Program-made: the position numbers and the translations under genes
DNA from: Sulfitobacter noctilucicola
Lineage (GTDB): Bacteria > Pseudomonadota > Alphaproteobacteria > Rhodobacterales > Rhodobacteraceae
Direction: 5' to 3'
Length of the DNA stretch: 64,000 nt
Assembly (NCBI RefSeq): GCF_000622385.1
Contig: NZ_JASD01000008.1
Location: 3,038,001-3,102,000 of the forward strand
Notes under the pieces: generated by a model
Seen by the model: the letters and a program-made list of their open reading frames with translations, nothing else
Told to the model about the DNA's origin: nothing
The model's database searches: none
Shown here: one piece after another, positions 1 through 64,000 of the stretch
How the letters are laid out: every line of letters starts with the position of its first letter
Position numbering within the stretch: the first letter of the stretch is position 1

Positions 1-545
1 CGGAAACCCTGATTGATCTGGCGCTAAGCGCACCCTTTGAGACGGTCCTTGATCTTGGAACCGGCTCGGGCTGTATTCTGGTCAGCCTGCTGGCCGAGAA
101 TACGGAGGCGCGTGGTGTGGGAGTTGATCTGTCCGAGGCGGCCTGTTTGCAAGCCAGCGCCAATGCGGTGATGCACGGTGTGGCTGCACGGGCGGACATC
201 TACCAGTCTGACTGGTTCGCTGAGGTGCAGGGGCGTTTTGATCTGATTGTTGCGAATCCACCTTATCTGGCGATGGCTGAAATGGATGGTGTCGCACCTG
301 AATTGCGCGATCACGAGCCGCACATGGCGCTGACGGACGGGCTGGACGGCTTGTCGGCCTACAGGATCATTGCACAACAGGCGCAAGGGTTTTTGACAAC
401 ATCAGGCCGTGTGATGGTCGAAATCGGCTGGCAGCAAGGTGCCGCTGTGCAAGCAATTTTTCGCGATTCCGGTTGGGCTGGCGTTGATCTGGCGCTGGAT
501 CTCGATGGCCGAGCAAGGGTGGTTTGCGCGGGTCAACCAGCGTAA
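1..545 (+). CDS. prmC: Release factor glutamine methyltransferase PrmC (3' part)
   Basis: This is the C-terminal part of an SAM-dependent methyltransferase whose start lies before the window; the reading frame is open from base 3. It should N5-methylate the glutamine of the GGQ motif of release factors RF1 and RF2 in the cytoplasm, which supports translation termination. The sequence shows SAM-binding motif I (DLGTGSGC, about base 51) and the NPPY catalytic motif (about base 255), which is the signature of glutamine or adenine N-methyltransferases. In many bacteria prmC follows prfA, which would lie just outside the window. The next gene begins 210 bp downstream, and I see nothing in that gap. 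Confidence 0.92.
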   Translation, partial: ETLIDLALSAPFETVLDLGTGSGCILVSLLAENTEARGVGVDLSEAACLQASANAVMHGVAARADIYQSDWFAEVQGRFDLIVANPPYLAMAEMDGVAPELRDHEPHMALTDGLDGLSAYRIIAQQAQGFLTTSGRVMVEIGWQQGAAVQAIFRDSGWAGVDLALDLDGRARVVCAGQPA

Positions 546-755
546 ATCGGCTAATCTGCGCCACATTGGTCGAATTTATGCGGTTTTACTCTTGCCCCAC
601 GGGCCTGAGCGTGTTTATTCAAGTATGTTGCAGCGGTGGATGCCTTCGGCGGTCCCGCGCGGCTTATGCCCAACAATTCAGTGACCGGTTTTTTCGGCGC
701 GTATATCGCACCATTCGGTATCAAAACAACCAGCACACAAGGCTGATATCTTTTC

Positions 756-1352
756 ATGAAATCTACCAGATCACGGTCCCGGTCGAAGAATAGCCGCAAC
801 CGCAATAACAACAATCAGGGCGGCAATGTCGTCAACCGCGTTTTTGACAGCTCCGGTCCGGAGGGCAAGGTGCGTGGCACGCCAAGTCAGGTGATTGAAA
901 AGTACAACCAGCTGGCCCGCGACGCGACCCTGTCGAACGACCGCGTGGCGGCAGAGAATTTCCAGCAGCACGCAGAACACTATCTGCGGATGTTGTCCGA
1001 AGCGCAGCGCGAACAGGACCAGCGCCGCGAAGAGCAGGAACGCCAGAACCGCGAGCGTCAGGCAGAGCGGGACCGCGAACGCGCGGAGCGTCAGGAGCGT
1101 GACAGCAATCAAGGTGGCGGCCAGCATGGCGGCAACCAGCCCCGCACGCCCGACGCAGGTGAAGCACCACAGCCAGAAGTGGAAGCGCCGGTTGAGAATA
1201 CTTCGGCAGAAGACGATAGCGGTCTGGTCGAGACGCCAGAGAGCAAACCCAAGCCAAAGCGCGCGCCCCGGCGCAAGCCAAAGCCCAAGCCGGCTGCTGA
1301 AACCCCGCCGGAAGGCGGCGGCAACGACGATCAGCCCGAAGCGGCAGAATAA
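756..1352 (+). CDS. DUF4167 domain protein with charged low-complexity tail
   Basis: 198-aa protein. The N-terminus (about residues 1-25) is rich in Arg, Ser and Asn and is followed by a conserved block containing NVVNRVFDSSGPEGKVRGT and QHAEHYLRM, typical of the alphaproteobacterial DUF4167 family. The rest is low complexity: a Gln/Glu/Arg-rich stretch (about 85-115) and a Pro/Lys-rich C-terminus. The basic, disordered character suggests a nucleic-acid or ribosome-associated protein, but that is inference and no function is established here. It follows prmC on the same strand, a gene order I know from related genomes. A terminator follows immediately. Confidence 0.85.
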   Translation: MKSTRSRSRSKNSRNRNNNNQGGNVVNRVFDSSGPEGKVRGTPSQVIEKYNQLARDATLSNDRVAAENFQQHAEHYLRMLSEAQREQDQRREEQERQNRERQAERDRERAERQERDSNQGGGQHGGNQPRTPDAGEAPQPEVEAPVENTSAEDDSGLVETPESKPKPKRAPRRKPKPKPAAETPPEGGGNDDQPEAAE

Positions 1353-1366
1353 TAGATATACAGATC

Positions 1367-1393
1367 AGGCTCCGTTCCATCGGGGCCTTTTTT
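1367..1393 (+). terminator. Rho-independent terminator after the DUF4167 gene
   Basis: An 8-bp stem containing one G-U pair (AGGCTCCG at 1367-1374, CGGGGCCT at 1381-1388) encloses a 6-nt loop and runs into six T residues. It lies 15 bp after the DUF4167 stop and just before the 3' end of the convergent lipoprotein gene. Confidence 0.8.
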
Positions 1394-1398
1394 GTGGC

Positions 1399-1983
1399 TC
1401 AGTCGGCGGGCAGGGGTGCCAATGAGCCTTCGGTGCGTTGCGCATACCGGATCAGACCGCGCTTCTCCAAAACAGCCTTGCGGCGCAGCCATTCGTAGCG
1501 CGTGTCGTCTCGCACCGGCGCCCAGAACAGCTTTCCGGCGTATCTCCACGGATCAATCACCACACCGTTTTCCATGACGTCGCCTTTGGCAACGATCACG
1601 AGCGTGCTGTGGTCGATCAGCAGCCGTGTTTCCGAATTGGCGATGGCGCGGGTCAGGCCCAGAGTACGGAAGTTCTCGGCACTCAGTCTGGCCTGCATGT
1701 CTTCGGCCCAGTGATAGCAAAGCCCGCGTGGCCGCAGCCCAGCGTTGACCTTCGCATTATGGATCAGCGCCGGATCAGTGATGCCGTAGGCTTGTGCCAG
1801 ACGGAATGTTGTCTCGTATGACAGCGCCGCAGCACGCCGGGCCTCGGCAGGGTCAACATCGGGGGAAAGTGCCTGTAGCGATGCCGCCAATGCCGCAACA
1901 TCACGGGCCGCACCCGGCTGGGGACCACGCGCCGAACAGGCCGAGAGCAGCGCTGTGCAAAGCAGGACGATCAGCAGCTTCAC
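1399..1983 (-). CDS. Putative outer-membrane lipoprotein, last gene of the lpt-surA-pdxA-rsmA operon
   Basis: 194-aa protein with a lipoprotein signal: a hydrophobic stretch ending in LSAC, so the mature protein would begin at Cys and be lipid-anchored. I start it at the GTG at 1983 because that codon overlaps the rsmA stop as GTGA, the same coupling used throughout this operon; the longer frame from 2013 would put ten extra residues before the signal peptide. The mature part contains [10 protein letters not shown] and [11 protein letters not shown], which I do not tie to a named family, so function is unknown. Co-transcription with outer-membrane biogenesis genes fits an envelope role. Confidence 0.75.
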
Positions 1984-2822
1984 GCGCGCGCGACTTCCCG
2001 CGCCAAGGCGCAAAACCCTTCGAGCGGAATTTGCTCGGCTCGGTCAGTGGGCTTGATCCCTGCGGCAATAAGCCTGTCTTCGATGTCGGGGGCGATCCCC
2101 TTGAGGGAGGCCCGCAACATCTTGCGCCGTTGGTTGAAACCGGCAGCCACAACACGGCTCAGCACGGCCGCATCTGCGGGAAACCGTGGTTCGGGCAGGG
2201 CGGTCAGGTGAACAACACTGGAAGACACTTTAGGCGGGGGCGTGAAAGCACCGGGTGGCAGTTGCAAGACAATCCGTGCATCCGCCCGCCACTGCGACAG
2301 GATGGCAAGACGGCCATAGGCCTTCGAACCGGGCTGCGCCACGATGCGCTCTGCGACCTCGCGCTGGAACATCAGCGTCAGGCTTTGCCAGAAAGGCGGC
2401 CATTCTTTCGGTGTCAGCCAACGCACCAGAAGTTCGGTTCCGATGTTATATGGCAGGTTTGCGGCCACGCGGATCGGTAGCGTCAAATGTGCCAGCGGGT
2501 CAATTTCCAGCGCATCGCCTTCGACCACCGTCAGACGGCCGGGATAGGCAGCAGCGACATCGGCTAAGGCGGGCAGGCAGCGGGTGTCCTTTTCGATGCT
2601 CAGCACGTGGCGCGCGCCTTCGGACAACAGTCCGCGGGTCAAGCCACCGGGGCCGGGGCCGATCTCAAGCACATCGCATTCCGTCAAATCCCCTGCCTGA
2701 CGCGCAATCTTGGCCGTCAGGTTCAGATCAAGCAGGAAGTTCTGGCCCAGCGATTTGCGTGCAGACAACCCATGGGTAGCAATCACTTCACGCAGCGGCG
2801 GAAGGGTGTCGATCACACTCAT
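1980..2822 (-). CDS. rsmA: 16S rRNA (adenine1518/1519-N6) dimethyltransferase RsmA/KsgA
   Basis: 280 aa, normal length for the family. It dimethylates two adjacent adenines near the 3' end of 16S rRNA using SAM, late in 30S assembly. Visible hallmarks are [10 protein letters not shown] near the N-terminus (about 23-32), the SAM motif [11 protein letters not shown] (about 52), the catalytic NLPYNI motif (about 122), and FNQRRKMLR near the C-terminus. The ATG overlaps the pdxA stop (ATGA), and the stop overlaps the GTG of the lipoprotein gene, so translation is probably coupled. pdxA-rsmA is a classic pairing in Proteobacteria. Confidence 0.96.
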
Positions 2823-3790
2823 GCGGAACCCGCCATTTTTTGCGCCATCTTCAGCGCCTCAATCATGCTTGCCGGATTGGCAATGCCGCGTCCTGCGATA
2901 TCGAAGGCAGTGCCATGGTCCGGCGATGTGCGGATAAACGGAAGACCCAGCGTGACATTCACACCCTTGTCGAAATCGAGCGTCTTGATCGGAATAAGCG
3001 CTTGATCGTGATACATCGCAATGGCTGCGTCATAGCGGCTGCGGGCGGCGGCATGAAACATCGTGTCGGCGGGCAGAGGTCCGCTAAGCTCGAACCCTTC
3101 GCTGATCATCTCAGCGACCAGCGGTGCGATCCACGCGTCCTCCTGCTTGCCCATCGTGCCACCTTCGCCTGCATGGGGGTTCAGGCCGGCGATGGCAAGG
3201 CGGGGTGCCTTGATACCGAATTGCGTTTGCAGGCCAGCATGGGTGATCTCGATCACGCGGCGCAGGCGTGCTGGGGTGAGCTGAAGCGGGACCTGATCCA
3301 GTGCGATGTGGATCGTGGCGGGCACGACGCGCAGCTGTTCGGACGCCAGCATCATCACAACCTCGTCTACGCTACCAAGAGCGGCGAGGTATTCCGTATG
3401 ACCGGGATAGGCAAAACCGGCACCATCCTTGAGCGCTTTCTTGTGGATTGGCGCAGTGCAGAGGGCAGATGCCGCGCCATCGCGCACCAACGACACGCCA
3501 AGAGCGATCATATCAATGACATGGGCAGCGTGAGCCGGATCGGGTTGGCCTGCTACGGCGGGTGATCCGAAATCCCGTGCGATCACCGGCAATACATCAG
3601 GGCTAAGACCCGCGGCTTCTTGCGGCTGTGTGATAACCTGATGCGCAACGCCTTCCGGCAGATGGGCGGGGTCGCCCAACCAAACCAAAGGCACCTCTCC
3701 GGCGAGGGCCGCCCATGCACGGGCAGCGACTTCGGGCCCGATCCCTGCGGGTTCGCCGCAGGAGATCACGACCGGCAGCGGCTGGGTCAT
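2819..3790 (-). CDS. pdxA: 4-hydroxythreonine-4-phosphate dehydrogenase PdxA
   Basis: 323-aa NAD-dependent dehydrogenase that oxidises 4-phosphohydroxy-L-threonine in the DXP-dependent pathway to pyridoxal 5'-phosphate. The family is recognisable from [11 protein letters not shown] at the N-terminus, [10 protein letters not shown] and YPGHTEYLA in the middle (the latter carries a metal-binding His), [10 protein letters not shown], and the C-terminal [13 protein letters not shown]. Length matches the family. The ATG overlaps the stop of the upstream SurA-like gene (ATGA) and the stop overlaps the rsmA start, so it is embedded in the LPS-export/outer-membrane operon, the arrangement best known from surA-pdxA-ksgA. 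Confidence 0.95.
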
Positions 3791-5019
3791 TGCACCACGA
3801 TACGCGCATCGGCGCGCAGCTGCTCCATCAGGACGTTGGCAAAGCCCTGCAACTGGTCCTGGCGCAAACGGCTCTGAACATCTTCGCGGCTGGCCTCGGA
3901 ATTGCTTTCAGCGACGCGGTCACAGAGCATCAGAAACACCAGCGTTTGGCCGTTGTTGCGTGTGAGTGCTGTCGAGACTTCGTTTAGGTCCAACTTGGCC
4001 AGTTCGATGCCAAAATCCTGTGCGATCTCGGCGGGTGCTTTGGTCTCGCGGTCCAGTGTGCTTTCGGGCTGGCCTTGCGCGATGCCGTAAAGGTCATCGC
4101 AAACGTCGACCTGGCCGCGCAGGGTTTGTGCCGCAGCAAGTGTTTCGGGGCTGCGACCACCGGCCATGTAATAGGCGGCATATTCGATTTCTGAATAGCG
4201 CCGTGCGGGGGCTCCGGTTTCTTCGATGCCACGCAGTTGGAACAAAGCCACGGCGTTCGGGATCGGAAGCGGTGCGGATACGTCGCCCGGTCCCAATGCA
4301 AGCAGGATGGGATGCAGGGCAGGCGGCAGGTTTTCAAGAGGTGTCCATGGCATACGGCCTCCGCGACCGCGCGAGGCGGTAGCGGAATACTGGCGCGCAT
4401 AATTCGAGAATTCACCCTCGGACGTGGATTGCGAAATTCGTTCGGCCAGCGCTGTAACCCGTGCAGCGTCACGCGGCGGGGCGGGGATGATGATCTCTGA
4501 CAACAGAACACGAATGCCGTCGGCGCTGCCGCGTGTGTTGCCCAACGCGCGGTCGATGTCCTGCTCGGTGACATTGACGCGGCGCAGGTATCGCGCGCGG
4601 ATCAGTTCCCGCCAGCCCAACGTGTTGGATACGAAGTCCCGCAGGGTGGTGCGGTCAACGCCCGATTGCTCAAGCGCCTTGATGAATTCATCTTTGGTAA
4701 GGTTGGCGCGACCTGCAAACTCTTCGAGCCCTTCTTCAAGCCCTTCTGGCGTCAGCTCAAGCCCCGCGTCGGCCACGGCACGCGCGCGCAGGCGGTCGTC
4801 AATCAGGGATTGCAGTGCGCTGTCATAATCCGATCCGGGTGCATTGAGCAGCTTCAGAAAGCTCTGGCGCTGCTGGACCTCAAAGCCTGTGACAACGGTA
4901 TCGTTGATCCGTGCCACCGGCTTGAACAGGTTTTGCGCATGCAGGCTGTGCGGTCCAAAGGCCAGAAGCCCCGCGACAGCAAGTCCTTGGATCAGTCGGG
5001 AAAAAGTCATCGTGGTCAC
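3787..5019 (-). CDS. surA: SurA-like periplasmic peptidyl-prolyl isomerase/chaperone
   Basis: About 410 aa with a signal peptide (hydrophobic segment ending ...SLHAQ). The N-terminal half carries a SurA-type chaperone domain beginning ARINDTVVTGFEVQQR; a parvulin-like region follows (about residues 170-280). In the periplasm such proteins help outer-membrane barrel proteins fold; LptD is a known SurA client in E. coli. The start is a GTG at 5019 overlapping the lptD stop (GTGA); an ATG three codons inside is an alternative. The parvulin part looks divergent, so isomerase activity is uncertain while the chaperone call is firm. It lies between lptD and pdxA in one operon. Confidence 0.88.
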   Translation of the reverse strand: MTTMTFSRLIQGLAVAGLLAFGPHSLHAQNLFKPVARINDTVVTGFEVQQRQSFLKLLNAPGSDYDSALQSLIDDRLRARAVADAGLELTPEGLEEGLEEFAGRANLTKDEFIKALEQSGVDRTTLRDFVSNTLGWRELIRARYLRRVNVTEQDIDRALGNTRGSADGIRVLLSEIIIPAPPRDAARVTALAERISQSTSEGEFSNYARQYSATASRGRGGRMPWTPLENLPPALHPILLALGPGDVSAPLPIPNAVALFQLRGIEETGAPARRYSEIEYAAYYMAGGRSPETLAAAQTLRGQVDVCDDLYGIAQGQPESTLDRETKAPAEIAQDFGIELAKLDLNEVSTALTRNNGQTLVFLMLCDRVAESNSEASREDVQSRLRQDQLQGFANVLMEQLRADARIVVQ

Positions 5020-7166
5020 CTTTTACAGGAGCGTATGTAGCGTTGATCGCCGGAGGAGGCGGCAAAGCCCCTTAGCCCTACGTTAAATCCGAATTCGGTG
5101 GTAGGCTCAACCGCGGTTGAGGAAGAATAGCTGCGCGCGACGGTCATATTGATGGCGACACATTCGTTGTCATAGCTCAGACCCAGCCCGGCGGTTGCGG
5201 CACGGTCGTCTGCGACGTTGAACCGCCAGTCGGCGTTGACGGCCCAGTGGTTGTTAATTTCGTAGCGCCCGTTCAGCAGAATTTCCGACACATCCTCGGT
5301 GCGGTCTTCGGCCTCATCCGCCTTGAGCCAGACATAGGAGCCGCCGATGGCTCCTCTGGCAAAACCGTAATTGCCACGCACTTCGGCCTTGGAGAGATTG
5401 AGATCGCCATCGATCAGGCTGCGACCTGTGATCCAGATCCCGCCGGGACTGCGCAGGCGGCCCGCCAGCAGGATGTCGGAGGAAACGCCATCCAATCCGG
5501 ATGAGGCGGTAAAGGAAGGATCGGCATCGGCGCGGAAGACCTGACCAACCGAGATATGGCTGTCCCAACCCTGAGGGTTGATGCGTGACCAGTTCAGACC
5601 AACAGCGCCCACCGTGCCGCGTTCGCGTCTGTCGGGACGTGGAAAGCGGGACAGCGACAAAAGGTTGCCTTCGTCAAACTCTATGCGGGTGCTTTCGTCA
5701 TTGGGAATCTCCAGTCGGCTGCCACGGGTCCAGCCAAGTTGCACAACAGGCTCAAGCATCTGGGTGATCCCGTCACGCCCGCGCCGCAGCATGGGATAGC
5801 GCAGGGCAACGGCGGCTTGCGGTACCAGATCGAAATGGTTCTGGTCGAATGACGCGTCCTGCGTAATATCGAAAATATTGGCGCTGATACCGGCCTGCAC
5901 ATCTGCGACAACACCCGAAGACCACGTGAACCGGCGCAGGTAATCGGCGCGCGCATGAAGCCGCGCCACATCGCGGCCATCCGTGACCAGATCATCATCC
6001 GGCCCGTCTGTATCAAGGTCCGAATTGCGGCGGTGCGCATGGGCCTCAAGCCGCAGGCGGACCTCTCCGCCAACAGATTTTGGGAAAAACCGCCGCTCGT
6101 ATTCACCATCGACGACGACGGTTGGCAGATTATCGTTAATATCATCGGCCCGCAGGCTTTCGAAGTTGTATAGCGATGCCCGCACCAGCGCATCGCGGCG
6201 GGCGCGGCTGACAGTGATCTGGCTTTCCAGCCGGTCCTGATCGAAGTAGCCGTATTCATTGAGGTAGGCACGGTCGGTCGTGGCCTCGATGTCAAAGGTC
6301 AATTGATAGTCGCGCGGCAGGGAAAAGGTCCCGTTGCCGAAAAGGTAGCCACGGTTGGTATCGGGGCGTTGGTCATCGCGGGTAACGGCGGCGTTCAGTT
6401 CAATACGGCCGGTACGAAACGCTTGCCTGTAGCGCAGCTCAAGCGTGCGCGTCACGCTTGAGACGTAAGGCGTGACAGTCAGATCGCGGTGATCGCCCAA
6501 TTTGATGAAATACGGCAGTTTCAGGCCGGTGCCCAACTGCGAAGTGGTTCGGATTGAGGGCACGAGGAAACCTGATGCACGCTCCAGACGTGGGCCCGGC
6601 AAACGCAGGCGCGGCAGGTAAAAGACAGGCACGTTCAGGATGCGGAACTGCGCACTGTCGAGGTAAAGCTGCTGTTCCAGCTGATCGTGTATCACCCGCT
6701 TGGCCCTGATTTGCCACAACGGCGCTCGCCCGTCATCGCAGACTTTGCAGGACGTGATGGAGGCTTTGGTCAGTTGGTTGTAGCGCCCGTCAACGCGGTC
6801 GACCTTGAGCGTGGCAATTTGCAACTGGCGGTTCAGGATGACCCGTGCGCCGGTCAGAATGCCGTTGCGCAAATCGGCATCAAGCTCACCAGCGTCGGCA
6901 AAGATCAGGGTCTGGCCGTCTTCTGTCAGGGTAATCGGGCCTTCGATCACCAATCGGCCAGTGTCCTGACTGTAGCGCACAGCGCTGGCTTGCAAGCGTG
7001 CGCCGTTCTGAAAGGCTTCGACATTGCCTTGGGCCACGAGCGTACGGTCGGCGGTGATGAATACCTCATCCGCGATCAGCATGGCAGCACCGGATTGCGC
7101 GTCCTGTGCCGCAGCGGGCAGGGCGCACATCAAGAGCGACAGGGAAAGGATCAACGCACGCAACAT
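5016..7166 (-). CDS. lptD: LPS-assembly protein LptD (outer-membrane barrel)
   Basis: 716 aa with an N-terminal signal peptide (hydrophobic stretch ending ALPAAAQ). An OstA-like periplasmic jellyroll follows (about 40-190, with ADEVFITADRTLVAQGNVEAF), then a long beta-barrel rich in alternating aromatic/polar strands. LptD with LptE inserts LPS into the outer leaflet. Four Cys (two in SCKVC, one in DNECV, one at the C-terminal SCKR) could form the disulfides typical of the family. I choose the ATG at 7166, whose A is shared with the lptG stop (TGATG); the frame stays open upstream inside lptG. Position after lptF-lptG and before surA supports the call. Confidence 0.95.
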   Translation of the reverse strand: MLRALILSLSLLMCALPAAAQDAQSGAAMLIADEVFITADRTLVAQGNVEAFQNGARLQASAVRYSQDTGRLVIEGPITLTEDGQTLIFADAGELDADLRNGILTGARVILNRQLQIATLKVDRVDGRYNQLTKASITSCKVCDDGRAPLWQIRAKRVIHDQLEQQLYLDSAQFRILNVPVFYLPRLRLPGPRLERASGFLVPSIRTTSQLGTGLKLPYFIKLGDHRDLTVTPYVSSVTRTLELRYRQAFRTGRIELNAAVTRDDQRPDTNRGYLFGNGTFSLPRDYQLTFDIEATTDRAYLNEYGYFDQDRLESQITVSRARRDALVRASLYNFESLRADDINDNLPTVVVDGEYERRFFPKSVGGEVRLRLEAHAHRRNSDLDTDGPDDDLVTDGRDVARLHARADYLRRFTWSSGVVADVQAGISANIFDITQDASFDQNHFDLVPQAAVALRYPMLRRGRDGITQMLEPVVQLGWTRGSRLEIPNDESTRIEFDEGNLLSLSRFPRPDRRERGTVGAVGLNWSRINPQGWDSHISVGQVFRADADPSFTASSGLDGVSSDILLAGRLRSPGGIWITGRSLIDGDLNLSKAEVRGNYGFARGAIGGSYVWLKADEAEDRTEDVSEILLNGRYEINNHWAVNADWRFNVADDRAATAGLGLSYDNECVAINMTVARSYSSSTAVEPTTEFGFNVGLRGFAASSGDQRYIRSCKR

Positions 7167-8263
7167 CACCCGTCCTCTACATGCAGCAAAAGGCCGAGGG
7201 CCAGCAGGATCGCTGCAATCGGCGGTGCCCATGCGGCCAACAACACCGGAATCTGCCCGTTTTCGCCAAGAATGGTCGCAAAGCTGCGCACGAAATAAAG
7301 GCCAAACCCTAACAGCACGGCGGATAGAACGGCCACGCCTGTTCCACCAAAGCGGGTGTGGCGCATGGTAAAGGCGCTTGCCACCAGCACCATCGCCATC
7401 AAAAACAGCGGACGCGCAAATTCAGTCTGGAGCCAGACTTTGTGGCGGCGTGCGGAAAAGCCGGCCTGTTCAAGCTGGCGGATAAAGGTCGGAAGGTCGT
7501 AGATCGACACCGCTGCCGGTTTGCCGATGCTTTCGCGGATACGTTCCAGTGTCAGCGACGACGGGATTTCCAGCGTTGAATGGAACTCGGAGAGGGCTTC
7601 ACTGTTGATGCCTGCTTTTAGCGGCCATGATTTAGCGTCGCGCAGATGCCATGCGCCGTCGCGCAGGGCCGCGCTACCGGCCTCGATCCTGCGCACAGGT
7701 CCGGTTTCGGCATTATACGTGATAAAGCTGACGTCATAGAGCACAGAGGCATCTGCATTTGACCGCCATGCGCGGATTACGGTCTGGCCCTCGGCGGTGC
7801 CCTGACGCAGCCACAGACCTTCGTCACTAATCGACAATGCCGATGCACCGCCCGCGCGATAGCTTTCCGACAATTGAAGGTAGCGGTTGCCGGTTGCCGC
7901 GACGATCGGGTTCAGCATGCTGACCGCCAGCACCCCGATCACGAGCGCCACAAACACAGGTGCGATCAGCGCGCGCAGCGCGGACCGGCCCGAGGCACGT
8001 GTGACCACCAGCTCGGACGAGCGGGCAAGGGATATAAAGAGTGCAATCGTCGCAAGGATCACAATCAGGGGCAGGATCACGTTGATCGTTTGCGGCGCAT
8101 TCAACAGCGTCAGACCGAGCAATTTTTGCCACCCGATGTCCGCACTGCCAAACTTGCGTGCCTGCTCCACCGCGTCGATCAGTATCACCAGCGCCAACAG
8201 CACGCCGGTGATCAGCAGAAAGGTCATTGCGAAACGTCGGGCGAAATAGATGTGCAGGATCAT
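7166..8263 (-). CDS. lptG: LPS export ABC transporter permease LptG
   Basis: 365-aa YjgP/YjgQ-family inner-membrane protein. It has membrane segments near the N-terminus (about 10-35, 55-80, 95-120), a periplasmic domain (about 130-265), and further segments at the C-terminus. With LptF and the LptB ATPase (not in this window) it extracts LPS from the inner membrane and passes it to the Lpt bridge. The ATG at 8263 overlaps the lptF stop (ATGA); the open frame continues upstream but only as a shadow of lptF. The order lptF-lptG-lptD is common in Rhodobacterales. Confidence 0.94.
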   Translation of the reverse strand: MILHIYFARRFAMTFLLITGVLLALVILIDAVEQARKFGSADIGWQKLLGLTLLNAPQTINVILPLIVILATIALFISLARSSELVVTRASGRSALRALIAPVFVALVIGVLAVSMLNPIVAATGNRYLQLSESYRAGGASALSISDEGLWLRQGTAEGQTVIRAWRSNADASVLYDVSFITYNAETGPVRRIEAGSAALRDGAWHLRDAKSWPLKAGINSEALSEFHSTLEIPSSLTLERIRESIGKPAAVSIYDLPTFIRQLEQAGFSARRHKVWLQTEFARPLFLMAMVLVASAFTMRHTRFGGTGVAVLSAVLLGFGLYFVRSFATILGENGQIPVLLAAWAPPIAAILLALGLLLHVEDG

Positions 8264-9390
8264 GGTGACACCCTGCGTCTGCGCAACCGCGCCAGCCATC
8301 CCGGATTGGCCGTATGCCAAAGCATCGCCGCTGCAATTGCGGCCCCGATCAAGGACGGCACGTATAGCAACGGCCAGTTTGCCGCGTCGCTTCGCACTGT
8401 ATCGACCATGGCACCGCGAATGCCGTCGATTGCGATCAGCAGAGCGAAGGCCACCGCAATCTCGCGCCAGACGCCAAAGCGGGAAAAGCCGCCGACCAAC
8501 AGGGTCGCAAACCCGATCAAGGCCGCGACAATGCAAAAAAGCGGTTGGGCAAATCGGGCATGCACTTCTTCGGCAATGACGCCTTCGCTGTCGCCGGTTC
8601 GTTCGGCAATCTCTTGCCAGCCCATCATCAGGGTGGGCGTGGTCAAGTTTGGCGCGGACTGGATGCCGGACGCATTTTCCGACACCAACGACGAAATATC
8701 GAACGAAAAGTCACGAAAGTTCGCTGTGGCGAGCCTTTTATCCGTCCGGTTAAGGCGCTGTGCCAGCCCGTCCACCATAATCAATGTTGTGCCCGCTCCG
8801 TTGCGCACCAGATACGCCTCGGCAGCGGTATAGATCACACCTTCCGCGGGATCGCGGCGGTCGGAGAGAAAGACATCGCGCAGCACGCCGTCCTGATCAA
8901 TGACGCGGGTGTAAAAGGTCACGTTATGGGTCGGATGCAAGAACCGCCCTTCGCGCAGAAGGCTAGCAGTGACGTTCTGGGATATCTCTGCTTCACGCTG
9001 TGTCAGCTGGTTCTGGGCCATAGGAACCAGAAAGTGGGACAGCACGCTCATCATCAGCGCCACGCATAGGCCATAAACAAACACGGGTCGCGCCAGCCGC
9101 CAAGGGCTGGAGCCAGTGGATTGCAGGACAGTCATCTCTGATTCCTGCGACATGCGGTTGGTGACATAGACAGCGCCTGCAAAGGTCGCGATGGGCAGGA
9201 CTGTGGTAATGAGCTTGGGCAGGCCGAGTGCCGTAAACTCAAGAAAAACAAGGGCGGATTGGCCGTCACCTATCAACCGGTCAAACAGGATGACAGCGCG
9301 GTTGATCCAGAAAAGGGCCACCAGTACGAGGGCAAAAAAGCCAAAGAGCAGCAATAGCTGTGACAGCATATAGCGGTCTAGTCGCGCCAC
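8260..9390 (-). CDS. lptF: LPS export ABC transporter permease LptF, first gene of the operon
   Basis: 376-aa YjgP/YjgQ-family permease, the partner of LptG. It begins MARLDRYMLSQLLLLFGFFALV, has three membrane helices in the first ~115 residues, a periplasmic beta-jellyroll region (about 120-260) and three C-terminal helices. It is the first of seven leftward genes joined by stop/start overlaps, ending with the lipoprotein at 1399. The 139-bp gap to the divergent pepA (9391-9529) must hold both promoters; I see no confident -35/-10 pair there. Confidence 0.94.
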   Translation of the reverse strand: MARLDRYMLSQLLLLFGFFALVLVALFWINRAVILFDRLIGDGQSALVFLEFTALGLPKLITTVLPIATFAGAVYVTNRMSQESEMTVLQSTGSSPWRLARPVFVYGLCVALMMSVLSHFLVPMAQNQLTQREAEISQNVTASLLREGRFLHPTHNVTFYTRVIDQDGVLRDVFLSDRRDPAEGVIYTAAEAYLVRNGAGTTLIMVDGLAQRLNRTDKRLATANFRDFSFDISSLVSENASGIQSAPNLTTPTLMMGWQEIAERTGDSEGVIAEEVHARFAQPLFCIVAALIGFATLLVGGFSRFGVWREIAVAFALLIAIDGIRGAMVDTVRSDAANWPLLYVPSLIGAAIAAAMLWHTANPGWLARLRRRRVSP

Positions 9391-9529
9391 TCTGATCCCC
9401 CACGGATGCCTGTACTTACTCTTTTGATGAATTGTCTAAAGCAAAATATGGGCGGGGAAAACTGCTAACTGGTCATGGCTGGGTCTTCGCGCTAGGTCTT
9501 GTGGCGAAACGCTGGAAAAGGCCCATGAC

Positions 9530-11002
9530 ATGACTGCACTCACCCCCTTCGAATTTGCTGAAACGGACATTGACGCCATCGCAGGCCACAAGGGCCGGAT
9601 CGCTGTATTTGTTGACCCGGAGGGACGTCTGGACGCCGGTGCGCGGCGTGTCAACAAGCTGACGCGCGGCGCGTTGGCGCGTCTGGTCGAGGCGGAGGGT
9701 TTCGCCAAATCAAAGCCCGGCGATGCGCAGGTTCTGGCTTATCCGGCGGGATTGGCCGCCGATGCGGTGGATGTGGTGCACCTGCCGCGCAAGACTGATA
9801 AGGCCGCAGCCCGCAAGGCAGGCGCTTCATTGGCCAAATCCCGCAAGAAGGCAGATGTTCTGTTGCTGGCAGGCGGTGTTCGGCACCCCGCCGAGGTGGC
9901 TTACGGATTGATGATGCGTGACTATGCATATGAAGATCAGAAGTCCGAACCCAAAGAACGCGCGGGTGCGGTGACAGTGATGTGCAGCAAGCCGGACGAT
10001 GCGCGATCCGCTGCGGCCCCGTTGATGGCGGTTGCCGAGGGGGCCTTCATGACCCGCGATTTGATCAATGCGCCTGCAAATGTGCTGACGACGACTGAAT
10101 TCGCAAACCAGCTTGCAGAGATGAAAGCACTGGGCCTGAAGGTTGAGGTGCTGGATGAAGACGAGCTTGCAAAGCTTGGAATGCGAACGCTTTTGTGTGT
10201 TGGTCAGGGGTCTGACAGCCCGTCGAAAGTCGTCGTGATGCGGTGGGACGGTGGCACCAAAGGCACCGCACCGCTAGCGCTTGTCGGTAAAGGGGTGGTG
10301 TTTGACACCGGTGGTATCAGCCTCAAGCCCGGCGCGGGCATGGAAGACATGACCATGGACATGGGAGGTGCCGGTGTGGTTGCAGGTGTCATGCGTGCGC
10401 TGGCCCAGCGGAAAGCCAAGGCAAATGTGGTCGGTCTGGTCGGATTGGTCGAGAACATGCCATCGGGCAACGCGGTGCGGCCCGGCGATGTCATCAGATC
10501 AATGAAGGGTGACACGGTTGAGGTGATTAACACAGACGCAGAGGGTCGTTTGGTCCTGTGTGACGTCATGTGGTATGCGCAAGACCGCTTTGAACCCGCA
10601 GCGATGATCGATCTGGCCACACTGACCGGTGCAATTATTGTTGGGTTGGGTCATGAGAACGCGGGCGTGTTCTCGAACGATGACGCACTGTGTAACGCTT
10701 TCCTCAAAGCGGCAAAAACCGAAGGCGAGGGCGCTTGGCGGATGCCATTGGGGCAAGCCTATGACGATCTGCTGAAGAGCCGCATCGCTGATATGAAGAA
10801 TATCGGTGGGCGCGCGGCGGGGTCTGTCACTGCGGCTCAGTTCCTTCAGCGGTTTGTGAAGGATGGTGTGCCGTGGATCCACCTTGATATTGCCGGTGTT
10901 GCTTCGGTCAAATCAGAGACGGCGCTTGCACCGGCGGGTGCGACAGGTTGGGGCGTTGCCGCATTGAACCGGCTGGTCGCAGATAAGTTCGAGACGGACT
11001 GA
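9530..11002 (+). CDS. pepA: Leucyl aminopeptidase (M17 family)
   Basis: 490 aa, full length. Cytosolic di-metal aminopeptidase that removes N-terminal residues from peptides; some relatives also bind DNA in site-specific recombination. The diagnostic M17 motif NTDAEGRL lies at residues 334-341, and the upstream block VGKGVVFDTGGISLKPG carries further metal/catalytic residues. Another ATG five bases upstream stops after two codons, so 9530 is the start. It is divergent from lptF, and holC begins one base after its stop; the pepA-holC pair is widespread in Proteobacteria. Confidence 0.96.
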   Translation: MTALTPFEFAETDIDAIAGHKGRIAVFVDPEGRLDAGARRVNKLTRGALARLVEAEGFAKSKPGDAQVLAYPAGLAADAVDVVHLPRKTDKAAARKAGASLAKSRKKADVLLLAGGVRHPAEVAYGLMMRDYAYEDQKSEPKERAGAVTVMCSKPDDARSAAAPLMAVAEGAFMTRDLINAPANVLTTTEFANQLAEMKALGLKVEVLDEDELAKLGMRTLLCVGQGSDSPSKVVVMRWDGGTKGTAPLALVGKGVVFDTGGISLKPGAGMEDMTMDMGGAGVVAGVMRALAQRKAKANVVGLVGLVENMPSGNAVRPGDVIRSMKGDTVEVINTDAEGRLVLCDVMWYAQDRFEPAAMIDLATLTGAIIVGLGHENAGVFSNDDALCNAFLKAAKTEGEGAWRMPLGQAYDDLLKSRIADMKNIGGRAAGSVTAAQFLQRFVKDGVPWIHLDIAGVASVKSETALAPAGATGWGVAALNRLVADKFETD

Positions 11003-11003
11003 C

Positions 11004-11459
11004 ATGGGAGCGGCCTACTTTTACCATCTGACACGCAGGCCGTTGGTGGAAACACTGCGCATGCTGCTTGGCAAATCGTTGGAGAACGATTGGCGCGTTG
11101 CGGTGCGTGGTACCAACGCTGGCGGGTTACAGCAGCTTGATCAGGCCCTCTGGCTGGGACCCGAGGCGGAGTTTCTGCCGCACGGAATTGCCGATGGTGA
11201 GCATGATGCAGACCAGCCGGTTCTGCTGACCACAGCAGAGGCGGCAAACCGCCCGAATTGTCTGATGTCGGTGCACGGCGCAGCCGTCACCGCCGAAGAA
11301 GTCGGCGCGATGGAGCGGGTATGTGTGCTTTTCGATGGCGAGGATGAAGAGGCGCTGCAGACCGCACGTGGTCAATGGAAGACATTGAAGGATGCGGGGG
11401 CATCAGCCCAATATTGGTCCGAGGAATCGGGGCGTTGGGAGAAGAAGGCAGAGACATAG
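11004..11459 (+). CDS. holC: DNA polymerase III chi subunit
   Basis: 151 aa, typical length. Chi binds psi and the C-terminus of SSB, linking the clamp loader to SSB-coated DNA at the replication fork. The family is recognisable from the N-terminal FYHLTRRPLVETLRMLLGK, the central LWLGPEAEFLPHG, and the conserved late segment VLFDGEDEEALQTAR. Its start is one base beyond the pepA stop, so the two are surely co-transcribed. Alphaproteobacterial chi is somewhat longer at the C-terminus than in enterics, as here. Confidence 0.93.
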   Translation: MGAAYFYHLTRRPLVETLRMLLGKSLENDWRVAVRGTNAGGLQQLDQALWLGPEAEFLPHGIADGEHDADQPVLLTTAEAANRPNCLMSVHGAAVTAEEVGAMERVCVLFDGEDEEALQTARGQWKTLKDAGASAQYWSEESGRWEKKAET

Positions 11460-11482
11460 TGGCAGGGTGCGGCGCGCTGCAC

Positions 11483-12064
11483 CTACCGCGTCAGGATCAG
11501 TTCGCCACCTGTGATTTCAATGCGGCCCCAGCGTTGCAGATATCCCATTCCTAAAAGTGACTGCTCCATCTCGCCTTCGTTTACGACTGCGGGCACATCG
11601 CGGTCCATGACATTGCCAAGCGCCACCTGGTCAAGGCGGACAAAGGCCGTGCGCACTTCGCCATTTGCCGTATTGGCGCGGCCCAAATAGGCCAGATCAT
11701 CAGGGTCGATCCCAGCACGCTGGGCATCTTTTTGCGTGAGCACCATATCGGTGGCACCTGTGTCGACCACAAAGCGGATACTTGCATCGTTGATCTGCGC
11801 TGTAAGGTAGTAGTGTCCATCCCGCGCGCGGGGCACCGAAATCTGGTTGCTCCCTGAAACGCTCATCTGCGGACTGCGGGCATCGCGACTGATATCTTGC
11901 CACAGACCAACGGCGGCTGCACCGCCGATAAAGATCATTGCCCAGACGGCTGCATATTGCAGCGTTTTGTTCATCCCTTCGCGCCCCTGCATCAGGAACC
12001 AACCGCCTACCATGGCAAGTAGAACAATCAGATAGATCAGGTTTGCGATGTCGAAGTCGGCCAT
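11483..12064 (-). CDS. Membrane-anchored retropepsin-like aspartic protease (TIGR02281 type)
   Basis: 193 aa. The first ~20 residues are a membrane segment (IANLIYLIVLLAMVGGWFL), a second hydrophobic stretch lies near 37-55, and the C-terminal ~120 residues form a single retropepsin domain. The catalytic Asp is in VVDTGATDMVL, followed by a conserved LGRANTANG-like strand and LLGMGYLQRWG. One catalytic Asp per chain means the active form should be a dimer. In related proteins the domain faces the periplasm; that orientation and the substrate are not shown here. It converges on holC and is followed upstream by marC on the same strand. Confidence 0.85.
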   Translation of the reverse strand: MADFDIANLIYLIVLLAMVGGWFLMQGREGMNKTLQYAAVWAMIFIGGAAAVGLWQDISRDARSPQMSVSGSNQISVPRARDGHYYLTAQINDASIRFVVDTGATDMVLTQKDAQRAGIDPDDLAYLGRANTANGEVRTAFVRLDQVALGNVMDRDVPAVVNEGEMEQSLLGMGYLQRWGRIEITGGELILTR

Positions 12065-12114
12065 GCGTGCTCCTTGCGCTCTTTAGATCGATATAGGAGC
12101 GTTTTGGAGAAATG

Positions 12115-12750
12115 TCAGCCGGGGCCGGGACCGAAACCGAAGGCTGCTAGACCGTCAAGAACAAACTGGACGGAGAGGGCGGCAAGAAGCATGCCGAGGA
12201 CGCGGGTAATCACATCAATCCCCGTTTTGCCAATCAGGCGGTCCACATAACTGCTTGCCAACAGGATCAGTGCCATACCCACGAGCACAAGTGCAGTGAT
12301 AGACAGGACCATGACAAGCCCTTCGCCCCCCGGTTTTTCACCGATCAGAAGAATGATTGAGGCGATGGCACCCGGTCCGGCGATCAATGGTATGGCGAGG
12401 GGGAAAACCGAAGGGTCGTCGCTGTGGTCCTCTTCCTCGGTCCGGTCCTCGCGGCGCTTGGTGCGTCGTTCAAAAAGCATATCGAGGGCGGTCAGGAACA
12501 AAAGGATACCGCCTGCAATGCGGAACGCAGGCATGGAGATACCGACAAACCCCAACAGCGCCTCACCGAAGAACGCAAAAAGCGCCAACACAAAGCCCGC
12601 CACACAGACGGCCCGTATCGCGATACGCCGCCGCTGCGTGGGCGTCATACCGGTGGTCAGCGCCAGAAACAAAGGTGCGATACCAATCGGGTCGATCACC
12701 ACGAACATCGTGACAAGGGCGGTGATCATATACGCTGTGTCGAGTGTCAT
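12115..12750 (-). CDS. MarC-family integral membrane protein
   Basis: 211 aa with six predicted membrane segments, the size and topology of the MarC/UPF0056 family. Recognisable pieces are VVIDPIGIAPLFLALT near the N-terminus and LAIPLIAGPGAIASIILL in the middle, which resemble each other as in the two half-repeats of the family. A charged cytoplasmic loop (ERRTKRREDRTEEEDHSDD) separates the halves. The family was named for the E. coli marC locus but its function is unsettled; it has been suggested to transport small molecules. The gap 12751-12859 on its 5' side holds nothing I recognise. Confidence 0.88.
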   Translation of the reverse strand: MTLDTAYMITALVTMFVVIDPIGIAPLFLALTTGMTPTQRRRIAIRAVCVAGFVLALFAFFGEALLGFVGISMPAFRIAGGILLFLTALDMLFERRTKRREDRTEEEDHSDDPSVFPLAIPLIAGPGAIASIILLIGEKPGGEGLVMVLSITALVLVGMALILLASSYVDRLIGKTGIDVITRVLGMLLAALSVQFVLDGLAAFGFGPGPG

Positions 12751-12859
12751 AGACCGTTACTCAATTGCGGGCCGCGCCCAATTCATCTGTTGCAGAGCCG
12801 TTGGCCCCTCGATCAAAAAATGCCTAGCCTGATGCTATCAGGAGGATGAAGATTTTTCT

Positions 12860-14719
12860 TTAAGAAGATGCTTTTTCAAGTTTTTCTTCGGCTTGCATCC
12901 AGAGGCTTTCTGCGCGTTCCAGTGCGTCCATCACTTCGGCGTACTTCTTGTTCCACACCTCAAGCTCACCGACTTTGCCGTCCTCGTAAAGGGCAGGATC
13001 AGCGAGCTTTTTGGCGAGTTTGTCGCGCATTTCGTTGATCTTGGTGACGCGGGCCTCGGATTTGCGCACTTCGGAGCGCAGGCTGAGGATTTCATCGCGA
13101 CTGGCACGTTTTTCCTTGGGCTTTTCTTTGGGCTTGGCATTCTTGCTGACAGGTTTGGTCGGGGTCAGCAGCATTTTGCGATAAGACTCCAGATCGTCCT
13201 CATAAGGCGTGACCGTACCGTCAGAGACAAGCCAGAGCCTGTCAGCCACCATGCTGAGCAGGTGCATGTCGTGGCTTACAAGGATAACGGCACCTGAATA
13301 ATGCGTCAGCGCCTCGACGAGAGCTTCGCGAGATTCGATATCGAGGTGGTTGGTCGGCTCATCAAGGATCAGCAGGTGTGGAGCGTCGAGCGTGGCCAGA
13401 AGCAGCGACAAACGCGCCTTTTGACCACCCGAAAGACGGCCCACTTCGGTTTCGGCCTGATCGGGGCCAAGACCGAAGCCTGCCAGCTGGGCGCGGAGTT
13501 TCGAGTGCAGAATGCCGGGGCGGGCAGAGATCATATGCTGCAAAGGCGTTTCGTTCACATGCAGCTCGTCCACCTGATGCTGGGCGAAGAAACCGATACG
13601 CAGCTTGTTGGCGCGGATCGCTTTACCGCCCATCAAAACCAGACGGTCAGACAGAAGTTTCGACAAGGTGGATTTACCCTGTCCGTTTTTACCCAGAAGC
13701 GCGATGCGATCGTCCTGATCGATGCGCAGATTCAAGCGCGACAGAACGGGCGTGTCTTCAGTATAGCCGACAGCGCCGCCTTCGATGTGGATGATTGGCG
13801 GTGACAGCTCTTCCGGTTCGGGGAAGGTGAACACACGCTTTGCCGCTTGTTCGGGGCTGGCAATCATATCCATCTTCTCGATCATCTTGAGACGGGATTG
13901 CGCTTGTTTTGCTTTTGATGCCTTCGCTTTGAAGCGGTCAACAAAAGCCTGCATGTGGTCGCGGCGCGCCTGTTGTTTCTTGGCCATTGCGGCCTGCACA
14001 GCGCGTTGTTCGGCACGCTGGCGGGCGAACTGGTCATAGGGGCCTTGGTAAAACGTCAGCTTGCGCTCTTCGAGGTGGAGAATCCCGTTTACGGCACGGT
14101 TCAGCAAACCGCGGTCGTGGCTGATGATAATGACCGTATGCGGATACTTGGCGAGGTATTGCTCCAGCCAGATTGATCCTTCGAGATCGAGGTAGTTCGT
14201 CGGCTCGTCCAAGAGCAGAAGATCAGGCTGCGCAAAGAGCACGCCAGCAAGTGCCACACGCATGCGCCAGCCGCCTGAAAAGGCAGAACAGGGCATCTGC
14301 TGTTCTTCGGCGTCAAATCCCAAACCCTTGAGGATAGAGGATGCGCGCCCTTCGGCAGACCAGGCGTCAATATCGGCCAGACGGGACTGGATGTCAGAGA
14401 TGCGGCCAGGATCGGTCGCGGTCTCGGCTTCGGCCATCAGCGCGGCGCGTTCGGTATCCGCCTCGAGCACGGTATCGAGCAGAGATGTTTCGGACGAGGG
14501 GACCTCTTGGGCGACACCACCGATCTTGGCGCGGCTGGGCAAAGAGATATCGCCTGCGTCCAAACCTAATTCGCCCCGGATAATACGGAATAGGGTGGTC
14601 TTGCCCGCACCGTTGCGCCCGACAAGGCCCACTTTGTGACCTTCGGGAATGACGGCGGAAGCTTCCTCGAACAACGGGCGGCCTTCGACGGAGTAATTGA
14701 TTTCTGAGATGCGTAACAT
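12860..14719 (-). CDS. ABC-F family ATPase, YheS-like
   Basis: 619 aa with two ABC cassettes and no membrane segments, hence an ABC-F translation factor-type protein rather than a transporter. Walker A motifs are GRNGAGKTT (about 35) and GKNGQGKST (about 345); signatures are FSGGWRMR and LSGGQKAR; Walker B motifs LLLLDEPTN and LLILDEPTN follow each. The inter-domain linker (about 240-300, rich in Arg, Lys and Gln, with AKASKAKQAQSRLKM) matches the P-site interaction motif region of YheS. The C-terminal ~100 residues form a charged coiled coil. ABC-F proteins act on stalled ribosomes; the exact role of this one is not known. Confidence 0.9.
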   Translation of the reverse strand: MLRISEINYSVEGRPLFEEASAVIPEGHKVGLVGRNGAGKTTLFRIIRGELGLDAGDISLPSRAKIGGVAQEVPSSETSLLDTVLEADTERAALMAEAETATDPGRISDIQSRLADIDAWSAEGRASSILKGLGFDAEEQQMPCSAFSGGWRMRVALAGVLFAQPDLLLLDEPTNYLDLEGSIWLEQYLAKYPHTVIIISHDRGLLNRAVNGILHLEERKLTFYQGPYDQFARQRAEQRAVQAAMAKKQQARRDHMQAFVDRFKAKASKAKQAQSRLKMIEKMDMIASPEQAAKRVFTFPEPEELSPPIIHIEGGAVGYTEDTPVLSRLNLRIDQDDRIALLGKNGQGKSTLSKLLSDRLVLMGGKAIRANKLRIGFFAQHQVDELHVNETPLQHMISARPGILHSKLRAQLAGFGLGPDQAETEVGRLSGGQKARLSLLLATLDAPHLLILDEPTNHLDIESREALVEALTHYSGAVILVSHDMHLLSMVADRLWLVSDGTVTPYEDDLESYRKMLLTPTKPVSKNAKPKEKPKEKRASRDEILSLRSEVRKSEARVTKINEMRDKLAKKLADPALYEDGKVGELEVWNKKYAEVMDALERAESLWMQAEEKLEKASS

Positions 14720-14764
14720 GGCCGCGCTCTAGCAGACCCAAGCAGGTCATGCTAGCGGCATCGC

Positions 14765-15934
14765 ATGAAAAGAACACCGCCTCACCTGGGCACGCTGGTT
14801 GCGTTGACTGCCCTTACTGTATTGACGCTGAATATGTTCCTGCCGGCGCTGCCCGAAATGCAGAAAGCCTTTGGCGTGTCCGAGGCGGTGATGGGCCTTG
14901 CGATTTCGGGGTACATGGGAGCGGCTGCGGTCCTGCAACTGATTATCGGGCCGGTGTCCGACAGGCTGGGACGGCGTCCTGTCGCGCTGAGCATGCTGGC
15001 GCTTTATGTCGTGGCTTCAGTGATCTGCCTGCTGGCGCAGGACGTTCACGTGTTCCTGGGGGCAAGAATCGTTCAGGCGGTCGCCGTAGGCGGCGGAGTT
15101 CTGGCCTCCGCGGTCGTGCGTGACATGTTTGACGGGCGCGTTGCAGCGGCCAAGCTTGCGACTATCGCCTCGGCCATGGCGATCGCACCGATGCTGGCCC
15201 CGATGCTTGGCGGTGTGCTGACAAGCGTCATGGGCTGGCGCGCGGTATTTGTTGTCTATGCCGTCATCGGGACCGGTTTACTGGCGCTGATGTGGCACGA
15301 TCTGGGAGAGACGCAGGTCAAGACACCCGGCCAGCCGCCCGAGCGGATATCCGGCCTTTTAACAACACCCCTATTCTGGGCTTACGCCTTCTGTCAGGCA
15401 TTGGGAGTAGGGGCATTTTACGTCTTCCTGACAGGATCACCTTTCGTGGCTGTTGCGCTGTTTGGCCTCACGGCGGCGCAGGTCGGTCTAGGGCTCGGGT
15501 CAATCACAGGCGGTTTCATGTTGGGATCAGCAGTTTCCGCCCGATTGGTGTCACGCACTGGCCCCATGGCCCTTATTTTGACGGGTCGGCTTTTGCCGCT
15601 TGCCATCCTTTCTATCGGTTGGCTCTACTTTTCGTTGGGTGGGGATCAGGTGCTGGTTCTATTCGCTGCGACATTGTCGGTTGGATTCGGGAACGGGCTG
15701 ACACTTGCTAACGCCAATGCCGGTGCCTTGTCCGTGCGCCCCCGGCTTGCTGGGACTGCTGCAGGCGTGGCAGGTGCGCTTGCGCTGGCGATCGGGGCGG
15801 CACTGACTGCAGTGGCCACGGCGCTATTGAGCCTTGCTGCAACGCCGGAACGTTTGCTTTCGATGATGATCTGCGTGGTGTTTCTTTCGCTCATCGCGGC
15901 TCTGGCGGCGCGGCGGCTGGACAAGGACGTGTGA
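14765..15934 (+). CDS. MFS efflux transporter, Bcr/CflA family
   Basis: 389 aa with about 12 membrane helices. Family features are the N-terminal ALTVLTLNMFLPALPEM, the motif A region GPVSDRLGRRPVAL after helix 2, and the helix 4-5 segment with RIVQAVAVGGG. Bcr/CflA members export bicyclomycin, sulfonamides, chloramphenicol-like drugs or amino acids; the substrate cannot be read from the sequence. It is divergent from the ABC-F gene with a 45-bp gap, so the two may share a control region. The start at 14765 leaves only two residues before the first charged/hydrophobic segment, as usual for the family. Confidence 0.9.
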   Translation: MKRTPPHLGTLVALTALTVLTLNMFLPALPEMQKAFGVSEAVMGLAISGYMGAAAVLQLIIGPVSDRLGRRPVALSMLALYVVASVICLLAQDVHVFLGARIVQAVAVGGGVLASAVVRDMFDGRVAAAKLATIASAMAIAPMLAPMLGGVLTSVMGWRAVFVVYAVIGTGLLALMWHDLGETQVKTPGQPPERISGLLTTPLFWAYAFCQALGVGAFYVFLTGSPFVAVALFGLTAAQVGLGLGSITGGFMLGSAVSARLVSRTGPMALILTGRLLPLAILSIGWLYFSLGGDQVLVLFAATLSVGFGNGLTLANANAGALSVRPRLAGTAAGVAGALALAIGAALTAVATALLSLAATPERLLSMMICVVFLSLIAALAARRLDKDV

Positions 15935-16014
15935 AACGCGCGCGGGGACCTTTCCAATCGGTTTTTGCTATGGTAGGCGCGCGGCAATTGACACACCTTT
16001 AAACGGAGCATTCC

Positions 16015-16437
16015 ATGGCCCTCGAACGCACATTTTCCATCATCAAACCAGATGCAACAAAGCGCAACCTGACTGGCGCAATCGTCAAGAAATTCGAAGA
16101 CGCAGGTCTTCGCGTTGTAGCCTCCAAGCGCATCCACTTGAGCAAAGCGCAAGCGGGCGAGTTCTACAAAGTTCACGCCGAGCGTCCGTTCTATGACGAG
16201 CTTTGTGAATTTATGGCTTCTGCGCCAATCGTTGCTCAGGTTCTCGAAGGCGAAAACGCCATCGCGAAGAACCGCGAAGTTATGGGTGCCACAAACCCGG
16301 CAGACGCAGCAGCCGGCACGATCCGTGCGGAATTTGCTGAAAGTGTTGGCGAAAACTCTGTTCACGGTTCAGACGCGCCAGAGACAGCTAAAGAAGAGAT
16401 CGCATACTTCTTCTCAGGTCTTGAATTGGTCGGCTAA
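16015..16437 (+). CDS. ndk: Nucleoside diphosphate kinase
   Basis: 140 aa, exact family length. It moves the gamma phosphate from ATP to other NDPs through a phospho-histidine intermediate, balancing NTP/dNTP pools in the cytoplasm. Characteristic motifs are [15 protein letters not shown] at the N-terminus and the active-site [12 protein letters not shown] (His about 117). Codon usage looks strongly biased, as expected for a highly expressed gene. The Shine-Dalgarno is CGGAG about 8 nt before the ATG. A strong terminator lies just after the stop. Confidence 0.97.
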
Positions 16438-16449
16438 GCCGCTCTGAGC

Positions 16450-16854
16450 TTATTGCGAAACAGAAGGCCGCAGAGATGCGGCCTTTTTCTTTGAAGCCAC
16501 GCGGTTCAAATGCGTTTCCAACAGATCGACGTTTCGGGTTTTGGACCGCCAACCAATGTCGAAAATGTCACCTACGAGGGGGATCGAGCCGATCAACAGG
16601 TCTATCCCGCTGTTCATGCCCATCCGCGCAAGTGTTGGGGCAGGAACGCCCATGCGGTGCGATTCCTTGATAATGTAGGCCGAGGGGGCAAGAGCAAGCG
16701 CATCTCCGATGCCAGGCACGAGGCCAAGCACCGCGTCCCAACCAACCCGTACACCGACAATAGGCAGCCGAACTGCATTATCCATCCGGTTGGCCAAGCG
16801 GCGCAGTCGGTCAAGATCTTTTGCGTGGGGGTGGGGTGTGTTTTGCGTTTCCAT
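16450..16854 (-). CDS. DUF4112 domain protein
   Basis: 134 aa from the ATG at 16854 (METQNTPHPHAKDL); an ATG eight codons upstream at 16878 is possible. The body contains MDNAVRLPIVGVRVGWDAVLGLVPGIGDA and NSGIDLLIGSIPLVGDIFD, two Gly/Pro-rich amphipathic or membrane-associated helices typical of DUF4112. No function is established for the family. It is convergent to ndk, and its last codons overlap the ndk terminator hairpin, so the hairpin also encodes part of the C-terminus (KKAASLRPSVSQ). Confidence 0.8.
   Translation of the reverse strand: METQNTPHPHAKDLDRLRRLANRMDNAVRLPIVGVRVGWDAVLGLVPGIGDALALAPSAYIIKESHRMGVPAPTLARMGMNSGIDLLIGSIPLVGDIFDIGWRSKTRNVDLLETHLNRVASKKKAASLRPSVSQ
16466..16488 (+). 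terminator. ndk terminator embedded in the 3' coding end of the DUF4112 gene
   Basis: A perfect 7-bp stem (GGCCGCA 16466-16472, TGCGGCC 16477-16483) has a GAGA tetraloop and runs into five Ts, 28 bp after the ndk stop. On the opposite strand the stem is followed by TTCTGTTTCG, so it may weakly terminate leftward transcripts too. Confidence 0.88.
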
Positions 16855-16916
16855 AGAAAAGAAACGCGCGTCTTTCACATCAGTTCCCGCCGGAAAAGCA
16901 GAAGGGGGGCAAACCC

Positions 16917-17024
16917 TTACAAGCTTGCGTAATCCGTGAAGACCGGTGTCGGTGCTGGTTTGGGGGCTGATGCCTGCGACGCGGGAGCAGACGGAGCGGG
17001 TTTTGGTGCTTCTGAACGTGCCAT
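16917..17024 (-). CDS. Possible 35-aa Ala/Pro/Lys-rich peptide
   Basis: A short frame beginning MARSEAPKPAP and ending PVFTDYASL, nearly all Ala, Pro, Ser and Lys in the middle. GGAA lies about 8-10 nt before the ATG and codon choice is GC-rich like the neighbours, so it may be real. A longer frame in phase begins at 17099 but has no supporting features. I recognise no family; the low complexity makes a chance frame quite possible. It sits alone between the DUF4112 gene and the aldose epimerase gene on the same strand. Confidence 0.3.
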   Translation of the reverse strand: MARSEAPKPAPSAPASQASAPKPAPTPVFTDYASL

Positions 17025-17155
17025 CGGAGAATTCCTTATGCAGTGCCAGAGCCTTCTGTCCGGCTTGATCCTACAAGCATCGTACAAGGACGCGGCCAAA
17101 GCTGGGCGGAATTGCGGCGATAATGTGGCAGGGACAGATCCGATGCGCAGCGTCG

Positions 17156-18121
17156 TTAGTCAGGCGTCTTGATCTTGTAAGTTGTTACCTGTTTCCACGT
17201 CTCTCCAGGGGACACAGTAATTTGGGGGAACGCGGGTTGATGCGGCGCATTCGGCCACCCTTGCGGCTCAAGCGCGACGCCTGCGTAGGGGCGCAGATCA
17301 CGACCTTCCGAAAGGATGCCCGCTCGCTCCGGTAGGAAAGCGCCGCTATAGACCTGAAGGCCCGGCGCGGTTGTCGCGATCTCTAGCGTTGTGCCATCCG
17401 ATCCGGTCAGTGTGGCAGCGTGTTGAGGGTCAGCGCGATCTTTCGCAGCAAGGCAGAAGTTCACATCCAGAGCAGGGTCGAGTTGCAGGGGCACGGAGTG
17501 CCGGTAATCGAAATCCGTCTGTGCGACCTGAGAGATCTCACCTGTGGGCAGTGAATCCGGCCCCGTCGGCAAATACCTGTCGCCTGTCACCATCAAACGG
17601 TGCCCGCTGACATCTGCTAACCCGTCGAGGTTCCAGTAAGGGTGTGCCGCAATGTTTATCGGGGTAAGTTGGTCCGTTCGAGCAGTGATGGAAAGCGTCA
17701 GGGTGTCGTCGTTCAAGGCGTATTCTGCGGTCAAATGACGCTCACCCGGCAAGCCTTGATCTCCATCCCCGAGCGTAAGACCCAGCGCGACGGCAGTGGG
17801 TGACTGCGACAAGATCATCCAATCGCGCGCATGGATGCCATCGGGGCCGGAATGCAGACAGGTTTCGCCGTTCTCGTTACGGGGCATCTGATAGGTTTTG
17901 CCACGGATTGTGACGCGCCCGCCTTCAATTCGATTTGCGACGGGTCCGACAATCGCACCTGCGTAGACCGCGACTTGCTGATGATCGAGCGGGTCCGCGA
18001 ACCCAAGCACCAGATTGCGTTGTGACCGCCCGGCCCGAACTGCTGTAAGCGTGGCACCGCTCAGAAGGATCTCTGCGGTGAGACGTTCGGATGTGAGGGT
18101 GATGGAAGCTGGCGCAGACAT
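17156..18121 (-). CDS. galM: Aldose 1-epimerase (galactose mutarotase family)
   Basis: 321 aa from the ATG at 18121 (MSAPASITL). The frame extends 40 codons upstream but that stretch is not family-like. It interconverts alpha and beta anomers of hexoses in the cytoplasm. Family features are GPVANRIEGGR (substrate-binding Asn-Arg), TCLHSGPDGIHARDW with the catalytic-type His, NIAAHPYWNLDG with the second His, and the C-terminal GVALEPQGWPNAPHQPAFP containing the catalytic Glu. It is the last core gene before the island boundary at 18.3 kb. The physiological sugar is not evident from its neighbours. Confidence 0.9.
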   Translation of the reverse strand: MSAPASITLTSERLTAEILLSGATLTAVRAGRSQRNLVLGFADPLDHQQVAVYAGAIVGPVANRIEGGRVTIRGKTYQMPRNENGETCLHSGPDGIHARDWMILSQSPTAVALGLTLGDGDQGLPGERHLTAEYALNDDTLTLSITARTDQLTPINIAAHPYWNLDGLADVSGHRLMVTGDRYLPTGPDSLPTGEISQVAQTDFDYRHSVPLQLDPALDVNFCLAAKDRADPQHAATLTGSDGTTLEIATTAPGLQVYSGAFLPERAGILSEGRDLRPYAGVALEPQGWPNAPHQPAFPQITVSPGETWKQVTTYKIKTPD

Positions 18122-18303
18122 GCGATGACCGTCGCGTGAAACGGCTTGGGGTTCAAGCATTCGGATGGTGAAAGACGGGATGTTGATAATGGAGAGGAGA
18201 CGGGTTCCCAGTTTTGAAACATTCCAGAACCTGTGCGCCATACACCCTGTAATTACTGCAATCTGGTGCAGCCAATAACCTTTGCCGGCTGCAAAGAAAA
18301 GGG

Positions 18304-18338
18304 AAAATGGCTCCGACGGTAGGGATCGGAGCCATTTT
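18304..18338. repeat. Distal att copy of island A (tRNA-Asn 3' end) within a perfect inverted repeat
   Basis: Bases 18305-18328 repeat, in direct orientation, 24 bp found again at 29558-29581; 21 of these bases (18308-18328) are the 3' end of tRNA-Asn as at 44238-44258. This is the expected footprint of integration into a tRNA gene and marks the left end of the accessory block. The copy also lies in a perfect 13-bp inverted repeat (18304-18316 and 18326-18338, 9-nt loop) because the island side begins GAGCCATTTT. The hairpin with flanking A/T tracts could act as a bidirectional terminator between the epimerase gene and the island. Confidence 0.8.
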
Positions 18339-18636
18339 CAAAGACCTTATAAGCCATTGAAAAATATAGATATGACCGCAACGTAACCGAGGGTGATGTC
18401 GCAGTATGATGCCGCAATTTATCCATAGCCTATACCAGATGCTCACGCAACTGAGGCAGTAAGTTTTTAAGAGTTTTTGAGCTCTCTTGGAAGGTGTATG
18501 GTTGTGTCCGCATCGGACAGGATTTGACAACCGGGGGGCGCAATGTACACGCAATTGGCCGTCCTGCGAATGCACTTAGCTTGACACTCAGCGCTCGATA
18601 GCTCAACTTTAAGTCGAAGAAATATCAAGGCCTAGA
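18339..18636. other. Noncoding left margin of island A
   Basis: About 300 bp with no credible gene. Base composition drops in GC compared with the core to the left. A TTGACA hexamer at 18581-18586 could be a -35 element for the membrane-protein/DGQHR pair, but no good -10 follows at the usual distance, so I do not call a promoter. A purine-rich AAGGCC stretch about 5 nt before the next ATG may serve as its ribosome-binding site. Confidence 0.5.
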
Positions 18637-19191
18637 ATGCTGGATTCGTTGTTGAAAAATTGGCAGGACGCTCTCACCGAGGTCCTTGCGTCGCTACTTG
18701 GGACACTCGGAATTGTTCTTCTAATTGCTCTTGTTCTATCTGGTCAAAGCATTGAGATTGAAGCATCCTCAGCATCCTCAGCATCCTCAGCATCCTCAGC
18801 ATCCTCAGCACCCTCAGCATTCTCAGCATTCTCTCGATACTTCAGCGGGGGCCAGATTGGACTATCGGTTCTTGCTGTTTCTGGGCTCATGTTTCTGGCG
18901 TTGCGGAAACACGGGTCTATGAACTCAATCATCTCAATCGCAATTTACATTCTTTTTCTTGGACCAGTGTTCGCTACTGCGTTTATTGTTGGTTTGAACC
19001 CAGGCTTTGAAAAATCTGTGCTGAGTGAGGTTAACCTTTCGCGCCTGTGGATGTTCTATTTTTGGCTTCATTTCCTTTGGTTTTGCATTCTTTTGCTGGC
19101 ACCCACTATTTTATCAGGGGAAGAGGCGGGAGCGGCAGAAAAAAAGAGGGTTGGAAGTATAGCATTAAAGGCGGCGAAACTTGGAAAGTAA
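18637..19191 (+). CDS. Multi-pass membrane protein with an Ala-Ser-Ser repeat, partner of a DGQHR protein
   Basis: 184 aa. A hydrophobic helix (about 20-37) is followed by SIEIE and a run of ASS/APS/AFS tripeptides (about 43-66), then three more hydrophobic segments (about 73-88, 95-117, 130-160) and a short Lys-rich tail. The tripeptide run is encoded by a 9-bp tandem repeat and would form a flexible periplasmic or cytosolic spacer after the first helix. I recognise no family. The next gene starts one base after this stop, so the two are translationally linked and likely act together. AT-rich codon use differs from the core and points to transfer. Confidence 0.72.
   Translation: MLDSLLKNWQDALTEVLASLLGTLGIVLLIALVLSGQSIEIEASSASSASSASSASSAPSAFSAFSRYFSGGQIGLSVLAVSGLMFLALRKHGSMNSIISIAIYILFLGPVFATAFIVGLNPGFEKSVLSEVNLSRLWMFYFWLHFLWFCILLLAPTILSGEEAGAAEKKRVGSIALKAAKLGK
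18762..18833 (+). repeat. 9-bp in-frame tandem repeat, 8 units
   Basis: The unit AGCATCCTC occurs five times exactly (18762-18806) and three times with one change each (18807-18833). It encodes the Ala-Ser-Ser run of the membrane protein. Nine-bp units keep the reading frame, so copy number could vary by slippage without inactivating the gene. Confidence 0.9.
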
Positions 19192-19192
19192 G

Positions 19193-20380
19193 ATGGAAAA
19201 TGTCCGAATAGCGGTCTCGCGTGTCTCTCAGCCGATCGGAGAATTTTATGTTGGCCGAATAGAGTCGCGTGCACTACGAGCCATTTCATATGTTGAAATT
19301 CGAGAGTTTCTCGAAGGCAAGCAACGAAAGATTGCTGGCATTCAGCGTGAGAGGAATGAAGGCCGCATCAATGAGATTAAGCGCTACGTAAATCTAGAAT
19401 ACGCTACCTTTCCAACTTCCGTTATTATCTCGGTTCCTCCTGAATGCGTCGAATTTGAACCTCTAATAAATGACTCAAGTGGCGAACCATCTTTATTTAA
19501 TATGACACTTCAAACCTTTGGCGAAGAAGGTGAAGAAGACTACACGCCGCTCGACCGTGTTGCTTTCATCATAGATGGCCAGCACCGAGTAGCAGGGTTA
19601 GAGGGCCTACAGGACGGAAAGCTATTTGATGTCAATGTTTCAGTTTTCATAGGCGCGTCAGAGGCGGATAAAGCCGAAATCTTTGCTCGGGTTAATCAGG
19701 CGCAAACAAAGGTGAACCCCAGCCTGGTTGTGGACCTTGCTTCGTTTTATGAAGAACGCGGGCCCATGAAGTTTGCTCACGAAACCATCTTGGCTATGAA
19801 CCATGATGAAGATGGGCCATTTCATGACAAGATTAAGCGACTTGGAAAGGCTGAAGCAGGGAAGGGGCATATTCAAACGCTTGCGCAGGCAACTGTCGTA
19901 AAGCCCGTACTCGACTACATCACGCCGGATCCGGAAGGCGACCGCAATAAGCGTTACAAAGGCATCTTTTCATCGAAGAGGCCCGTAAACGCCTGGACTA
20001 GGCATATCTTCCAGCCCTTCTACGACGACGACAACGATGCGGCAGTTTTTCTCTGCCTTACGAACTACTTCAATGCGGTTAAAGCGAGATGGCCAAAACT
20101 CTGGGACGATGCGCCAGCAGGCACTGTCCTGAACCGAACCACTGGATATGGTGCTCTGATGAAGTTTTTGCGCCCCGTCTATTTGTCTAAATGTGACAAA
20201 GGTGAAATACTGACCCGTGAAGCTTGTGACGAAGTGTTTCGAGGTATCAGCATTCCTGACCGCGAACTAACGAGAGAGCACTTTTTGCCAGGGAGTTCAG
20301 GAGTATCCACGCTCTATAATCGGTTGCTTTCCGAGTCTGGATTGTCGGACAAGCAACCGAAACAACCAACACTCTTGTAG
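19193..20380 (+). CDS. DGQHR-domain protein (DndB/ParB-like fold family)
   Basis: 395 aa from the ATG at 19193, which has GGAAAG 7 nt upstream; a TTG four codons earlier is less likely. The signature DGQHR lies at residues 128-132 within FIIDGQHRVAGL, and the second family motif, ARVNQAQTKVNPSL, about 35 residues later. DGQHR proteins occur in DNA-modification and defence loci (DndB of phosphorothioation, DpdB of deazaguanine insertion) and share a ParB/sulfiredoxin-like core with possible nucleotide use. None of the other Dnd or Dpd genes is present here, so this is a stand-alone version paired with a membrane protein. A defence role is inference from family and context. Confidence 0.8.
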   Translation: MENVRIAVSRVSQPIGEFYVGRIESRALRAISYVEIREFLEGKQRKIAGIQRERNEGRINEIKRYVNLEYATFPTSVIISVPPECVEFEPLINDSSGEPSLFNMTLQTFGEEGEEDYTPLDRVAFIIDGQHRVAGLEGLQDGKLFDVNVSVFIGASEADKAEIFARVNQAQTKVNPSLVVDLASFYEERGPMKFAHETILAMNHDEDGPFHDKIKRLGKAEAGKGHIQTLAQATVVKPVLDYITPDPEGDRNKRYKGIFSSKRPVNAWTRHIFQPFYDDDNDAAVFLCLTNYFNAVKARWPKLWDDAPAGTVLNRTTGYGALMKFLRPVYLSKCDKGEILTREACDEVFRGISIPDRELTREHFLPGSSGVSTLYNRLLSESGLSDKQPKQPTLL

Positions 20381-20393
20381 CTGCAAAGCGCCT

Positions 20394-21686
20394 TCAGAAG
20401 TGCCCGAAATACTTAGCGTGCCATTCTGCAAAGCTGATGTCGAAGTTATGCTCTTTCAGGACTTCTAGTTTTCGACCGTCAAATTGCTTGTCGATCGTAA
20501 CACTACGAATGATAGGTGTGCTACCATTGGGATCGATCCATACCCCTCCACGGTCGAAGGCTTTGTGGTGGTTGGGGCAGAACGGAAGAATGTTAGTCAG
20601 GTGGTCAGGGCCTTTGAAAGGGTCCCCAATTGGCTGAACATGGCCTGCTTCCGAATAGGTTGTTCCTCGAGCATCGACTACAAGCGCTATGCCGCAGATC
20701 GCGCATTTGTTTTCATATGCACTTTTGACCCATGATGCATGTTTCCTGTTGCGGACTTGCCTTTGAGCTTGTGCGTAAACTCGCTGAACTTGAGTAAGTG
20801 TCAGATCTGCAGGTTTCCTGGGTTTTGATGCTTTCTTCGATGCATCAACGCGTCCTGTCGGAAACGCTGATGGTTTAGGAGTAGGGGTTTCAACGTGAAC
20901 ACTTACCAGGCGCTCTGGTCCACCAAGGTCAAGATATTCTTCAATAATCGGCAAAGCTGCAAAAGGAGCAAGTGTCGGGTTCGCCGCCGTTAGAGCCCAA
21001 AAGTCCTCATCTTGAACAAACTGCAGTATATCGGATGCCGAAATACCCATGCCGATTTCGCCATCCATCATACATCGGTCGAGGAACAGAAACAGGGCGC
21101 TGGCCCACCAGTCTTCTCGCTCTGAACTGGTGAGGCCGATAAGGCTTGAGCGATCATATAGGAAATGGAGATTTGTTGCGAATTTGTGCGGGGTATTCCC
21201 ACCATAGATCATGTTTCCTTCCATGAAGGTTTCGATCCGCTCGGTAGTGATCCTACGTGTGTTCCAACTGTTGCCATCCCATACTTCTTCAACAGCAAAT
21301 CTTCTGGCCCAAGGTGCAGGATATGCTTGCCAAGGGCGCGCGCCTCTCCAAGTGCCAACGCGGCTGAAGTTAAGCGCGGACATAGCTAACCGATCGAAAG
21401 ATTGATCGTGAGGGTTCGCTAGAGCCTCGAGAACCAGCTGATCAGGGATAATATAGTTTTCTCCGTCAATCTCTTGGTTGTAAAGAAAAAAATTCAGAGG
21501 GATAAGTGGGTCGCCGGTGGCGACCCTTGAGATAGTTGCTCGCGCGTTATCTCGAGGAACAGGCGTCATTTGTCCGTTGAAGATGGCATTGATCACTCGA
21601 TGAAGCAAAGTAAGGCCGGGGGCTGCACCCCAACCAAAATTTTTAGAGAAAGATCCGGGGCGGCTTTCGAGTGTAGTCCAGTCCAA
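20394..21686 (-). CDS. HNH endonuclease with a large unassigned N-terminal region
   Basis: 430 aa. The C-terminal HNH fold has zinc ligands C328-x2-C331 and C370-x2-H373 and the catalytic-type motif AGHVQPIGDPFKGPDHLTNILPFCPNHHKAFD (His 349, Asn 365, His 374). The first ~270 residues (beginning FSKNFGWGAAPGLTLLHRVINAIF) fit no family I can name and probably recognise DNA or a partner. A basic Lys/Pro/Ala linker (about 268-293) joins the two parts. It is 13 bp from the convergent DGQHR gene and 23 bp downstream of the MT-A70 gene on its own strand, so it is most likely the nuclease of a restriction-modification unit. Confidence 0.82.
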   Translation of the reverse strand: MDWTTLESRPGSFSKNFGWGAAPGLTLLHRVINAIFNGQMTPVPRDNARATISRVATGDPLIPLNFFLYNQEIDGENYIIPDQLVLEALANPHDQSFDRLAMSALNFSRVGTWRGARPWQAYPAPWARRFAVEEVWDGNSWNTRRITTERIETFMEGNMIYGGNTPHKFATNLHFLYDRSSLIGLTSSEREDWWASALFLFLDRCMMDGEIGMGISASDILQFVQDEDFWALTAANPTLAPFAALPIIEEYLDLGGPERLVSVHVETPTPKPSAFPTGRVDASKKASKPRKPADLTLTQVQRVYAQAQRQVRNRKHASWVKSAYENKCAICGIALVVDARGTTYSEAGHVQPIGDPFKGPDHLTNILPFCPNHHKAFDRGGVWIDPNGSTPIIRSVTIDKQFDGRKLEVLKEHNFDISFAEWHAKYFGHF

Positions 21687-21709
21687 GGGTCTGAATATCC
21701 ATATTAATA

Positions 21710-22366
21710 CTATTCAGAAGAGACACTAGAGTTATATGAGTAGGTTTTCCAGCTCGGTTTGTAATCTGCACCTGCCTCGTTGCCCCAGACAGTCCATCCC
21801 TGTCGAACCCCTCGACCGAAGAGTTCCAAAAATGGTCCCCACGAGCATTCTTCGATGATACTGTACTGTTCATCGGGCTTCCGGCTGTGCTCGCGCTTGC
21901 GCGTTTTGAAAATATCCCCGTCTGGCTCTGGTGCTTCCATGTAGTTCACTTGAGAGCGGCCAGGGCTAAGCGTACGTACGTTCTTACCGCGGGTACCAAA
22001 GAGTAATATCTCGGTAACATTGCGGAAATAGAAGCCTACTCCTCGTCCGTCTGGGCCACCGTCTTTACGAACTTTCTCCCAGATGATGTTCGACTTGTAT
22101 TCGAAACCCCAAGCTTTGAGGACTTGCAAGCCTTCAGGTAGCAGCGCATTTGGCACCCAAAGGTAGCAATGAGCTCTATCTGTGAGGTGATTTGCTACGG
22201 ATAGATCGCAGATCTCTTCTAGCGCCATTGTCGAATAGCGCGCCAAGCGCTTATGTTCTGGTGAAACTTTTCCCGTACGGTTTTGAAAACGCCAAGGCGG
22301 ATCCGCCATGACGGTGGAGAATTTGTCGGTGCCAAGAAACTGGCTGAGATCATTAGAGGCGGTCAT
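21710..22366 (-). CDS. MT-A70 family N6-adenine DNA methyltransferase
   Basis: 218 aa. The catalytic DPPW motif is at residues 22-25 (MADPPWRF), followed by CYLWVPNALLPEGLQVLKAWGF and NIIWEK, the usual order in MT-A70 methyltransferases of phages and mobile elements. It would place a methyl group on N6 of adenine in DNA. AAGGAC lies about 7 nt before the ATG. The D12-class methyltransferase gene is 167 bp upstream and the HNH gene 23 bp downstream on the same strand, suggesting one transcript. Whether it protects against the HNH nuclease or modifies a different site is not visible. Confidence 0.85.
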   Translation of the reverse strand: MTASNDLSQFLGTDKFSTVMADPPWRFQNRTGKVSPEHKRLARYSTMALEEICDLSVANHLTDRAHCYLWVPNALLPEGLQVLKAWGFEYKSNIIWEKVRKDGGPDGRGVGFYFRNVTEILLFGTRGKNVRTLSPGRSQVNYMEAPEPDGDIFKTRKREHSRKPDEQYSIIEECSWGPFLELFGRGVRQGWTVWGNEAGADYKPSWKTYSYNSSVSSE

Positions 22367-22533
22367 TGTGTTGTCCTTATGCGCTCAGCTCGGAACGTTT
22401 TTCCGAAAATTCCAGCTTCAGACGATCCAGTTTTTCTGGGGGCAGAGCAATGTTGGGCGGTTTCAAATCGACGGTGAGAAAAAATCCGCGGCAGGTCGGT
22501 GATGAGATGAGGATGGAGTTTGCAAGTTTGTTT

Positions 22534-23736
22534 CTAAGCGCGCACGAGAAGTAGCCCTTCCTTCACACTACGTTGTCTATCTTCCTTCCGGCCCATTGTC
22601 ATGTGCTCGTGATCTGTTGTCAGGATTTCAATTTTCTTATTGGGCAAGGCCTTTTCACCAATCGCTAGAAGCTCATCCAATGAGATCATCCCTGTGTTTG
22701 AATAACTGAGCACGAGGGACGAGTCGCTCGCCTTGACACCTTCAAAAAGGTCTATAAATGCGCCACGAACTTGGGATTTGATGCAGAAAGGGGACTGATG
22801 GCGTTCCTCGCGGTAACGCCCTTTCACAACTTTTCCTCTTTGGGTTTGAAGCTTCGGAAAGTCATATAGGACCAGCGTTTCCAGTGCGTGGTAAAAGCGG
22901 CTGTAATGGACAAAACAATACGGGGGGTCCGCGTAGACCGTACCGCCCCCGAAGTTCTTGAGGCAGTCCTTGAAGTCGAGGGCAGTGGATTGATGGGGTG
23001 CGATTACTGGTCGATCAGGGATGTACTCTAATACGTCGTTGTACTTTCGTTCGAAATACTGGCCAATGGAGCGCTTGCGATAGATCAGGATGTCCTTGTG
23101 TGATGAATGTGTCTTGGCATCCCTATACTGAGCGTAATGCCCTGTCCCTTGACTTGCATAAGCCATAGCGAACATCAGCGACGACATTATGACGGGATAG
23201 ATTGGGGTGGATCGGAAGCCCTCAGCAACCTCCCTTAGGGCATCAATCCAGAGGCATTGTTCGTAGCTCCACCAAGTCCCAGAATAGTTCTTTGCGAACA
23301 AGTGCCATCTGTAATCAAAATCCTGCGTCATGAGCGCCCTCTGGTGTTCCTCATGTTCGTTGAAGACCGCGAACGGCATATCGCTACCGTAGTCCACCAC
23401 CAGCTTGCGCTTGCGGCGCTCTAGGATATCATCAGCAAGCGCCAAAAGGTGGTCAGCGCTTGGCGTCGTCTGATCGCGATAGGCTCGGTTGTAGGTATCA
23501 GCGAGTAAGCCAGAATAGGATTGAATGTCGTTTGAGACGACTGTGGCTTGCTGTCCAATCGCACCTGATAAAGAACCGCTTCCTGAGAACAAGTCACATA
23601 TTGGGCGGTCGTCGCGTACGTGGTTGATGCCATTAAGAACGAATCCAATGATTTTGGACTTTGACCCCATGTACTTAACAAGGCTTGGGTATTCCTGCAC
23701 TTTCAGGCAATGTGAGTCTTGGACAGTTGTAGGCAA
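22534..23736 (-). CDS. D12-class N6-adenine DNA methyltransferase
   Basis: 400 aa, longer than Dam (278 aa). Motifs are KYMGSKSKI (about 21), FSGSGSLSG for SAM binding (50-58) and the catalytic DPPY (270-273) followed by CFVHYSRFYHALE. The extra length lies between the SAM and catalytic motifs (about 90-260), where target recognition probably sits. It heads the leftward methylase-methylase-nuclease unit and is divergent from the XRE regulator; the palindrome between the two genes would control both. The recognised sequence cannot be read from the protein. Confidence 0.85.
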   Translation of the reverse strand: MPTTVQDSHCLKVQEYPSLVKYMGSKSKIIGFVLNGINHVRDDRPICDLFSGSGSLSGAIGQQATVVSNDIQSYSGLLADTYNRAYRDQTTPSADHLLALADDILERRKRKLVVDYGSDMPFAVFNEHEEHQRALMTQDFDYRWHLFAKNYSGTWWSYEQCLWIDALREVAEGFRSTPIYPVIMSSLMFAMAYASQGTGHYAQYRDAKTHSSHKDILIYRKRSIGQYFERKYNDVLEYIPDRPVIAPHQSTALDFKDCLKNFGGGTVYADPPYCFVHYSRFYHALETLVLYDFPKLQTQRGKVVKGRYREERHQSPFCIKSQVRGAFIDLFEGVKASDSSLVLSYSNTGMISLDELLAIGEKALPNKKIEILTTDHEHMTMGRKEDRQRSVKEGLLLVRA

Positions 23737-23753
23737 GGCTTTGCACTCCGGCG

Positions 23754-23784
23754 TAAACTCTATCCCAAAACGGGATAGTGTTTA
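23754..23784. promoter_or_regulatory. Palindromic operator between the D12 methyltransferase and the XRE regulator
   Basis: Two 13-bp arms (TAAACTCTATCCC 23754-23766; GGGATAGTGTTTA 23772-23784) with a single mismatch flank a 5-bp spacer. It lies 17 bp before the methyltransferase start and 35 bp before the regulator start. Position and symmetry match a C-box bound by a dimeric HTH controller of a restriction-modification system; the binding itself is inferred. Confidence 0.65.
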
Positions 23785-23818
23785 CTAGAGGGGCAGAGTC
23801 TCTGGGTCAAGTGAGAAA

Positions 23819-24073
23819 ATGGATAACGATCAGCAAAACGTGCAAAACACAATTCAACGAGAGATATTGATCGGTATTCGGATAACTGCACAGCTCACGC
23901 AAACGCAGCTTTCCCAAAAGCTGAGGCATCCTCAAAGTTACGTCTCGAAATACGAGTCCGGACAACGGAAACTGACTTTGATTGAGGTCAGGGAAATTGC
24001 TCTCTGTTGTGGGATTAGCTTACCTGATTTCGTATCTTTATTTGAGCAGGAAATGAAAATAAGCGAAGGCTAA
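23819..24073 (+). CDS. XRE-family HTH regulator, probable controller protein
   Basis: 84 aa, the size of restriction-modification C proteins. The helix-turn-helix spans about residues 22-70, with TQTQLSQKLRHPQSYVSKYESGQRKLTLIEVREIA containing the recognition helix. No other domain. It is divergent from the methyltransferase gene across a 13+13 bp palindrome, so it probably regulates its own promoter and the methylase operon, delaying nuclease production after entry into a new host. The 93-bp gap after it (24074-24166) shows nothing. Confidence 0.82.
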   Translation: MDNDQQNVQNTIQREILIGIRITAQLTQTQLSQKLRHPQSYVSKYESGQRKLTLIEVREIALCCGISLPDFVSLFEQEMKISEG

Positions 24074-24166
24074 AACAGATTGCGTTTAGTAATCATGCGC
24101 ATGGTGATGCTGTGCCCAAGGTTGGAACATATGTTTTCCAACCTTGAGACGCCGTCCGTCCCCATG

Positions 24167-25099
24167 TTAAATCAGCCTCGGGTTGCTCAGCCCTTCGACC
24201 AGAGTTTCAACCATCCTTTCAACTTGCCGCAGTGATACGCGAGCATGCTTTTTCTCAAGCATGCGCAGCCCCTCGTTCAGCAGTTCGCCGCCAAGATCAT
24301 GCTGATCATCGAGCAAGCGGTCGCGCAGCAGGCGGGTTCCGGCGGCAGCCAGATGGTCAAAGCTCGGGGTATCCAGACGGATGATCTTGCAGCGGTCCAG
24401 AAAGGCAGCGGGCATATGGTCGACCGAATTCGTGGTCATGATCCAGCTCACTTGCGTCAGGTCGAAAGGGAGTTGGTAGAACGGGCAGGACCATGCGCGG
24501 GCCGTGGTCGGCTCGATCATGCTTTTCAAGACTTCAAATGCGCCGGGCAGCTTGCCGCCGCCGCTGGTGGCTACCTGTTCCGGGATTTTGTCGACCTCGT
24601 CCAGGATCACTAGCGGGTTCGCAATACGCTCGCGCAGCATTGTCCGCACCACGCGACCGGGCGTGGCGGAGCCCCAACCGCGCTCAACGCCTGACACCGA
24701 AAAGGTCGCGCCATTACTTGCGCCCACGTCGATATCGACCGATGGCACGTTGAACACCCGACACAGATCACGCGCCCAGCTTGATTTCGCGATACCGGGT
24801 GGACCAAGGAGGATCAGCGGCGGTGTAAGTAAAGGGGCGGGGCCGGTGAGGGTGCGCAGCCGCATTTGCTTCATGACCGCCGTTGAAGCCGAGGCCAGCC
24901 ATGGATAGATCGCGTGCAAATTTGCGATCAGCTCTTCCATCTGGTCACGGTCAACCACGCCAACTGCACGGGCGTCGTTGGCGGCTGCGAGCAGTGGATC
25001 GCGGTCGTCGCGTTTGAGGTGGTTCAACCGCTCAAGGCTCTCCGTGCGGCGGCGCATGTAGCGGCGGCTCCAAGTGATCGCTCGGCTGGGTGTCCCCAC
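24167..25099 (-). CDS. AAA+ ATPase of island A
   Basis: 310 aa. Walker A is GPPGIAKSS (99-107), Walker B LVILDEVD (163-170), and sensor 1 is in WIMTTNSVDHMP; a helical lid follows to the C-terminus. The arrangement resembles Lon- or MoxR-type AAA+ modules without a protease part. The first ~50 residues are basic. It follows the 70-aa gene by 15 bp on the same strand and precedes nothing obvious, so the two form a small operon facing away from the relaxase gene. Role unknown; a part in mobilization, stability or defence are all possible. Confidence 0.75.
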   Translation of the reverse strand: MGTPSRAITWSRRYMRRRTESLERLNHLKRDDRDPLLAAANDARAVGVVDRDQMEELIANLHAIYPWLASASTAVMKQMRLRTLTGPAPLLTPPLILLGPPGIAKSSWARDLCRVFNVPSVDIDVGASNGATFSVSGVERGWGSATPGRVVRTMLRERIANPLVILDEVDKIPEQVATSGGGKLPGAFEVLKSMIEPTTARAWSCPFYQLPFDLTQVSWIMTTNSVDHMPAAFLDRCKIIRLDTPSFDHLAAAGTRLLRDRLLDDQHDLGGELLNEGLRMLEKKHARVSLRQVERMVETLVEGLSNPRLI

Positions 25100-25114
25100 G
25101 GAAGGCGGACAGGC

Positions 25115-25327
25115 CTAAGAGGTATTGCTTGAGGACGTATCGTGCAGATCATCGAGAAGAGCGTCCAAACAATCCGGCGTAGTTGTGATCGCGGGCGCAG
25201 TAGTCCGCCGCGCTGCGCGGGCTTGCTGGCTGCGCATCAGGCGATCACGGACTTTCTCGACGGAATCTTCTGGCGATGTGGGCAAGTCAAACCCGACGAA
25301 ACGGGCGGGCACGGTAGAGGTGGTCAT
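25115..25327 (-). CDS. Small protein upstream of the AAA+ ATPase
   Basis: 70 aa beginning MTTSTVPARFVGFDLPTSPEDSVEKVRDRLM, with an Arg/Thr-rich middle (about 35-47) and an acidic C-terminal helix (DCLDALLDDLHD). No recognised domain. It ends 15 bp before the ATPase start on the same strand and its codon use resembles that of the ATPase, so I take it as a real gene that may work with the ATPase. It has no Cys cluster, HTH or signal peptide. Confidence 0.55.
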   Translation of the reverse strand: MTTSTVPARFVGFDLPTSPEDSVEKVRDRLMRSQQARAARRTTAPAITTTPDCLDALLDDLHDTSSSNTS

Positions 25328-25833
25328 GGGGGAGGGCCTTTCATTCGCCCCAGAAGGGGCAGCATTCGATTACAGAGCAGCAGCCGTCATGGACCCGGAA
25401 AGGGTCTTATGAGCCTATGCGACTAATTCGAATGGAAAGGTGCTTCATCATGCAGATATGTATAGTGGGCCGACCGCGATGGATGCAAGGAGGAAATATT
25501 TGCTTGATGTTGTGGCATTCAAAGCCGCTCTCAACGCGTTGTAAGAAAAACAATTTTGCATAACGTTAGGGTCCAGCAGTCTGCTGGTCGCAGGAGGATC
25601 AGGAAGGGCTTGGCCCGGACGGATCTGACGAGAAGGGGGCTCGGGGGTATCCCCTGAGCGAACGTCATGTTGTGGGAGGGGCCTTGCCCCGACCGCAACA
25701 TGTCTAGTGAGTAGCGCAGCGGCAATTCTCACGGGTTCGTGATGCTTAATCCACAGAAAACCGCCGCGACTTGTGCCGGGATTTTCAGGGCTATCGGGTA
25801 TTCTTGGGGAAAGCAGATAACCCGAGGTTCACC
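25328..25833. other. Noncoding region between the ATPase operon and the relaxase gene
   Basis: About 500 bp between divergent genes, with no convincing gene. It must hold promoters for both directions. Two nested inverted repeats near its centre are listed separately as a possible oriT. A possible in-frame extension of the relaxase begins at 25771, but the ATG at 25834 gives the expected relaxase N-terminus. Confidence 0.5.
25640..25702. promoter_or_regulatory. Candidate origin of transfer (oriT) beside the relaxase gene
   Basis: Two inverted repeats lie side by side. The first (25640-25658) has an 8-bp stem with one G-U pair and a 3-nt loop. The second (25666-25702) has perfect outer arms CATGTTG/CAACATG and a perfect inner stem GGGGC/GCCCC with a 3-nt loop. 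Relaxase targets usually combine such repeats with a nick site within a few hundred bp upstream of the relaxase gene, as here. No nick sequence is recognised, so the call rests on structure and position. Confidence 0.4.
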
Positions 25834-27666
25834 ATGTCCGTTCATGCCAAGTTTGACAATCCCCGACCCGTCGACGTCACAAAGCCGCCAATTGTGCTGC
25901 GGTTCCAAGGACTGCATCCGGACAACCTCGGCCGCTTCGATATGCATGATCATCGCAACGGTGGTGACCTCTCTCATGTTGATCTGGATGCGTCAGAGCT
26001 GAATGAGGTTCTGCATTGCGAACCCAAATGGCAGGACACGATTAAGACTGAAGTCGCTGCTGCAAAGCGCAACAATTTCCGTGAGCGGATGGAGGCCTTA
26101 CGGAAGAAGGGCCGCAAAGCCGAACGCGAGGCGCTCATCGCCGAAGGGGAAAGCGATCCCTGGCGGCGGTGTTCCGGCGGTCCCTTGCGTGAGGGTATCC
26201 TTACGGTCAACAAAGAATGGTTCGGCGGGACCGGGCAAGCCGAATGGGACGCGGAGAAGGTTGCCGCGTTCAAGAAAGCTGCGATGGACTTTCTGCTCAA
26301 GCACTTTCCGGCGGGGCAGTTGCGCTATGCCAATGCGCATCATGACGAGGAGGCCTTTCATATCCATTTCGTTGCGGTGGTCTGGACAGAGAAAGTCACC
26401 GCAAATCGCGGGCTGCAGGTTTTGTTGCAGGCCTCATTGAACCCGCTTTTGAAGAATTACGAACGTGCGCAGGATCTGGCAGGAGAGGCTTTCGCCCCCC
26501 TTGGCATCGCTCGAGGGGAACGGCGGGCCGAGGCGCGGCGGGTGGCGAAAGAGACTGGCAAAGACGTGCCCGAAAAGCGCCGCCATATCCCGCCTTCGGA
26601 ATGGCGTGCCGATCAGCAGGCCGCGGGCCATGAGAAATCCAGCGAGATTTTGGATGCTGCACAGAGCAAAGCCAAAGAGATGGTCGATGAAGGACGGACC
26701 GTCGGCAAGGCCACGATCCGGAAATCGCGCAAACGTGCGGTCAAGGAGGCGCGTCGCAGGAAAGAGGCCGCGACGCGCGAGGTGGCGGCGGCAGAGCGCC
26801 GCCGCAAAGAAGAGGAGCGGGCAGCGGATAGCGCCCGCAAAGAGCGGGCTGATGCCGAAGCTACGCTCGGTATCATCGAAGAAAAGGCAGCAAATATTGT
26901 TCAGACAGCGCAAGCGGCGGCGGGAGAGATTCAGCAGGTGAAGGAGGAGATGGGTGTTGAGGTCGAGAAATTGCAGGGGGTGAGGGCGGAAACAGAAAAG
27001 GCAAAGACAGGGCTGGCTGATGTGTTGGTGGAGGTTGAGTGCGCTGCGTTGGAACGGGATCAGGTTAAGGATGAGGTGGCGGAGCAGGGCCACAAGCTTG
27101 ATCTCCTTCGGTCGGCGGCGAAGAAGGAAAGTGAGGAATTGGCCCTGGCTTCAAGAAAAATTCGGTCACTGAGGTCGGCAAGGCAGGCCGAAGCGCTGGC
27201 TTTAGACACGGAGAAAAGAAAGCGGGCGGTGGCAGAGGCTGAGTTGGCGGATGTAGAGGCCAAGGTGGTGACTGCAGAGGCAAAACTCTCAAAGGCGGTG
27301 TCTTTGATCAAAACGCTGGTGGAAGGCATCGATATGCTTGGCGGTGCCGTCTTGCGCTGGATATCGGGGCCAAAGCCAAGCGAGGAAAAGCTGGGCTGGG
27401 GGCCGAATGCGCCGAAAACCAAAGAGGACCGCAGGCGGATTGCGGCACGCATTCAGCCTGTGATGCCGAAACTGATCCCCCTCGCGCAATCAATCAGCCG
27501 CACGATTGAAGAAACCTTGAGCCTCGAGCGCGCAAAGATTGCCGCAGATGCAGCATATGTTCTCGAACAGCGCGAGAAAATGGAGGCGGAGCAACGGGCC
27601 GAGTTGACCCGCATTCTGAATGCAAACTCAGAAACCGACCCGACGTCTGACGGGCCGGGGACATGA
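25834..27666 (+). CDS. mobV: MobV-type relaxase (plasmid mobilization/Pre family)
   Basis: 610 aa from the ATG at 25834. The metal-binding motif HHDEEAFHIH (169-178) matches the HxDExxPHxH pattern of MobV/Pre relaxases, with Phe in place of Pro. The C-terminal half is a very long charged coiled coil (about 270-500), Lys/Arg/Glu/Ala-rich, usual for dimerisation in this family. It would nick one strand at oriT to start conjugative transfer of the island with help from another element, since no type IV secretion genes are present. Its stop is directly adjacent to the convergent integrase stop. The catalytic Tyr or His of the N-terminus was not assigned. Confidence 0.78.
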   Translation: MSVHAKFDNPRPVDVTKPPIVLRFQGLHPDNLGRFDMHDHRNGGDLSHVDLDASELNEVLHCEPKWQDTIKTEVAAAKRNNFRERMEALRKKGRKAEREALIAEGESDPWRRCSGGPLREGILTVNKEWFGGTGQAEWDAEKVAAFKKAAMDFLLKHFPAGQLRYANAHHDEEAFHIHFVAVVWTEKVTANRGLQVLLQASLNPLLKNYERAQDLAGEAFAPLGIARGERRAEARRVAKETGKDVPEKRRHIPPSEWRADQQAAGHEKSSEILDAAQSKAKEMVDEGRTVGKATIRKSRKRAVKEARRRKEAATREVAAAERRRKEEERAADSARKERADAEATLGIIEEKAANIVQTAQAAAGEIQQVKEEMGVEVEKLQGVRAETEKAKTGLADVLVEVECAALERDQVKDEVAEQGHKLDLLRSAAKKESEELALASRKIRSLRSARQAEALALDTEKRKRAVAEAELADVEAKVVTAEAKLSKAVSLIKTLVEGIDMLGGAVLRWISGPKPSEEKLGWGPNAPKTKEDRRRIAARIQPVMPKLIPLAQSISRTIEETLSLERAKIAADAAYVLEQREKMEAEQRAELTRILNANSETDPTSDGPGT

Positions 27667-29466
27667 TCAGATCAGGGCTGGCAACCTCTCGATGGCCGCT
27701 TGCAGGACAGCGGGCGGCGTAGGTTTGCTATAAGTGCGCTCATGGGTGTCTTTACCCTCATGACCGACGATATCGCGCAGCACCTTGTCGGTCACTTCGG
27801 GAACGTGTTCCAGCATGCCCTGAACGTAGTGGCGCAGGCTGTGGAACGACAGGCCAGCACCTTCGGTGCCAAAGGTTTTGTCGACGATCTGGCGCATCCG
27901 GCGGCCAAGTTTGCGGCCATGCTTCCCGGTTGCAGGTTCGCGCAGGTCGGGGAACAGCTCGGCTTGCCCCTTTGCGCGGGCGGCTTCCACAAAATCCAGA
28001 AAACCCAGCGTGATCAAACTGCTGTGGATCGGCACGAGCCGTTTTGAAGAGATGTTCTTGATCCGCCGCATTTCGGAATCCTCGATGCTGAGGCAAGGGA
28101 TGCCATCGCGCTCAACAATGTCAGCAGGGGCCAGACCGGCGATTTCTTCACGCCGCGCCCCTGTAAAAGCGCCAACCAAAGGCGACCAATAAACGCCGTT
28201 GCGGTAGATATTGGTGCCCGGATCAGTTTGGTGATGTTCGGACTTCGATCCGGTCCAAGCTGGAGATTTGAACAGGCGGTGCAATTCTGCCTCGGTGAAC
28301 GCCTGTTTCTTGTCACAGTCGCGAACAGTGTCCTTGCGGGGCAGTTTACCTGGTTTGAGCTTGGAATTAACCGCAATGCCCTCATCCGAGGCCCACTCAA
28401 TAATCTGGCCCAGATGCTCAAGATGGCGGTTGATCGTGCCGATGGACAGCCCGACCTTTTCCGGTGGCAGTTTGGCGGCACGGGCCATGATTTCTTCACG
28501 GGTGGCATTGCGGTCTGCAGGGCTTTTGCCCCAACTTTTCGGCAGCTTGTAAAGCGCCGCGCGAAATCCCGTGGCATCCGTTTGCCGAATCTGGCGCACG
28601 TCGCGAATGCCCGTCAGCGTGGTAAACAGGCCAGCAAAGCTCTCATATTGGCGCAGGGTCTTTTCCTCGATGCCTTCGCTGCGCTTCATGTCGTTCATGC
28701 GGGACACAACGGCGTGCATGTCGGGATCGAGAGTGTCTGCTTCTACCTCGGGGGCAGGGACAAGCTGCAGGGGGGCGGCGGGCGCCTCTGGCTCTGGTGT
28801 GAGCAATTGAGAGGCCCTGTCCCAAAGGTCATCCGCCGCCGTTTCGATATCTGCCAAGGCCTCTTCGTGCCGGTTCCATGCAGCGGACTTCCCAGCGATC
28901 AGCAAGGATACCAGCTTTGCACGTTCAAAGGCCGAAAGCTGTGGATGGCCCGTTAATGCCTTGAAATCGCGTTGAATGATGTTTTGGCGAGCTTCGCTGC
29001 TGAGGTCATCGCGGATGATGTCCAGATTCAAAGATACCAAGGGCTCATCAGACGTCGCACCGTGCAGGCCGTCGGCATTCACTTTTGCCCAAGCGTCAGC
29101 AGTAGCTTGATCGTGCCGATTGTCGTCAGCGGGATCGCGGGAGTCAAATCGATGCAGCAGTTTTAAATTCTCGATCTTCTCTCGCTCTTTGGTGATGACA
29201 CTGGCAAGCCAGCGCCGCGCCATGTCTGACGTGATGTGTTGGTGTCTGAGTTGCTCCATAACGATATCGCTTTCCGCACTGATCCTGCGGGACAATATAT
29301 GTGCGCAGCGTAGGTCTGTCGTCCCTAGCGAGAGCTTGATATCGACGATTCCTGTGGATTGTCGGCGTAATCGACGCCGCCATTGATAGGTATTTCCGCG
29401 TTTTGAGAGATGGGGTTGGTTCAACATTCGTTTCAGATCCGATTGGGACGGATACGAAACGGTCAT
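27667..29466 (-). CDS. int: Tyrosine recombinase (integrase) of island A
   Basis: 599 aa, long for an integrase. Catalytic residues are visible: Arg in TGARREEIAGL (about 438), HSLRHY (His542, Arg545), His568 in VGHEG and the Tyr579 nucleophile in ERTY. The N-terminus begins with a short RGNTYQWRRRLRR segment typical of integrases that bind att arms, followed by a long helical region (about 90-250). The start could also be the ATG at 29427. It ends adjacent to the relaxase gene and starts 92 bp from the att copy at 29558, the usual position for integrases that use tRNA genes. Confidence 0.9.
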   Translation of the reverse strand: MTVSYPSQSDLKRMLNQPHLSKRGNTYQWRRRLRRQSTGIVDIKLSLGTTDLRCAHILSRRISAESDIVMEQLRHQHITSDMARRWLASVITKEREKIENLKLLHRFDSRDPADDNRHDQATADAWAKVNADGLHGATSDEPLVSLNLDIIRDDLSSEARQNIIQRDFKALTGHPQLSAFERAKLVSLLIAGKSAAWNRHEEALADIETAADDLWDRASQLLTPEPEAPAAPLQLVPAPEVEADTLDPDMHAVVSRMNDMKRSEGIEEKTLRQYESFAGLFTTLTGIRDVRQIRQTDATGFRAALYKLPKSWGKSPADRNATREEIMARAAKLPPEKVGLSIGTINRHLEHLGQIIEWASDEGIAVNSKLKPGKLPRKDTVRDCDKKQAFTEAELHRLFKSPAWTGSKSEHHQTDPGTNIYRNGVYWSPLVGAFTGARREEIAGLAPADIVERDGIPCLSIEDSEMRRIKNISSKRLVPIHSSLITLGFLDFVEAARAKGQAELFPDLREPATGKHGRKLGRRMRQIVDKTFGTEGAGLSFHSLRHYVQGMLEHVPEVTDKVLRDIVGHEGKDTHERTYSKPTPPAVLQAAIERLPALI

Positions 29467-29557
29467 GCCATCTGGCTACAGGAGGATGTAACACCCTGAT
29501 GCCACACCTACGAAGCCACGCTGTGACTTCGGTAGGTATTTCAACAACTTACGTTGT

Positions 29558-29609
29558 AAATGGCTCCGACGGTAGGGATCGAACCTACGACCAATTGATT
29601 AACAGTCAA
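29558..29609. repeat. Middle att copy: tRNA-Asn 3' half
   Basis: Bases 29561-29609 are identical (49 bp) to 44238-44286, the 3' part of tRNA-Asn from the encoded CCA through the anticodon loop; identity stops two bases past the GTT anticodon. Bases 29558-29581 match 18305-18328 (24 bp). The copy lacks the 5' half of the tRNA, so it is an integration scar and not a functional gene. It separates island A from island B. Confidence 0.92.
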
Positions 29610-29676
29610 GCGACGACATTTATTCACTTAGTGCATGTTAATGCGGTTCGTCAGTAAAAACAGTGGTTTGCACCTA

Positions 29677-29758
29677 TTTTGCAACGATAATCAATCGGTT
29701 GACAGTGCGCCGGAATGCGCCTTAGTGACGTGGTGCGTTGCAAAACGTTGCAAAAACG
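29677..29758. promoter_or_regulatory. Candidate integrase arm-type sites, left end of island B
   Basis: The motif GTTGCAAAA occurs twice in direct repeat at 29738-29755 (GCGTTGCAAAACG then CGTTGCAAAAACG) and once inverted at 29677-29686 (TTTTGCAACG). A nearly identical double copy lies at 44159-44183 beside the right att site. Repeats placed at both ends of an element near the crossover point are typical arm-binding sites of tyrosine integrases; this role is inferred. Confidence 0.5.
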
Positions 29759-29769
29759 GAGCATGACAG

Positions 29770-30918
29770 ATGACCACCGCTATCGACTTCACCAAACCCG
29801 CACGCCTGCTGAAAACCCCACCGGGCATGTATCGACACGACGGCGACCGCTTTCCGGGCCTCTATCTCAACGTCGGCAAAACCAAGAGCACTTGGTATAT
29901 CAAGCGCCGCGTTGACGGGAAAACGAAGTCGATCAAGGTCGGGGCGTTTCCTGCCTTGGACGCCTCCACGGCGTTTAAACAAGGCGACACCAAGACAGGC
30001 GTTGCCAAGAGTGACATTCAGACGGTGCGCGATGGGTGGACGTTCTGGTGCGACACGTCGCAGGCGCAAGGCGGTATGTCTGACGATCATAGACACCGCA
30101 TGTCCCGCCAGCTTGAGATGCACGCGAAGGAGATCATGGACAGTAACGTTGCGGACGTGACCTCGGCCAATGTGCAGGCAGTCCTCAACCGCTTGATGGC
30201 AGACGGCAAGCAGGCGACGGCGCGCGCTGTGCGCATCGGTATTGGTAACTCGTTCAACTTCGCGCCTGTGGTCAATCCCGTCGCCCAGAAGAAGACGCGC
30301 GTTGCCAAGAGCGACGAGACAGAGGCGCAGTGGACGGCTGCTGCCAATGCTCACGACCTCGACGCCGACGACTGGTCAGTGATCTGGGAGGCGATCATGG
30401 CGCGGCGGGAGAAGAACGTCATTATCGGAACAGCAGTTGCCGTCATGTTCCTGACAGGCATCCGTTCCGGGAATGTTTGTTCACTGTCATGGGATCAGGT
30501 CGATTTGCAGAACAAGACGATCCATCTGACCAAAATGAAGAACAAACTCGCCCGCACGCTGCCCGTCATGGACACCGTGATCGACATGCTGAAAGAAATT
30601 AGGGGGACAGGCAGCGAGTGGGTGTTTCCGGCGTCGTCTGCCACGGGATACATCACTGACCCCAAAGGCACGTTCGCACAGATCAACGACGAGGACGTGC
30701 GCGTGTTTCTGCCCCACGACGGGCGGCGTCACTTCATGCAGGCGTCAGCCGAAGCGTTCTTGCCCGACTACGTCGCCCACTTCCTGCGCGGTGACAAGAA
30801 GGCGGGAGAGGGCAGCGACATGTTGATGAAATACCTCAAGCGCATGGGCAATCGCCGCGCCGTCGAGGACATTGAGAAAGTGTATTTCGAGCGAATAAAG
30901 GTAGAACCTTCTTTCTAA
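29770..30918 (+). CDS. int: Tyrosine recombinase (integrase) of island B
   Basis: 382 aa, normal for phage and island integrases. The N-terminal ~60 residues form a DUF4102-like arm-binding domain (PGLYLNVGKTKSTWYIKRRVDGK). Catalytic residues visible are Arg232 in TGIRSGNVCSL, His316/Arg319 in HDGRRH and a likely nucleophile Tyr355 in KYLKRM. It starts 160 bp from the 49-bp att copy, whose crossover region is the tRNA anticodon arm, as usual for this class. Its sequence is clearly different from the island A integrase, so the two elements integrated independently. Confidence 0.88.
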   Translation: MTTAIDFTKPARLLKTPPGMYRHDGDRFPGLYLNVGKTKSTWYIKRRVDGKTKSIKVGAFPALDASTAFKQGDTKTGVAKSDIQTVRDGWTFWCDTSQAQGGMSDDHRHRMSRQLEMHAKEIMDSNVADVTSANVQAVLNRLMADGKQATARAVRIGIGNSFNFAPVVNPVAQKKTRVAKSDETEAQWTAAANAHDLDADDWSVIWEAIMARREKNVIIGTAVAVMFLTGIRSGNVCSLSWDQVDLQNKTIHLTKMKNKLARTLPVMDTVIDMLKEIRGTGSEWVFPASSATGYITDPKGTFAQINDEDVRVFLPHDGRRHFMQASAEAFLPDYVAHFLRGDKKAGEGSDMLMKYLKRMGNRRAVEDIEKVYFERIKVEPSF

Positions 30919-31112
30919 ATTGTTTGTTAACCAATGCTGCACTAAGGTGATGGTGCACTTGATGCCGCGTCGTGAGACGCCGCGCGCCGTGACGGTGGGT
31001 GCGAAACTAGCTTAGGGAGCGCCGCGCTGGAAGCGGACCTGAGTGACAGCCCGCACCAGCGAGTATCAACAGAGGGCCCTGTTTGTTCAAAGATGGACAG
31101 AAGGACCTGTTG

Positions 31113-31355
31113 ATGGCTCAAGAACTACGCGCACTCGAGTCGCGCATTGAAGAACTCGAAATACGTTTGAACAATCCTCGCATGATGACTCCTCTCCAAG
31201 TTTGCGACTTCCTGCAAATCTCGGAACGGGCGCTCTACGACATGAAAGAGCGCGGTGACGCTCCGCCCGCGATTTATTTCAGTCAGCGGACGGTGCGCTA
31301 TGACCTGCATGAGGTGATGGCGTGGGCGAAACAAAAAGAAGTGGGGCATGTGTGA
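31113..31355 (+). CDS. AlpA/Xis-like helix-turn-helix protein
   Basis: 80 aa from the ATG at 31113, which has AAGGACC about 6 nt upstream; a frame start at 31083 is less supported. The C-terminal half is a MerR/AlpA-type winged helix (MTPLQVCDFLQISERALYDMKERGDAPPAIYFSQRTVRYDLHEVMAW), preceded by a short coiled coil. Such proteins act as excisionases or activators of integrase in phages and satellites. The stop shares its last base with the ATG of the next gene (TGATG), so the two are coupled. Confidence 0.8.
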   Translation: MAQELRALESRIEELEIRLNNPRMMTPLQVCDFLQISERALYDMKERGDAPPAIYFSQRTVRYDLHEVMAWAKQKEVGHV

Positions 31356-32614
31356 TGGCAACGAAAGCAGACACAGTCGTCGTCGCTCAGGCGGAAGCGA
31401 TACGTCAATTCACACTCGGTCAGAACATGCGCGTCGAGGCGTGGATCGCGGAGAACTGGGAACGCGTCGGTCTGACTGGACCGATACACAAAAGCACAGT
31501 GTCAAAGGCGCTCACGTCGATGCCTGTGGTCAAACCTGTAGCTGACGCTCTGGACGTTCTTTTCAGTGAAATGCGTGACGATCCTTGGGCGTGGTGCAAA
31601 CCACCAAGCCAGATCGAAGACATGCCTCTCTACGCTCCGATAAACTGGTGGTTCAAAACGCTGCGCCTCAAAGACGCTATCTCGTGGACGCGATTTGAGC
31701 GAATGTCGTCCCAGCCGCTGAGCGAGAAGGATCGGTCGTGGGTGCAAGAGCGCCTCGATGAATGGTCGGAGAAACTCAAGGCGGCGTGCGATCAGTTTCA
31801 AACTGACCGCGCGCTTGTTCGTGCGCTCGAAGCCGACGAAGACCCAGAATTTCAGACGTGGTTTGTCGTTGATGGAGAGTGGCGGCTCGACGAATTAGGC
31901 GAGCGCGTGACCCCTGAGAAGGAATTGCGCCGTCGTGCGGGCAATGCAGGCCTGCATGGGCGGTCAGAGGAAGAGATCGGTTTGGCGTGGGCGCTCGCAG
32001 ATTCTGTGCTGACGCTTCCTGATATTCCGACGGCGAAGTTGACCTATTCGCGTCCTCGCGCTGTGTCCGGTGTCACGCATTTCTCGGAACCAGTTGAACC
32101 TTGGAATGATCAGGAGTTTGAAGGTGTCGAGGTTGCTGAGTTTGCCTACGACAAGCCCTACACGACCACTGAGACCTATACGATCAAGCACAGGGTTTGC
32201 TTCTACTGGGCCGGTGATCGTTACAAGGTCGAAGACATCGAACCTTTCGCGATGGTCAAGGACGGACCTGATTGGCGGGAGGCGACGATGCAGGAAAAAG
32301 ACCTGTTCATGACTGGGATCAAGCGCGAACATCTATCGCGGGACGAGATGATGGCTATCCGCGATGAGTGGATCGACGAAACCTTGGCTGGGATGGTACT
32401 GCGCCAAGACGAGCGCGAGCCGCCAAGCGGCGGGAACGGTTGGAAGTCACCACCTACACGTCGCGAAGAATACCCAGATGGTATTCCTCGCTCACTAGCT
32501 GAGGGTAGTTTCGAGGCGATGATTGGCAGGATCGACGATGAAGCGGCGGCCGACGAGCAGCGTGAGGTTGCTCGCCGACGGATGGCATTCATGCGGCAAT
32601 TGCGTCGCAGGTAG
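31355..32614 (+). CDS. Unassigned 419-aa protein of island B, possibly replication-related
   Basis: Begins MATKADTVVVAQAEAIRQFTLGQ at an ATG overlapping the preceding stop. Residues about 20-60 (IAENWERVGLTGPIHKSTVSKALTSM) could form a small DNA-binding helix-turn-helix. The middle is acidic and Trp-rich; the C-terminal ~120 residues are charged and helical. There is no Walker, Cys-cluster, signal or membrane motif. Its position right after the Xis-like gene and before the iteron-bearing noncoding region suggests a replication or regulation protein, but this rests on position only. Confidence 0.6.
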   Translation: MATKADTVVVAQAEAIRQFTLGQNMRVEAWIAENWERVGLTGPIHKSTVSKALTSMPVVKPVADALDVLFSEMRDDPWAWCKPPSQIEDMPLYAPINWWFKTLRLKDAISWTRFERMSSQPLSEKDRSWVQERLDEWSEKLKAACDQFQTDRALVRALEADEDPEFQTWFVVDGEWRLDELGERVTPEKELRRRAGNAGLHGRSEEEIGLAWALADSVLTLPDIPTAKLTYSRPRAVSGVTHFSEPVEPWNDQEFEGVEVAEFAYDKPYTTTETYTIKHRVCFYWAGDRYKVEDIEPFAMVKDGPDWREATMQEKDLFMTGIKREHLSRDEMMAIRDEWIDETLAGMVLRQDEREPPSGGNGWKSPPTRREEYPDGIPRSLAEGSFEAMIGRIDDEAAADEQREVARRRMAFMRQLRRR

Positions 32615-32765
32615 GGAACAGTTCGTCCAGAAGCTGACGCCGTTTGGCGTCGTCAACGCGGTCCCGCAGCCAAGTATCACAGGTTGCGGGATCGTTTAGT
32701 GCGTTTGCGCGAGCGAGGCGGTTGATCAGTCGCGGATGAGCACATGGTGGGAAGTCAAAAGGCAT
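32589..32765 (-). CDS. Small 58-aa protein convergent to the 419-aa gene
   Basis: The frame begins MPFDFPPCAHPRLINRLARA and ends PTCDAIAA; it has three Cys (CAHP, ATCD, PTCD). GGAAAGGAA lies about 8 nt before the ATG. It overlaps the last 26 bp of the convergent 419-aa gene. Codon positions show the GC bias of the other island B genes, which supports a real gene. No recognised family; the Cys spacing is not a standard zinc ribbon. Confidence 0.5.
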   Translation of the reverse strand: MPFDFPPCAHPRLINRLARANALNDPATCDTWLRDRVDDAKRRQLLDELFPTCDAIAA

Positions 32766-33758
32766 TGTCGGGGTTCCTTTCCGTTGCTGTGCAACGATTG
32801 TAAGCGCAGGCGTGGTGCTTCTTCGACCGCGTTTGCAGGTAGAACCTATAACTTGGTTATGTGCGGCATGTTGCGTCTGACGTTTCCTGCGGTGGGGTTA
32901 TCGTGCGCACTGGTGCGCGCGCGCGTAAAACAACGACGGTGGTGTAGATGTTACACCGCTGTTTACGCACGAGGGTCAGCGAAAAAATTACGTTGCAGGG
33001 TGCAGGGTGTGCAGGGTGGTCTTGAAAACAAGTGGTTTGACCAGAATTTGTGTGCAGGGTTCGTGCAGGGTGCCTGTATGATCAAGGCAAATCGTTTTGA
33101 ACGGTTCGCGCGCGTGCGCGTATGTAAACCACGCGCACGGGCATGATCACCCTTACTGGGATTGTTCGCCTCGCGTGCGAGCGCGCACGTAAGACATTGG
33201 TATCCTCGGTGATCTTGGGTCAGCTGATCTCCCCTCGACATCTTCGCCTCTTTGTTGCGAGCCAGTCGCAACTGAACCGTGCAAATCAGACCGATTGATC
33301 CTTAATCAAGTGTCAGCGCGCGATTGATACTTTGAAACCAAGCGGTTGATGTGCTGCTCCGCAGCTTTTGCAACGCGTATTGCAACGTAGGCGAATAACT
33401 GACCGAAAAGGTCACTGGAATATAGGCATATTGTGCGCATCGCCGCGCTTGCCATCGACGCATACTCCCGACACCGCGCCAGAGACGCGATCTGCTGCGG
33501 CGCACGCGGTCGTCTTGGTCAATTTCGACACAGTATGCCCGATGATGGGGCAACGCCCGTCTCTGACGCGCTGCTTCGGCACACCCAACGCGTCGAAGCA
33601 AAATCAGGTGCAATCCACGCTCCACCTCGTTCTGTCCACATCCGCCCCACGGCTGGGTGATACGCATCATTTGTCGAACCGCTGTGACGAAACGCGCGCC
33701 CAAGGCAGGTTCGACTGGCTTGGCACTTGGGCGCGCATCAAAACGAAAAGGGCACCCC
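32766..33758. other. ~1-kb noncoding region of island B
   Basis: No convincing gene in nearly 1 kb; a 75-codon frame at 33433-33660 with a GTG start is possible but has no supporting feature. The region holds the iterons listed separately, a 6+6 bp inverted repeat (GGTGTA 32941-32946 / TACACC 32952-32957), and three GC-rich motifs of the form GCGCGnnnGTAA (about 32918, 33112 and 33180). Placed between the putative replication gene and the packaging operon, it may hold a replication origin, a pac/cos site and the operon promoter. Confidence 0.5.
32994..33071 (+). repeat. Five TGCAGGGT iterons
   Basis: Exact copies of TGCAGGGT lie at 32994, 33001, 33010, 33053 and 33064, all in the same orientation. 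The first two share one base, the third follows after 1 bp, and the last two are 3 bp apart after a 35-bp break. Direct repeats of this size and clustering are typical of initiator or terminase binding sites. Confidence 0.7.
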
Positions 33759-34028
33759 ATGACGTTCTCAGCATCAACTGACGGGTCAACGGCGACCATC
33801 ACGGTCACGGTTTTGAACAGCACGGCAAACCTCAAGGTCGAGGATGCCTCTGGTCTTGGCGATCAACTCGAAGCATTGGTCAATGATCAAACGGCACATC
33901 CCATCGACAACTCACCCGCCTATATGACCTACCCAACCGACACAGGCGTGCGCATCGCGAACCGCCTAGGTCAGATCGACATTCCGTGGCGTTGGATCAT
34001 GCCCGTGGCAAACCAGTTGCGCCAATGA
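33759..34028 (+). CDS. Small phage-like protein, first gene of the packaging operon
   Basis: 89 aa from the ATG at 33759 (MTFSASTDGSTATITVTVL). The first 40 residues alternate Thr/Val/Ser and look like beta strands; the rest contains IPWRWIMPVANQL. No recognised family. The upstream in-frame codons from 33657 lack coding character. It begins a run of nine rightward genes, most of which overlap by one to a few bases, and its stop overlaps the next ATG (ATGA). A minor structural or regulatory protein is possible but unproven. Confidence 0.6.
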   Translation: MTFSASTDGSTATITVTVLNSTANLKVEDASGLGDQLEALVNDQTAHPIDNSPAYMTYPTDTGVRIANRLGQIDIPWRWIMPVANQLRQ

Positions 34029-34255
34029 CGGAGTGGCGACCCCTCCCACTGACCCAGCGTTCGCTTGCGGACGCCGACCTGCCCACGCGCGGCGTGTTCA
34101 AACTGGGCAACGACCTGACCCCGCGCGTCGTCTATGTCGTCTGGTTTCGTGAACCTGAAAAGTGGCAAAAGTTGGCAGCGGAGCAGATCGTCTACGCTGC
34201 CCATGTGCGCCATGTCTCGCCCGGCACGACCTATCCCGGTTGTCCTTGGGCATGA
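34025..34255 (+). CDS. Small phage-like protein, second gene of the packaging operon
   Basis: 76 aa, MTEWRPLPLTQRSLADADL to GTTYPGCPWA. It contains a beta-rich core (RVVYVVWFREPEKWQKL). No known domain. Start and stop both overlap the neighbours as ATGA (34025 and 34252), which strongly supports the reading frame chosen. Function unknown. Confidence 0.6.
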   Translation: MTEWRPLPLTQRSLADADLPTRGVFKLGNDLTPRVVYVVWFREPEKWQKLAAEQIVYAAHVRHVSPGTTYPGCPWA

Positions 34256-34662
34256 TCACGACAGACGCGCCAAAGACGCCCGAAGCGACCCTTGTGACCG
34301 CGATCATCATGCAGGCCTACCGCGACCTCTTTGTCACCGTTCGCCAAGAGAGCAACGCCTCCTTCACGACGCAATCGGATCAAGATCAGGCAATCACCTT
34401 CTTGACCGACCGCTCTGGCACACTGGCGAGGCATCGAAACGACCTCTGCTCCCTGATCGGATGGGACGGGAATGTGCTTGCCGCGCGCTTGCGTGCGATG
34501 ATGGAAGGAGATGACTTCCCGCACCCGTCCACTGACCCCAAACCTGCCGCCCGCGCACAGCACGAAGCAGCCGTCGAACGTCTGCGTCGTCGTTGGCAAG
34601 ATCTTAAATCGCCACCCAAAAGACCCGCTATTTTGGTCGGCAATTTGATCGCTGCCGAATAA
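34252..34662 (+). CDS. Phage-like hypothetical protein
   Basis: 136 aa beginning MITTDAPKTPEATLVTAIIMQAYRDLFV at an ATG overlapping the previous stop (ATGA). The protein is helical; the segment QDQAITFLTDRSGTLARHRNDLCSLIGWDG is the most distinctive part and is followed by a basic helix RLRRRWQDLK. No recognised domain; similar small helical proteins lie near terminase genes in phages. A 104-bp gap with a fresh ribosome-binding site separates it from the next gene. Confidence 0.6.
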   Translation: MITTDAPKTPEATLVTAIIMQAYRDLFVTVRQESNASFTTQSDQDQAITFLTDRSGTLARHRNDLCSLIGWDGNVLAARLRAMMEGDDFPHPSTDPKPAARAQHEAAVERLRRRWQDLKSPPKRPAILVGNLIAAE

Positions 34663-34766
34663 ATTCATCTCACGAGCGCAACGGTGCGTCGCTCCTGATC
34701 TGTCCATCACAGGTTGAGCGTGGCGTCCCGATGCTGCGCTCAACTCTGGACACAAAGGAGCATCCC

Positions 34767-35405
34767 ATGCCCGACGATACCACTGCCGCCCTGCAAGCCC
34801 TCATGCAGCAGGTTCAAACCCTCACAACCACTGTCACTGATCAGGCGAAACGCCTCGACGACCTGCGCGAGTTCAACTCGCGTGTTCTGGACGAGAAGAA
34901 GGATATGCAGCGCCAGCTCGAAACCTCGAAAAAGAAAACCCTCGTGGACATCATCAACGACGAAACCCACGAGCGCAAAATGCACGCGGCAGGCCTCGAA
35001 CAGGACGCCGATGGTAACTGGTATCCCAAAGGCGTGCGACCACCCCACAGCTTGACCCGCGAGGATGCTCGCGACCCGGCCAAGTATCGCGCAGCGAAGG
35101 AAGCGGCGGAGAAGGCAGGCGCGACCTTGACTGTGATCGACAGTGGCAACGGTGACGTGACGACACGCAACACCAGTCGCCCCACTGTCACCCCAACCAA
35201 AACGTTCACCTTTGACGACACGCACGAACGCGTCCGGTATTTGCGCGCTGACATGCAAACAGGCAACGGCATCGTGAACCGCCGGATGCAGGCGGAGAAA
35301 GAGGGGTACACGATCAAAACCTTCCACTCGCCTGACGAATTACCTGCGCACGCCCGCACGAAGTTTGACCTGATGGAGCGTGCGGCAAACGCTGAGTCCT
35401 CCTAA
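34767..35405 (+). CDS. Coiled-coil phage-like protein upstream of the small terminase
   Basis: 212 aa from the ATG at 34767, which has AAAGGAG 6 nt before it. A coiled coil spans about residues 8-60 (LMQQVQTLTTTVTDQAKRLDDLREFNS), then comes a Lys/Glu-rich middle, a Thr-rich linker (NTSRPTVTPTKTFTF) and a C-terminal segment RVRYLRADMQTGNGIVNRRM. No recognised family; a scaffold- or head-associated protein would fit but is not shown. Its TAA shares its last base with the ATG of the next gene (TAATG). Confidence 0.6.
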   Translation: MPDDTTAALQALMQQVQTLTTTVTDQAKRLDDLREFNSRVLDEKKDMQRQLETSKKKTLVDIINDETHERKMHAAGLEQDADGNWYPKGVRPPHSLTREDARDPAKYRAAKEAAEKAGATLTVIDSGNGDVTTRNTSRPTVTPTKTFTFDDTHERVRYLRADMQTGNGIVNRRMQAEKEGYTIKTFHSPDELPAHARTKFDLMERAANAESS

Positions 35406-35980
35406 TGGCAAGGGGCGGCAACAAACACTCTGGCCGTCGTGCGATTATCGACATGCGTGCGGACAAGAACGAGATCATCAAGGACATTGTTCTCGAACGC
35501 CGTTCGCTTGCTGAGATCGCTCGCCGCCTTGGCGTCGATTACACGACGGTGCAACGGTATCGGGACGACAAGATCACCGAAGAAATGCGCCGCGAGATCA
35601 TGGCCGAGAACCGTATCGCTGCCATCGAAGCGGACACTGAGGTGATCAACCAAGACCGTATGGACATTGCCATGACCTACGAGTCCTTGGCGAAGCGGGT
35701 CGAACGCTTGATCACCAAGGCAGAGCAAACCGAAGACGACTCCTTTGCGCTGGCGGCAATGGAAGGCTTGCGCAAGGTGTTGCGGGACATTGCAACGATG
35801 CAAGGCAAACTCGCGACGAACCTGACCGTCAACGTGTCTCTGGCCGAAAGCAAAGAGTGGGTCACGCTTCGAACCATCTTGCAGGAAGTGTGCGACGAAA
35901 TTCCTGCCGCCCGCGAACCGCTCCTGCGCCGGATGCGCCACCACGTCCTGTCCGTCACGAAGGAGGACACAATCCTATGA
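35405..35980 (+). CDS. Probable terminase small subunit (HTH protein)
   Basis: 191 aa. Residues about 18-65 form a helix-turn-helix (KDIVLERRSLAEIARRLGVDYTTVQRYRDDKI) that would bind DNA; the rest is helical with a long central region (about 70-150) that could oligomerise. The arrangement HTH plus helical oligomerisation region, one gene before the large terminase, is that of small terminase subunits that select the packaging site. Sequence identity to a named TerS is not asserted. The stop overlaps the next ATG (ATGA). Confidence 0.6.
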   Translation: MARGGNKHSGRRAIIDMRADKNEIIKDIVLERRSLAEIARRLGVDYTTVQRYRDDKITEEMRREIMAENRIAAIEADTEVINQDRMDIAMTYESLAKRVERLITKAEQTEDDSFALAAMEGLRKVLRDIATMQGKLATNLTVNVSLAESKEWVTLRTILQEVCDEIPAAREPLLRRMRHHVLSVTKEDTIL

Positions 35981-36219
35981 CCCATCGTGAATTTGAAGGT
36001 TGGGACGCCCACGCACAGCGCGTCACGGCGGCGTCAACGGCAGGCAACCCCGACTGGGCGCGACTGCCCCACGCGAAACGCATCATGGTCGCGGAAGGCG
36101 GCAAACTGTTCTTCACTGGCAACGCGTGTAAACGCGGACACATCTCGCCGCGCAACCAGCATGGCGATTGCACCCAATGTCACTTGATGCGCCTTGCGGA
36201 GCGTCGCGATGCCGTTTGA
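35977..36219 (+). CDS. Small Cys/His protein next to terminase
   Basis: 80 aa, MTHREFEGWDAHAQ to AERRDAV. The C-terminal part contains C-x3-H...C-x2-C-H (CKRGHISPRNQHGDCTQCH), a small zinc-binding unit found in phage and HNH-like proteins. It lacks the full HNH catalytic set, so nuclease activity is unlikely or would be atypical. The gene overlaps the previous stop (ATGA) and its end overlaps the start of the large-terminase ATPase ORF by 11 bp. Small HNH-type proteins beside terminase genes are common in phages with cos ends; whether this one serves that role is open. Confidence 0.6.
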   Translation: MTHREFEGWDAHAQRVTAASTAGNPDWARLPHAKRIMVAEGGKLFFTGNACKRGHISPRNQHGDCTQCHLMRLAERRDAV

Positions 36220-36994
36220 TGCGCTCCGCGACTTTTGCAGCCTGATCGAACGCGACCTCGATCCCGGTGCGGAGATGCTTCACTTCCTGCGACAGGAGGT
36301 GCCGACCGCCACGCATGTTGACCCTTGGCAAGTTGAGGCGATCACGTCTGACGCGCAAACGGTTGCACTGCTCGTGTGCCGTCAGGCGGGTAAATCCTGC
36401 GTCCTCGCGACACGCGGCGTTCGCGAATTGAAGCGCGGCGGCACGATCATTTGCGTCGCCCCCGCCGAACGTCAGACGCGCGAGATCACACGTAAAGTGC
36501 AAGCATACCTGCGCGCAACTGACCTCGTGGTTGAGCGGGCGACGCAAACGGAAATCGAATGCTCGAACGGCGGACGTTTCATCGCTGTGCCTGCGTCGGG
36601 TGCAACCATTCGGGGTTACACTGCCGACTTGCTTCTCGTGGACGAAATGGCATATTTGCCCGGTACGAACGGCGGCGAAGATGTGGTTGTGTCGATCCTG
36701 CCAATGCTGCGCGACAACGGGCAAACGTTCTACGCCTCAACGCCTGCCGGAAAGAACAACCTGTTCGCCAGCCTGTTCCTCGAACCGAAAGACAGCGTGC
36801 ATAGGATCAAGGTGCCGGGAACGTCGATCCCGCGTCTTGCCTCACGCGTTGAACGCCTTCGGGAGCAGTTGTCAGCAACCCGTTTTAGACAAGAGGTTTT
36901 GTGCGAATTTCTATCGGACGGGCTGTCTTATTTCGACCTGTCCGCGATTGAGAACGCGACCAGCATGGAGAACGCTATATGTCCTCGCTTTTGA
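36209..36994 (+). CDS. terL: Large terminase, ATPase half (separate ORF)
   Basis: 261 aa. Walker A-like CRQAGKSC (57-64), Walker B LLLVDEMAYL (141-150) and the motif III stretch FYASTPAGKNNLF (about 178) are those of the DNA-packaging ATPase of phage large terminases. Nothing nuclease-like follows; the frame ends 30 residues after the last conserved ATPase segment. The nuclease domain is encoded by the next ORF in another frame, overlapping by 16 bp. I use the ATG at 36209; a TTG at 36194 is possible. The typical single-chain TerL (450-500 aa) equals the sum of the two ORFs. Confidence 0.82.
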   Translation: MPFDALRDFCSLIERDLDPGAEMLHFLRQEVPTATHVDPWQVEAITSDAQTVALLVCRQAGKSCVLATRGVRELKRGGTIICVAPAERQTREITRKVQAYLRATDLVVERATQTEIECSNGGRFIAVPASGATIRGYTADLLLVDEMAYLPGTNGGEDVVVSILPMLRDNGQTFYASTPAGKNNLFASLFLEPKDSVHRIKVPGTSIPRLASRVERLREQLSATRFRQEVLCEFLSDGLSYFDLSAIENATSMENAICPRF

Positions 36995-37695
36995 ACCTCA
37001 ACTACATGCCTGACGGTCGCGTGATCAACGAGACCGGACATGACCCCGCAATCGAGAGAGTGACCGGATTTGTCAGATACTTCGTCGGTGCCGATTTGGG
37101 GCAGGCGAATGACTTCTCGTCTGCTGTGGTGATCAAGGATCAGCAATTGCCCATCCATGATGGAACCCGCGTCAAACTCGGCCCGCGCGAGCGCACGGTC
37201 GTCTTTGCCGACAAGTTTCGCGGGGTGTCCTACGTCGATGTGGTCGACTACCTGATCCGCTTGCGCAACGCGCCGCCGTTCGGTGGCAAGTCGCAACTCG
37301 TTATCGACGGCACGTCCATCGGGCGCGTTGTGTCGGACATGATGCACGAGCAGTCGGTAGATCATACGGCGGTGCAAATGACTGGCGGTCAGGAGTGGCG
37401 TCGGTCAGGGCGATACGTCAACGCAAGCAAAACCTTGATGATCGAAAACCTCGCCGTCCTGTTCGCGTCAGGCGACCTCAAGTTTGCCCACGACCTGCCT
37501 TTGCGCTCCGAGATCGAAGAAGACCTTGCCTCGTTCACCACGCAGACGACAGCGGCGGGCAACCAGATCATCACGCAATCGCGCAATGCCTCTGGTCACG
37601 GTGATACGGGCATTGCCTTGATCGTCGCCGCCTTCGCATCGCAATACCTCATGCCGCAAAGCATCCGCGTCAGCAAACTGGTCGGGATGTACTAG
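36979..37695 (+). CDS. terL: Large terminase, nuclease half (separate ORF)
   Basis: 238 aa. The RNase H-like nuclease of TerL is visible: VGADLGQANDFSSAVVI near the N-terminus (first catalytic Asp), LVIDGTSIGRVVSDMM (second Asp) and a late SGHGDTGIALIVAAFA (third Asp). It starts with an ATG inside the 3' end of the ATPase ORF, in the -1 frame relative to it. The two could be made as separate subunits, joined by frameshifting, or result from a disabling indel. Conservation of all three acidic positions in the second ORF argues against long decay. Confidence 0.8.
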   Translation: MSSLLNLNYMPDGRVINETGHDPAIERVTGFVRYFVGADLGQANDFSSAVVIKDQQLPIHDGTRVKLGPRERTVVFADKFRGVSYVDVVDYLIRLRNAPPFGGKSQLVIDGTSIGRVVSDMMHEQSVDHTAVQMTGGQEWRRSGRYVNASKTLMIENLAVLFASGDLKFAHDLPLRSEIEEDLASFTTQTTAAGNQIITQSRNASGHGDTGIALIVAAFASQYLMPQSIRVSKLVGMY

Positions 37696-37722
37696 GCAAC
37701 CTGCACGCGCTATGGTTGCGTC

Positions 37723-38073
37723 ATGGCAAAGGATTCAAATCGGGGGCGTGACCTCCCACGCGCACCGCAGTACGTTAAGCAGAAGCACGAACCCGATGAA
37801 AACGCGGAAGCGCGTCAGCGGCAGATCGCCCGCGCCAAGAAGATCGACAAGATCAAGAAAGACCTTGCCAAGGTCGTTTCAAAGCGCGGGTATGACAGCC
37901 TATTTGGCGCGGCCAAAATACAAACCGAGAAGGCAATCGAGAAAGACAGGAAGGTTGTCGAAACTGCGCTTGCGCACAACGTCCCTGTGCATTCAAAACT
38001 TCTCGCGGAGTTCGGCTTAGAGGTTGAGGTGAGCCCGCAGGTTCCCGACGACGACGGAAAATCGCCGTTCTAA
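37723..38073 (+). CDS. Basic helical protein downstream of terminase
   Basis: 116 aa, MAKDSNRGRDLPRAPQYVKQKHEP to PDDDGKSPF. The middle (about 28-75) is a Lys/Glu/Asp-rich helical region; the tail is acidic. No membrane segment or known domain. It begins 27 bp after the terminase nuclease ORF and ends the rightward operon. In phages this slot is usually the portal gene; there is no portal-like protein here. Confidence 0.55.
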   Translation: MAKDSNRGRDLPRAPQYVKQKHEPDENAEARQRQIARAKKIDKIKKDLAKVVSKRGYDSLFGAAKIQTEKAIEKDRKVVETALAHNVPVHSKLLAEFGLEVEVSPQVPDDDGKSPF

Positions 38074-38232
38074 CCCACGCTCTCGCCTCGCTCGTGCCTA
38101 TCGCCCCTGCCGTTGCCCGACGAGTTCGACGAGACACGGGCAAACACCCCCGAAAAATCGCGCGCTGACGGGCGTCTCGGTGTTTTGGGCATCATTGCGC
38201 CTGCTCGCCGATCCCGCACATTAGACGCGCGC

Positions 38233-38721
38233 TTAGACGTCACTGTTCGATGCGACCTGTTGAAGGTTCGCCGTTACGTCCACGACCCCTTCGGCATTCC
38301 AAATATCGTCGCGCAGGAGGAAGCGGTGACTGTTGGTGTGCTCGGTGAATTTGGAACGATCCCGCACGAGCTCAGATGGGATTAACGCCGCACGCGAGAC
38401 GACAAAGGCAGCGTCAAACAGGACACCCGCCAACACATCGAACCCGCTCATGTCTCGTATGGCGGACAGTTGCCGCGATGTGTTGAGCTGGTGCAGCCGT
38501 CGTCCTTTGATCTGATACCGGATGCCTTCGGCGTCTGTAGCGTCGAACCCTTTTACGGAGTTTGCCGCTTGATCCCATCCGAATGCTTGGCAGAACAGCC
38601 ACTCGGCATAGTCGCCGGTCGGGTTGTTCGCGCTTCGCAGAATTTCGCGATCCCGCAATTCGTTCAGCACAGCAGTGTGGGTTTCAAGTAATTCTGCGAC
38701 AGTGTATTTCTTCAAATTCAT
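38233..38721 (-). CDS. DUF6998-like putative PD-(D/E)XK nuclease
   Basis: 162 aa, beginning MNLKKYTVAELLETHTAVLNELRDRE. A short helical N-terminus leads into NPTGDYAEWLFCQAFGWDQA and then GFDATDAEGIRYQIKGRR, which has the spacing of a PD-(D/E)XK active site (Asp ... Gln-x-Lys). A conserved SAIRDMSGFDVLAGVLFD strand follows. This pattern matches the DUF6998 type of hypothetical proteins that I associate with restriction-like folds. It is leftward, convergent with the packaging operon, and first of a different transcription direction. A defence or anti-invader role is inference. Confidence 0.6.
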   Translation of the reverse strand: MNLKKYTVAELLETHTAVLNELRDREILRSANNPTGDYAEWLFCQAFGWDQAANSVKGFDATDAEGIRYQIKGRRLHQLNTSRQLSAIRDMSGFDVLAGVLFDAAFVVSRAALIPSELVRDRSKFTEHTNSHRFLLRDDIWNAEGVVDVTANLQQVASNSDV

Positions 38722-38730
38722 AACCCGACC

Positions 38731-40023
38731 TTAATTGTCACTAATCGCTTTGTCATTCCGTCGAGCAATTCCGTGCGACGTTTTCCGCCACATCGACGGC
38801 GCGACGATCAACTCGACCACTGCAATCGCCAGCGCAACGACATGCAAACAGCAGTAAGCGGGAAGTGCGAGCGCGTCGCGCTTTGGGCGACCGGTGCGGC
38901 GTGCGGCGACCATAAAGGTCACAATGGTCAGAGCGTAACCTGCGAACAGCATCGCGGTCAGTGGGGTGTCCGGCTGCGTGATGATCATGGTGAGGCCTAT
39001 GGGATGCGACGCGATGCACAGTAGTTGGACGGGCAATTGGAATGCAAAGGCGAGCCGCGTCCGCAGGGGCAGGTCGTCCTGCCAGTGAACCATTGTCGTC
39101 TGACAGAACCCTTTGAGCCATCGCGACCGCTGCTTGACCCAGCATGTGACTGTCAGGGGCGCTTCTTCGCCCGTCGCGGACATAACGGTGTGGAAGGTGT
39201 AGTTGCGAGCAAGTCGCAGAGACAGGTCGGCGTCTTCTGTGACGTTGTGCGCATCGAACGCACCGACCGCTATCAGCGCGTCGCGCCTTAGGTATTGGCT
39301 TGTACCACCCAGAAGAAACGGGAGGCTCAAACTGTCCAAAAGCGGCAGCACGCCGCGAAACAGGACGGCATACTCAAGCGCCCAAAGTCGTGCGATCAGC
39401 GGCCCGTCATGATCACAGGCAAGCACGGCCTGCACGACGGCACAGTCGGGGTCTAACAACATTCGTGAAACCGCACGTCGCGGCTGGTCAGGCGTGGGCC
39501 TGTCTTCCGCATCGAAGATCACGACGATCTCGCCGCGAGTGTGAAGCAATCCGTAGTTCACGGCGCGCGGCTTCGTCCGAGGTTTCCCGTCAGGTACGAC
39601 GAGAACGCGAAACGGCCAGCAATCAAGCACGGCGCGCGTCTCGTGGTCATCTTCCTCGACGAGCAACACAATTTCGGGTGACGGGTAGTCGAGTGCGCGC
39701 ATCGCACGAGCAAGTTCTGGGATCACTGACGGCTCTCGATAGACAGGCAGCAGGATTGTCAAAGTCGGCCAGCGGTCGGGTTCAGGAGCGTGACAATCCT
39801 GCCAACCGACCAACGCGCCGAGACGCAGAGCAAGCATTGCTGCGAACAAGGGCGCGAACGCCCACGCCACAGGTTCCCATAACAATGGCAACGCCGCGAT
39901 AGCGAAGATCGACGACGCGAGCCACGGTTCCTTGATCGAACGGGCAGAGTGATGCTCTGGAACGGAAGAAGCCGCCCACTGGGCGGCTTCATGGTCGGTG
40001 TCGCGGAAGGTTTCATGCCTCAT
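38731..40023 (-). CDS. Family 2 glycosyltransferase with membrane helices
   Basis: 430 aa. An N-terminal pair of membrane helices (about 35-70) precedes a GT2 domain: nucleotide-sugar EED (123-125), the DxD-like DAED (171-174), TED (262-264) and QRSRW (298-302), the pattern of processive or beta-glycan synthases and N-acetylglucosaminyltransferases. Three to four helices lie at the C-terminus (about 320-410). It probably uses a UDP-sugar at the inner face of the cytoplasmic membrane. Its ATG overlaps the stop of a 56-aa upstream gene (ATGA). A glycosyltransferase in a phage-like island could alter surface glycans. Confidence 0.82.
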   Translation of the reverse strand: MRHETFRDTDHEAAQWAASSVPEHHSARSIKEPWLASSIFAIAALPLLWEPVAWAFAPLFAAMLALRLGALVGWQDCHAPEPDRWPTLTILLPVYREPSVIPELARAMRALDYPSPEIVLLVEEDDHETRAVLDCWPFRVLVVPDGKPRTKPRAVNYGLLHTRGEIVVIFDAEDRPTPDQPRRAVSRMLLDPDCAVVQAVLACDHDGPLIARLWALEYAVLFRGVLPLLDSLSLPFLLGGTSQYLRRDALIAVGAFDAHNVTEDADLSLRLARNYTFHTVMSATGEEAPLTVTCWVKQRSRWLKGFCQTTMVHWQDDLPLRTRLAFAFQLPVQLLCIASHPIGLTMIITQPDTPLTAMLFAGYALTIVTFMVAARRTGRPKRDALALPAYCCLHVVALAIAVVELIVAPSMWRKTSHGIARRNDKAISDN

Positions 40024-40190
40024 TCCGCACCTATGTGCGCATCGACGACACGTATCAGGCGGCGCAGTTCATCGGGCGCAAGTAGGGCAGCGAGTTCGAG
40101 GGCGCGAGGACCGTCGCAGATGACTTCTTCGACGACGGAACGCATGTTTCCATTGCGGAACATGTCCAAGAGATTTGCGGCTTTGGTCAT
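40020..40190 (-). CDS. 56-aa helical protein coupled to the glycosyltransferase
   Basis: Begins MTKAANLLDMFRNGNMRSVVEE and ends RRLIRVVDAHIGAE. AGGAGA lies 6 nt before the ATG and the stop overlaps the glycosyltransferase ATG (ATGA), so the gene is well supported despite its size. It is soluble, helical and has one Cys. No family recognised; it may be a small regulator of the glycosyltransferase or unrelated. Confidence 0.65.
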   Translation of the reverse strand: MTKAANLLDMFRNGNMRSVVEEVICDGPRALELAALLAPDELRRLIRVVDAHIGAE

Positions 40191-40257
40191 AGGTTTCTCC
40201 TAGAATCAGAAGACCCGCCGAGTGGCGGGCCTTGGGTCTGGTGGGAATGGGTAGGGT

Positions 40258-40650
40258 TCAGCCAGCGGCCAGAAGCAGGAGCGTCAACCAGCCGACGCCT
40301 TCGACGAGGCCGCGGAACACGCGCCAGAGGCGGCGCACGATGGACGGGCGCGCAGGTTTGTCTCGGCCCAGCGCCTTGACGGCTTTCGGCACAGACATGC
40401 GAAACCACTCGCGCTCGTCACTGACACGGTAGCGGGCAAGGACCGCATGAGCGTCGCGTTCTGCCGCGCGCACGTCGTCAACGGGCCATGCCTTGGCGAC
40501 TGTGTAGGGCACGGGCGATCCCGTATCGTGCAACTCGGCGGCTCGTGCCTCTGGTGTCCGAGTGGTCATTCCAACTTTGCACAAGTCAGGCATCGTCGGG
40601 TTGGTCAGGATGTATAACCAACCCGGCTCGATCACGGTCAGCCCACTCAT
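40258..40650 (-). CDS. GIY-YIG (T5orf172-type) nuclease-like protein with a C-terminal hydrophobic segment
   Basis: 130 aa from the ATG at 40650, which overlaps the stop of the upstream gene (ATGA). The N-terminal ~80 residues match the T5orf172/GIY-YIG fold: GWLYILTNPTMPDLCKVGMTTRTPEARAAELHDTG, with a later Glu-rich part (REWFRM). The C-terminal ~20 residues (GLVEGVGWLTLLLLAAG) are hydrophobic, so the protein may attach to the membrane, which is unusual for the family. Such domains occur in phage and selfish nucleases. No clear substrate. Confidence 0.68.
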   Translation of the reverse strand: MSGLTVIEPGWLYILTNPTMPDLCKVGMTTRTPEARAAELHDTGSPVPYTVAKAWPVDDVRAAERDAHAVLARYRVSDEREWFRMSVPKAVKALGRDKPARPSIVRRLWRVFRGLVEGVGWLTLLLLAAG

Positions 40651-41177
40651 TTGCAAGCAGCCACGAGAGCGGCGGCGCGGTTCGTGTCTGCATCGTGCGA
40701 CGGCACCCGCTTCACGCCTTTGGGCAAGAGGAGGTGATACTTGCCCGCCTTGCGTTCGACGCCGAGGCCTAACGCACCCATGTCGGTGCGCAAGGCCGAC
40801 GACACGGTGTCCTTGTTCCAGCCAAGCAGTTCGATCAGTTCTTCGATGGTCGCGCCCGTCGCCAGAGCCTCGGCCATCAGGTGCCGCTTCGATCCTGCCT
40901 TTGTCGCTTTGACGTCTTCGGGTTTGCCCGGTTCGATCATCACGCGGTCGTCGAGAACGCGCGGTTTTCGGGCCTTGGGTTCTGCTTTCGATTTGGGCGG
41001 CGTTGGCTCGTCGGCGCGGGCATCGCGAATTTCAGCGTTAAGCGCATCGGTGGCAGGCATCGCATCGAACAAGGCGACGAGTTCGTCCTTCGAAGTTTTC
41101 TTGAGTTTCGACGCAGACAGGGGCGTTGCGAGCAGCGCGTTGATGGCAGGTTTGGTCATGTTGGTTAGTTCGGTCAT
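40647..41177 (-). CDS. DUF3489-like protein with a winged-helix C-terminus
   Basis: 176 aa. The N-terminal third is a Lys/Ala-rich helix, followed by a disordered Pro/Lys linker (about 55-75). The C-terminal ~85 residues (GSKRHLMAEALATGATIEELIELLGWNKDTVSSALRTDMGALGLGVERKAGKYHLLLP) have the layout of DUF3489, a small winged-helix DNA-binding domain common in alphaproteobacterial phages. It probably regulates or binds island DNA. The gene is directly followed by the GIY-YIG gene with a 4-bp overlap, so they form an operon. Confidence 0.68.
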   Translation of the reverse strand: MTELTNMTKPAINALLATPLSASKLKKTSKDELVALFDAMPATDALNAEIRDARADEPTPPKSKAEPKARKPRVLDDRVMIEPGKPEDVKATKAGSKRHLMAEALATGATIEELIELLGWNKDTVSSALRTDMGALGLGVERKAGKYHLLLPKGVKRVPSHDADTNRAAALVAACK

Positions 41178-41299
41178 TGTGTCACTCCGTTGATGTGTTC
41201 CCGAAATGTTCCGGGCATAACTGAGTTATCGGACCTGTCCCCGGCGCTGCTCAACCGGAAATATTGCTGAGGTTGTTTGGACGTGGTATCGCCCAACCT

Positions 41300-42202
41300 A
41301 TGCAAACAATTGACCGCCTTTTTCAAGCTGCAAAGCAGCGATACGATGCTTCCCAGCCTTCACTGGCTGAGTGCTATGAAATTACTCGCGCGTGCCTGAC
41401 AAAACTCAACACGGAAGCGACGCTCCGGCGATTTGGTGAATTTCGAGGTGCGCCCAATCTTGAATATTGGGTAGCAGAGGGAAACGGGAATTTGAGTCGC
41501 CCCTATCGTCCCGAAATGTTCATTTCTGACCTAGCGGAATTTGAGCGTGCGGTAGTCAGTTTCCAAGATCAGATGGACGACGACGACATAACAGACCCGG
41601 TAACGTTTGAGAAAGTCGTCTACACGGTCGTGTCCTCGTTTTGCCTTTGCTACGATGTTTGGAAGCCAAAGAGCAGGAAAACACCGGGCACGTTCTTCGA
41701 GGTGTTTATTGGTTCAGTTTGTCAAATTCGCTACCCGCAACCGCGCTTCCAAATGACCAAACACATTCCCATCGTTGTCGAGGTGCCTGATGCCGACGCG
41801 GTAGACGACGGGGCGCTTCAAGGCAATTCGGTGTCGACTGACTTGGTAATTACAAATACTGTGACTCAGCAAGGAGCGGTAATTCCGCTAAAGATCACCA
41901 CGCGGGAACGCATCGTGCAGCCGTTCGCGCATCAACGTATTTTAGACAGCGCCTATCCCGGTCGGTATCGCAGCTATTTGACCTGCATTAGTGAGGTGCA
42001 GCGGGACGACAAGACAACTACAGTCAAACAAATTTGCGTGCCCGGAACGGTCGCACTTTTCCAAAAACACCTATCTGAACTCAGCGGCTTGTACTACTGT
42101 GATATTCCTCAACGATATGCACGACAGGACTTCACTGCGCTGATCCGTGTTACGGGCATCGCCAACCTATTCGATGATATTGACGACTGGCTAAACCGCT
42201 AA
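41300..42202 (+). CDS. Probable type II restriction endonuclease paired with the cytosine methyltransferase
   Basis: 300 aa from the ATG at 41300; a TTG at 41264 is an alternative. FFEVFIGSV (about 133-141), STDLVIT (about 179-185) and IPLKITTRERI (about 195-205) are spaced like the acidic-acidic-Lys active site of restriction nucleases, though the last motif has Leu where Glu/Gln is usual. The gene ends 12 bp inside the convergent cytosine methyltransferase gene, the classic arrangement of a restriction-modification pair. GC is lower than in the packaging genes. I do not recognise the specificity; the functional call rests mainly on the partner. Confidence 0.55.
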   Translation: MQTIDRLFQAAKQRYDASQPSLAECYEITRACLTKLNTEATLRRFGEFRGAPNLEYWVAEGNGNLSRPYRPEMFISDLAEFERAVVSFQDQMDDDDITDPVTFEKVVYTVVSSFCLCYDVWKPKSRKTPGTFFEVFIGSVCQIRYPQPRFQMTKHIPIVVEVPDADAVDDGALQGNSVSTDLVITNTVTQQGAVIPLKITTRERIVQPFAHQRILDSAYPGRYRSYLTCISEVQRDDKTTTVKQICVPGTVALFQKHLSELSGLYYCDIPQRYARQDFTALIRVTGIANLFDDIDDWLNR

Positions 42203-43294
42203 AGCCATCTGCCGACCATTGAATTCTTGGTCAGGATGCTTGCCGATGACTTTCTCGTTCTCATTGTTCAGAATGGCGCGAATTGCACGACCTGCCGCCT
42301 CAGCAAGGGGTGGGGGAACAGCATTGCCAACCTGGGTGCGCACGTCCATTCGATTGCCGTAAAACCTGAACCAATCAGGGAAGCCTTGAAGCCTCGCAGC
42401 TTCGCGGGGTGTAATCGCCCGGTTCTGTTCTGGGTGGCCGTATCGCCCTCGCGTGAAACTGTCGAAACCGACTGTCACGGTCGGGCAAACGCCTTCCCAT
42501 GTCAGGCGCCCGTAAACATCAGGCCAGCCACCTTTCTTAGGGTCAGTGACTTGGTGGCAGGGCAGTCGCAATTCCCAAGGTATATCCTGCCAGCCACCTC
42601 CTTGTGGGACGTGGGAAATACGCTCCTCATTCGCCTTGCTGATTCTGCATTTCAGATGATTGTGGAACTCGAGGTGCTCAGAGCAATCATCTGGAGGCGG
42701 TGGCATATTTGCGATCACATCACGCACCGATTTCTTTTCACTCGCGATGGGTAGGACGGGAATACGAGAGGACACATCCTTGCGGATGCCGATCATCAGG
42801 AACCTGCTGCGCGATTGTGCCAAGCCGAAGCTGGTTCCGCAGACAAAGTAACCATAGACCGCATAGTCGGTCAGGTCGTCCATCATTTCTTGAATTAGGT
42901 GCTGCCCGCGTTTCTGTCCGAATATTTGGACGTTCTCGAAAAGAAATGCGCGAGGGTTCAACTCACGCACCAGTCGGGCGTAATGTATAACCAGAGAATT
43001 GCGCGGATCTTGAAAACGATCTGCACCTCGTTTCTGTTTGGAGAAACCTTGGCAAGGCGGGCCTCCAGAAAACAGATCGAGTTGGCCGGGTGATAGGCCC
43101 GCCAATTCTAATAGGTCACTACCGGACACCATCGACGCGTCTAAAACCTGCCCTGTTTCACCTAAGTTGTTGTTGTGAGTTTCGATGTGTGCCGCAACGT
43201 TGTCGAACGCTACTCGGACGTCGTAGCCCGCAAGATCAAGGCCATGAGACATGCCGCCCGCACCGCAAAAACTCTCAATTGATGTAAGTGACAA
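42191..43294 (-). CDS. DNA (cytosine-5) methyltransferase
   Basis: 367 aa with the ordered C5-methyltransferase motifs: I FCGAGGMSHGL, IV GGPPCQGFSKQK (catalytic Cys81), VI ENV (about 118), VIII (about 165, QSRSRFLMIGIRKD), IX/X GFPDWFRFYGNRMDVRTQVGNAVPPPLAEAAGRAI. It methylates C5 of a cytosine in a short target sequence set by the region before motif IX. The neighbouring convergent gene overlaps its 3' end by 12 bp and is the likely nuclease. Target sequence unknown. Confidence 0.92.
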   Translation of the reverse strand: MSLTSIESFCGAGGMSHGLDLAGYDVRVAFDNVAAHIETHNNNLGETGQVLDASMVSGSDLLELAGLSPGQLDLFSGGPPCQGFSKQKRGADRFQDPRNSLVIHYARLVRELNPRAFLFENVQIFGQKRGQHLIQEMMDDLTDYAVYGYFVCGTSFGLAQSRSRFLMIGIRKDVSSRIPVLPIASEKKSVRDVIANMPPPPDDCSEHLEFHNHLKCRISKANEERISHVPQGGGWQDIPWELRLPCHQVTDPKKGGWPDVYGRLTWEGVCPTVTVGFDSFTRGRYGHPEQNRAITPREAARLQGFPDWFRFYGNRMDVRTQVGNAVPPPLAEAAGRAIRAILNNENEKVIGKHPDQEFNGRQMALAV

Positions 43295-43526
43295 AGGCGC
43301 TCCGTTCCTTAATGCTGTTGCTCATTTAGCGTTTCGTTCACCGTAGTGCACAACATAGCGCGCATCAACTTAAATGTAGGAACAAAGCCGGAACTTTTGC
43401 ACGGAAAGCTGGGTCGCAACTCAGCTTTTGCTGGTTCTAGAAATTCGACGAAACTTCAGTGTGTTGCTGCGCTAGCGATTGCCCAGAGTGCAGCTCTCTG
43501 CACGGCCCGTTCGAGCAGTAGAGAGG

Positions 43527-43712
43527 TCAGTCGCGTGGATCGACGCACTTTGAGAACGAGAAGCCTTCGCTCCAGCTTATCTCGACGCAATACCCGAAAT
43601 ATGCAGCGAGAAAGCAGATCACTATCACAGCGATCCACAACGCATTGAACCTCATTGCACGAAGTTTTTCAAGTGCTCCGTTAAGTTTCGTGACTCGATC
43701 TTCAAAGGACAT
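43527..43712 (-). CDS. Small single-pass membrane protein
   Basis: 61 aa from the ATG at 43712 (MSFEDRVTKLNGALEKLRAMRFN), with one membrane helix (about 24-42, ALWIAVIVICFLAAYFGYC) and a short external tail with one Cys. GAGAC precedes the start by 4-8 nt, a weak ribosome-binding site. The upstream 230 bp (43295-43526) and the gap to 43865 show no other convincing gene. No family recognised; small membrane proteins beside regulators in mobile elements can be toxins, but nothing here shows it. Confidence 0.5.
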   Translation of the reverse strand: MSFEDRVTKLNGALEKLRAMRFNALWIAVIVICFLAAYFGYCVEISWSEGFSFSKCVDPRD

Positions 43713-43864
43713 GGCAGGTCTCCAGCAGAGATGCAGTACTCTTCCCACACATTTAAACGGAAAGCAACCCGTATGTGTGGAGATCGGCTGTTTTATGTCG
43801 GTATATGTCGAAGTATGTGGAAATTAGATGAATTGTGTTGAAGGCCGTCGGGTGTTCGGGTAGG

Positions 43865-44131
43865 ATGACTGGCAAATCAGAACTGGGAAAAATCAATCAG
43901 ATGCCGATCTCCGGTGAAAAAATTAAGGGCTTGCGATTGCAGGCAATGATGTCGCAGAACAAATTGGCTCGCATGGCTGATCTTGACCGGACCACTGTTT
44001 CGAATGCTGAGCGGGGCATGGAGATTTCCGAGATCACGGTGCACAAATTGGCGCACGCGCTGAGCGATGCACTTGGAAAGCAGATCAGCGTAGAGGACAT
44101 CGTGGAAAGTTCGGAGCGGCGTCGGCGCTAG
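43865..44131 (+). CDS. XRE-family HTH regulator at the right end of island B
   Basis: 88 aa from the ATG at 43865; an internal ATG at 43901 is possible because no clear ribosome-binding site precedes the first. The helix-turn-helix is SGEKIKGLRLQAMMSQNKLARMADLDRTTVSNAERGMEISEITVHKLAHALSDAL, a cro/repressor-like domain. It lies last before the tRNA, followed by the candidate arm sites and a terminator. It may repress island functions; a link with the restriction unit is possible but the intervening genes make it uncertain. Confidence 0.8.
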   Translation: MTGKSELGKINQMPISGEKIKGLRLQAMMSQNKLARMADLDRTTVSNAERGMEISEITVHKLAHALSDALGKQISVEDIVESSERRRR

Positions 44132-44158
44132 TGCGCCATTTACCGATCATACCTTGCA

Positions 44159-44183
44159 GCGTTGCAAAATCGTTGCAAAAACG
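44159..44183. promoter_or_regulatory. Candidate integrase arm-type sites, right end of island B
   Basis: GTTGCAAAA occurs twice in direct repeat (44161-44169 and 44172-44180), differing from the left-end pair at 29735-29758 by one inserted T between the copies. Position 55 bp inside the right att border mirrors the left end. Binding by the island B integrase is inferred. Confidence 0.5.
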
Positions 44184-44189
44184 AAAAAA

Positions 44190-44214
44190 GGCGAACCCGA
44201 AGGTTCGCCCATTT
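44190..44214 (+). terminator. Terminator after the XRE regulator
   Basis: A perfect 8-bp stem (GGCGAACC 44190-44197, GGTTCGCC 44202-44209) with a CGAA tetraloop is followed by CATTTTG and preceded by AAAAAA, so it can stop transcripts in both directions. It isolates the island from the tRNA-Asn gene. Confidence 0.8.
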
Positions 44215-44237
44215 TGCTTAACTATCAAGTAGTTAAT

Positions 44238-44312
44238 TGGCTCCGACGGTAGGGATCGAACCTACGACCAATTGATTAACAGTCAACTGCTCTACCGCTG
44301 AGCTACGTCGGA
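44238..44312 (-). tRNA. tRNA-Asn (GUU anticodon)
   Basis: 75 nt including an encoded CCA. The acceptor stem is TCCGACG/CGTCGGA with discriminator G; the D-loop segment TAGCTCAGCGGTAGAGC, the anticodon loop with GTT, and the T-loop GGTTCGATCC are all present. It is the intact gene; its 3' 49 bases recur at 29561-29609 and the last 21 at 18308-18328. It is the insertion site of both islands, which entered at the 3' side and left the gene whole. Confidence 0.97.
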
Positions 44313-44383
44313 ACGGTCCGCACCCTATAGCAACGCCTTTTTGGCGCGTCCAGAGGGTTTTGTCGTGAATTTACGAATTTTTC

Positions 44384-45304
44384 TCAATCAGGCTGGATCA
44401 GCCGGAATTCGACGTCTTCATGCAGGGTTTCAGTTGGTGTCACGATGGATTTTCCAGTCAGATCAATCAGATGCGCCAGTACGTTTCGCGTGGCCGCGCC
44501 AAGTAGTGCGGTAGGTGTTTGAGTGTAAATGGCCTGTGCAAGCGTCTGAGCCGTAGTGGGACCGCTTTTGAGCGCGGAAATAATCTCGGCCTCGCGGCGC
44601 AAGCGGTGTGTGACCAACCACTCCAGCCGGTCGGACGGTTTATCGATCTGCGCACCGTGGCCGGGATAGAACACCCGCCAATCCCGCGCAGACAATCGTG
44701 CGCAAGAGCTCATGAAGTCGGTCAGGTCGCCGTCAGGGGGAGAGACGAGCGACGAGGCCCAGCCCATCACGTGATCGGCAGTAAAACAGGCATCACCCCA
44801 AGCAAGGCACAGATGATTGCCGATATGGCCGGGTGTGTGCAGTGCTTCGAGTTGCCAGCTGTCTCCCTCGATCAGCTCTCCATCAGCGACAGTAAGATCG
44901 GGCGTGAAATGGATGTCGATGCCTTCGCCGCCGCCCATCATACCGCTTTGCGCCAGTTCCTGCATTACCTCGGACCGGCCTGCGGTGGCGTCACCAAACG
45001 ACAGCAGAGGCGCACCGCATGCACGGGCAAGGGAGCCTGCGAGGGGAGAGTGATCCACATGGGTATGGGTTACAATCACATGGCTGATGTGCTGATCCGG
45101 CCCGACAGCCGCAAGAATAGCTGAAAGATGCGCATCGTTCTGCGGTCCGGGATCGATAACGGCCAGGGCACGGGTGCCCAGAAGGTAGGTATTGGTGCCG
45201 CGATAGGTCATGGGCGAGGGATTCGGTGCCACAATGCGGCGCAGGCCGGGCTCAAGTGTTTCGGGGGTGCCTACGGGCGGATCAAAGTCGTCGGGCGGTG
45301 TCAT
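44384..45304 (-). CDS. MBL-fold hydrolase, LACTB2-like
   Basis: 306 aa from the ATG at 45304 (MTPPDDFDPP); the open frame continues 175 codons upstream as a shadow over the divergent kinase gene and is not coding. Metal-binding HTHVDH lies at 80-85, further ligands are in HTPGHIGNH and FTADHVMGW, and the C-terminal ~80 residues form the winged-helix tail of LACTB2-type proteins (RLRREAEIISALKSGP). Such enzymes have been linked to RNA cleavage or thioester hydrolysis; the substrate is not visible. It lies just outside the island on the tRNA side. Confidence 0.85.
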   Translation of the reverse strand: MTPPDDFDPPVGTPETLEPGLRRIVAPNPSPMTYRGTNTYLLGTRALAVIDPGPQNDAHLSAILAAVGPDQHISHVIVTHTHVDHSPLAGSLARACGAPLLSFGDATAGRSEVMQELAQSGMMGGGEGIDIHFTPDLTVADGELIEGDSWQLEALHTPGHIGNHLCLAWGDACFTADHVMGWASSLVSPPDGDLTDFMSSCARLSARDWRVFYPGHGAQIDKPSDRLEWLVTHRLRREAEIISALKSGPTTAQTLAQAIYTQTPTALLGAATRNVLAHLIDLTGKSIVTPTETLHEDVEFRLIQPD

Positions 45305-45349
45305 CGTTTGACCTTTCGCTGGGGGTCGGTGCTGGCTAAGGTCTAGCTT

Positions 45350-46675
45350 ATGTCCTTTGTCTGGCTCAAACACTATATGCCGCGCGGCATCTATGGCCGT
45401 GCGGCGTTGATTCTGCTGTTGCCTGTGGTGATCATCCAGCTGGTTGTGACGGTGCTTTTTGCGCAGCGGCATTTTGAAGGCGTAACCCATCAGATGACTG
45501 AAACAGTGCTGCGCGAACTGGCGCTTGTGCGGCAAGTGATCGTTGTGGTGCCGGACCGAGAGGACGTGCCGGGACGGGTCGCCGCATCCCTTGGCGCATT
45601 GCAGATACAGGCCTTGCCTGTGACCGAAGACGACATACCCAAGCGCAATGCAATGCGCTGGTACGATTATTCCGGGCGGGTGATTCTGAGACGGTTCGAG
45701 ATGCGGCTGCCCGGATTTCGCGTGATCGATCTGACCAATAACCGGGCGGTGCGTGTCTTTGTCGACACGGTAAAAGGGCCGGTGGAATACCGGTTCGAGC
45801 GTAGCCGAATATCGGCGAACAACCCGCACCAGCTGTTTGTTTACACGATATTTTTCGGCGTTTTAATGACGTTCATCGCCTCGATCTATCTGCGCAACCA
45901 GCTGCGTCCTATTAAACGGCTGGCGCAGGCCTCAGAGGCGTTCGGCCGTGGCCGTCACATCGCGTTCTCGCCGGCCGGAGCGGTAGAGGTGCGCAGTGCC
46001 GGTAATGCTTTTCTGGATATGCGGGCGCGGATCGAGCGGCAGATTGAGCAGCGGACGCTAATGCTTTCGGGTGTCAGTCACGATCTGAGGACGCCGCTGA
46101 CGCGCATGAGGCTTGCGCTGTCAATGCTGGACGACGAAGAGGCAGAGCCGTTGCGCCGCGATGTCGATGATATGCAGCGGATGCTGGACGAGTTTCTCAA
46201 TTTCGCAAAAGGTGCCTCTGAAAGTGCGCCCGAACCTGTCGACCCCCATGCATTGGTCGCAGAGCTGGTGGACGAAGCGAAACGGGCAGGGCGGAATGTG
46301 GCGTTGCTGGACCCCGAAGGTGAAGGGTCGGGCACTGTGACGCTGCGCGCGGTGGCGATGCGTCGCGCTGTAGACAACCTGATCTCTAACGCGGTCCGGT
46401 ACGGCGCGCGGGCGGAAGTGTCGGTGATGCTAAGCGATAAAACCCTTCGTATCAGAGTAGAAGACGACGGACCCGGTATTCCCGAGGACCGCCGTACAGA
46501 AGCCGTGCGTGCGTTCAGCCGCCTTGATCCCGCCCGCAATCAGGACCAGCACAGCGGTGTCGGGCTGGGGCTCGCCATCGCGACGGACATTGCCCGCGCG
46601 CATGGTGGCGTGCTGCGGTTGGGCGAATCTTCGCGATTGGGCGGTTTGCGTGCCGACATTGTTATTGCCCGCTAG
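45350..46675 (+). CDS. EnvZ-like sensor histidine kinase
   Basis: 441 aa. Membrane helices at about 19-38 and 164-182 flank a periplasmic sensor (about 40-160). A HAMP segment follows (about 183-235), then the phospho-acceptor His244 in GVSHDLRTPLTRM, and the ATPase motifs: N box DNLISNAVRYG, G1 EDDGPGIP and G2 GVGLGLAIATDIARAHGG. The layout is that of EnvZ-type osmosensor/stress kinases. No response-regulator gene lies beside it in the window, so the partner must be elsewhere. It is divergent from the MBL gene with a 45-bp gap. Confidence 0.88.
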   Translation: MSFVWLKHYMPRGIYGRAALILLLPVVIIQLVVTVLFAQRHFEGVTHQMTETVLRELALVRQVIVVVPDREDVPGRVAASLGALQIQALPVTEDDIPKRNAMRWYDYSGRVILRRFEMRLPGFRVIDLTNNRAVRVFVDTVKGPVEYRFERSRISANNPHQLFVYTIFFGVLMTFIASIYLRNQLRPIKRLAQASEAFGRGRHIAFSPAGAVEVRSAGNAFLDMRARIERQIEQRTLMLSGVSHDLRTPLTRMRLALSMLDDEEAEPLRRDVDDMQRMLDEFLNFAKGASESAPEPVDPHALVAELVDEAKRAGRNVALLDPEGEGSGTVTLRAVAMRRAVDNLISNAVRYGARAEVSVMLSDKTLRIRVEDDGPGIPEDRRTEAVRAFSRLDPARNQDQHSGVGLGLAIATDIARAHGGVLRLGESSRLGGLRADIVIAR

Positions 46676-46753
46676 GGGGTGACCCAGCGGCATGATTGCC
46701 CCGCGCCTGAGGCTGCGCCAGTTTGATGGCGAGAATTTACAAGGATGATCCGA

Positions 46754-47203
46754 ATGACCCCCTATGACATGATCAAAGCAAACCTCGATACCGCCGTTCC
46801 ATTTGCCAACCACGTGGGGGTACGATTGCTGGAACTGGGCGACGGTACAGCAAGCGCCACGCTGGACCAGCGCGACGAAGTGTCGAACCACATCAACTCA
46901 GTGCACGCAGGTGCAATGTTCACATTGGGCGAAGCGGCTTCAGGTGCTGCAATGGCGGGTGCATTGGCGCCTGTCATACTCGACATGCGGCCCGTCGCGG
47001 CAGTGGCCAACATCGCATTCAAGAAAATCGCCATCGGCACGCTGACCGCTTACGCAAAGACATCTCAGGACGGGGCATCCCTGATGCAGACGATCGCTGA
47101 TGACGGCAAAGTGGCCTTTGACGTAACTGTCGATGTGCAGGACGCCAGCGGTGATACAGTGGTTGAGATGGCAGTGAACTGGCACGTCAGCGCGCGCAGG
47201 TAA
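46754..47203 (+). CDS. PaaI/DUF4442-like hot-dog thioesterase
   Basis: 149 aa from the ATG at 46754, which has AAGGA 8-10 nt upstream; the ATG three codons earlier at 46745 would place that site too close. The hot-dog fold shows as HVGVRLLELGDGTASATL, NHINSVHAGAMFTLGEAASGAAMAG and the final strands DVTVDVQDASGDTVVEMAVNW. The general role is hydrolysis or binding of acyl-CoA thioesters; the exact substrate cannot be told. It lies between the kinase gene and a tRNA gene. Confidence 0.78.
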   Translation: MTPYDMIKANLDTAVPFANHVGVRLLELGDGTASATLDQRDEVSNHINSVHAGAMFTLGEAASGAAMAGALAPVILDMRPVAAVANIAFKKIAIGTLTAYAKTSQDGASLMQTIADDGKVAFDVTVDVQDASGDTVVEMAVNWHVSARR

Positions 47204-47211
47204 GGCGGTGA

Positions 47212-47288
47212 TGGTAGGCCCGGCAGGACTTGAACCCGCAACCAAAGCGTTATGAGCGCTCTGCTCTAACCAGTTGAGCTACAGGCCC
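47212..47288 (-). tRNA. tRNA with CAU anticodon (Ile2 or elongator Met)
   Basis: 77 nt with an encoded CCA. The cloverleaf is recognisable: 5' GGGCCTG pairs with 3' CGGGCCT (one G-U end pair), D-arm AGCTCAACTGGTTAGAGC, anticodon loop with CAT between GAGCG/CGCTT arms, and T-arm GCGGGTTCAAGTCCTGC. Pattern GAGCGCTCATAACGCTTTGG suggests tRNA-Ile with lysidine at C34, but elongator tRNA-Met cannot be excluded by eye. It ends 8 bp after the thioesterase stop and faces it. Confidence 0.93.
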
Positions 47289-47626
47289 GCCACGGGTGCT
47301 TGGGTATGCGGTGGCGGGTGCTTCGTCAAGACGCCCTTTGGGCTGTCCAAAAATGTTGATTCCCTGCGCAGATGCTTGTCACTTTGCGTGATATGGTGGC
47401 GATCCGCGCAGTTAATCCATAGGGCGAAGCGGCTGATGATGCTGAAACGCATTTCTCAAACCCCTGTATTTTATCGCTCTTCATGTGATTTAGCACAAAA
47501 ATCATAAATTATACGCCACCGCATGTTGACGTGGATGCAATAGTTATCACAACCTGTAGTTATTCCGGCAATATCTTGCCGATGAAGAACGACCGCAGGA
47601 AAACTGCGATTTGGGGGAAAGAGCAC
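47289..47626. other. Noncoding gap upstream of the OmpA-domain gene
   Basis: About 340 bp. It must carry the tRNA promoter near its left end and the OmpA-gene promoter near its right end. An in-frame upstream extension of the OmpA gene begins at 47531, but the codon usage before 47627 is unlike coding DNA. Nothing else is recognised. Confidence 0.5.
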
Positions 47627-48823
47627 ATGAAATTCCTAAGGGAAAATATATCGTGGATTGCGCCGACTGCGGCCATCCTGCTGGTGGCACCGGCTTATCT
47701 GGCAACCGATACTTTATTTGGTAGCAAAGCCGAGCGGGATCGGGTGGCGGCCTTTGATCCACAGGTAGAACAGGCGCGGATGGCGCAGCTGAACAATTCT
47801 GTGTTGTCAGCGCTGGAAACGAAAGTTGCGCCGACGCCGATCCCAGATGCACAGGGCACGCCTCCAAGTCCGGAACCTGCACAAACTGCAGCATTGGAAA
47901 ACGATTCGACGGACGTGACCCGAAACAGGCCTGTCGACCTTCTACAAGTGACGGCACCCGCAAAGACAACGGTGCCTGCACCCGAGACGACCGCGCTGGA
48001 CACCAATGCCGCTGCAGAGTTCTTTGCCAAAGCGCAAAACAATCTGGTGGGGCAAAGCTCCTGTCGGGAAGACCTGGAAGAGCTGGCATCCGTGTCGCGC
48101 ATCTATTTTCCCGCGGGCGGTCTTTCGGGTGAAGATGCGGGGCTGTCTTCGGCGCGGCTGATTGGTATGGTCTTGCGCGACTGCCCCGGATTTGCGGTGC
48201 AGGTCGAGGGCCACTCTGATCCGTCCGGTGACCCGCGAGCCAACAAAATCCTCAGCCTTAAACGCGCAGAAGCCGTGGTCGCACGGCTTGCGGCCTCGGG
48301 CATTGATACCGCAGACTTCATTCCTGTCGGATACGGCGACGAACGGCCCTCCACGGTGCGCGGGACCAAAGACGCTGCCTATTACGACAGACGGGTAGAG
48401 TTTACCGTGATCGAGAGCGCACAGAAAGCCAGCTACTCAGTTTCGCCGCAACCTTGGCAGAAGTCCGAGCCGGGCTGCGTGTCAGACCTTCAGCCCAAAG
48501 CGGACCTTGCGCGTCATTTCTATGCCGCACGCTCCATCACGGCACCGGCGAGCGAGATGGCGGCGATCTTCGAGTTGGCACAGGATGTTGCCGCCTGCGA
48601 TGGTGCCCGTCTGCGCGTCGTCGGTCATCATTCGGACCAACCCGGCAGCCGCGAAGATGTGGGGACGGGGCGTTTGCGGGCACTTGCGATGATGAGCGCA
48701 CTTGTCTCGGCCGGCTTTGCAAAAGACAGCATTCTGATTGGTGCGCCTTCCTATTCCGTTGGCATTGCAGGTCAGCCAGCGCTGCCGAACAGCCGCGTCG
48801 ATTTTCAGGTGGTCGCGGACTGA
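47627..48823 (+). CDS. OmpA-family protein with two peptidoglycan-binding-like domains
   Basis: 398 aa from the ATG at 47627 (GGGGGAAAGAG precedes it). An N-terminal membrane anchor (about 8-28) is followed by a Pro/Thr-rich linker (about 65-140) and an OmpA domain (about 155-275; VQVEGHSDPSGDPRANKILSLKRAEAV, YGDERPSTVRGTKDAAYYDRRVEF). The last ~110 residues resemble a second, degenerate OmpA domain (LRVVGHHSDQPGSREDVGTGRLRALAM, NSRVDFQVVAD). It should link the cell envelope to peptidoglycan. Pro/Thr linkers of this kind span the periplasm. Two tandem domains are uncommon. Confidence 0.82.
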   Translation: MKFLRENISWIAPTAAILLVAPAYLATDTLFGSKAERDRVAAFDPQVEQARMAQLNNSVLSALETKVAPTPIPDAQGTPPSPEPAQTAALENDSTDVTRNRPVDLLQVTAPAKTTVPAPETTALDTNAAAEFFAKAQNNLVGQSSCREDLEELASVSRIYFPAGGLSGEDAGLSSARLIGMVLRDCPGFAVQVEGHSDPSGDPRANKILSLKRAEAVVARLAASGIDTADFIPVGYGDERPSTVRGTKDAAYYDRRVEFTVIESAQKASYSVSPQPWQKSEPGCVSDLQPKADLARHFYAARSITAPASEMAAIFELAQDVAACDGARLRVVGHHSDQPGSREDVGTGRLRALAMMSALVSAGFAKDSILIGAPSYSVGIAGQPALPNSRVDFQVVAD

Positions 48824-48986
48824 CAAAATGGATGATTGTCCTGCGGCGGGGCTCCGTCTTGCACTGCCTGAGGCAGAGCCCGCCTGACGCCTATAAATCG
48901 AGCGGCCGACCGTGATTGTGGTGGTTGCCTGCCTTGCGCCATTGGGGTATCGCAGCGGCAGCAGCTGACCACCGGGGGATCTGGGC

Positions 48987-50027
48987 ATGACGAAAAACGG
49001 GATGACTTACGCCGACGCGGGCGTGGACATTGACGCAGGCAACGCGCTGGTGGACCGGATCAAGCCAGCGGCCAAGCGCACGGCGCGGCCCGGCACCATG
49101 TCCGGTCTTGGTGGTTTCGGCGCTCTTTTTGATCTGAAAGCTGCAGGATACACAGATCCTGTTCTGGTAGCGGCCACAGATGGTGTTGGCACCAAGTTGC
49201 GCATCGCGATCGACACAGGCAACGTGGATGGCATCGGTATCGATCTGGTGGCGATGTGCGTTAACGATCTGGTCTGTCAGGGCGCGGAACCTTTGTTTTT
49301 CCTCGACTATTTCGCCACTGGAAAGCTTGAGCTGGATCAGGCGACACGCATCATCGAAGGCATCGCAGAGGGCTGTGCCCAATCCGGTTGCGCGCTTATC
49401 GGTGGTGAGACGGCAGAGATGCCGGGAATGTACCACGAAGGTGATTTCGACTTGGCAGGGTTCTCTGTTGGCGCGATGGAGCGGGGTACCGAATTGCCGC
49501 GTGAGGTCTCGGAAGGGGATGTGCTGCTGGCGCTGCCCAGTGACGGTGTGCATTCCAATGGCTACTCGCTTGTCCGGCGCATTGTCGAAGTCAGTGGTAT
49601 GGCATGGGAAGATGCCTGCCCATGGGCGGACGGTACATTGGGCGAGGCATTGCTGACGCCCACGCGGCTTTATGTCAAAGGAGCCGTGGCCGCATTGAAG
49701 GCGGACTGTGTTGCCGCACTTGCACATATCACCGGCGGTGGCCTGACCGAGAACCTGCCGCGGGTCCTTCCCGACGGGACGGGTGCCGAGATTGACCTGG
49801 CTGCCTGGGATCTTCCGCCCGTTTTCAAATGGCTGCGGGAAAACGGCGGAATGGCCGAAGACGAGATGCTGAAGACCTTCAATTCCGGCGTTGGCATGAT
49901 TGCGGTTGTACCCTCCGGTAAGGTTGCAGCCGCGAAAGAAGCATTCGCTACCGATGGCCACGCGGCCTTTGAGATCGGGCGCATCGTGGCTGGCAACGGA
50001 GTGAGCTACACAGGCGCGCTTTCGTGA
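48987..50027 (+). CDS. purM: Phosphoribosylformylglycinamidine cyclo-ligase
   Basis: 346 aa, normal length. It cyclises formylglycinamidine ribonucleotide to AIR with ATP, step 5 of purine synthesis. Motifs are [60 protein letters not shown] and the C-terminal [10 protein letters not shown]. The start ATG at 48987 has the ribosome-binding site GGGGG/GGGATC region about 8 nt upstream. Its stop overlaps the GTG start of purN (GTGA), so the pair is co-translated. The 163-bp upstream gap (48824-48986) holds its promoter; I see no PurR-type box. Confidence 0.96.
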
Positions 50028-50614
50028 CAAAAAAGGTTGCGATTTTTGTCTCCGGTGGCGGGTCGAACATGCGCGCACTGGTGTCCGATATGTCAGGGGA
50101 TCACCCTGCACGCCCAGCCGTAATCGTGTCGAACAATGCCAATGCAGGCGGCATTGCTTGGGCGAAAGAGCAGGGGTTGCAGACGGTTGTTGTTGACCAT
50201 CGCCCCCATGGTGCGGACCGCGCTGCATTCGAAGCCGAGCTGACGGCGGCACTTGCCCCTCACGCGCCTGATATCATTTGTCTGGCGGGGTTCATGCGCA
50301 AGTTGACAGCTGGGTTCACGGATATGTGGCGCGGCAAAATGATCAATATCCATCCGTCATTGTTACCCAAATACAAAGGGTTGCATACGCATGCGCGGGC
50401 TTTGGAGGCTGGCGACACGGCACACGGATGCACCGTGCACGAGGTCACCGCAGCGCTTGATGACGGTCCAATCCTCGGGCAAGCCAGCTTGCGCATCCAT
50501 GAAGGCGATACTGCAGAGGTGCTGGCAGAGCGTGTTCTGGTTCTGGAGCACAAATTATACCCGGCCGTCCTGCGCCGTTTCGCCGAAAATGACCGGACCC
50601 CGGTGATCTTGTAA
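50024..50614 (+). CDS. purN: Phosphoribosylglycinamide formyltransferase
   Basis: 196 aa. It adds a formyl group from 10-formyl-THF to GAR, step 3 of purine synthesis. Recognised from [16 protein letters not shown] at the N-terminus, the folate/catalytic block [25 protein letters not shown] with the catalytic Asn-His, and [20 protein letters not shown] with the catalytic Asp. Start is GTG, overlapping the purM stop. Confidence 0.95.
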
Positions 50615-50707
50615 GCGCTGGCTGGTCAAGGTCGGGCAGGTGATGTAGCAGTTGTCTACATCGTATTTTAGCCCCACATTCAGCCGCATGCTGCACGAAG
50701 TGAGCCC

Positions 50708-51865
50708 ATGAGAACAATCACAACGACCGCCGACCTTGCCGAATTTTGCCTTGAGGCAGCCAAGCACCCCTTTGTCACCATCGATACGGAATTCCTGCGC
50801 GAGCGGACTTATTATTCCAAGCTGTGCCTTGTGCAATTGGCGATGCCGGGGACCGATGACAGCAACGCGGTTTTGGTCGATCCTCTGGCTGAGGGTATTT
50901 CCCTTGAGCCGCTTTACGATCTTTACCGTGACACTTCGGTGGTCAAAGTCTTTCACGCCGCACGGCAGGATCTTGAGATCTTCTTTGTCGATGCGGGTGT
51001 GTTCCCGGAGCCACTGTTCGATACGCAAGTCGCGGCCATGGTCTGCGGATTTGGCGAGCAGGTGGGGTATGAGACACTGGTGCGCAAGATCTGCAATGAA
51101 GGTGTCGACAAGTCGTCACGGTTCACGGATTGGTCGCGGCGACCGCTGTCGGATGCTCAAAAGAAATATGCTTTGGCTGATGTCACGCACCTGCGCCAGA
51201 TTTACGAGTTTTTGTCTGCCAAGCTTGAGCAAAGCGGTCGCGGGCGGTGGGTTGCGGAAGAGCTGACGACCCTTACGTCGCCCGAGACCTATGTAACGGC
51301 ACCGCAGGACGCGTGGAAGCGGGTAAAGACACGGACGAATTCGCCGAAGTTTCTTAGCATCGTGCGCGAACTTGCGGCGTTTCGCGAGGAATATGCGCAA
51401 GGGCGCAATGTGCCGCGCAACCGCGTTTATAAAGATGATGCGTTGGTTGAGCTTGCCAGCCTAAAGCCATCAAATCATGAGGAACTTGGTCGTTCACGGC
51501 TGCTGCTTCGTGAGGCGCGCAAAGGAGAGATTGCGGACGGTATCCTGAAAGGGATCGCCGCCGGTATCGCGACCAAACCCGACAAGATGCCCAAGCCTGA
51601 TCGCAGCCGCGAAAAGCTGCAGGTCAATCCGGCTTTGGCCGATCTTTTGCGTGTGTTGTTAAAGGCCAAAACGGAAAAATCAGGGGTTGCGGCAAAGCTG
51701 ATTGCTCCTGCTTCCGACCTTGACGGGATCGCGGCTGGTATGCGCGATATACCTGCGTTGAAAGGATGGCGTCTTGAGGTTTTCGGCACCGATGCTCTAC
51801 GCCTGTGCGAAGGTAAGATCGCGCTGACTGCAAACGGCAATGATGTAGAAGTGGTCGAGGTCTGA
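50708..51865 (+). CDS. rnd: Ribonuclease D
   Basis: 385 aa. A 3'-5' exoribonuclease that trims tRNA precursors and other small RNAs. The DEDD nuclease motifs are IDTEFLRERTYYSKLCLVQLA (ExoI), VFHAARQDLEIFF (ExoII) and KKYALADVTHLRQIYEF (ExoIII, Tyr form). An HRDC domain follows (about 210-290; ...FREEYAQGRNVPRNRVYKDDALVELA), and a second HRDC-like stretch ends the chain. Length is normal. It is transcribed with the purines in direction but has a 93-bp gap after purN, so it may have its own promoter. Confidence 0.95.
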   Translation: MRTITTTADLAEFCLEAAKHPFVTIDTEFLRERTYYSKLCLVQLAMPGTDDSNAVLVDPLAEGISLEPLYDLYRDTSVVKVFHAARQDLEIFFVDAGVFPEPLFDTQVAAMVCGFGEQVGYETLVRKICNEGVDKSSRFTDWSRRPLSDAQKKYALADVTHLRQIYEFLSAKLEQSGRGRWVAEELTTLTSPETYVTAPQDAWKRVKTRTNSPKFLSIVRELAAFREEYAQGRNVPRNRVYKDDALVELASLKPSNHEELGRSRLLLREARKGEIADGILKGIAAGIATKPDKMPKPDRSREKLQVNPALADLLRVLLKAKTEKSGVAAKLIAPASDLDGIAAGMRDIPALKGWRLEVFGTDALRLCEGKIALTANGNDVEVVEV

Positions 51866-51892
51866 AGCCTGACCCCAACGGAGAAGAAACCC

Positions 51893-52240
51893 ATGACCGA
51901 GATTACACGTCACCATACAAACCAGCGCATGAGCCAGATCGTGACCCATAACGGCACGATCTATCTGGCGGGGCAGGTTGGCACAGCAGGTGCCAGTGTC
52001 GCGCAGCAAACGCAGGATTGTCTGGACCAGATCGACACGCTGCTGGCCGAAGTCGGCTCAGACAAGACACGCATTCTGCAGGCGGTGATCTGGTTGGCCG
52101 ATATGGCTGATTTCGCCGAGATGAACGGCGTCTGGGATGGCTGGGTCGCCGAAGGACATGCACCGGCACGTGCCTGCGGTGAAGCGAAACTGGCCAAGCC
52201 GGAGTTCACGGTAGAGATTATCATAACCGCTGCAGCCTAA
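51893..52240 (+). CDS. RidA-family protein (reactive enamine/imine deaminase)
   Basis: 115 aa. RidA-type proteins hydrolyse reactive enamines and imines from PLP enzymes. The fold shows as ITRHHTNQRMSQIVTHNGTIYLAGQVG, then TQDCLDQIDTLLAEVGSDKTRILQAVIWLADM, and a C-terminal GHAPARACGEAKLAKPEFTVEIIITAAA with a conserved Arg before Cys. Several RidA subgroups lack activity; the Arg is present here, which favours a functional enzyme. GGAGAAG lies about 7 nt before the ATG. Confidence 0.85.
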   Translation: MTEITRHHTNQRMSQIVTHNGTIYLAGQVGTAGASVAQQTQDCLDQIDTLLAEVGSDKTRILQAVIWLADMADFAEMNGVWDGWVAEGHAPARACGEAKLAKPEFTVEIIITAAA

Positions 52241-52254
52241 GCCGCAGCGTTACG

Positions 52255-52773
52255 TCAGCGGCGCGCTACCTGCGCGTTCAGCTGGCCCTCGACCCGAATG
52301 CGGCGCACACCGGCAAGCTGGCTGTCTGTGACGCGCCGCGCCGCAACAACTTCGCGGGTAGGTGGCGTGCCAACGGCCGTGTTTTGTGCCGGTCGCACGC
52401 CTTCAAGGCGGTAGGCCAGCACACCATCAACCGGTTCTTCGTCCTCGTTCTCGGGTGTAAGCTGCACTTCGTAAATGCCCTGACGTGCGGCAAGACCCGT
52501 GGCGCGGATGATGGCACCGCCGGGAACACGCTCGACCGTCAAGTTGGTGACTTGCTCAAACGGGCGGCCCGCATAAATCACTGGTTCATTTCGCTTATTT
52601 GAGAACAACCCGCCGCCCTGCGGTATCAGGGGGTTGGTATTTACTTCCCGCTCCACAGGGACCGATCGCGACTGGCCGAACCAGTTGAACGGGTTCACGC
52701 GGCTCTCGCGGACGGAGGCACAGGCCGTCAAAGTCATGGCCGCGGCAAGGATCAGGGGAAGGGTCTTGGGCAT
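52255..52773 (-). CDS. Putative lipoprotein
   Basis: 172 aa with a lipobox: MPKTLPLILAAAMTLTACA, so the mature protein is likely lipid-anchored at Cys18. The mature part has RESRVNPFNWFGQSR near the N-terminus and a beta-rich C-terminal domain (about 60-165). This matches a conserved alphaproteobacterial type of unknown function. It is convergent to the RidA gene and divergent from sufE. Confidence 0.75.
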   Translation of the reverse strand: MPKTLPLILAAAMTLTACASVRESRVNPFNWFGQSRSVPVEREVNTNPLIPQGGGLFSNKRNEPVIYAGRPFEQVTNLTVERVPGGAIIRATGLAARQGIYEVQLTPENEDEEPVDGVLAYRLEGVRPAQNTAVGTPPTREVVAARRVTDSQLAGVRRIRVEGQLNAQVARR

Positions 52774-52896
52774 GGGGGTCGCCTTGGGAAATACTGTCGT
52801 GATTTGACTATCCTATTGCGCCAAGTTTGGGAAGGGGCTGGACCTTTGGTGGCCACGCTCCTACCTCATGGGCAACCAAGCAGAGGAACCCAAGCA

Positions 52897-53307
52897 ATGG
52901 CCAACGCCGCCTTCGAAGAACTTGTCGAGGATTTCGAGTTTCTGGACGACTGGGAAGACCGGTATCGCCATGTGATCGATCAGGGTAAATCGATGGACGC
53001 ACTGGAGGAGGCATTGAGAGTCCCCGCTACCAAGGTCGATGGCTGTGCCTCTCAGGTTTGGCTGCACGCGCAGGTGGAGGATGGAAAGCTGCATTTCGAC
53101 GGCGCGTCGGACGCGATGATCGTATCCGGTCTGATTGCGGTACTGCGCACACTGTATAACGGTCTCACGCCAGCCGAGGTGCTCGCTGTAGATGCGCGGG
53201 CGGAGATGGGGCGCTTGGGCTTGAACGATCATTTATCGGCACAACGCTCCAACGGTTTGACAGCGATGATAGAGCGGGTGCGCGAAACAGCCGCGGCAGT
53301 GAAATGA
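52897..53307 (+). CDS. sufE: SufE family Fe-S/sulfur transfer protein
   Basis: 136 aa from the ATG at 52897 (AGAGG is 9-13 nt upstream); the frame upstream to 52804 is non-coding in character. SufE takes persulfide sulfur from SufS cysteine desulfurase for iron-sulfur cluster assembly. The catalytic Cys is in TKVDGCASQVWLHA. The domain is typical: LVEDFEFLDDWEDRYRHVIDQG at the start and LGLNDHLSAQRSNGLTAMIERVRE at the end. The rest of suf is not in the window. Confidence 0.93.
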   Translation: MANAAFEELVEDFEFLDDWEDRYRHVIDQGKSMDALEEALRVPATKVDGCASQVWLHAQVEDGKLHFDGASDAMIVSGLIAVLRTLYNGLTPAEVLAVDARAEMGRLGLNDHLSAQRSNGLTAMIERVRETAAAVK

Positions 53308-53394
53308 ATTGTCTTGTGGCAGGTCAAAGGCCAATTTGAGCCCAGAGCGACGCAAATTTGAGGGGGCGTGTCCCGCCACCGGGTGGTACGCGCA

Positions 53395-53661
53395 TCAACT
53401 TGTGTTGAGCACCACGACAAGAATGATGATGGTCCCGACAACGACCGAGAGCACACCGGCAATCCGTATGAATACCCTACCAAAGGACATCGAACGCGCA
53501 TCAAACTTTGGAAATTTCTCTTTGTAAAACCGACGGATTGGATCGATTTCAAGAGTTTTTCTGTCAGTTTCCTGCCAAACTGACCTTTTTGAAGCAAAGA
53601 TAAAGACAGCTCCGACGATGACCATCACCCAACCAAATGCAAATGGGAAAAACTGGTTCAA
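53395..53661 (-). CDS. Small two-helix membrane protein
   Basis: 88 aa, MNQFFPFAFGWVMVIVGAVFIFASKR to the final VLSVVVGTIIILVVVLNTS, with membrane helices at about 8-24 and 66-86 separated by a charged 40-residue loop. No family recognised. It lies between sufE and the DUF1638 gene; the base composition is less GC-rich than the neighbours. The gap 53662-53778 shows nothing. Function unknown. Confidence 0.55.
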   Translation of the reverse strand: MNQFFPFAFGWVMVIVGAVFIFASKRSVWQETDRKTLEIDPIRRFYKEKFPKFDARSMSFGRVFIRIAGVLSVVVGTIIILVVVLNTS

Positions 53662-53778
53662 ATGCTGTTCTCGCGCCAGTCAGAACCACTGGCGTTGCTC
53701 TGAATAAGCTCCATGCATTGCGCAACAGATGGTGCCCGGCAGATCCCGTAGACGTATTGCGACGAGCCGGTAGAACGA

Positions 53779-54414
53779 TCAAAGTGTCTCAAGAACAGTC
53801 CCTAAATCTCCGTATCCGGTAAACCGGCGCTCGAATTTTAACCCTAATCGCACAGCGCAGGATTCGGCCTTAGCCGTCAGTGCCGGATCATCCGTCTGGG
53901 CCTGATAGATCAGCTTTTCATAGTTGCCGAAATACATATCACGCAGATCAGGATGGCGATCCAACCCCATGGGTTTCCACACAAATGCGTCGAACTGGCG
54001 GACGAGAAAATCGGTGAGATAGAAGCTGGTGAATTCCTGATCCGCCTTTGCAGCAAAGGCATCGTTACCCTCAAAAATGCTGTAGCAGTGGGGGCCGGCA
54101 ATCATCTGCACGCCCATCTCTGCGCAGGCCGTCGCTAACAGCCCACCGGTGCCACAGTCCGCGTAGACGACAAAGATGTCGTCGTAATTTTCGCGATGTT
54201 TTGCGACCGCCGCGCGGACCTCTTCGGTGATCTTTTCGGGGTAGAGGTGAAGCTTGGCGGGCAGACAGGTGAGGTCGAGGTGGGTCCAGCCATTCATCGC
54301 CTTGAGGTCAAGGATTTCACGCGCCAGCGCACCGCAGGCGATCAGCAGGATGCGACCCGCACGGCCTTCCAGCGGCAGACCTTCGTCGGTCAGCTCTGTA
54401 TCGGTCGGGATCAC
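53779..54414 (-). CDS. DUF1638 protein, putative partner in corrinoid-dependent methionine synthesis
   Basis: 211 aa starting at GTG 54414, which overlaps the stop of a 51-aa membrane protein (GTGA). Conserved pieces include ILLIACGALAREILDLKAMNGW, LTCLPAKLHLYPEKI, YADCGTGGLL and FVWKPMGLDRHPDLRDMYF. DUF1638 proteins occur beside corrinoid and methyltransferase genes, and here a corrinoid protein and a homocysteine methyltransferase lie in the same neighbourhood. I infer a role with cobalamin, for example reactivating or handling the cofactor; no direct sign is visible. The Cys pair in ADCGTGG may bind metal. Confidence 0.72.
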   Translation of the reverse strand: MIPTDTELTDEGLPLEGRAGRILLIACGALAREILDLKAMNGWTHLDLTCLPAKLHLYPEKITEEVRAAVAKHRENYDDIFVVYADCGTGGLLATACAEMGVQMIAGPHCYSIFEGNDAFAAKADQEFTSFYLTDFLVRQFDAFVWKPMGLDRHPDLRDMYFGNYEKLIYQAQTDDPALTAKAESCAVRLGLKFERRFTGYGDLGTVLETL

Positions 54415-54566
54415 CGGCGCAGATAGGCGACAAGAACTGCCGCGATCATAAACAAGGGTAGTGTGACAAGCATGAGCGCCGGTCCGCCAAAGCTTAGCGT
54501 CCAGATGGTGAGCGCGGCTGCGGTGAGTGCGCCAATGAAGATGACTGCGAATTGGGGTAGGGGCAT
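54411..54566 (-). CDS. 51-aa membrane protein coupled to DUF1638
   Basis: MPLPQFAVIFIGALTAAAL at the N-terminus and a second hydrophobic stretch (LMLVTLPLFMIAAVLVAYL) near the end, so two short membrane helices. AGAGGA lies 6-8 nt before the ATG and the stop overlaps the DUF1638 GTG, so the gene is well supported. It could tether the DUF1638 protein or be a co-translated accessory; no family is known to me. It is too short to be found by length-based gene callers. Confidence 0.6.
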   Translation of the reverse strand: MPLPQFAVIFIGALTAAALTIWTLSFGGPALMLVTLPLFMIAAVLVAYLRR

Positions 54567-54608
54567 GATATGTCCTCTCTGGTCCTAAGATAGGGATGAC
54601 ACCACGTA

Positions 54609-54638
54609 AGAAAAAGGCCCCACCGGTGGTGAGGCCTT
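54609..54638 (-). terminator. Terminator after the corrinoid protein gene
   Basis: 11-bp stem with one mismatch (54614-54624 and 54628-54638, 3-nt loop); in the leftward direction it is followed by TTTTT-C-TT. It lies 27 bp after the corrinoid gene stop and 43 bp before the small membrane protein start, so the DUF1638 unit would need its own promoter in that short gap or read-through. Confidence 0.75.
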
Positions 54639-54664
54639 GCCAGTGTTTTGTCAGCCAGCAAGAC

Positions 54665-55366
54665 TTAAGCCGATTTGGCCTGATTGTGCTTGCGCGCCAT
54701 CCATTCCTTGGCTGTCTCGACCGCAACAGCCGCGTCACGACAATAGGCGTCGGCCCCGATGGCCTTGCCGAATTCTTCGTTCAGGGGCGCACCGCCGACC
54801 AGAACGATATAATCATCGCGGATGCCCTGTTCGACCATCGTGTCGATCACGACCTTCATATAAGGCATTGTGGTGGTCAGCAGGGCGGACATACCAATGA
54901 TATCAGCGCCTTCGCGGTCCAGTGCTTCAAGGTAATTCTCAACCGGATTGTTGATGCCCAGATCAACTACTTCAAACCCGGCACCTTCCATCATCATCCC
55001 GACAAGGTTCTTGCCGATGTCGTGGATGTCGCCTTTGACGGTGCCGATAACCATCTTGCCAACGCGGGGCGCACCTGTTTCGGCCAGAAGGGGCTTGAGG
55101 ATGGCCATGCCACCCTTCATCGCGTTGGCGGCGAGTAGCACTTCGGGCACAAACAAGATGCCATCGCGGAAGTCGGCTCCGACAATTGTCATGCCTCCCA
55201 CAAGCGCTTTCGTCAAAATGTCGTAAGGTTCCCACTTGCGTTCCAGCAGGATATTCACGCCTTCTTCGATCTCTTCCTTGAGGCCGTCGTAGAGGTCGTC
55301 AAACATCTGTTGGACAAGCTCTTCGTCATCCAGCTCCGAAAGGATGATCTCGTCTTCATCTGACAT
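54665..55366 (-). CDS. Corrinoid (B12-binding) protein of a split methionine synthase-type system
   Basis: 233 aa. A four-helix cap domain (about 1-95) is followed by the Rossmann-like cobalamin domain with the classic DxHxxG motif in GDIHDIGKNLVGMM (about 112-125), SALLTTT (about 150) and VLVGGAPLNEEFGK (about 183). It matches the B12-binding part of MetH and MtbC/MtaC-type proteins, without a methyltransferase domain. The protein would shuttle a methyl group between a donor methyltransferase and a homocysteine methyltransferase such as the one at 58160. No donor or reactivation domain is present in the chain. Confidence 0.85.
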   Translation of the reverse strand: MSDEDEIILSELDDEELVQQMFDDLYDGLKEEIEEGVNILLERKWEPYDILTKALVGGMTIVGADFRDGILFVPEVLLAANAMKGGMAILKPLLAETGAPRVGKMVIGTVKGDIHDIGKNLVGMMMEGAGFEVVDLGINNPVENYLEALDREGADIIGMSALLTTTMPYMKVVIDTMVEQGIRDDYIVLVGGAPLNEEFGKAIGADAYCRDAAVAVETAKEWMARKHNQAKSA

Positions 55367-55567
55367 GGCGTGTTTCCTTTTGCTTCAAACACTGCGGGCC
55401 GTTTTGTCTTTTTGTCACGGAAAGCGGCTGATTGGTACGCAAATTGCGACATAGGTTGCGGATTTTGCGGCGCATTTTTCTCACGAAGAACATGAATTTT
55501 CTGCATATCGGTAAGGGGATACGGAATAGCGCTTTGCTGTGTTCTTATTTTGTTCTATTTGTAGGAA

Positions 55568-56644
55568 ATGGATAACGAAGCGCTCACGTCAAAGATCAAG
55601 GGCCGCGCGGCGGGCAGCAATCACGCCGGACGGTACGAACGCTATGCGCGTGTGGCCGAAGATGACGGCTGGGCGCGGGAAGAAGAGTTACCTGTTTTAC
55701 GCACTACAACGCAGGTGGAACTGCCGCGCAGTATGATCACCTATAACAAGTCACCGGATTTGCCGTTCGACAGGTCGATCAACCCTTATCGCGGGTGTGA
55801 GCATGGCTGCGTCTATTGTTTCGCACGTCCTTCCCATGCGTATCTGGGGCTATCGCCCGGGCTGGATTTCGAGACGCAGCTTATCGCACGAACAGAGGCA
55901 CCCGAGGTGTTGCGCCGTGATCTGGCTGCCCGCAAATACAAAGTGGCACCCATCGCCATCGGGACAAACACCGATCCATACCAACCGATTGAGAAAAAAC
56001 ATGAAATCATGCGCGAATGTCTGAAGGTGCTGGCGGATACCGGACATCCCGTAGCGATTGTCACCAAGGGCAGTCTCATTGAGCGAGATATTGATATACT
56101 GGCTCCCATGGCACAGCGCGGGCTGGTGCGGGTCGGGATATCTGTCACAACGCTGGATGCAACGCTCAGCCGCTTGATGGAACCACGGGCACCAGCACCA
56201 GCACGGCGTCTGGGGGTGATCCGGCGGCTGTCACAGGCAGGCATTCCCGTGCGCGTCATGGCGTCACCGATGATCCCTGCGCTCACGGATCCCGAGCTTG
56301 AGGCGATCCTGGGTGCAGGGCGCGACGCCGGTGCGCGCACTGCGAGCTGGATCATGTTGCGACTGCCGCAAGAGGTCTCACCGCTGGTGCAAGAGTGGTT
56401 GGCGCAGCACTATCCGGACCGCGCAGAGCGGATCATGAACCGATTGAGGGATATGCACGGGGGCAAGGCGTACGACGCGACATGGCATCGCCGCATGCGT
56501 GGCGAGGGGCCATACGCCGAAATGGTCGCACAGCGGTTCAATGTGGCCATCAAACGGTTGGGGCTGAAGACGAACGCGCCCCCGATGCGCTGCGACCTGT
56601 TTCGCGCGCCCGTGCTGCCGGGCGCACAGATGTCGTTGTTTTGA
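55568..56644 (+). CDS. PA0069-family radical SAM protein
   Basis: 358 aa. The [4Fe-4S] motif CEHGCVYCFARP (C-x3-C-x2-C, about residue 76) follows INPYRG, a hallmark of the PA0069/Rv2578c subfamily. The remaining ~250 residues form the TIM-barrel-like core. Function of the family is not firmly established; it resembles spore photoproduct-lyase-like DNA repair enzymes in part. It is divergent from the corrinoid gene with a 200-bp gap that should contain both promoters; no operator is visible. Confidence 0.85.
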   Translation: MDNEALTSKIKGRAAGSNHAGRYERYARVAEDDGWAREEELPVLRTTTQVELPRSMITYNKSPDLPFDRSINPYRGCEHGCVYCFARPSHAYLGLSPGLDFETQLIARTEAPEVLRRDLAARKYKVAPIAIGTNTDPYQPIEKKHEIMRECLKVLADTGHPVAIVTKGSLIERDIDILAPMAQRGLVRVGISVTTLDATLSRLMEPRAPAPARRLGVIRRLSQAGIPVRVMASPMIPALTDPELEAILGAGRDAGARTASWIMLRLPQEVSPLVQEWLAQHYPDRAERIMNRLRDMHGGKAYDATWHRRMRGEGPYAEMVAQRFNVAIKRLGLKTNAPPMRCDLFRAPVLPGAQMSLF

Positions 56645-56699
56645 CAGATGGACCGCGACACGGGCCTACATGCCGCGATCCTTTGATACGCGTGACGGC

Positions 56700-57902
56700 T
56701 CAACCTACGACGTTGAAGTCCGGACCGTAGGGGAACCCCGTGATATTATCATTGCCATCTTCAGTGATGACCAGAATGTCATGTTCGCGATAACCACCGG
56801 CACCCGGCGTTCCTTCAGGCACAGTCAACATCGGCTCCATTGAGATGACCATCCCGGGCTCCAACACTGTGTCGATATCTTCGCGCAGCTCCAGTCCAGC
56901 CTCTCGTCCGTAGTAGTGCGATAGGATGCCGAACGAATGACCATAGCCGAAGGTGCGGTATTTCAGCAGGTCTCGCTCCGCAAAGAAGGTGTTGATCTCA
57001 TCGGTTATCGCGGCACAGCTTGCACCCGGTTTCAACAGATTGATGCCCAACTCATGCGCTGCGACATTTGCCTCCCAGATTTTCAGGCTTTCTGCGTCGA
57101 CCGTCTCGACGAACATCGTCCGTTCCAATGCGGTATAGTAGCCGCTGATCATCGGAAAGGTGTTCAGGCTGAGGATATCGCCGGCACGCAGCACGCGAGA
57201 GGTAACGGGGTTGTGCGCTCCGTCGGTATTGATGCCGGACTGGAACCAGACCCAAGTGTCACGGTATTCTGCATCCGGAAAGCGTCTGGCGATCTCAAGC
57301 TCCATCGCATCGCGTCCGGCCATTGCGACATCAATCTCGCGGGTGCCCGCTTTGATCGCGTCCTTGATGGCAAAGCCACCCACATCCGCCACCTGAGCAC
57401 AGGCGCGGATCAGGCCAATTTCTGCGGCAGATTTATGCATGCGTTGGCCCATGGTCATGGGTGCCACATCGACAGTGGACGCGGGTGACAGAAAGCCGTC
57501 CAGAAGCAACTTTTGTGCGAGCGTCAGATGGTCTGCCTCATATCCGAGGGTACCACCCGTGCCGGTCACAGACAGAATGGCCCGCCAGTAGTTATTCCGC
57601 TGCCAGTCGGTATAGGTGATGTTGTCCCCATAGCTGCGCCGCCATGGCTGTGCAGCATCGATCCCGGCGCTGATGGTTACGGCATCCGTCGGGGTCACGA
57701 CCAACGCGTAGGGACGACCAAATGCGCAATACAGAAACCCCGAATAATAGGCGACGTTGTGCATCGAGGTCAGAACGCAAGCCTCAATACCATCATCGGC
57801 CATATTGGCCCGCAGTTTTGTCAGACGTTTTTCGTACTCTTGGGGTGCAAAGGGAAGCGTCTTCTCCCCTTGATGGAAGCGGTAGTATTCCGGACGATCC
57901 AT
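56700..57902 (-). CDS. Creatinase (creatine amidinohydrolase)
   Basis: 400 aa. It hydrolyses creatine to sarcosine and urea. The sequence matches Pseudomonas-type creatinase closely along its length: TSMHNVAYYSGFLYCAFGRPYALVV, DAAQPWRRSYGDNITYTDWQRNNYW, the active-site region MDTWTWFQSGINTDGAHNPV-type stretch at about 217-235, SGYYTALERTMF, FGYGHSFGILSHYYGREAGLELREDIDTVLEPGM and the final GYREHDILV. Like other creatinases it keeps the pita-bread fold of M24 metallopeptidases. Sarcosine would feed one-carbon metabolism beside the homocysteine methyltransferase. A hairpin covers the ribosome-binding site. Confidence 0.9.
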   Translation of the reverse strand: MDRPEYYRFHQGEKTLPFAPQEYEKRLTKLRANMADDGIEACVLTSMHNVAYYSGFLYCAFGRPYALVVTPTDAVTISAGIDAAQPWRRSYGDNITYTDWQRNNYWRAILSVTGTGGTLGYEADHLTLAQKLLLDGFLSPASTVDVAPMTMGQRMHKSAAEIGLIRACAQVADVGGFAIKDAIKAGTREIDVAMAGRDAMELEIARRFPDAEYRDTWVWFQSGINTDGAHNPVTSRVLRAGDILSLNTFPMISGYYTALERTMFVETVDAESLKIWEANVAAHELGINLLKPGASCAAITDEINTFFAERDLLKYRTFGYGHSFGILSHYYGREAGLELREDIDTVLEPGMVISMEPMLTVPEGTPGAGGYREHDILVITEDGNDNITGFPYGPDFNVVG

Positions 57903-57907
57903 GACAT

Positions 57908-57947
57908 GGCTCCTTCATCGGCTTGCCGATATGCGCGCGAAGGAGCC
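57908..57947 (-). promoter_or_regulatory. Hairpin sequestering the creatinase ribosome-binding site
   Basis: Perfect 9-bp outer arms (GGCTCCTTC and GAAGGAGCC in the leftward sense) enclose an inner perfect stem ATCGGC/GCCGAT with an AA loop; 8 unpaired bases separate the stems on one side only. The 3' outer arm is the Shine-Dalgarno AAGGAG, 7 nt before the creatinase ATG at 57902. Folding would block ribosome entry; an RNA- or ligand-driven switch is inferred. Confidence 0.65.
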
Positions 57948-58159
57948 GAACTCCCCCGGCCGCGCAAGCGGCAAAGAAAAGTCCCGGCGTTCAGGAAGGT
58001 GAATAAGGGTTTGCATTTGCATGCTGGCGACGCCATCGCCGACCCTGCATGCTTCATGGACGAGGAGGCAGGCCGTTGGCAAGCAAAACCTGCTCGCTAC
58101 CTTGACCTGCCGGATCAGCCGCCCTGATAACTGAAGGCAGTCATAGCGGTTGTCTTGGT

Positions 58160-59173
58160 TCAGCCTCTACGGCGACCACGGCGCGGTGCCCGCACGGGGC
58201 CTTCGCCATCGGTGCCATCGCTGGCAGACGAAAAATCACCCAACGCCGCTTTGATCTCGTCGAGCTCTGGCGCAGCGCCTTTGACGGTTGTGTCCAGTGC
58301 TTCACGCATGGCCTGCAAGTGAACAGGCATCGTGCCGCAACAGCCGCCGATGACAGATGCACCACAGTTGCGGGCAAGTACCGCGTATTGAGCCATCAAT
58401 TCAGGCGTGCCGTCATAGTGGATGTGGCCTTCGACATACTTGGGAATACCCGCGTTGCCTTTCGAAATAATGGGGCGGGTGCTGCCTTTGCCGGCAAACC
58501 CCAAAACCGTGCGCAGCAGATCGGCTGCACCTGTGCCGCAGTTGGCGCCGTATGCGATGGGCGCATTGTCGAGCCCTTCGACCAGATCGACCATGCCTTC
58601 AGATGTCACTCCCATCATCGTACGGCCAGCGGTGTCAAAGCTCATCGTGCCACACCATGGCAGGCCCGCCAGCGCAAAGCCTTCGGCGGCGGCCTTGTAT
58701 TCCTCAGCGGCGCTGATCGTCTCCAGCCAGCCGATATCCGCACCGCCTGCTTTCAGACCATCTGCGGTCTCGTGGAACATTTCGACAGCGGATGAATGGC
58801 TCAGCGTGCCGACGGGTTCCATAATCTCTCCGGTCGGGCCGACAGAGCCTGCAACGATAACTTTGCGGCCTGCGGTGTCGGCCACTTCGCGGCCCAGTTC
58901 AGCTGCAACGCGGCTCAACTCATGCGCCCGCTTTTCAGCGTTGTGCAGCTTGAGGCGGGATGCGTTGGCTCCAAAACTGTTGGTCAGGAACAGATCACTT
59001 CCCGCATCCACCGCACCTTTATAGAGCGCGATGATGTTCTTTGGCTTATCTGTGTTCCACAATTCAGGCGGATCACCAGCCATAAGGCCCATGTTGAACA
59101 GATTGGTACCTGTGGCACCGTCTGCCAGAAGAAAGCCTTTTTCGGCCAAGAGGTCGCTGAATGCATTGGTCAT
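58160..59173 (-). CDS. bmt: Homocysteine S-methyltransferase (BHMT/MetH N-terminal type)
   Basis: 337 aa from the ATG at 59173 (MTNAFSDLLAEKGFLLADGATGTNLFNMG); the frame continues 27 codons upstream without family similarity. It methylates homocysteine to methionine. Zinc ligands are Cys in GANCGTG (about 200) and the pair in GGCCGTMPVH (about 280). In related Rhodobacterales the same gene is annotated as betaine-homocysteine or corrinoid-dependent methyltransferase. The corrinoid protein at 54665 would be its likely methyl carrier. The C-terminal tail is Arg-rich. The 257-bp gap before the creatinase start (57903-58159) holds the hairpin listed separately. Confidence 0.85.
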   Translation of the reverse strand: MTNAFSDLLAEKGFLLADGATGTNLFNMGLMAGDPPELWNTDKPKNIIALYKGAVDAGSDLFLTNSFGANASRLKLHNAEKRAHELSRVAAELGREVADTAGRKVIVAGSVGPTGEIMEPVGTLSHSSAVEMFHETADGLKAGGADIGWLETISAAEEYKAAAEGFALAGLPWCGTMSFDTAGRTMMGVTSEGMVDLVEGLDNAPIAYGANCGTGAADLLRTVLGFAGKGSTRPIISKGNAGIPKYVEGHIHYDGTPELMAQYAVLARNCGASVIGGCCGTMPVHLQAMREALDTTVKGAAPELDEIKAALGDFSSASDGTDGEGPVRAPRRGRRRG

Positions 59174-59207
59174 GGGAACGCCCGATCCTGTTTCTGCGCG
59201 AGGCCTG

Positions 59208-61070
59208 TCACGGATGCGTGTTGAAGGCAAACTCATATTGCTCATCTTGTTCATGAGGCGGACCGTAGGGTTTCAGGGCAGCGGGCGCATGAACCTCGAA
59301 GGCGATATCGGCAAGGCCGAGCGCCAGCGACAAGGGGCCTGGCGCGGCGGCATAGAGCGGTCGGAGATCTGTGGCGAAGCTGTTCTTGAACTGGCGCAAT
59401 CCATGGTCCTCCGCGCGGGCGCGCACAAACGGCAGGCGTGACATCCAATGGGGCAGGTCAGGCACAGCCGCCAGGCTGACGTGCATCTTGTTGCGCTTAT
59501 CCGCATATGCCAGCGCTTTCGCGATCAGCGCGTGCATGGTGCCATCGGGCAAACTGCTTTGGTGGCGCATCAGATCAAGTGTCATTGATCGCGCGTCATA
59601 GTGAAAACTCGCAAAAGCAATCAGCTCCTCCGCACGGTACGCGACAAAGACCTCTTGGCGGGAAAGATAAGCAGGACAAAAGCGACCCATGGTGCCGCCG
59701 CGCGCTGTGCCATGTCCTGATTGCCACAATGCATCAATGCGGGCCATCTCGGCGATGGGGAGCTGGCTTGCCCGCCCGACGATGACGCCAGCCGTTTGCG
59801 CCTTGCGCAATTTTCGCCGCAGACTTCGGCGGGCAGGGGAATTCAGGTCGAACGAGGCGACATCCACGACCGCTTCCTGCGCAGTCCGCATCACCGACCA
59901 GCCCTTTTGCCGTGCCGCAAGTGCCGTGCGCGCGGATCCTTTGTAGAGGAAAGGGATCAGGCCGTGGGACTTCGCATCGGCACAGAGCCTTCCCAATGCT
60001 GCTTTGGCAGACCCTTCAACCGGGTCGAACATCAGAGTTGCGGTTTGCCGCGTATGCCATAGGGCAAAGGAACCTTCGGGATGCTCTGCCAGTCGCCCGC
60101 CGTTTTGCAAGAGCACTGCACATTCGCCTGTATAGGGTCTTCTTGCAGGTGACACGAATGCGTACCGCTGGTCTGGCGGGCTGCTCGGTGAGCGGAGCAC
60201 CATCGCGACTGCGATGATGGCCGGACCTGCGTAGTAGAACAGGCGGAAAGCCATGATGCCGGTGATCATCTCTGCGGGAGGGAGTTGGGGAAGGAGCGCC
60301 AATAGTGTCAGCTCAAATGCGCCTATCCCCCCTGGTGCGCCAGATACCAGGCCCGTGCCGAGCGCCAGCATGAAAGCGGGTAGGAACGCTGCAAAGGCTA
60401 CGTCGCTTGTGGGGCAGAGAAGATAAAGCGCAAGTGCCGCGGCCAGTATGTCCAGCGTGGCCCAACCCAGTATGGCAGCGCTTGCAGTGAGACTGGGCAG
60501 AAACCTTAGGCTGCTGAAGGGACGCAAATAGGGATCGAAGCTGAGCCATAGCCAGAGCGGCGGCAGAAGAAAGGTAACGCCGATTGCAGGCCAGAAAAGC
60601 CAGTCCGGTGCCGGTAACACGACCGCAGCCAGCGATGTAAGATACACGAGCGCCAGAAGGAATGTCAGGGTCACAAATCCGGCAAGACGGAGGGCTTGCG
60701 CAAATGATAGCTTTTGCAGCATGCGCCATCGTACCACCGCGCCGGTAAACACACCAAAGCCCGCAGTCTGCGCCACAGCGATCGCCGCGAAACCGGACTG
60801 TCTGGCGCATTTACACGTGACGCCGGTTGCAAAGTGTCTGTGTGCGACGCTGTCGTAACGGGCAACGGCCCAAAGGCTCGCCGCACAGAGAAGAGATACG
60901 CCTAAGATTATAGATGGTGTCAGCCCGCGCAGCAGGGCGGGAAGGTTGGTGAGCGCGGATAGATCGACACGCTGCATCAGTAACCAGATGCAAAAGCCCA
61001 TAACAAAAAAGGGCAAAGCGGCACGCAGTGCATTCACGCGCTTTCGGGCGATCTTTATTTCCGGCCTCAT
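59208..61070 (-). CDS. MprF-like protein: flippase-type membrane domain plus lysyltransferase-type (DUF2156) domain
   Basis: 620 aa. The N-terminal ~300 residues have about eight membrane helices (LPFFVMGFCIWLLMQRV at the start, then SGAPGGIGAFELTLLALLP, the typical flippase motif), shorter than the 14 of standard MprF. The C-terminal ~300 residues match the aminoacyl-transferase domain (SFALWHTRQTATLMFDPVEGSAK, FLYKGSARTALAARQKGWSVMRTAQEAVVDVASFDL, LDLMRHQSSLPDGTMHALIAKAL). MprF adds lysine or alanine to phosphatidylglycerol and flips it, lowering envelope charge. Reduced helix number hints that the enzyme may transfer without full flippase capacity. Confidence 0.8.
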   Translation of the reverse strand: MRPEIKIARKRVNALRAALPFFVMGFCIWLLMQRVDLSALTNLPALLRGLTPSIILGVSLLCAASLWAVARYDSVAHRHFATGVTCKCARQSGFAAIAVAQTAGFGVFTGAVVRWRMLQKLSFAQALRLAGFVTLTFLLALVYLTSLAAVVLPAPDWLFWPAIGVTFLLPPLWLWLSFDPYLRPFSSLRFLPSLTASAAILGWATLDILAAALALYLLCPTSDVAFAAFLPAFMLALGTGLVSGAPGGIGAFELTLLALLPQLPPAEMITGIMAFRLFYYAGPAIIAVAMVLRSPSSPPDQRYAFVSPARRPYTGECAVLLQNGGRLAEHPEGSFALWHTRQTATLMFDPVEGSAKAALGRLCADAKSHGLIPFLYKGSARTALAARQKGWSVMRTAQEAVVDVASFDLNSPARRSLRRKLRKAQTAGVIVGRASQLPIAEMARIDALWQSGHGTARGGTMGRFCPAYLSRQEVFVAYRAEELIAFASFHYDARSMTLDLMRHQSSLPDGTMHALIAKALAYADKRNKMHVSLAAVPDLPHWMSRLPFVRARAEDHGLRQFKNSFATDLRPLYAAAPGPLSLALGLADIAFEVHAPAALKPYGPPHEQDEQYEFAFNTHP

Positions 61071-61155
61071 ACGTCTTTTCCCCGATTGCAGCCGGTTTAG
61101 GGGCTATCAGAAGGGGCTTTGTGGAAAAGTTAACGCCGCCGGGGTCCGGATAGAA

Positions 61156-61187
61156 AAAGCGCCCTTCATTTGAGTGAAAGGCGCTTT
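61156..61187 (-). terminator. Terminator between the DUF1476 gene and the MprF-like gene
   Basis: 13-bp stem with one mismatch (61156-61168 and 61175-61187, 6-nt loop). On the leftward strand it ends in TTTTT, so it terminates the DUF1476 transcript 22 bp after its stop, before the MprF-like gene starts at 61070. Confidence 0.8.
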
Positions 61188-61209
61188 GGTCGTGTTATTG
61201 ATGAGCGGA

Positions 61210-61527
61210 TCAATCCAGCTCTGAAATCAATTGTGCTTTTGCTTCGGCCATCAGGCTGACCATTTTCGCGCGGATCGTCGCTTCGTCAGCCTTGGCACCC
61301 AGATCACCGGACACCTTGCGATAGACATCCTCGTCGCCTGCTTCTTCGAAATCGGACTTGATGACCTCTTTGGCGTAATCCGCCGCGGCATCACCGGTTT
61401 TGCCCATCAGCTCGGCAGCCCAGAGGCCCAACAGCTTGTTGCGGCGGGCTTCGGCTTTGAACTGCATTTCTGCATCGTGGGCGAATTTGTTCTCGAATGC
61501 GTTTTCGCGGTCTTTCATACTGCTCAT
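61210..61527 (-). CDS. DUF1476 / ATP synthase zeta-type inhibitor
   Basis: 105 aa from the ATG at 61527 ([21 protein letters not shown]), with AAGGAG about 6 nt upstream. The protein is nearly all helical: [55 protein letters not shown] and a C-terminal [17 protein letters not shown]. The family includes the zeta subunit of Paracoccus F1-ATPase, which blocks ATP hydrolysis when the proton force falls, and close relatives of unknown role. It is divergent from purC with a 160-bp gap. Confidence 0.85.
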
Positions 61528-61687
61528 GGCGGCTCCTTGTGGTTGCTGGTGCATCTCTTACACAAATGTATGCAAGCAGGCCGGAAAACAAGATGTTTGC
61601 GATGCTTGCAGCACGGGGGGGCATAGATTAAGAGGGCGGCAACAGGTTCAGGGACAGACCTTGCACCCGATATTTGAAAGGACGCCC

Positions 61688-62449
61688 ATGGCCCGGCGCA
61701 AAAAGATTTACGAAGGCAAAGCGAAAGTCCTTTATGAAGGTCCCGAGCCGGGAACGATTGTCCAGTATTTCAAGGACGATGCCACTGCCTTCAACGCCCA
61801 GAAAAAGGACGTCATCGAAGGCAAGGGTGTTCTGAACAACATGCTGTCTGAGTACTTTATGTCCGGCCTGAACCAGATCGGCGTGCCGACGCATTTCATA
61901 AAACGGCTGAACATGCGCGAACAACTGGTGCGCCAGTGCGAGATCATTCCTTTGGAAGTGATCGTGCGCAACTACGCTGCGGGCACTATGTCCAAGCGGC
62001 TCGGCATTGATGAAGGTACGCAGTTGCCGCGCCCGATTGTCGAATATTGCTACAAGGACGATTCTCTGGGGGATCCGCTTGTGACCGAAGAGCATATCGC
62101 GGCATTCGGTTGGGCAAGCCAGCAGGACATGGAAGACATTCTCAGCCTTGCGCTGCGTGTCAATGACTTCATGTCCGGTATCATGATGGCCGTCGGCATC
62201 CGTTTGGTCGATTTCAAGATCGAGATCGGCCGCGTGTTTGACGGCGATTTCCAGCGCCTGATCGTGGCGGACGAGATCAGCCCCGACAGCTGTCGTCTGT
62301 GGGATATCGAGACTGGCCAGAAGCTGGACAAGGATGTGTTCCGCCGCGATCTGGGATCGCTGACGGATGCCTATACAGAAGTGGCGCGGCGGTTGGGCGT
62401 GATGCCCAAGAACTCCACGCCGGTGACCAAACCGACGCTGATCAACTGA
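61688..62449 (+). CDS. purC: SAICAR synthetase
   Basis: 253 aa. It joins CAIR and aspartate with ATP. Motifs [13 protein letters not shown] at the N-terminus, [41 protein letters not shown] and [13 protein letters not shown] mark the family. I use the ATG at 61688. It opens the purC-purS-purQ cluster, which has a 50-bp gap before purS. Confidence 0.96.
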
Positions 62450-62499
62450 AGCAGGCGTCGGACTTAAGATTATTGGCCAAGTGAAGCAGGGGACGCATC

Positions 62500-62730
62500 A
62501 TGAAAGCACGCGTGCACGTAATGTTGAAAAACGGTGTTCTGGATCCGCAGGGTGAAGCAGTTCGTCATGCCTTGGGGGCCTTGGGCTTTGATGGTGTGAA
62601 CGGCGTTCGTCAGGGCAAGGTGATCGAGCTGGATCTGGCGGATGGCACATCCGAGGCTGATATCACCTCCATGTGTGAGAAGCTGCTGGCGAACACAGTG
62701 ATCGAATCCTATTCGGTGGAGATGGTCTGA
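62500..62730 (+). CDS. purS: FGAM synthase PurS subunit
   Basis: 76 aa, normal length. PurS is the small bridging subunit of the three-part formylglycinamidine synthetase in bacteria without a fused large purL. Family features: [46 protein letters not shown] and the final [16 protein letters not shown]. The stop shares a base with the purQ ATG (TGATG), so the two are coupled. Confidence 0.95.
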
Positions 62731-63398
62731 TGCGTGCAGCAGTTGTTGTCTTTCCCGGCTCGAACTGTGACCGCGATCTTGCCGTCGCTTTTGAAGCCGC
62801 AGGCGCGCAGGTCGAGATGGTCTGGCACAAGGACAGCGAACTGTCTCAGAATGTCGACATCGTAGGTATTCCAGGCGGATTTTCCTACGGCGACTACCTG
62901 CGCTGTGGGGCTATTGCGGCGCAATCGCCGATTGTGGCGTCGGTCAAGGCTCATGCCGATCGTGGCGGTTATGTCATGGGCATCTGCAATGGCTTTCAAG
63001 TCCTGACCGAGACAGGGTTGCTGCCCGGTGCTTTGCTGCGCAACGCCGGTTTGAAGTACATCTGCAAGACCGTTGGCTTGCGGGTCGAAACATCCAACAG
63101 CGCTTTTACCGAAGGCTACAACGCTGGCGATGTGATCGACATTCCAATTGCCCACCATGATGGCAACTATTTTGCTGATGCCGAAACTGTCGCACGTCTT
63201 CAGGGCGAGGACCGCGTTGCTTTCCGCTATACCGACAACCCTAACGGGGCGATCGCCGATATTGCCGGTATCCTTTCGGAAAACCGCAGGGTGTTGGGTA
63301 TGATGCCACATCCCGAACGGGCAGCTGATGCAGGGCACGGCGGGACCGACGGACAAGCGCTCTTTCGCGCATTGGCAGGGGTGCTGGCGACAGCGTGA
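62730..63398 (+). CDS. purQ: FGAM synthase glutaminase subunit
   Basis: 222 aa. The class I glutamine amidotransferase: catalytic Cys in [17 protein letters not shown] (about 89), the catalytic His/Glu pair in the C-terminal [12 protein letters not shown]. It produces ammonia for the PurL subunit, which is not in this window. The N-terminus [20 protein letters not shown] is characteristic. purL may lie beyond the window or elsewhere, as in related genomes. Confidence 0.96.
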
Positions 63399-63434
63399 CT
63401 TGAGCGGCACCTCAGGCCCGCGTAGACTGGCGGG

Positions 63435-64000
63435 ATGAGTACCTCAGCGGATAGTAAACCGAGCCTCAACGTGTCCTGGCGGGCGCGCGTGGCAATCGGA
63501 TTGATTATGGCACTTGCTGTGCTGGTAATCTCCGTGACCAACAAGCTGCTGACCGACCGTTTTACTGAAAGTACACGCAACCGTGCTGAGTTGCGGATTG
63601 CCTTGTATAGCGGAAACCTGCTGGCTGAATTGCGCCAGAATGCGATTGTGCCACAGCTTCTGGCGCGTGATCCGTCGTTAATCACAGCCTTGCAGAACGC
63701 CGACTATTCTCTGTCTACCCAGCGGCTGATCTCCTTCGTGGAAGAAATCGGTGCGGCGTCTTTGATGCTTTATGACATTGACGGGCGCACGGTCGCGGCC
63801 ACCGACCGTAACAGGTTGCAATCGCAACACCGGTCCGAACCCTATTTCGTCGACGCCATCCGGTCCAATGCCACCATCTTCAACACCATCAAACTGGAAG
63901 GTGGCGGTTACCGGTTTATGTATTCACGCCGGATACAGGCGGGCGGCAACACGCTCGGCGTCATCGCGGTTGAGGTTGATCTGCAAAAGTTCGAGCGTGC
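63435..64000 (+). CDS. DctB-like sensor histidine kinase (5' part)
   Basis: The first 188 residues from the ATG at 63435 run off the window end. A short cytoplasmic tail and a membrane helix (about 20-40, VAIGLIMALAVLVISVTNKLL) lead into a dCache-like periplasmic domain containing QNAIVPQLLARDPSLITALQ, GAASLMLYDIDGRTVAATDRN, YFVDAIRSNATIFNT and TLGVIAVEVDLQKFE. This matches DctB-type C4-dicarboxylate sensors, though the ligand cannot be told. The kinase domain lies outside the window, so the call is only for the sensor part. It starts 36 bp after purQ. Confidence 0.75.
   Translation, partial: MSTSADSKPSLNVSWRARVAIGLIMALAVLVISVTNKLLTDRFTESTRNRAELRIALYSGNLLAELRQNAIVPQLLARDPSLITALQNADYSLSTQRLISFVEEIGAASLMLYDIDGRTVAATDRNRLQSQHRSEPYFVDAIRSNATIFNTIKLEGGGYRFMYSRRIQAGGNTLGVIAVEVDLQKFER

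What the first reader, a model, noticed from the sequence alone, without database searches (positions are those of the whole stretch)
18305..44312. Two unrelated mobile islands stacked in tandem at one tRNA-Asn gene
Three copies of the tRNA-Asn 3' end, in direct orientation, mark a 24-bp left junction (18305-18328), a 49-bp middle junction (29561-29609) and the intact gene (44238-44312). Each interval has its own tyrosine integrase, both beside the middle copy. The integrases differ, and the identity blocks have different lengths (24 and 49 bp), so the two insertions are separate events at the same site. Such tandem arrays can excise singly or together and can carry each other.
Basis: partly seen in the sequence, partly recalled or inferred. 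Interest (0 to 1): 0.72.

Follow-up and report, generated by a model that had tools for sequence, protein, structure and literature searches.

The report
Two mobile islands stacked at tRNA-Asn
Two unrelated mobile DNA elements, a probable mobilizable island and a probable phage satellite, sit side by side at one tRNA gene because their integrases seem to read different parts of that gene; the stacking is ordinary, but the satellite belongs to a family whose DNA-packaging motor is coded by two separate genes.

Summary
The 21-bp 3' end of the tRNA-Asn gene (44238-44312, -) occurs three times in direct orientation (18308, 29561, 44238); the middle copy extends to 49 bp. Relatives show two separate elements. 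B-type elements with the same 49-bp repeat sit at tRNA-Asn without A in G171, G094 and G192. A-type elements abut the intact tRNA in G011, G033, G269 and G072. In G269 (probably Monaibacterium marinum) A and a B-type element stack in the opposite order. Each element has its own conserved putative integrase arm sites. A (11.3 kb) looks like an integrative mobilizable element: MobV-like relaxase, restriction/DGQHR-type cargo. B (14.7 kb) looks like a PICI-type satellite: int, AlpA, probable TerS, TerL as separate ATPase and nuclease genes, no capsid gene found, restriction cargo. B's nuclease half was found at 54-97% identity in 34 loci, nearly all Rhodobacteraceae, and has no match in 50,697 phage records. 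Nested cores (anticodon loop for B, T-arm for A) explain both orders. Tandem accretion is well known, so the array is ordinary; B's family and the order-dependent trapping it predicts are the interesting parts. Excision is predicted, not shown.

The parts
18308..18328 (+). Outer (left) att copy of element A: 21-bp T-arm core, 24 bp identical to the middle copy; part of a 14-bp-arm hairpin (18303-18339)
   Evidence: the A-side flank is conserved in G269 (77.6% over 196 bp) and G033 (82.8% over 157 bp)
18394..18416 (+). Putative intA arm-type site pair TGATGTCGCA / TGATGCCGCA, 13 bp apart
   Evidence: a like pair with the same spacing in G269 and G033
19181..20380 (+). DGQHR / DndB-DpdB-like protein, cargo of A
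20394..21686 (-). HNH_2 endonuclease, weakly like a phosphorothioate-DNA restriction enzyme (below cut-off), cargo of A
21710..22366 (-). MT-A70 DNA methyltransferase, cargo of A
22534..23736 (-). D12-class N6-adenine methyltransferase, cargo of A
24167..25099 (-). Lon-like AAA ATPase, shared by 3 of 5 A-type relatives (G269, both G072 copies; not found in G011 or G033)
25771..27666 (+). Mob_Pre / MobV-like relaxase of A
   Evidence: NCBIfam MobV 30.8 bits, below the 100-bit cut-off
27667..29466 (-). intA, DUF6538-type tyrosine recombinase, 599 aa
   Evidence: relatives
29484..29506 (+). Putative intA arm-type site pair GGATGTAACA / TGATGCCACA, 13 bp apart
   Evidence: like pair in G269, G033, G011, G072 (two copies)
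29561..29609 (+). Shared middle att copy: 49 bp of the tRNA-Asn 3' part from the anticodon loop; inner end of A and outer end of B
29677..29755 (.). Putative intB arm-type sites GTTGCAAAA (29677 -, 29737 +, 29747 +)
29770..30918 (+). intB, tyrosine recombinase, 382 aa
31083..31355 (+). AlpA-like HTH regulator
31322..32614 (+). 430-aa protein in the position where relatives have primases; no family match of its own
   Evidence: position only; relatives; no match
34731..35405 (+). Family-specific coiled-coil protein (B224), unknown function
35405..35980 (+). Probable small terminase (HTH + long helices)
   Evidence: weak
36194..36994 (+). TerL ATPase half (separate gene)
36979..37695 (+). TerL nuclease half (separate gene overlapping by 16 bases, with its own Shine-Dalgarno-like GGAG)
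41264..42202 (+). Type II restriction enzyme, cargo of B
42191..43294 (-). C5-cytosine methyltransferase, cargo of B
44161..44180 (+). Putative intB arm-type sites (44161, 44172)
44184..44209 (-). Hairpin with T-run supplied by B downstream of the tRNA (probable replacement terminator)
44238..44312 (-). Intact tRNA-Asn(GTT), inner end of B

Best explanation
Two unrelated site-specific elements accreted at one tRNA-Asn gene. B, a PICI-like phage satellite, recombines at the anticodon loop (TTGA-CTGTTAA-TCAA) and so copies 49 bp of the gene. A, an integrative mobilizable element with a MobV-like relaxase, recombines in the T-arm region (TGGCTCCGA-CGGTAGGGA-TCG) and copies 21 bp. Because A's core lies inside B's copied block, A can enter either flank of a resident B, while B can enter only the intact gene. 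That gives both observed orders. Shown: three att copies, independent relatives, both orders, separate conserved end motifs. Inferred: crossover positions, the role of the motifs as arm sites, transfer by conjugation (A) or helper virions (B), and excision. Predicted: in the window order each element has a complete pair of core and arm sites and can leave alone. In the reversed order (G269) B's tRNA-side border has no anticodon core, so A traps B until A leaves.
For: Three copies, not by chance. B-type elements with 49-bp repeats at tRNA-Asn in L130 (13.65 kb), L131 (16.0 kb), L132 (14.6 kb); no A protein or A end within them or in the 0.7-1.5 kb fetched beyond the outer copy. A-type elements abutting the intact tRNA-Asn in L127/G269, L129/G072, L134/G011, L194/G033. 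A's outer end conserved in G269 and G033. G269 order tRNA-A-23 bp-B, with B's right end 95% identical over 102 bp and TerL halves about 97% identical. Arm-like pairs: A's in the window, G269 and G033 at both ends, and in G011 and two G072 copies at the end fetched; B's at both ends in 13 of 22 delimited relatives plus the window. G008, G006 and G010 keep the window's flanking genes with tRNA-Asn 0.8-2.1 kb from the aldose epimerase and no island-sized insert.
Against: No read or PCR evidence of excision. Nine of 22 delimited B relatives have no GTTGCAAAA near either end, so arm sites differ within the family. In G269 intB is missing from the assembly (best hit E 6e-4; the contig ends inside B), so B may be decayed there and the reversed array is only partly seen. 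The empty-site comparison is thin: of 21 same-genus genomes only 4 have a close (55-57%) aldose epimerase, 3 beside tRNA-Asn and one (G014) 97 kb away, and the intergenic DNA does not align, so the exact junction rests on the conserved element ends. The loose pattern GATGYMRCA is not enriched (11 seen, 7.1 expected). The MobV score is below the curated cut-off. In G033 the relaxase match covers only its C-terminal half, and the AAA gene is missing from G033 and from the part of G011 fetched.
Confidence: 0.87

Rival explanations
1. One composite 26-kb element with an internal tRNA fragment.
For: Both islands are contiguous and both integrases face the same middle copy.
Against: A and B occur apart and in both orders in relatives; each has its own end motifs.
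Confidence: 0.03
2. Two elements, but both are immobile relics and the array is frozen.
For: No excision data; tandem neighbours are generally decayed elements according to PMC5704250 (section read).
Against: Both integrase genes are full-length; intA keeps the residues expected for catalysis and intB does by eye only (sequence printed, not aligned). Cores and end motifs are present at both ends of both elements.
Confidence: 0.25
3. B is a decaying prophage that has lost its capsid genes, not a satellite.
For: It keeps terminase genes; TerL-N has 127 matching phage records, all below 60% identity, best-ranked 34.5%.
Against: Twenty-two of 34 related loci are delimited at 13.1-16.0 kb (median 14.6) with a shared int-AlpA-primase-TerS-TerL order and no conserved gene identified as a head gene. 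TerL-C finds no match in 50,697 phage records and only 23-27% identity in IMG/VR.
Confidence: 0.15
4. The left 21-24-bp copy is only a terminator hairpin resembling the tRNA end, so A has no outer att site.
For: It forms a perfect 14-bp-arm hairpin (z -7.2).
Against: The same core stands at the outer ends of the A-type elements in G269 and G033, followed by A-specific DNA and the motif pair; similar copies occur in G011 C31 and G374.
Confidence: 0.03

Closest known systems
Tandem accretion of IMEs/ICEs/satellites at tRNA genes (PMC5704250, section 2.3, read; IME_Sag2603_tRNAlys)
   Same: An IME in tandem with an unrelated element at a tRNA 3' end, with distantly related tyrosine integrases and a chimeric middle att site.
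   Different: Here the partner is a satellite-like element, both orders are seen in one bacterial family, and the two cores are nested at different arms of the tRNA.
Gram-negative PICIs (PMC6092414, passages read)
   Same: int, AlpA, primase/replication, sometimes TerS, accessory genes.
   Different: B also encodes both halves of TerL; relationship by sequence was not tested; induction and packaging unknown; the window's own replication protein is unidentified.
cf-PICIs and the Streptomyces satellites MulchRoom/MiniFlayer (PMC10690885, passages read)
   Same: Satellites carrying their own small and large terminase.
   Different: Those also encode portal and capsid; none found in B, and B's TerL is two genes.
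IMEs with MobV relaxase (recalled as a kind)
   Same: Integrase plus MobV-like relaxase plus cargo between att sites.
   Different: DUF6538 integrase; relaxase scores below the MobV cut-off; a Lon-like AAA in some members.

Membership tests
Tandem accretion at a tRNA gene | Three or more direct copies of the target-gene end delimiting elements with their own recombinases | tested here: met
Tandem accretion at a tRNA gene | Elements also found independently at the same site | tested here: met
Tandem accretion at a tRNA gene | Site-specific excision of single and composite circles | not testable with these tools
   no reads available
Integrative mobilizable element (A) | Integrase and att sites | tested here: met
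Integrative mobilizable element (A) | Relaxase | tested here: inconclusive
   Mob_Pre E 3e-6, 27.7 bits against a cut-off of 25.5; MobV below cut-off; HHDEEAFHIH resembles a MobV motif recalled from memory
Integrative mobilizable element (A) | oriT and transfer with a helper conjugative element | not tested
   -
PICI (B) | int, AlpA/MerR-type regulator, primase-replication module | tested here: inconclusive
   int and AlpA-like gene present (AlpA model itself just below its cut-off, HTH_17 above); primase only in relatives; the window's 430-aa protein has no family match
PICI (B) | No structural (capsid/tail) genes | tested here: met
   18 B ORFs in Pfam (10, 8) and 10 of them in PHROGs: only terminase among virion/packaging families; remaining small ORFs not scanned
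PICI (B) | Phage-dependent induction and packaging | not testable with these tools
   -
cf-PICI (B) | Encodes its own capsid, portal and head genes | tested here: not met
   (same 18 ORFs)

The most novel reading that the evidence does not exclude
B represents an undescribed Rhodobacteraceae satellite family that brings its own packaging motor, TerS plus a two-polypeptide TerL, but steals the capsid. Nested att sub-sites make the order of arrival decide which neighbour can leave: an IME that lands on the tRNA side locks the satellite in.
Probability: 0.4. Interest if true: 0.7.

Novelty: new variant of a known kind. Interest (0 to 1): 0.48.

Why it matters
It gives a natural two-element system at one attB, with single elements and both stacking orders available in related bacteria, so rules of accretion and of who can excise can be tested directly. 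The satellite family would be the first I know of (from memory, not an exhaustive literature claim) with a terminase motor split into separate ATPase and nuclease genes and no capsid genes, useful for asking how far the two TerL domains must be tethered. The stacking itself is a known phenomenon.

Tried and rejected
Composite single element: rejected by relatives. Left copy as a mere terminator: rejected by conserved A ends in G269 and G033. Programmed frameshift for TerL: set aside, not excluded, because the downstream gene has a GGAG-spacer-start signal in 28 of 32 TerL-N genes (31 loci plus the window; L151, L154, L169, L171 lack it by that pattern). B224 fold: AlphaFold2 model of low pTM (0.34), no Foldseek match with E <= 0.001 in BFVD. 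TerS fold: pLDDT 68, pTM 0.40, no PDB match with E <= 0.001; phage protein phBC6A51 (2ao9) at E about 0.5, only suggestive; the TerS profile found no convincing PDB sequence. intA profile: no PDB sequence match at E <= 0.01. Naming the organism: it was not named by any collection searched. The family is inferred as Rhodobacteraceae because same-family handles G269, G192 and G171 have contigs of the same lengths as records of Monaibacterium marinum, Aliishimia ponticola and a Rhodobacteraceae MAG (contig lengths for G269, G171 and G192; records). Literature: searches returned nothing and 65 one paper seen only as a listing; 67, 68, 73, 98 and 99 were seen as listings of 10-15 titles out of 39, 3,263, 201, 178 and 44; passages of PMC5704250, PMC10690885, PMC4936722 and PMC6092414 and one whole section of PMC5704250 were read. 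None of the passages seen describes a two-gene TerL in a satellite, but most of the literature was not read.
Full report
Observation. The window holds one tRNA-Asn(GTT) gene at 44238-44312 (-). Its 3' end recurs in direct orientation at 29561 (49 bp) and 18308 (21 bp; 24 bp when compared with the middle copy), and nowhere else in the 4.09-Mb genome as an exact match. Two unrelated tyrosine integrases flank the middle copy: intA (27667-29466, -; 599 aa, DUF6538) and intB (29770-30918, +; 382 aa).

What the relatives show. In same-genus genomes G008, G006 and G010 the window's flanking genes surround the tRNA without an island: metallo-beta-lactamase-fold gene, tRNA-Asn, then the aldose epimerase 0.8-2.1 kb further. 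This comparison is thin: of 21 same-genus genomes, four have a close aldose epimerase (55-57% identity), and in the fourth, G014, it lies 97 kb from the tRNA. B-type elements occur at tRNA-Asn in G171 (L130), G094 (L131) and G192 (L132): intB 90-93% identical, the same 49-bp repeat with one mismatch, 13.65-16.0 kb, no A protein within them or in the 0.7-1.5 kb fetched beyond the outer copy. A-type elements abut the intact tRNA in G011 (intA 91%), G033 (95%), G269 (89%) and G072 (82%), with the same end sequence that in the window abuts the middle copy. The outer end of A is conserved too: 77.6% over 196 bp in G269 and 82.8% over 157 bp in G033, including the 21-bp core. In G269 the DNA beyond A's outer core is 95% identical over 102 bp to B's right end, and the TerL halves follow at about 97% amino-acid identity, so the two kinds are stacked there as tRNA-A-B, the reverse of the window's tRNA-B-A. 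The contig ends inside B and intB was not found in that assembly (best E 6e-4). G033 carries a second, 53%-identical A-family integrase beyond its 21-bp copy.

How common. In the genus, 59 of 62 genomes contain the core (searched with two R positions; the backward control pattern gave none); 19 of 62 have two or more copies and 7 of 62 three or more (tallied by me and summed). In G024, G026, G032, G011, G015 and G016 copies lie on different contigs, and in G014 and G002 some lie 100 kb or more apart, so not all are arrays. G358's three copies include two full-length genes. G356 and G374 show arrays with integrases 30-55% identical to intA. Repeated insertion at this gene is therefore recurrent.

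Why two orders. The conserved blocks end in different arms of the tRNA: B's 49 bp reach the anticodon loop, A's 21 bp stop in the T-arm. This fits known preferences of tyrosine integrases for tRNA arms (recalled). Each element has its own putative arm sites: GTTGCAAAA for B (5 of 6 window occurrences lie within 200 bp of B's ends, 0.87 expected in the whole window), found at both ends in 13 of 22 delimited relatives and at neither end in the other 9; TGATGYMRCA-like pairs 13 bp apart for A at both ends in the window, G269 and G033, and at the end available in G011 and both G072 copies. The loose pattern GATGYMRCA is not enriched (11 seen, 7.1 expected), and TGATGYCRCA (6 seen, 0.87 expected) has 3 of its 6 hits outside A, so for A the stronger evidence is conservation of the pair and its spacing. 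Since A's core is nested in B's copied block, A can use either of B's flanks; B needs the intact gene. In the window order each element keeps both cores and both arm sets. In G269 B's tRNA-side border is only the 23-bp copy, which predicts that B cannot excise alone. This is inference.

What A is. MobV-like relaxase (Mob_Pre E 3e-6; NCBIfam MobV below cut-off), Lon-like AAA, DUF6538 integrase, plus DGQHR/DpdB-like protein, HNH nuclease and two adenine methyltransferases. Integrase and relaxase are shared by all five A-type relatives examined (G269, G072 twice, G011, G033), the relaxase only in its C-terminal half in G033; the AAA was found in 3 of the 5. The G269 element carries a type I restriction system and a GmrSD-type protein instead. 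A is best read as an integrative mobilizable element with exchangeable defence-type cargo.

What B is. int, AlpA-like regulator, a 430-aa protein where relatives have archaeo-eukaryotic primases, a coiled-coil protein, a probable TerS, TerL ATPase and TerL nuclease genes, then a type II restriction pair. Profiles of the TerL halves match T4 gp17 (E 0.001) and a phage terminase large subunit, 5m1q (E 0.005; that this is the nuclease domain of phage G20c is recalled). The genes overlap by 16 bases in the window, and 28 of 32 TerL-N genes end with a GGAG-start signal for the second gene, so two polypeptides are likely. Of 36 genome loci found with TerL-C, 34 have 54-97% identity (33 contigs; 32 loci in records named as Rhodobacteraceae or genera that I recall as belonging there, one Anderseniella MAG, one 'Proteobacteria' MAG) and two are distant, in records of other bacteria. 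TerL-C has no hit in 50,697 phage records and only 23-27% identity in 18 IMG/VR loci. Twenty-two of the 34 are delimited by a tRNA gene and a 38-62-bp repeat: Asn 12, Thr 7, Lys 2, Ala 1; 13.1-16.0 kb. L146, with a 38-bp, 89% repeat and the tRNA in the other orientation, is doubtful; L142 and L151 are the genomes of L130 and L132. In these 22 plus the window the ORF caller shows TerL-N in 22, int in 22, TerL-C in 21, TerS in 15, AlpA in 14 of 23 (some misses may be caller errors). No capsid gene was found among the proteins scanned (window: 18 ORFs in Pfam, 10 in PHROGs; relatives: selected proteins, not whole elements). B works like a PICI-type satellite; membership is not established because induction and packaging are untested.

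Verdict. [quoted passage not shown] What raises interest is the satellite family with a two-gene TerL, and the testable order rule.

Noticed in passing
window 36194-37695: Large terminase split into overlapping ATPase and nuclease genes, conserved across most of the B family.
   Followed up: yes
window 18303-18339: A's outer att core forms a perfect 14-bp-arm hairpin (z -7.2); similar inverted repeats at copies in G011 C31 and G374, possibly the integrase core-site symmetry.
   Followed up: partly
window 44184-44209: B brings a hairpin with a T-run downstream of the tRNA, apparently standing in for the hairpin seen after the tRNA in G008.
   Followed up: partly
L148 and L155 (OX638333.1, Roseovarius MAG): Two B-family elements head to tail, about 14 kb apart, the second ending at a tRNA-Thr.
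   Followed up: partly
L128 and L129 (G072): Two A-type elements 118 kb apart; the far one abuts a sequence resembling an A outer end, suggesting a long array.
   Followed up: partly
L150 10735-12351; L164 11165-13111; L131 12431-16922: The stretch between TerL and the tRNA in B relatives holds a reverse transcriptase, a UvrD-like helicase, or methyltransferases with a NO VEIN-domain protein.
   Followed up: partly
window 19181-21686: DGQHR/DpdB-like gene beside an HNH nuclease weakly similar to a phosphorothioate-DNA restriction enzyme; no other dnd gene was identified among the A proteins scanned.
   Followed up: no
window 38731-40023: Family 2 glycosyltransferase inside the satellite-like element.
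   Followed up: no
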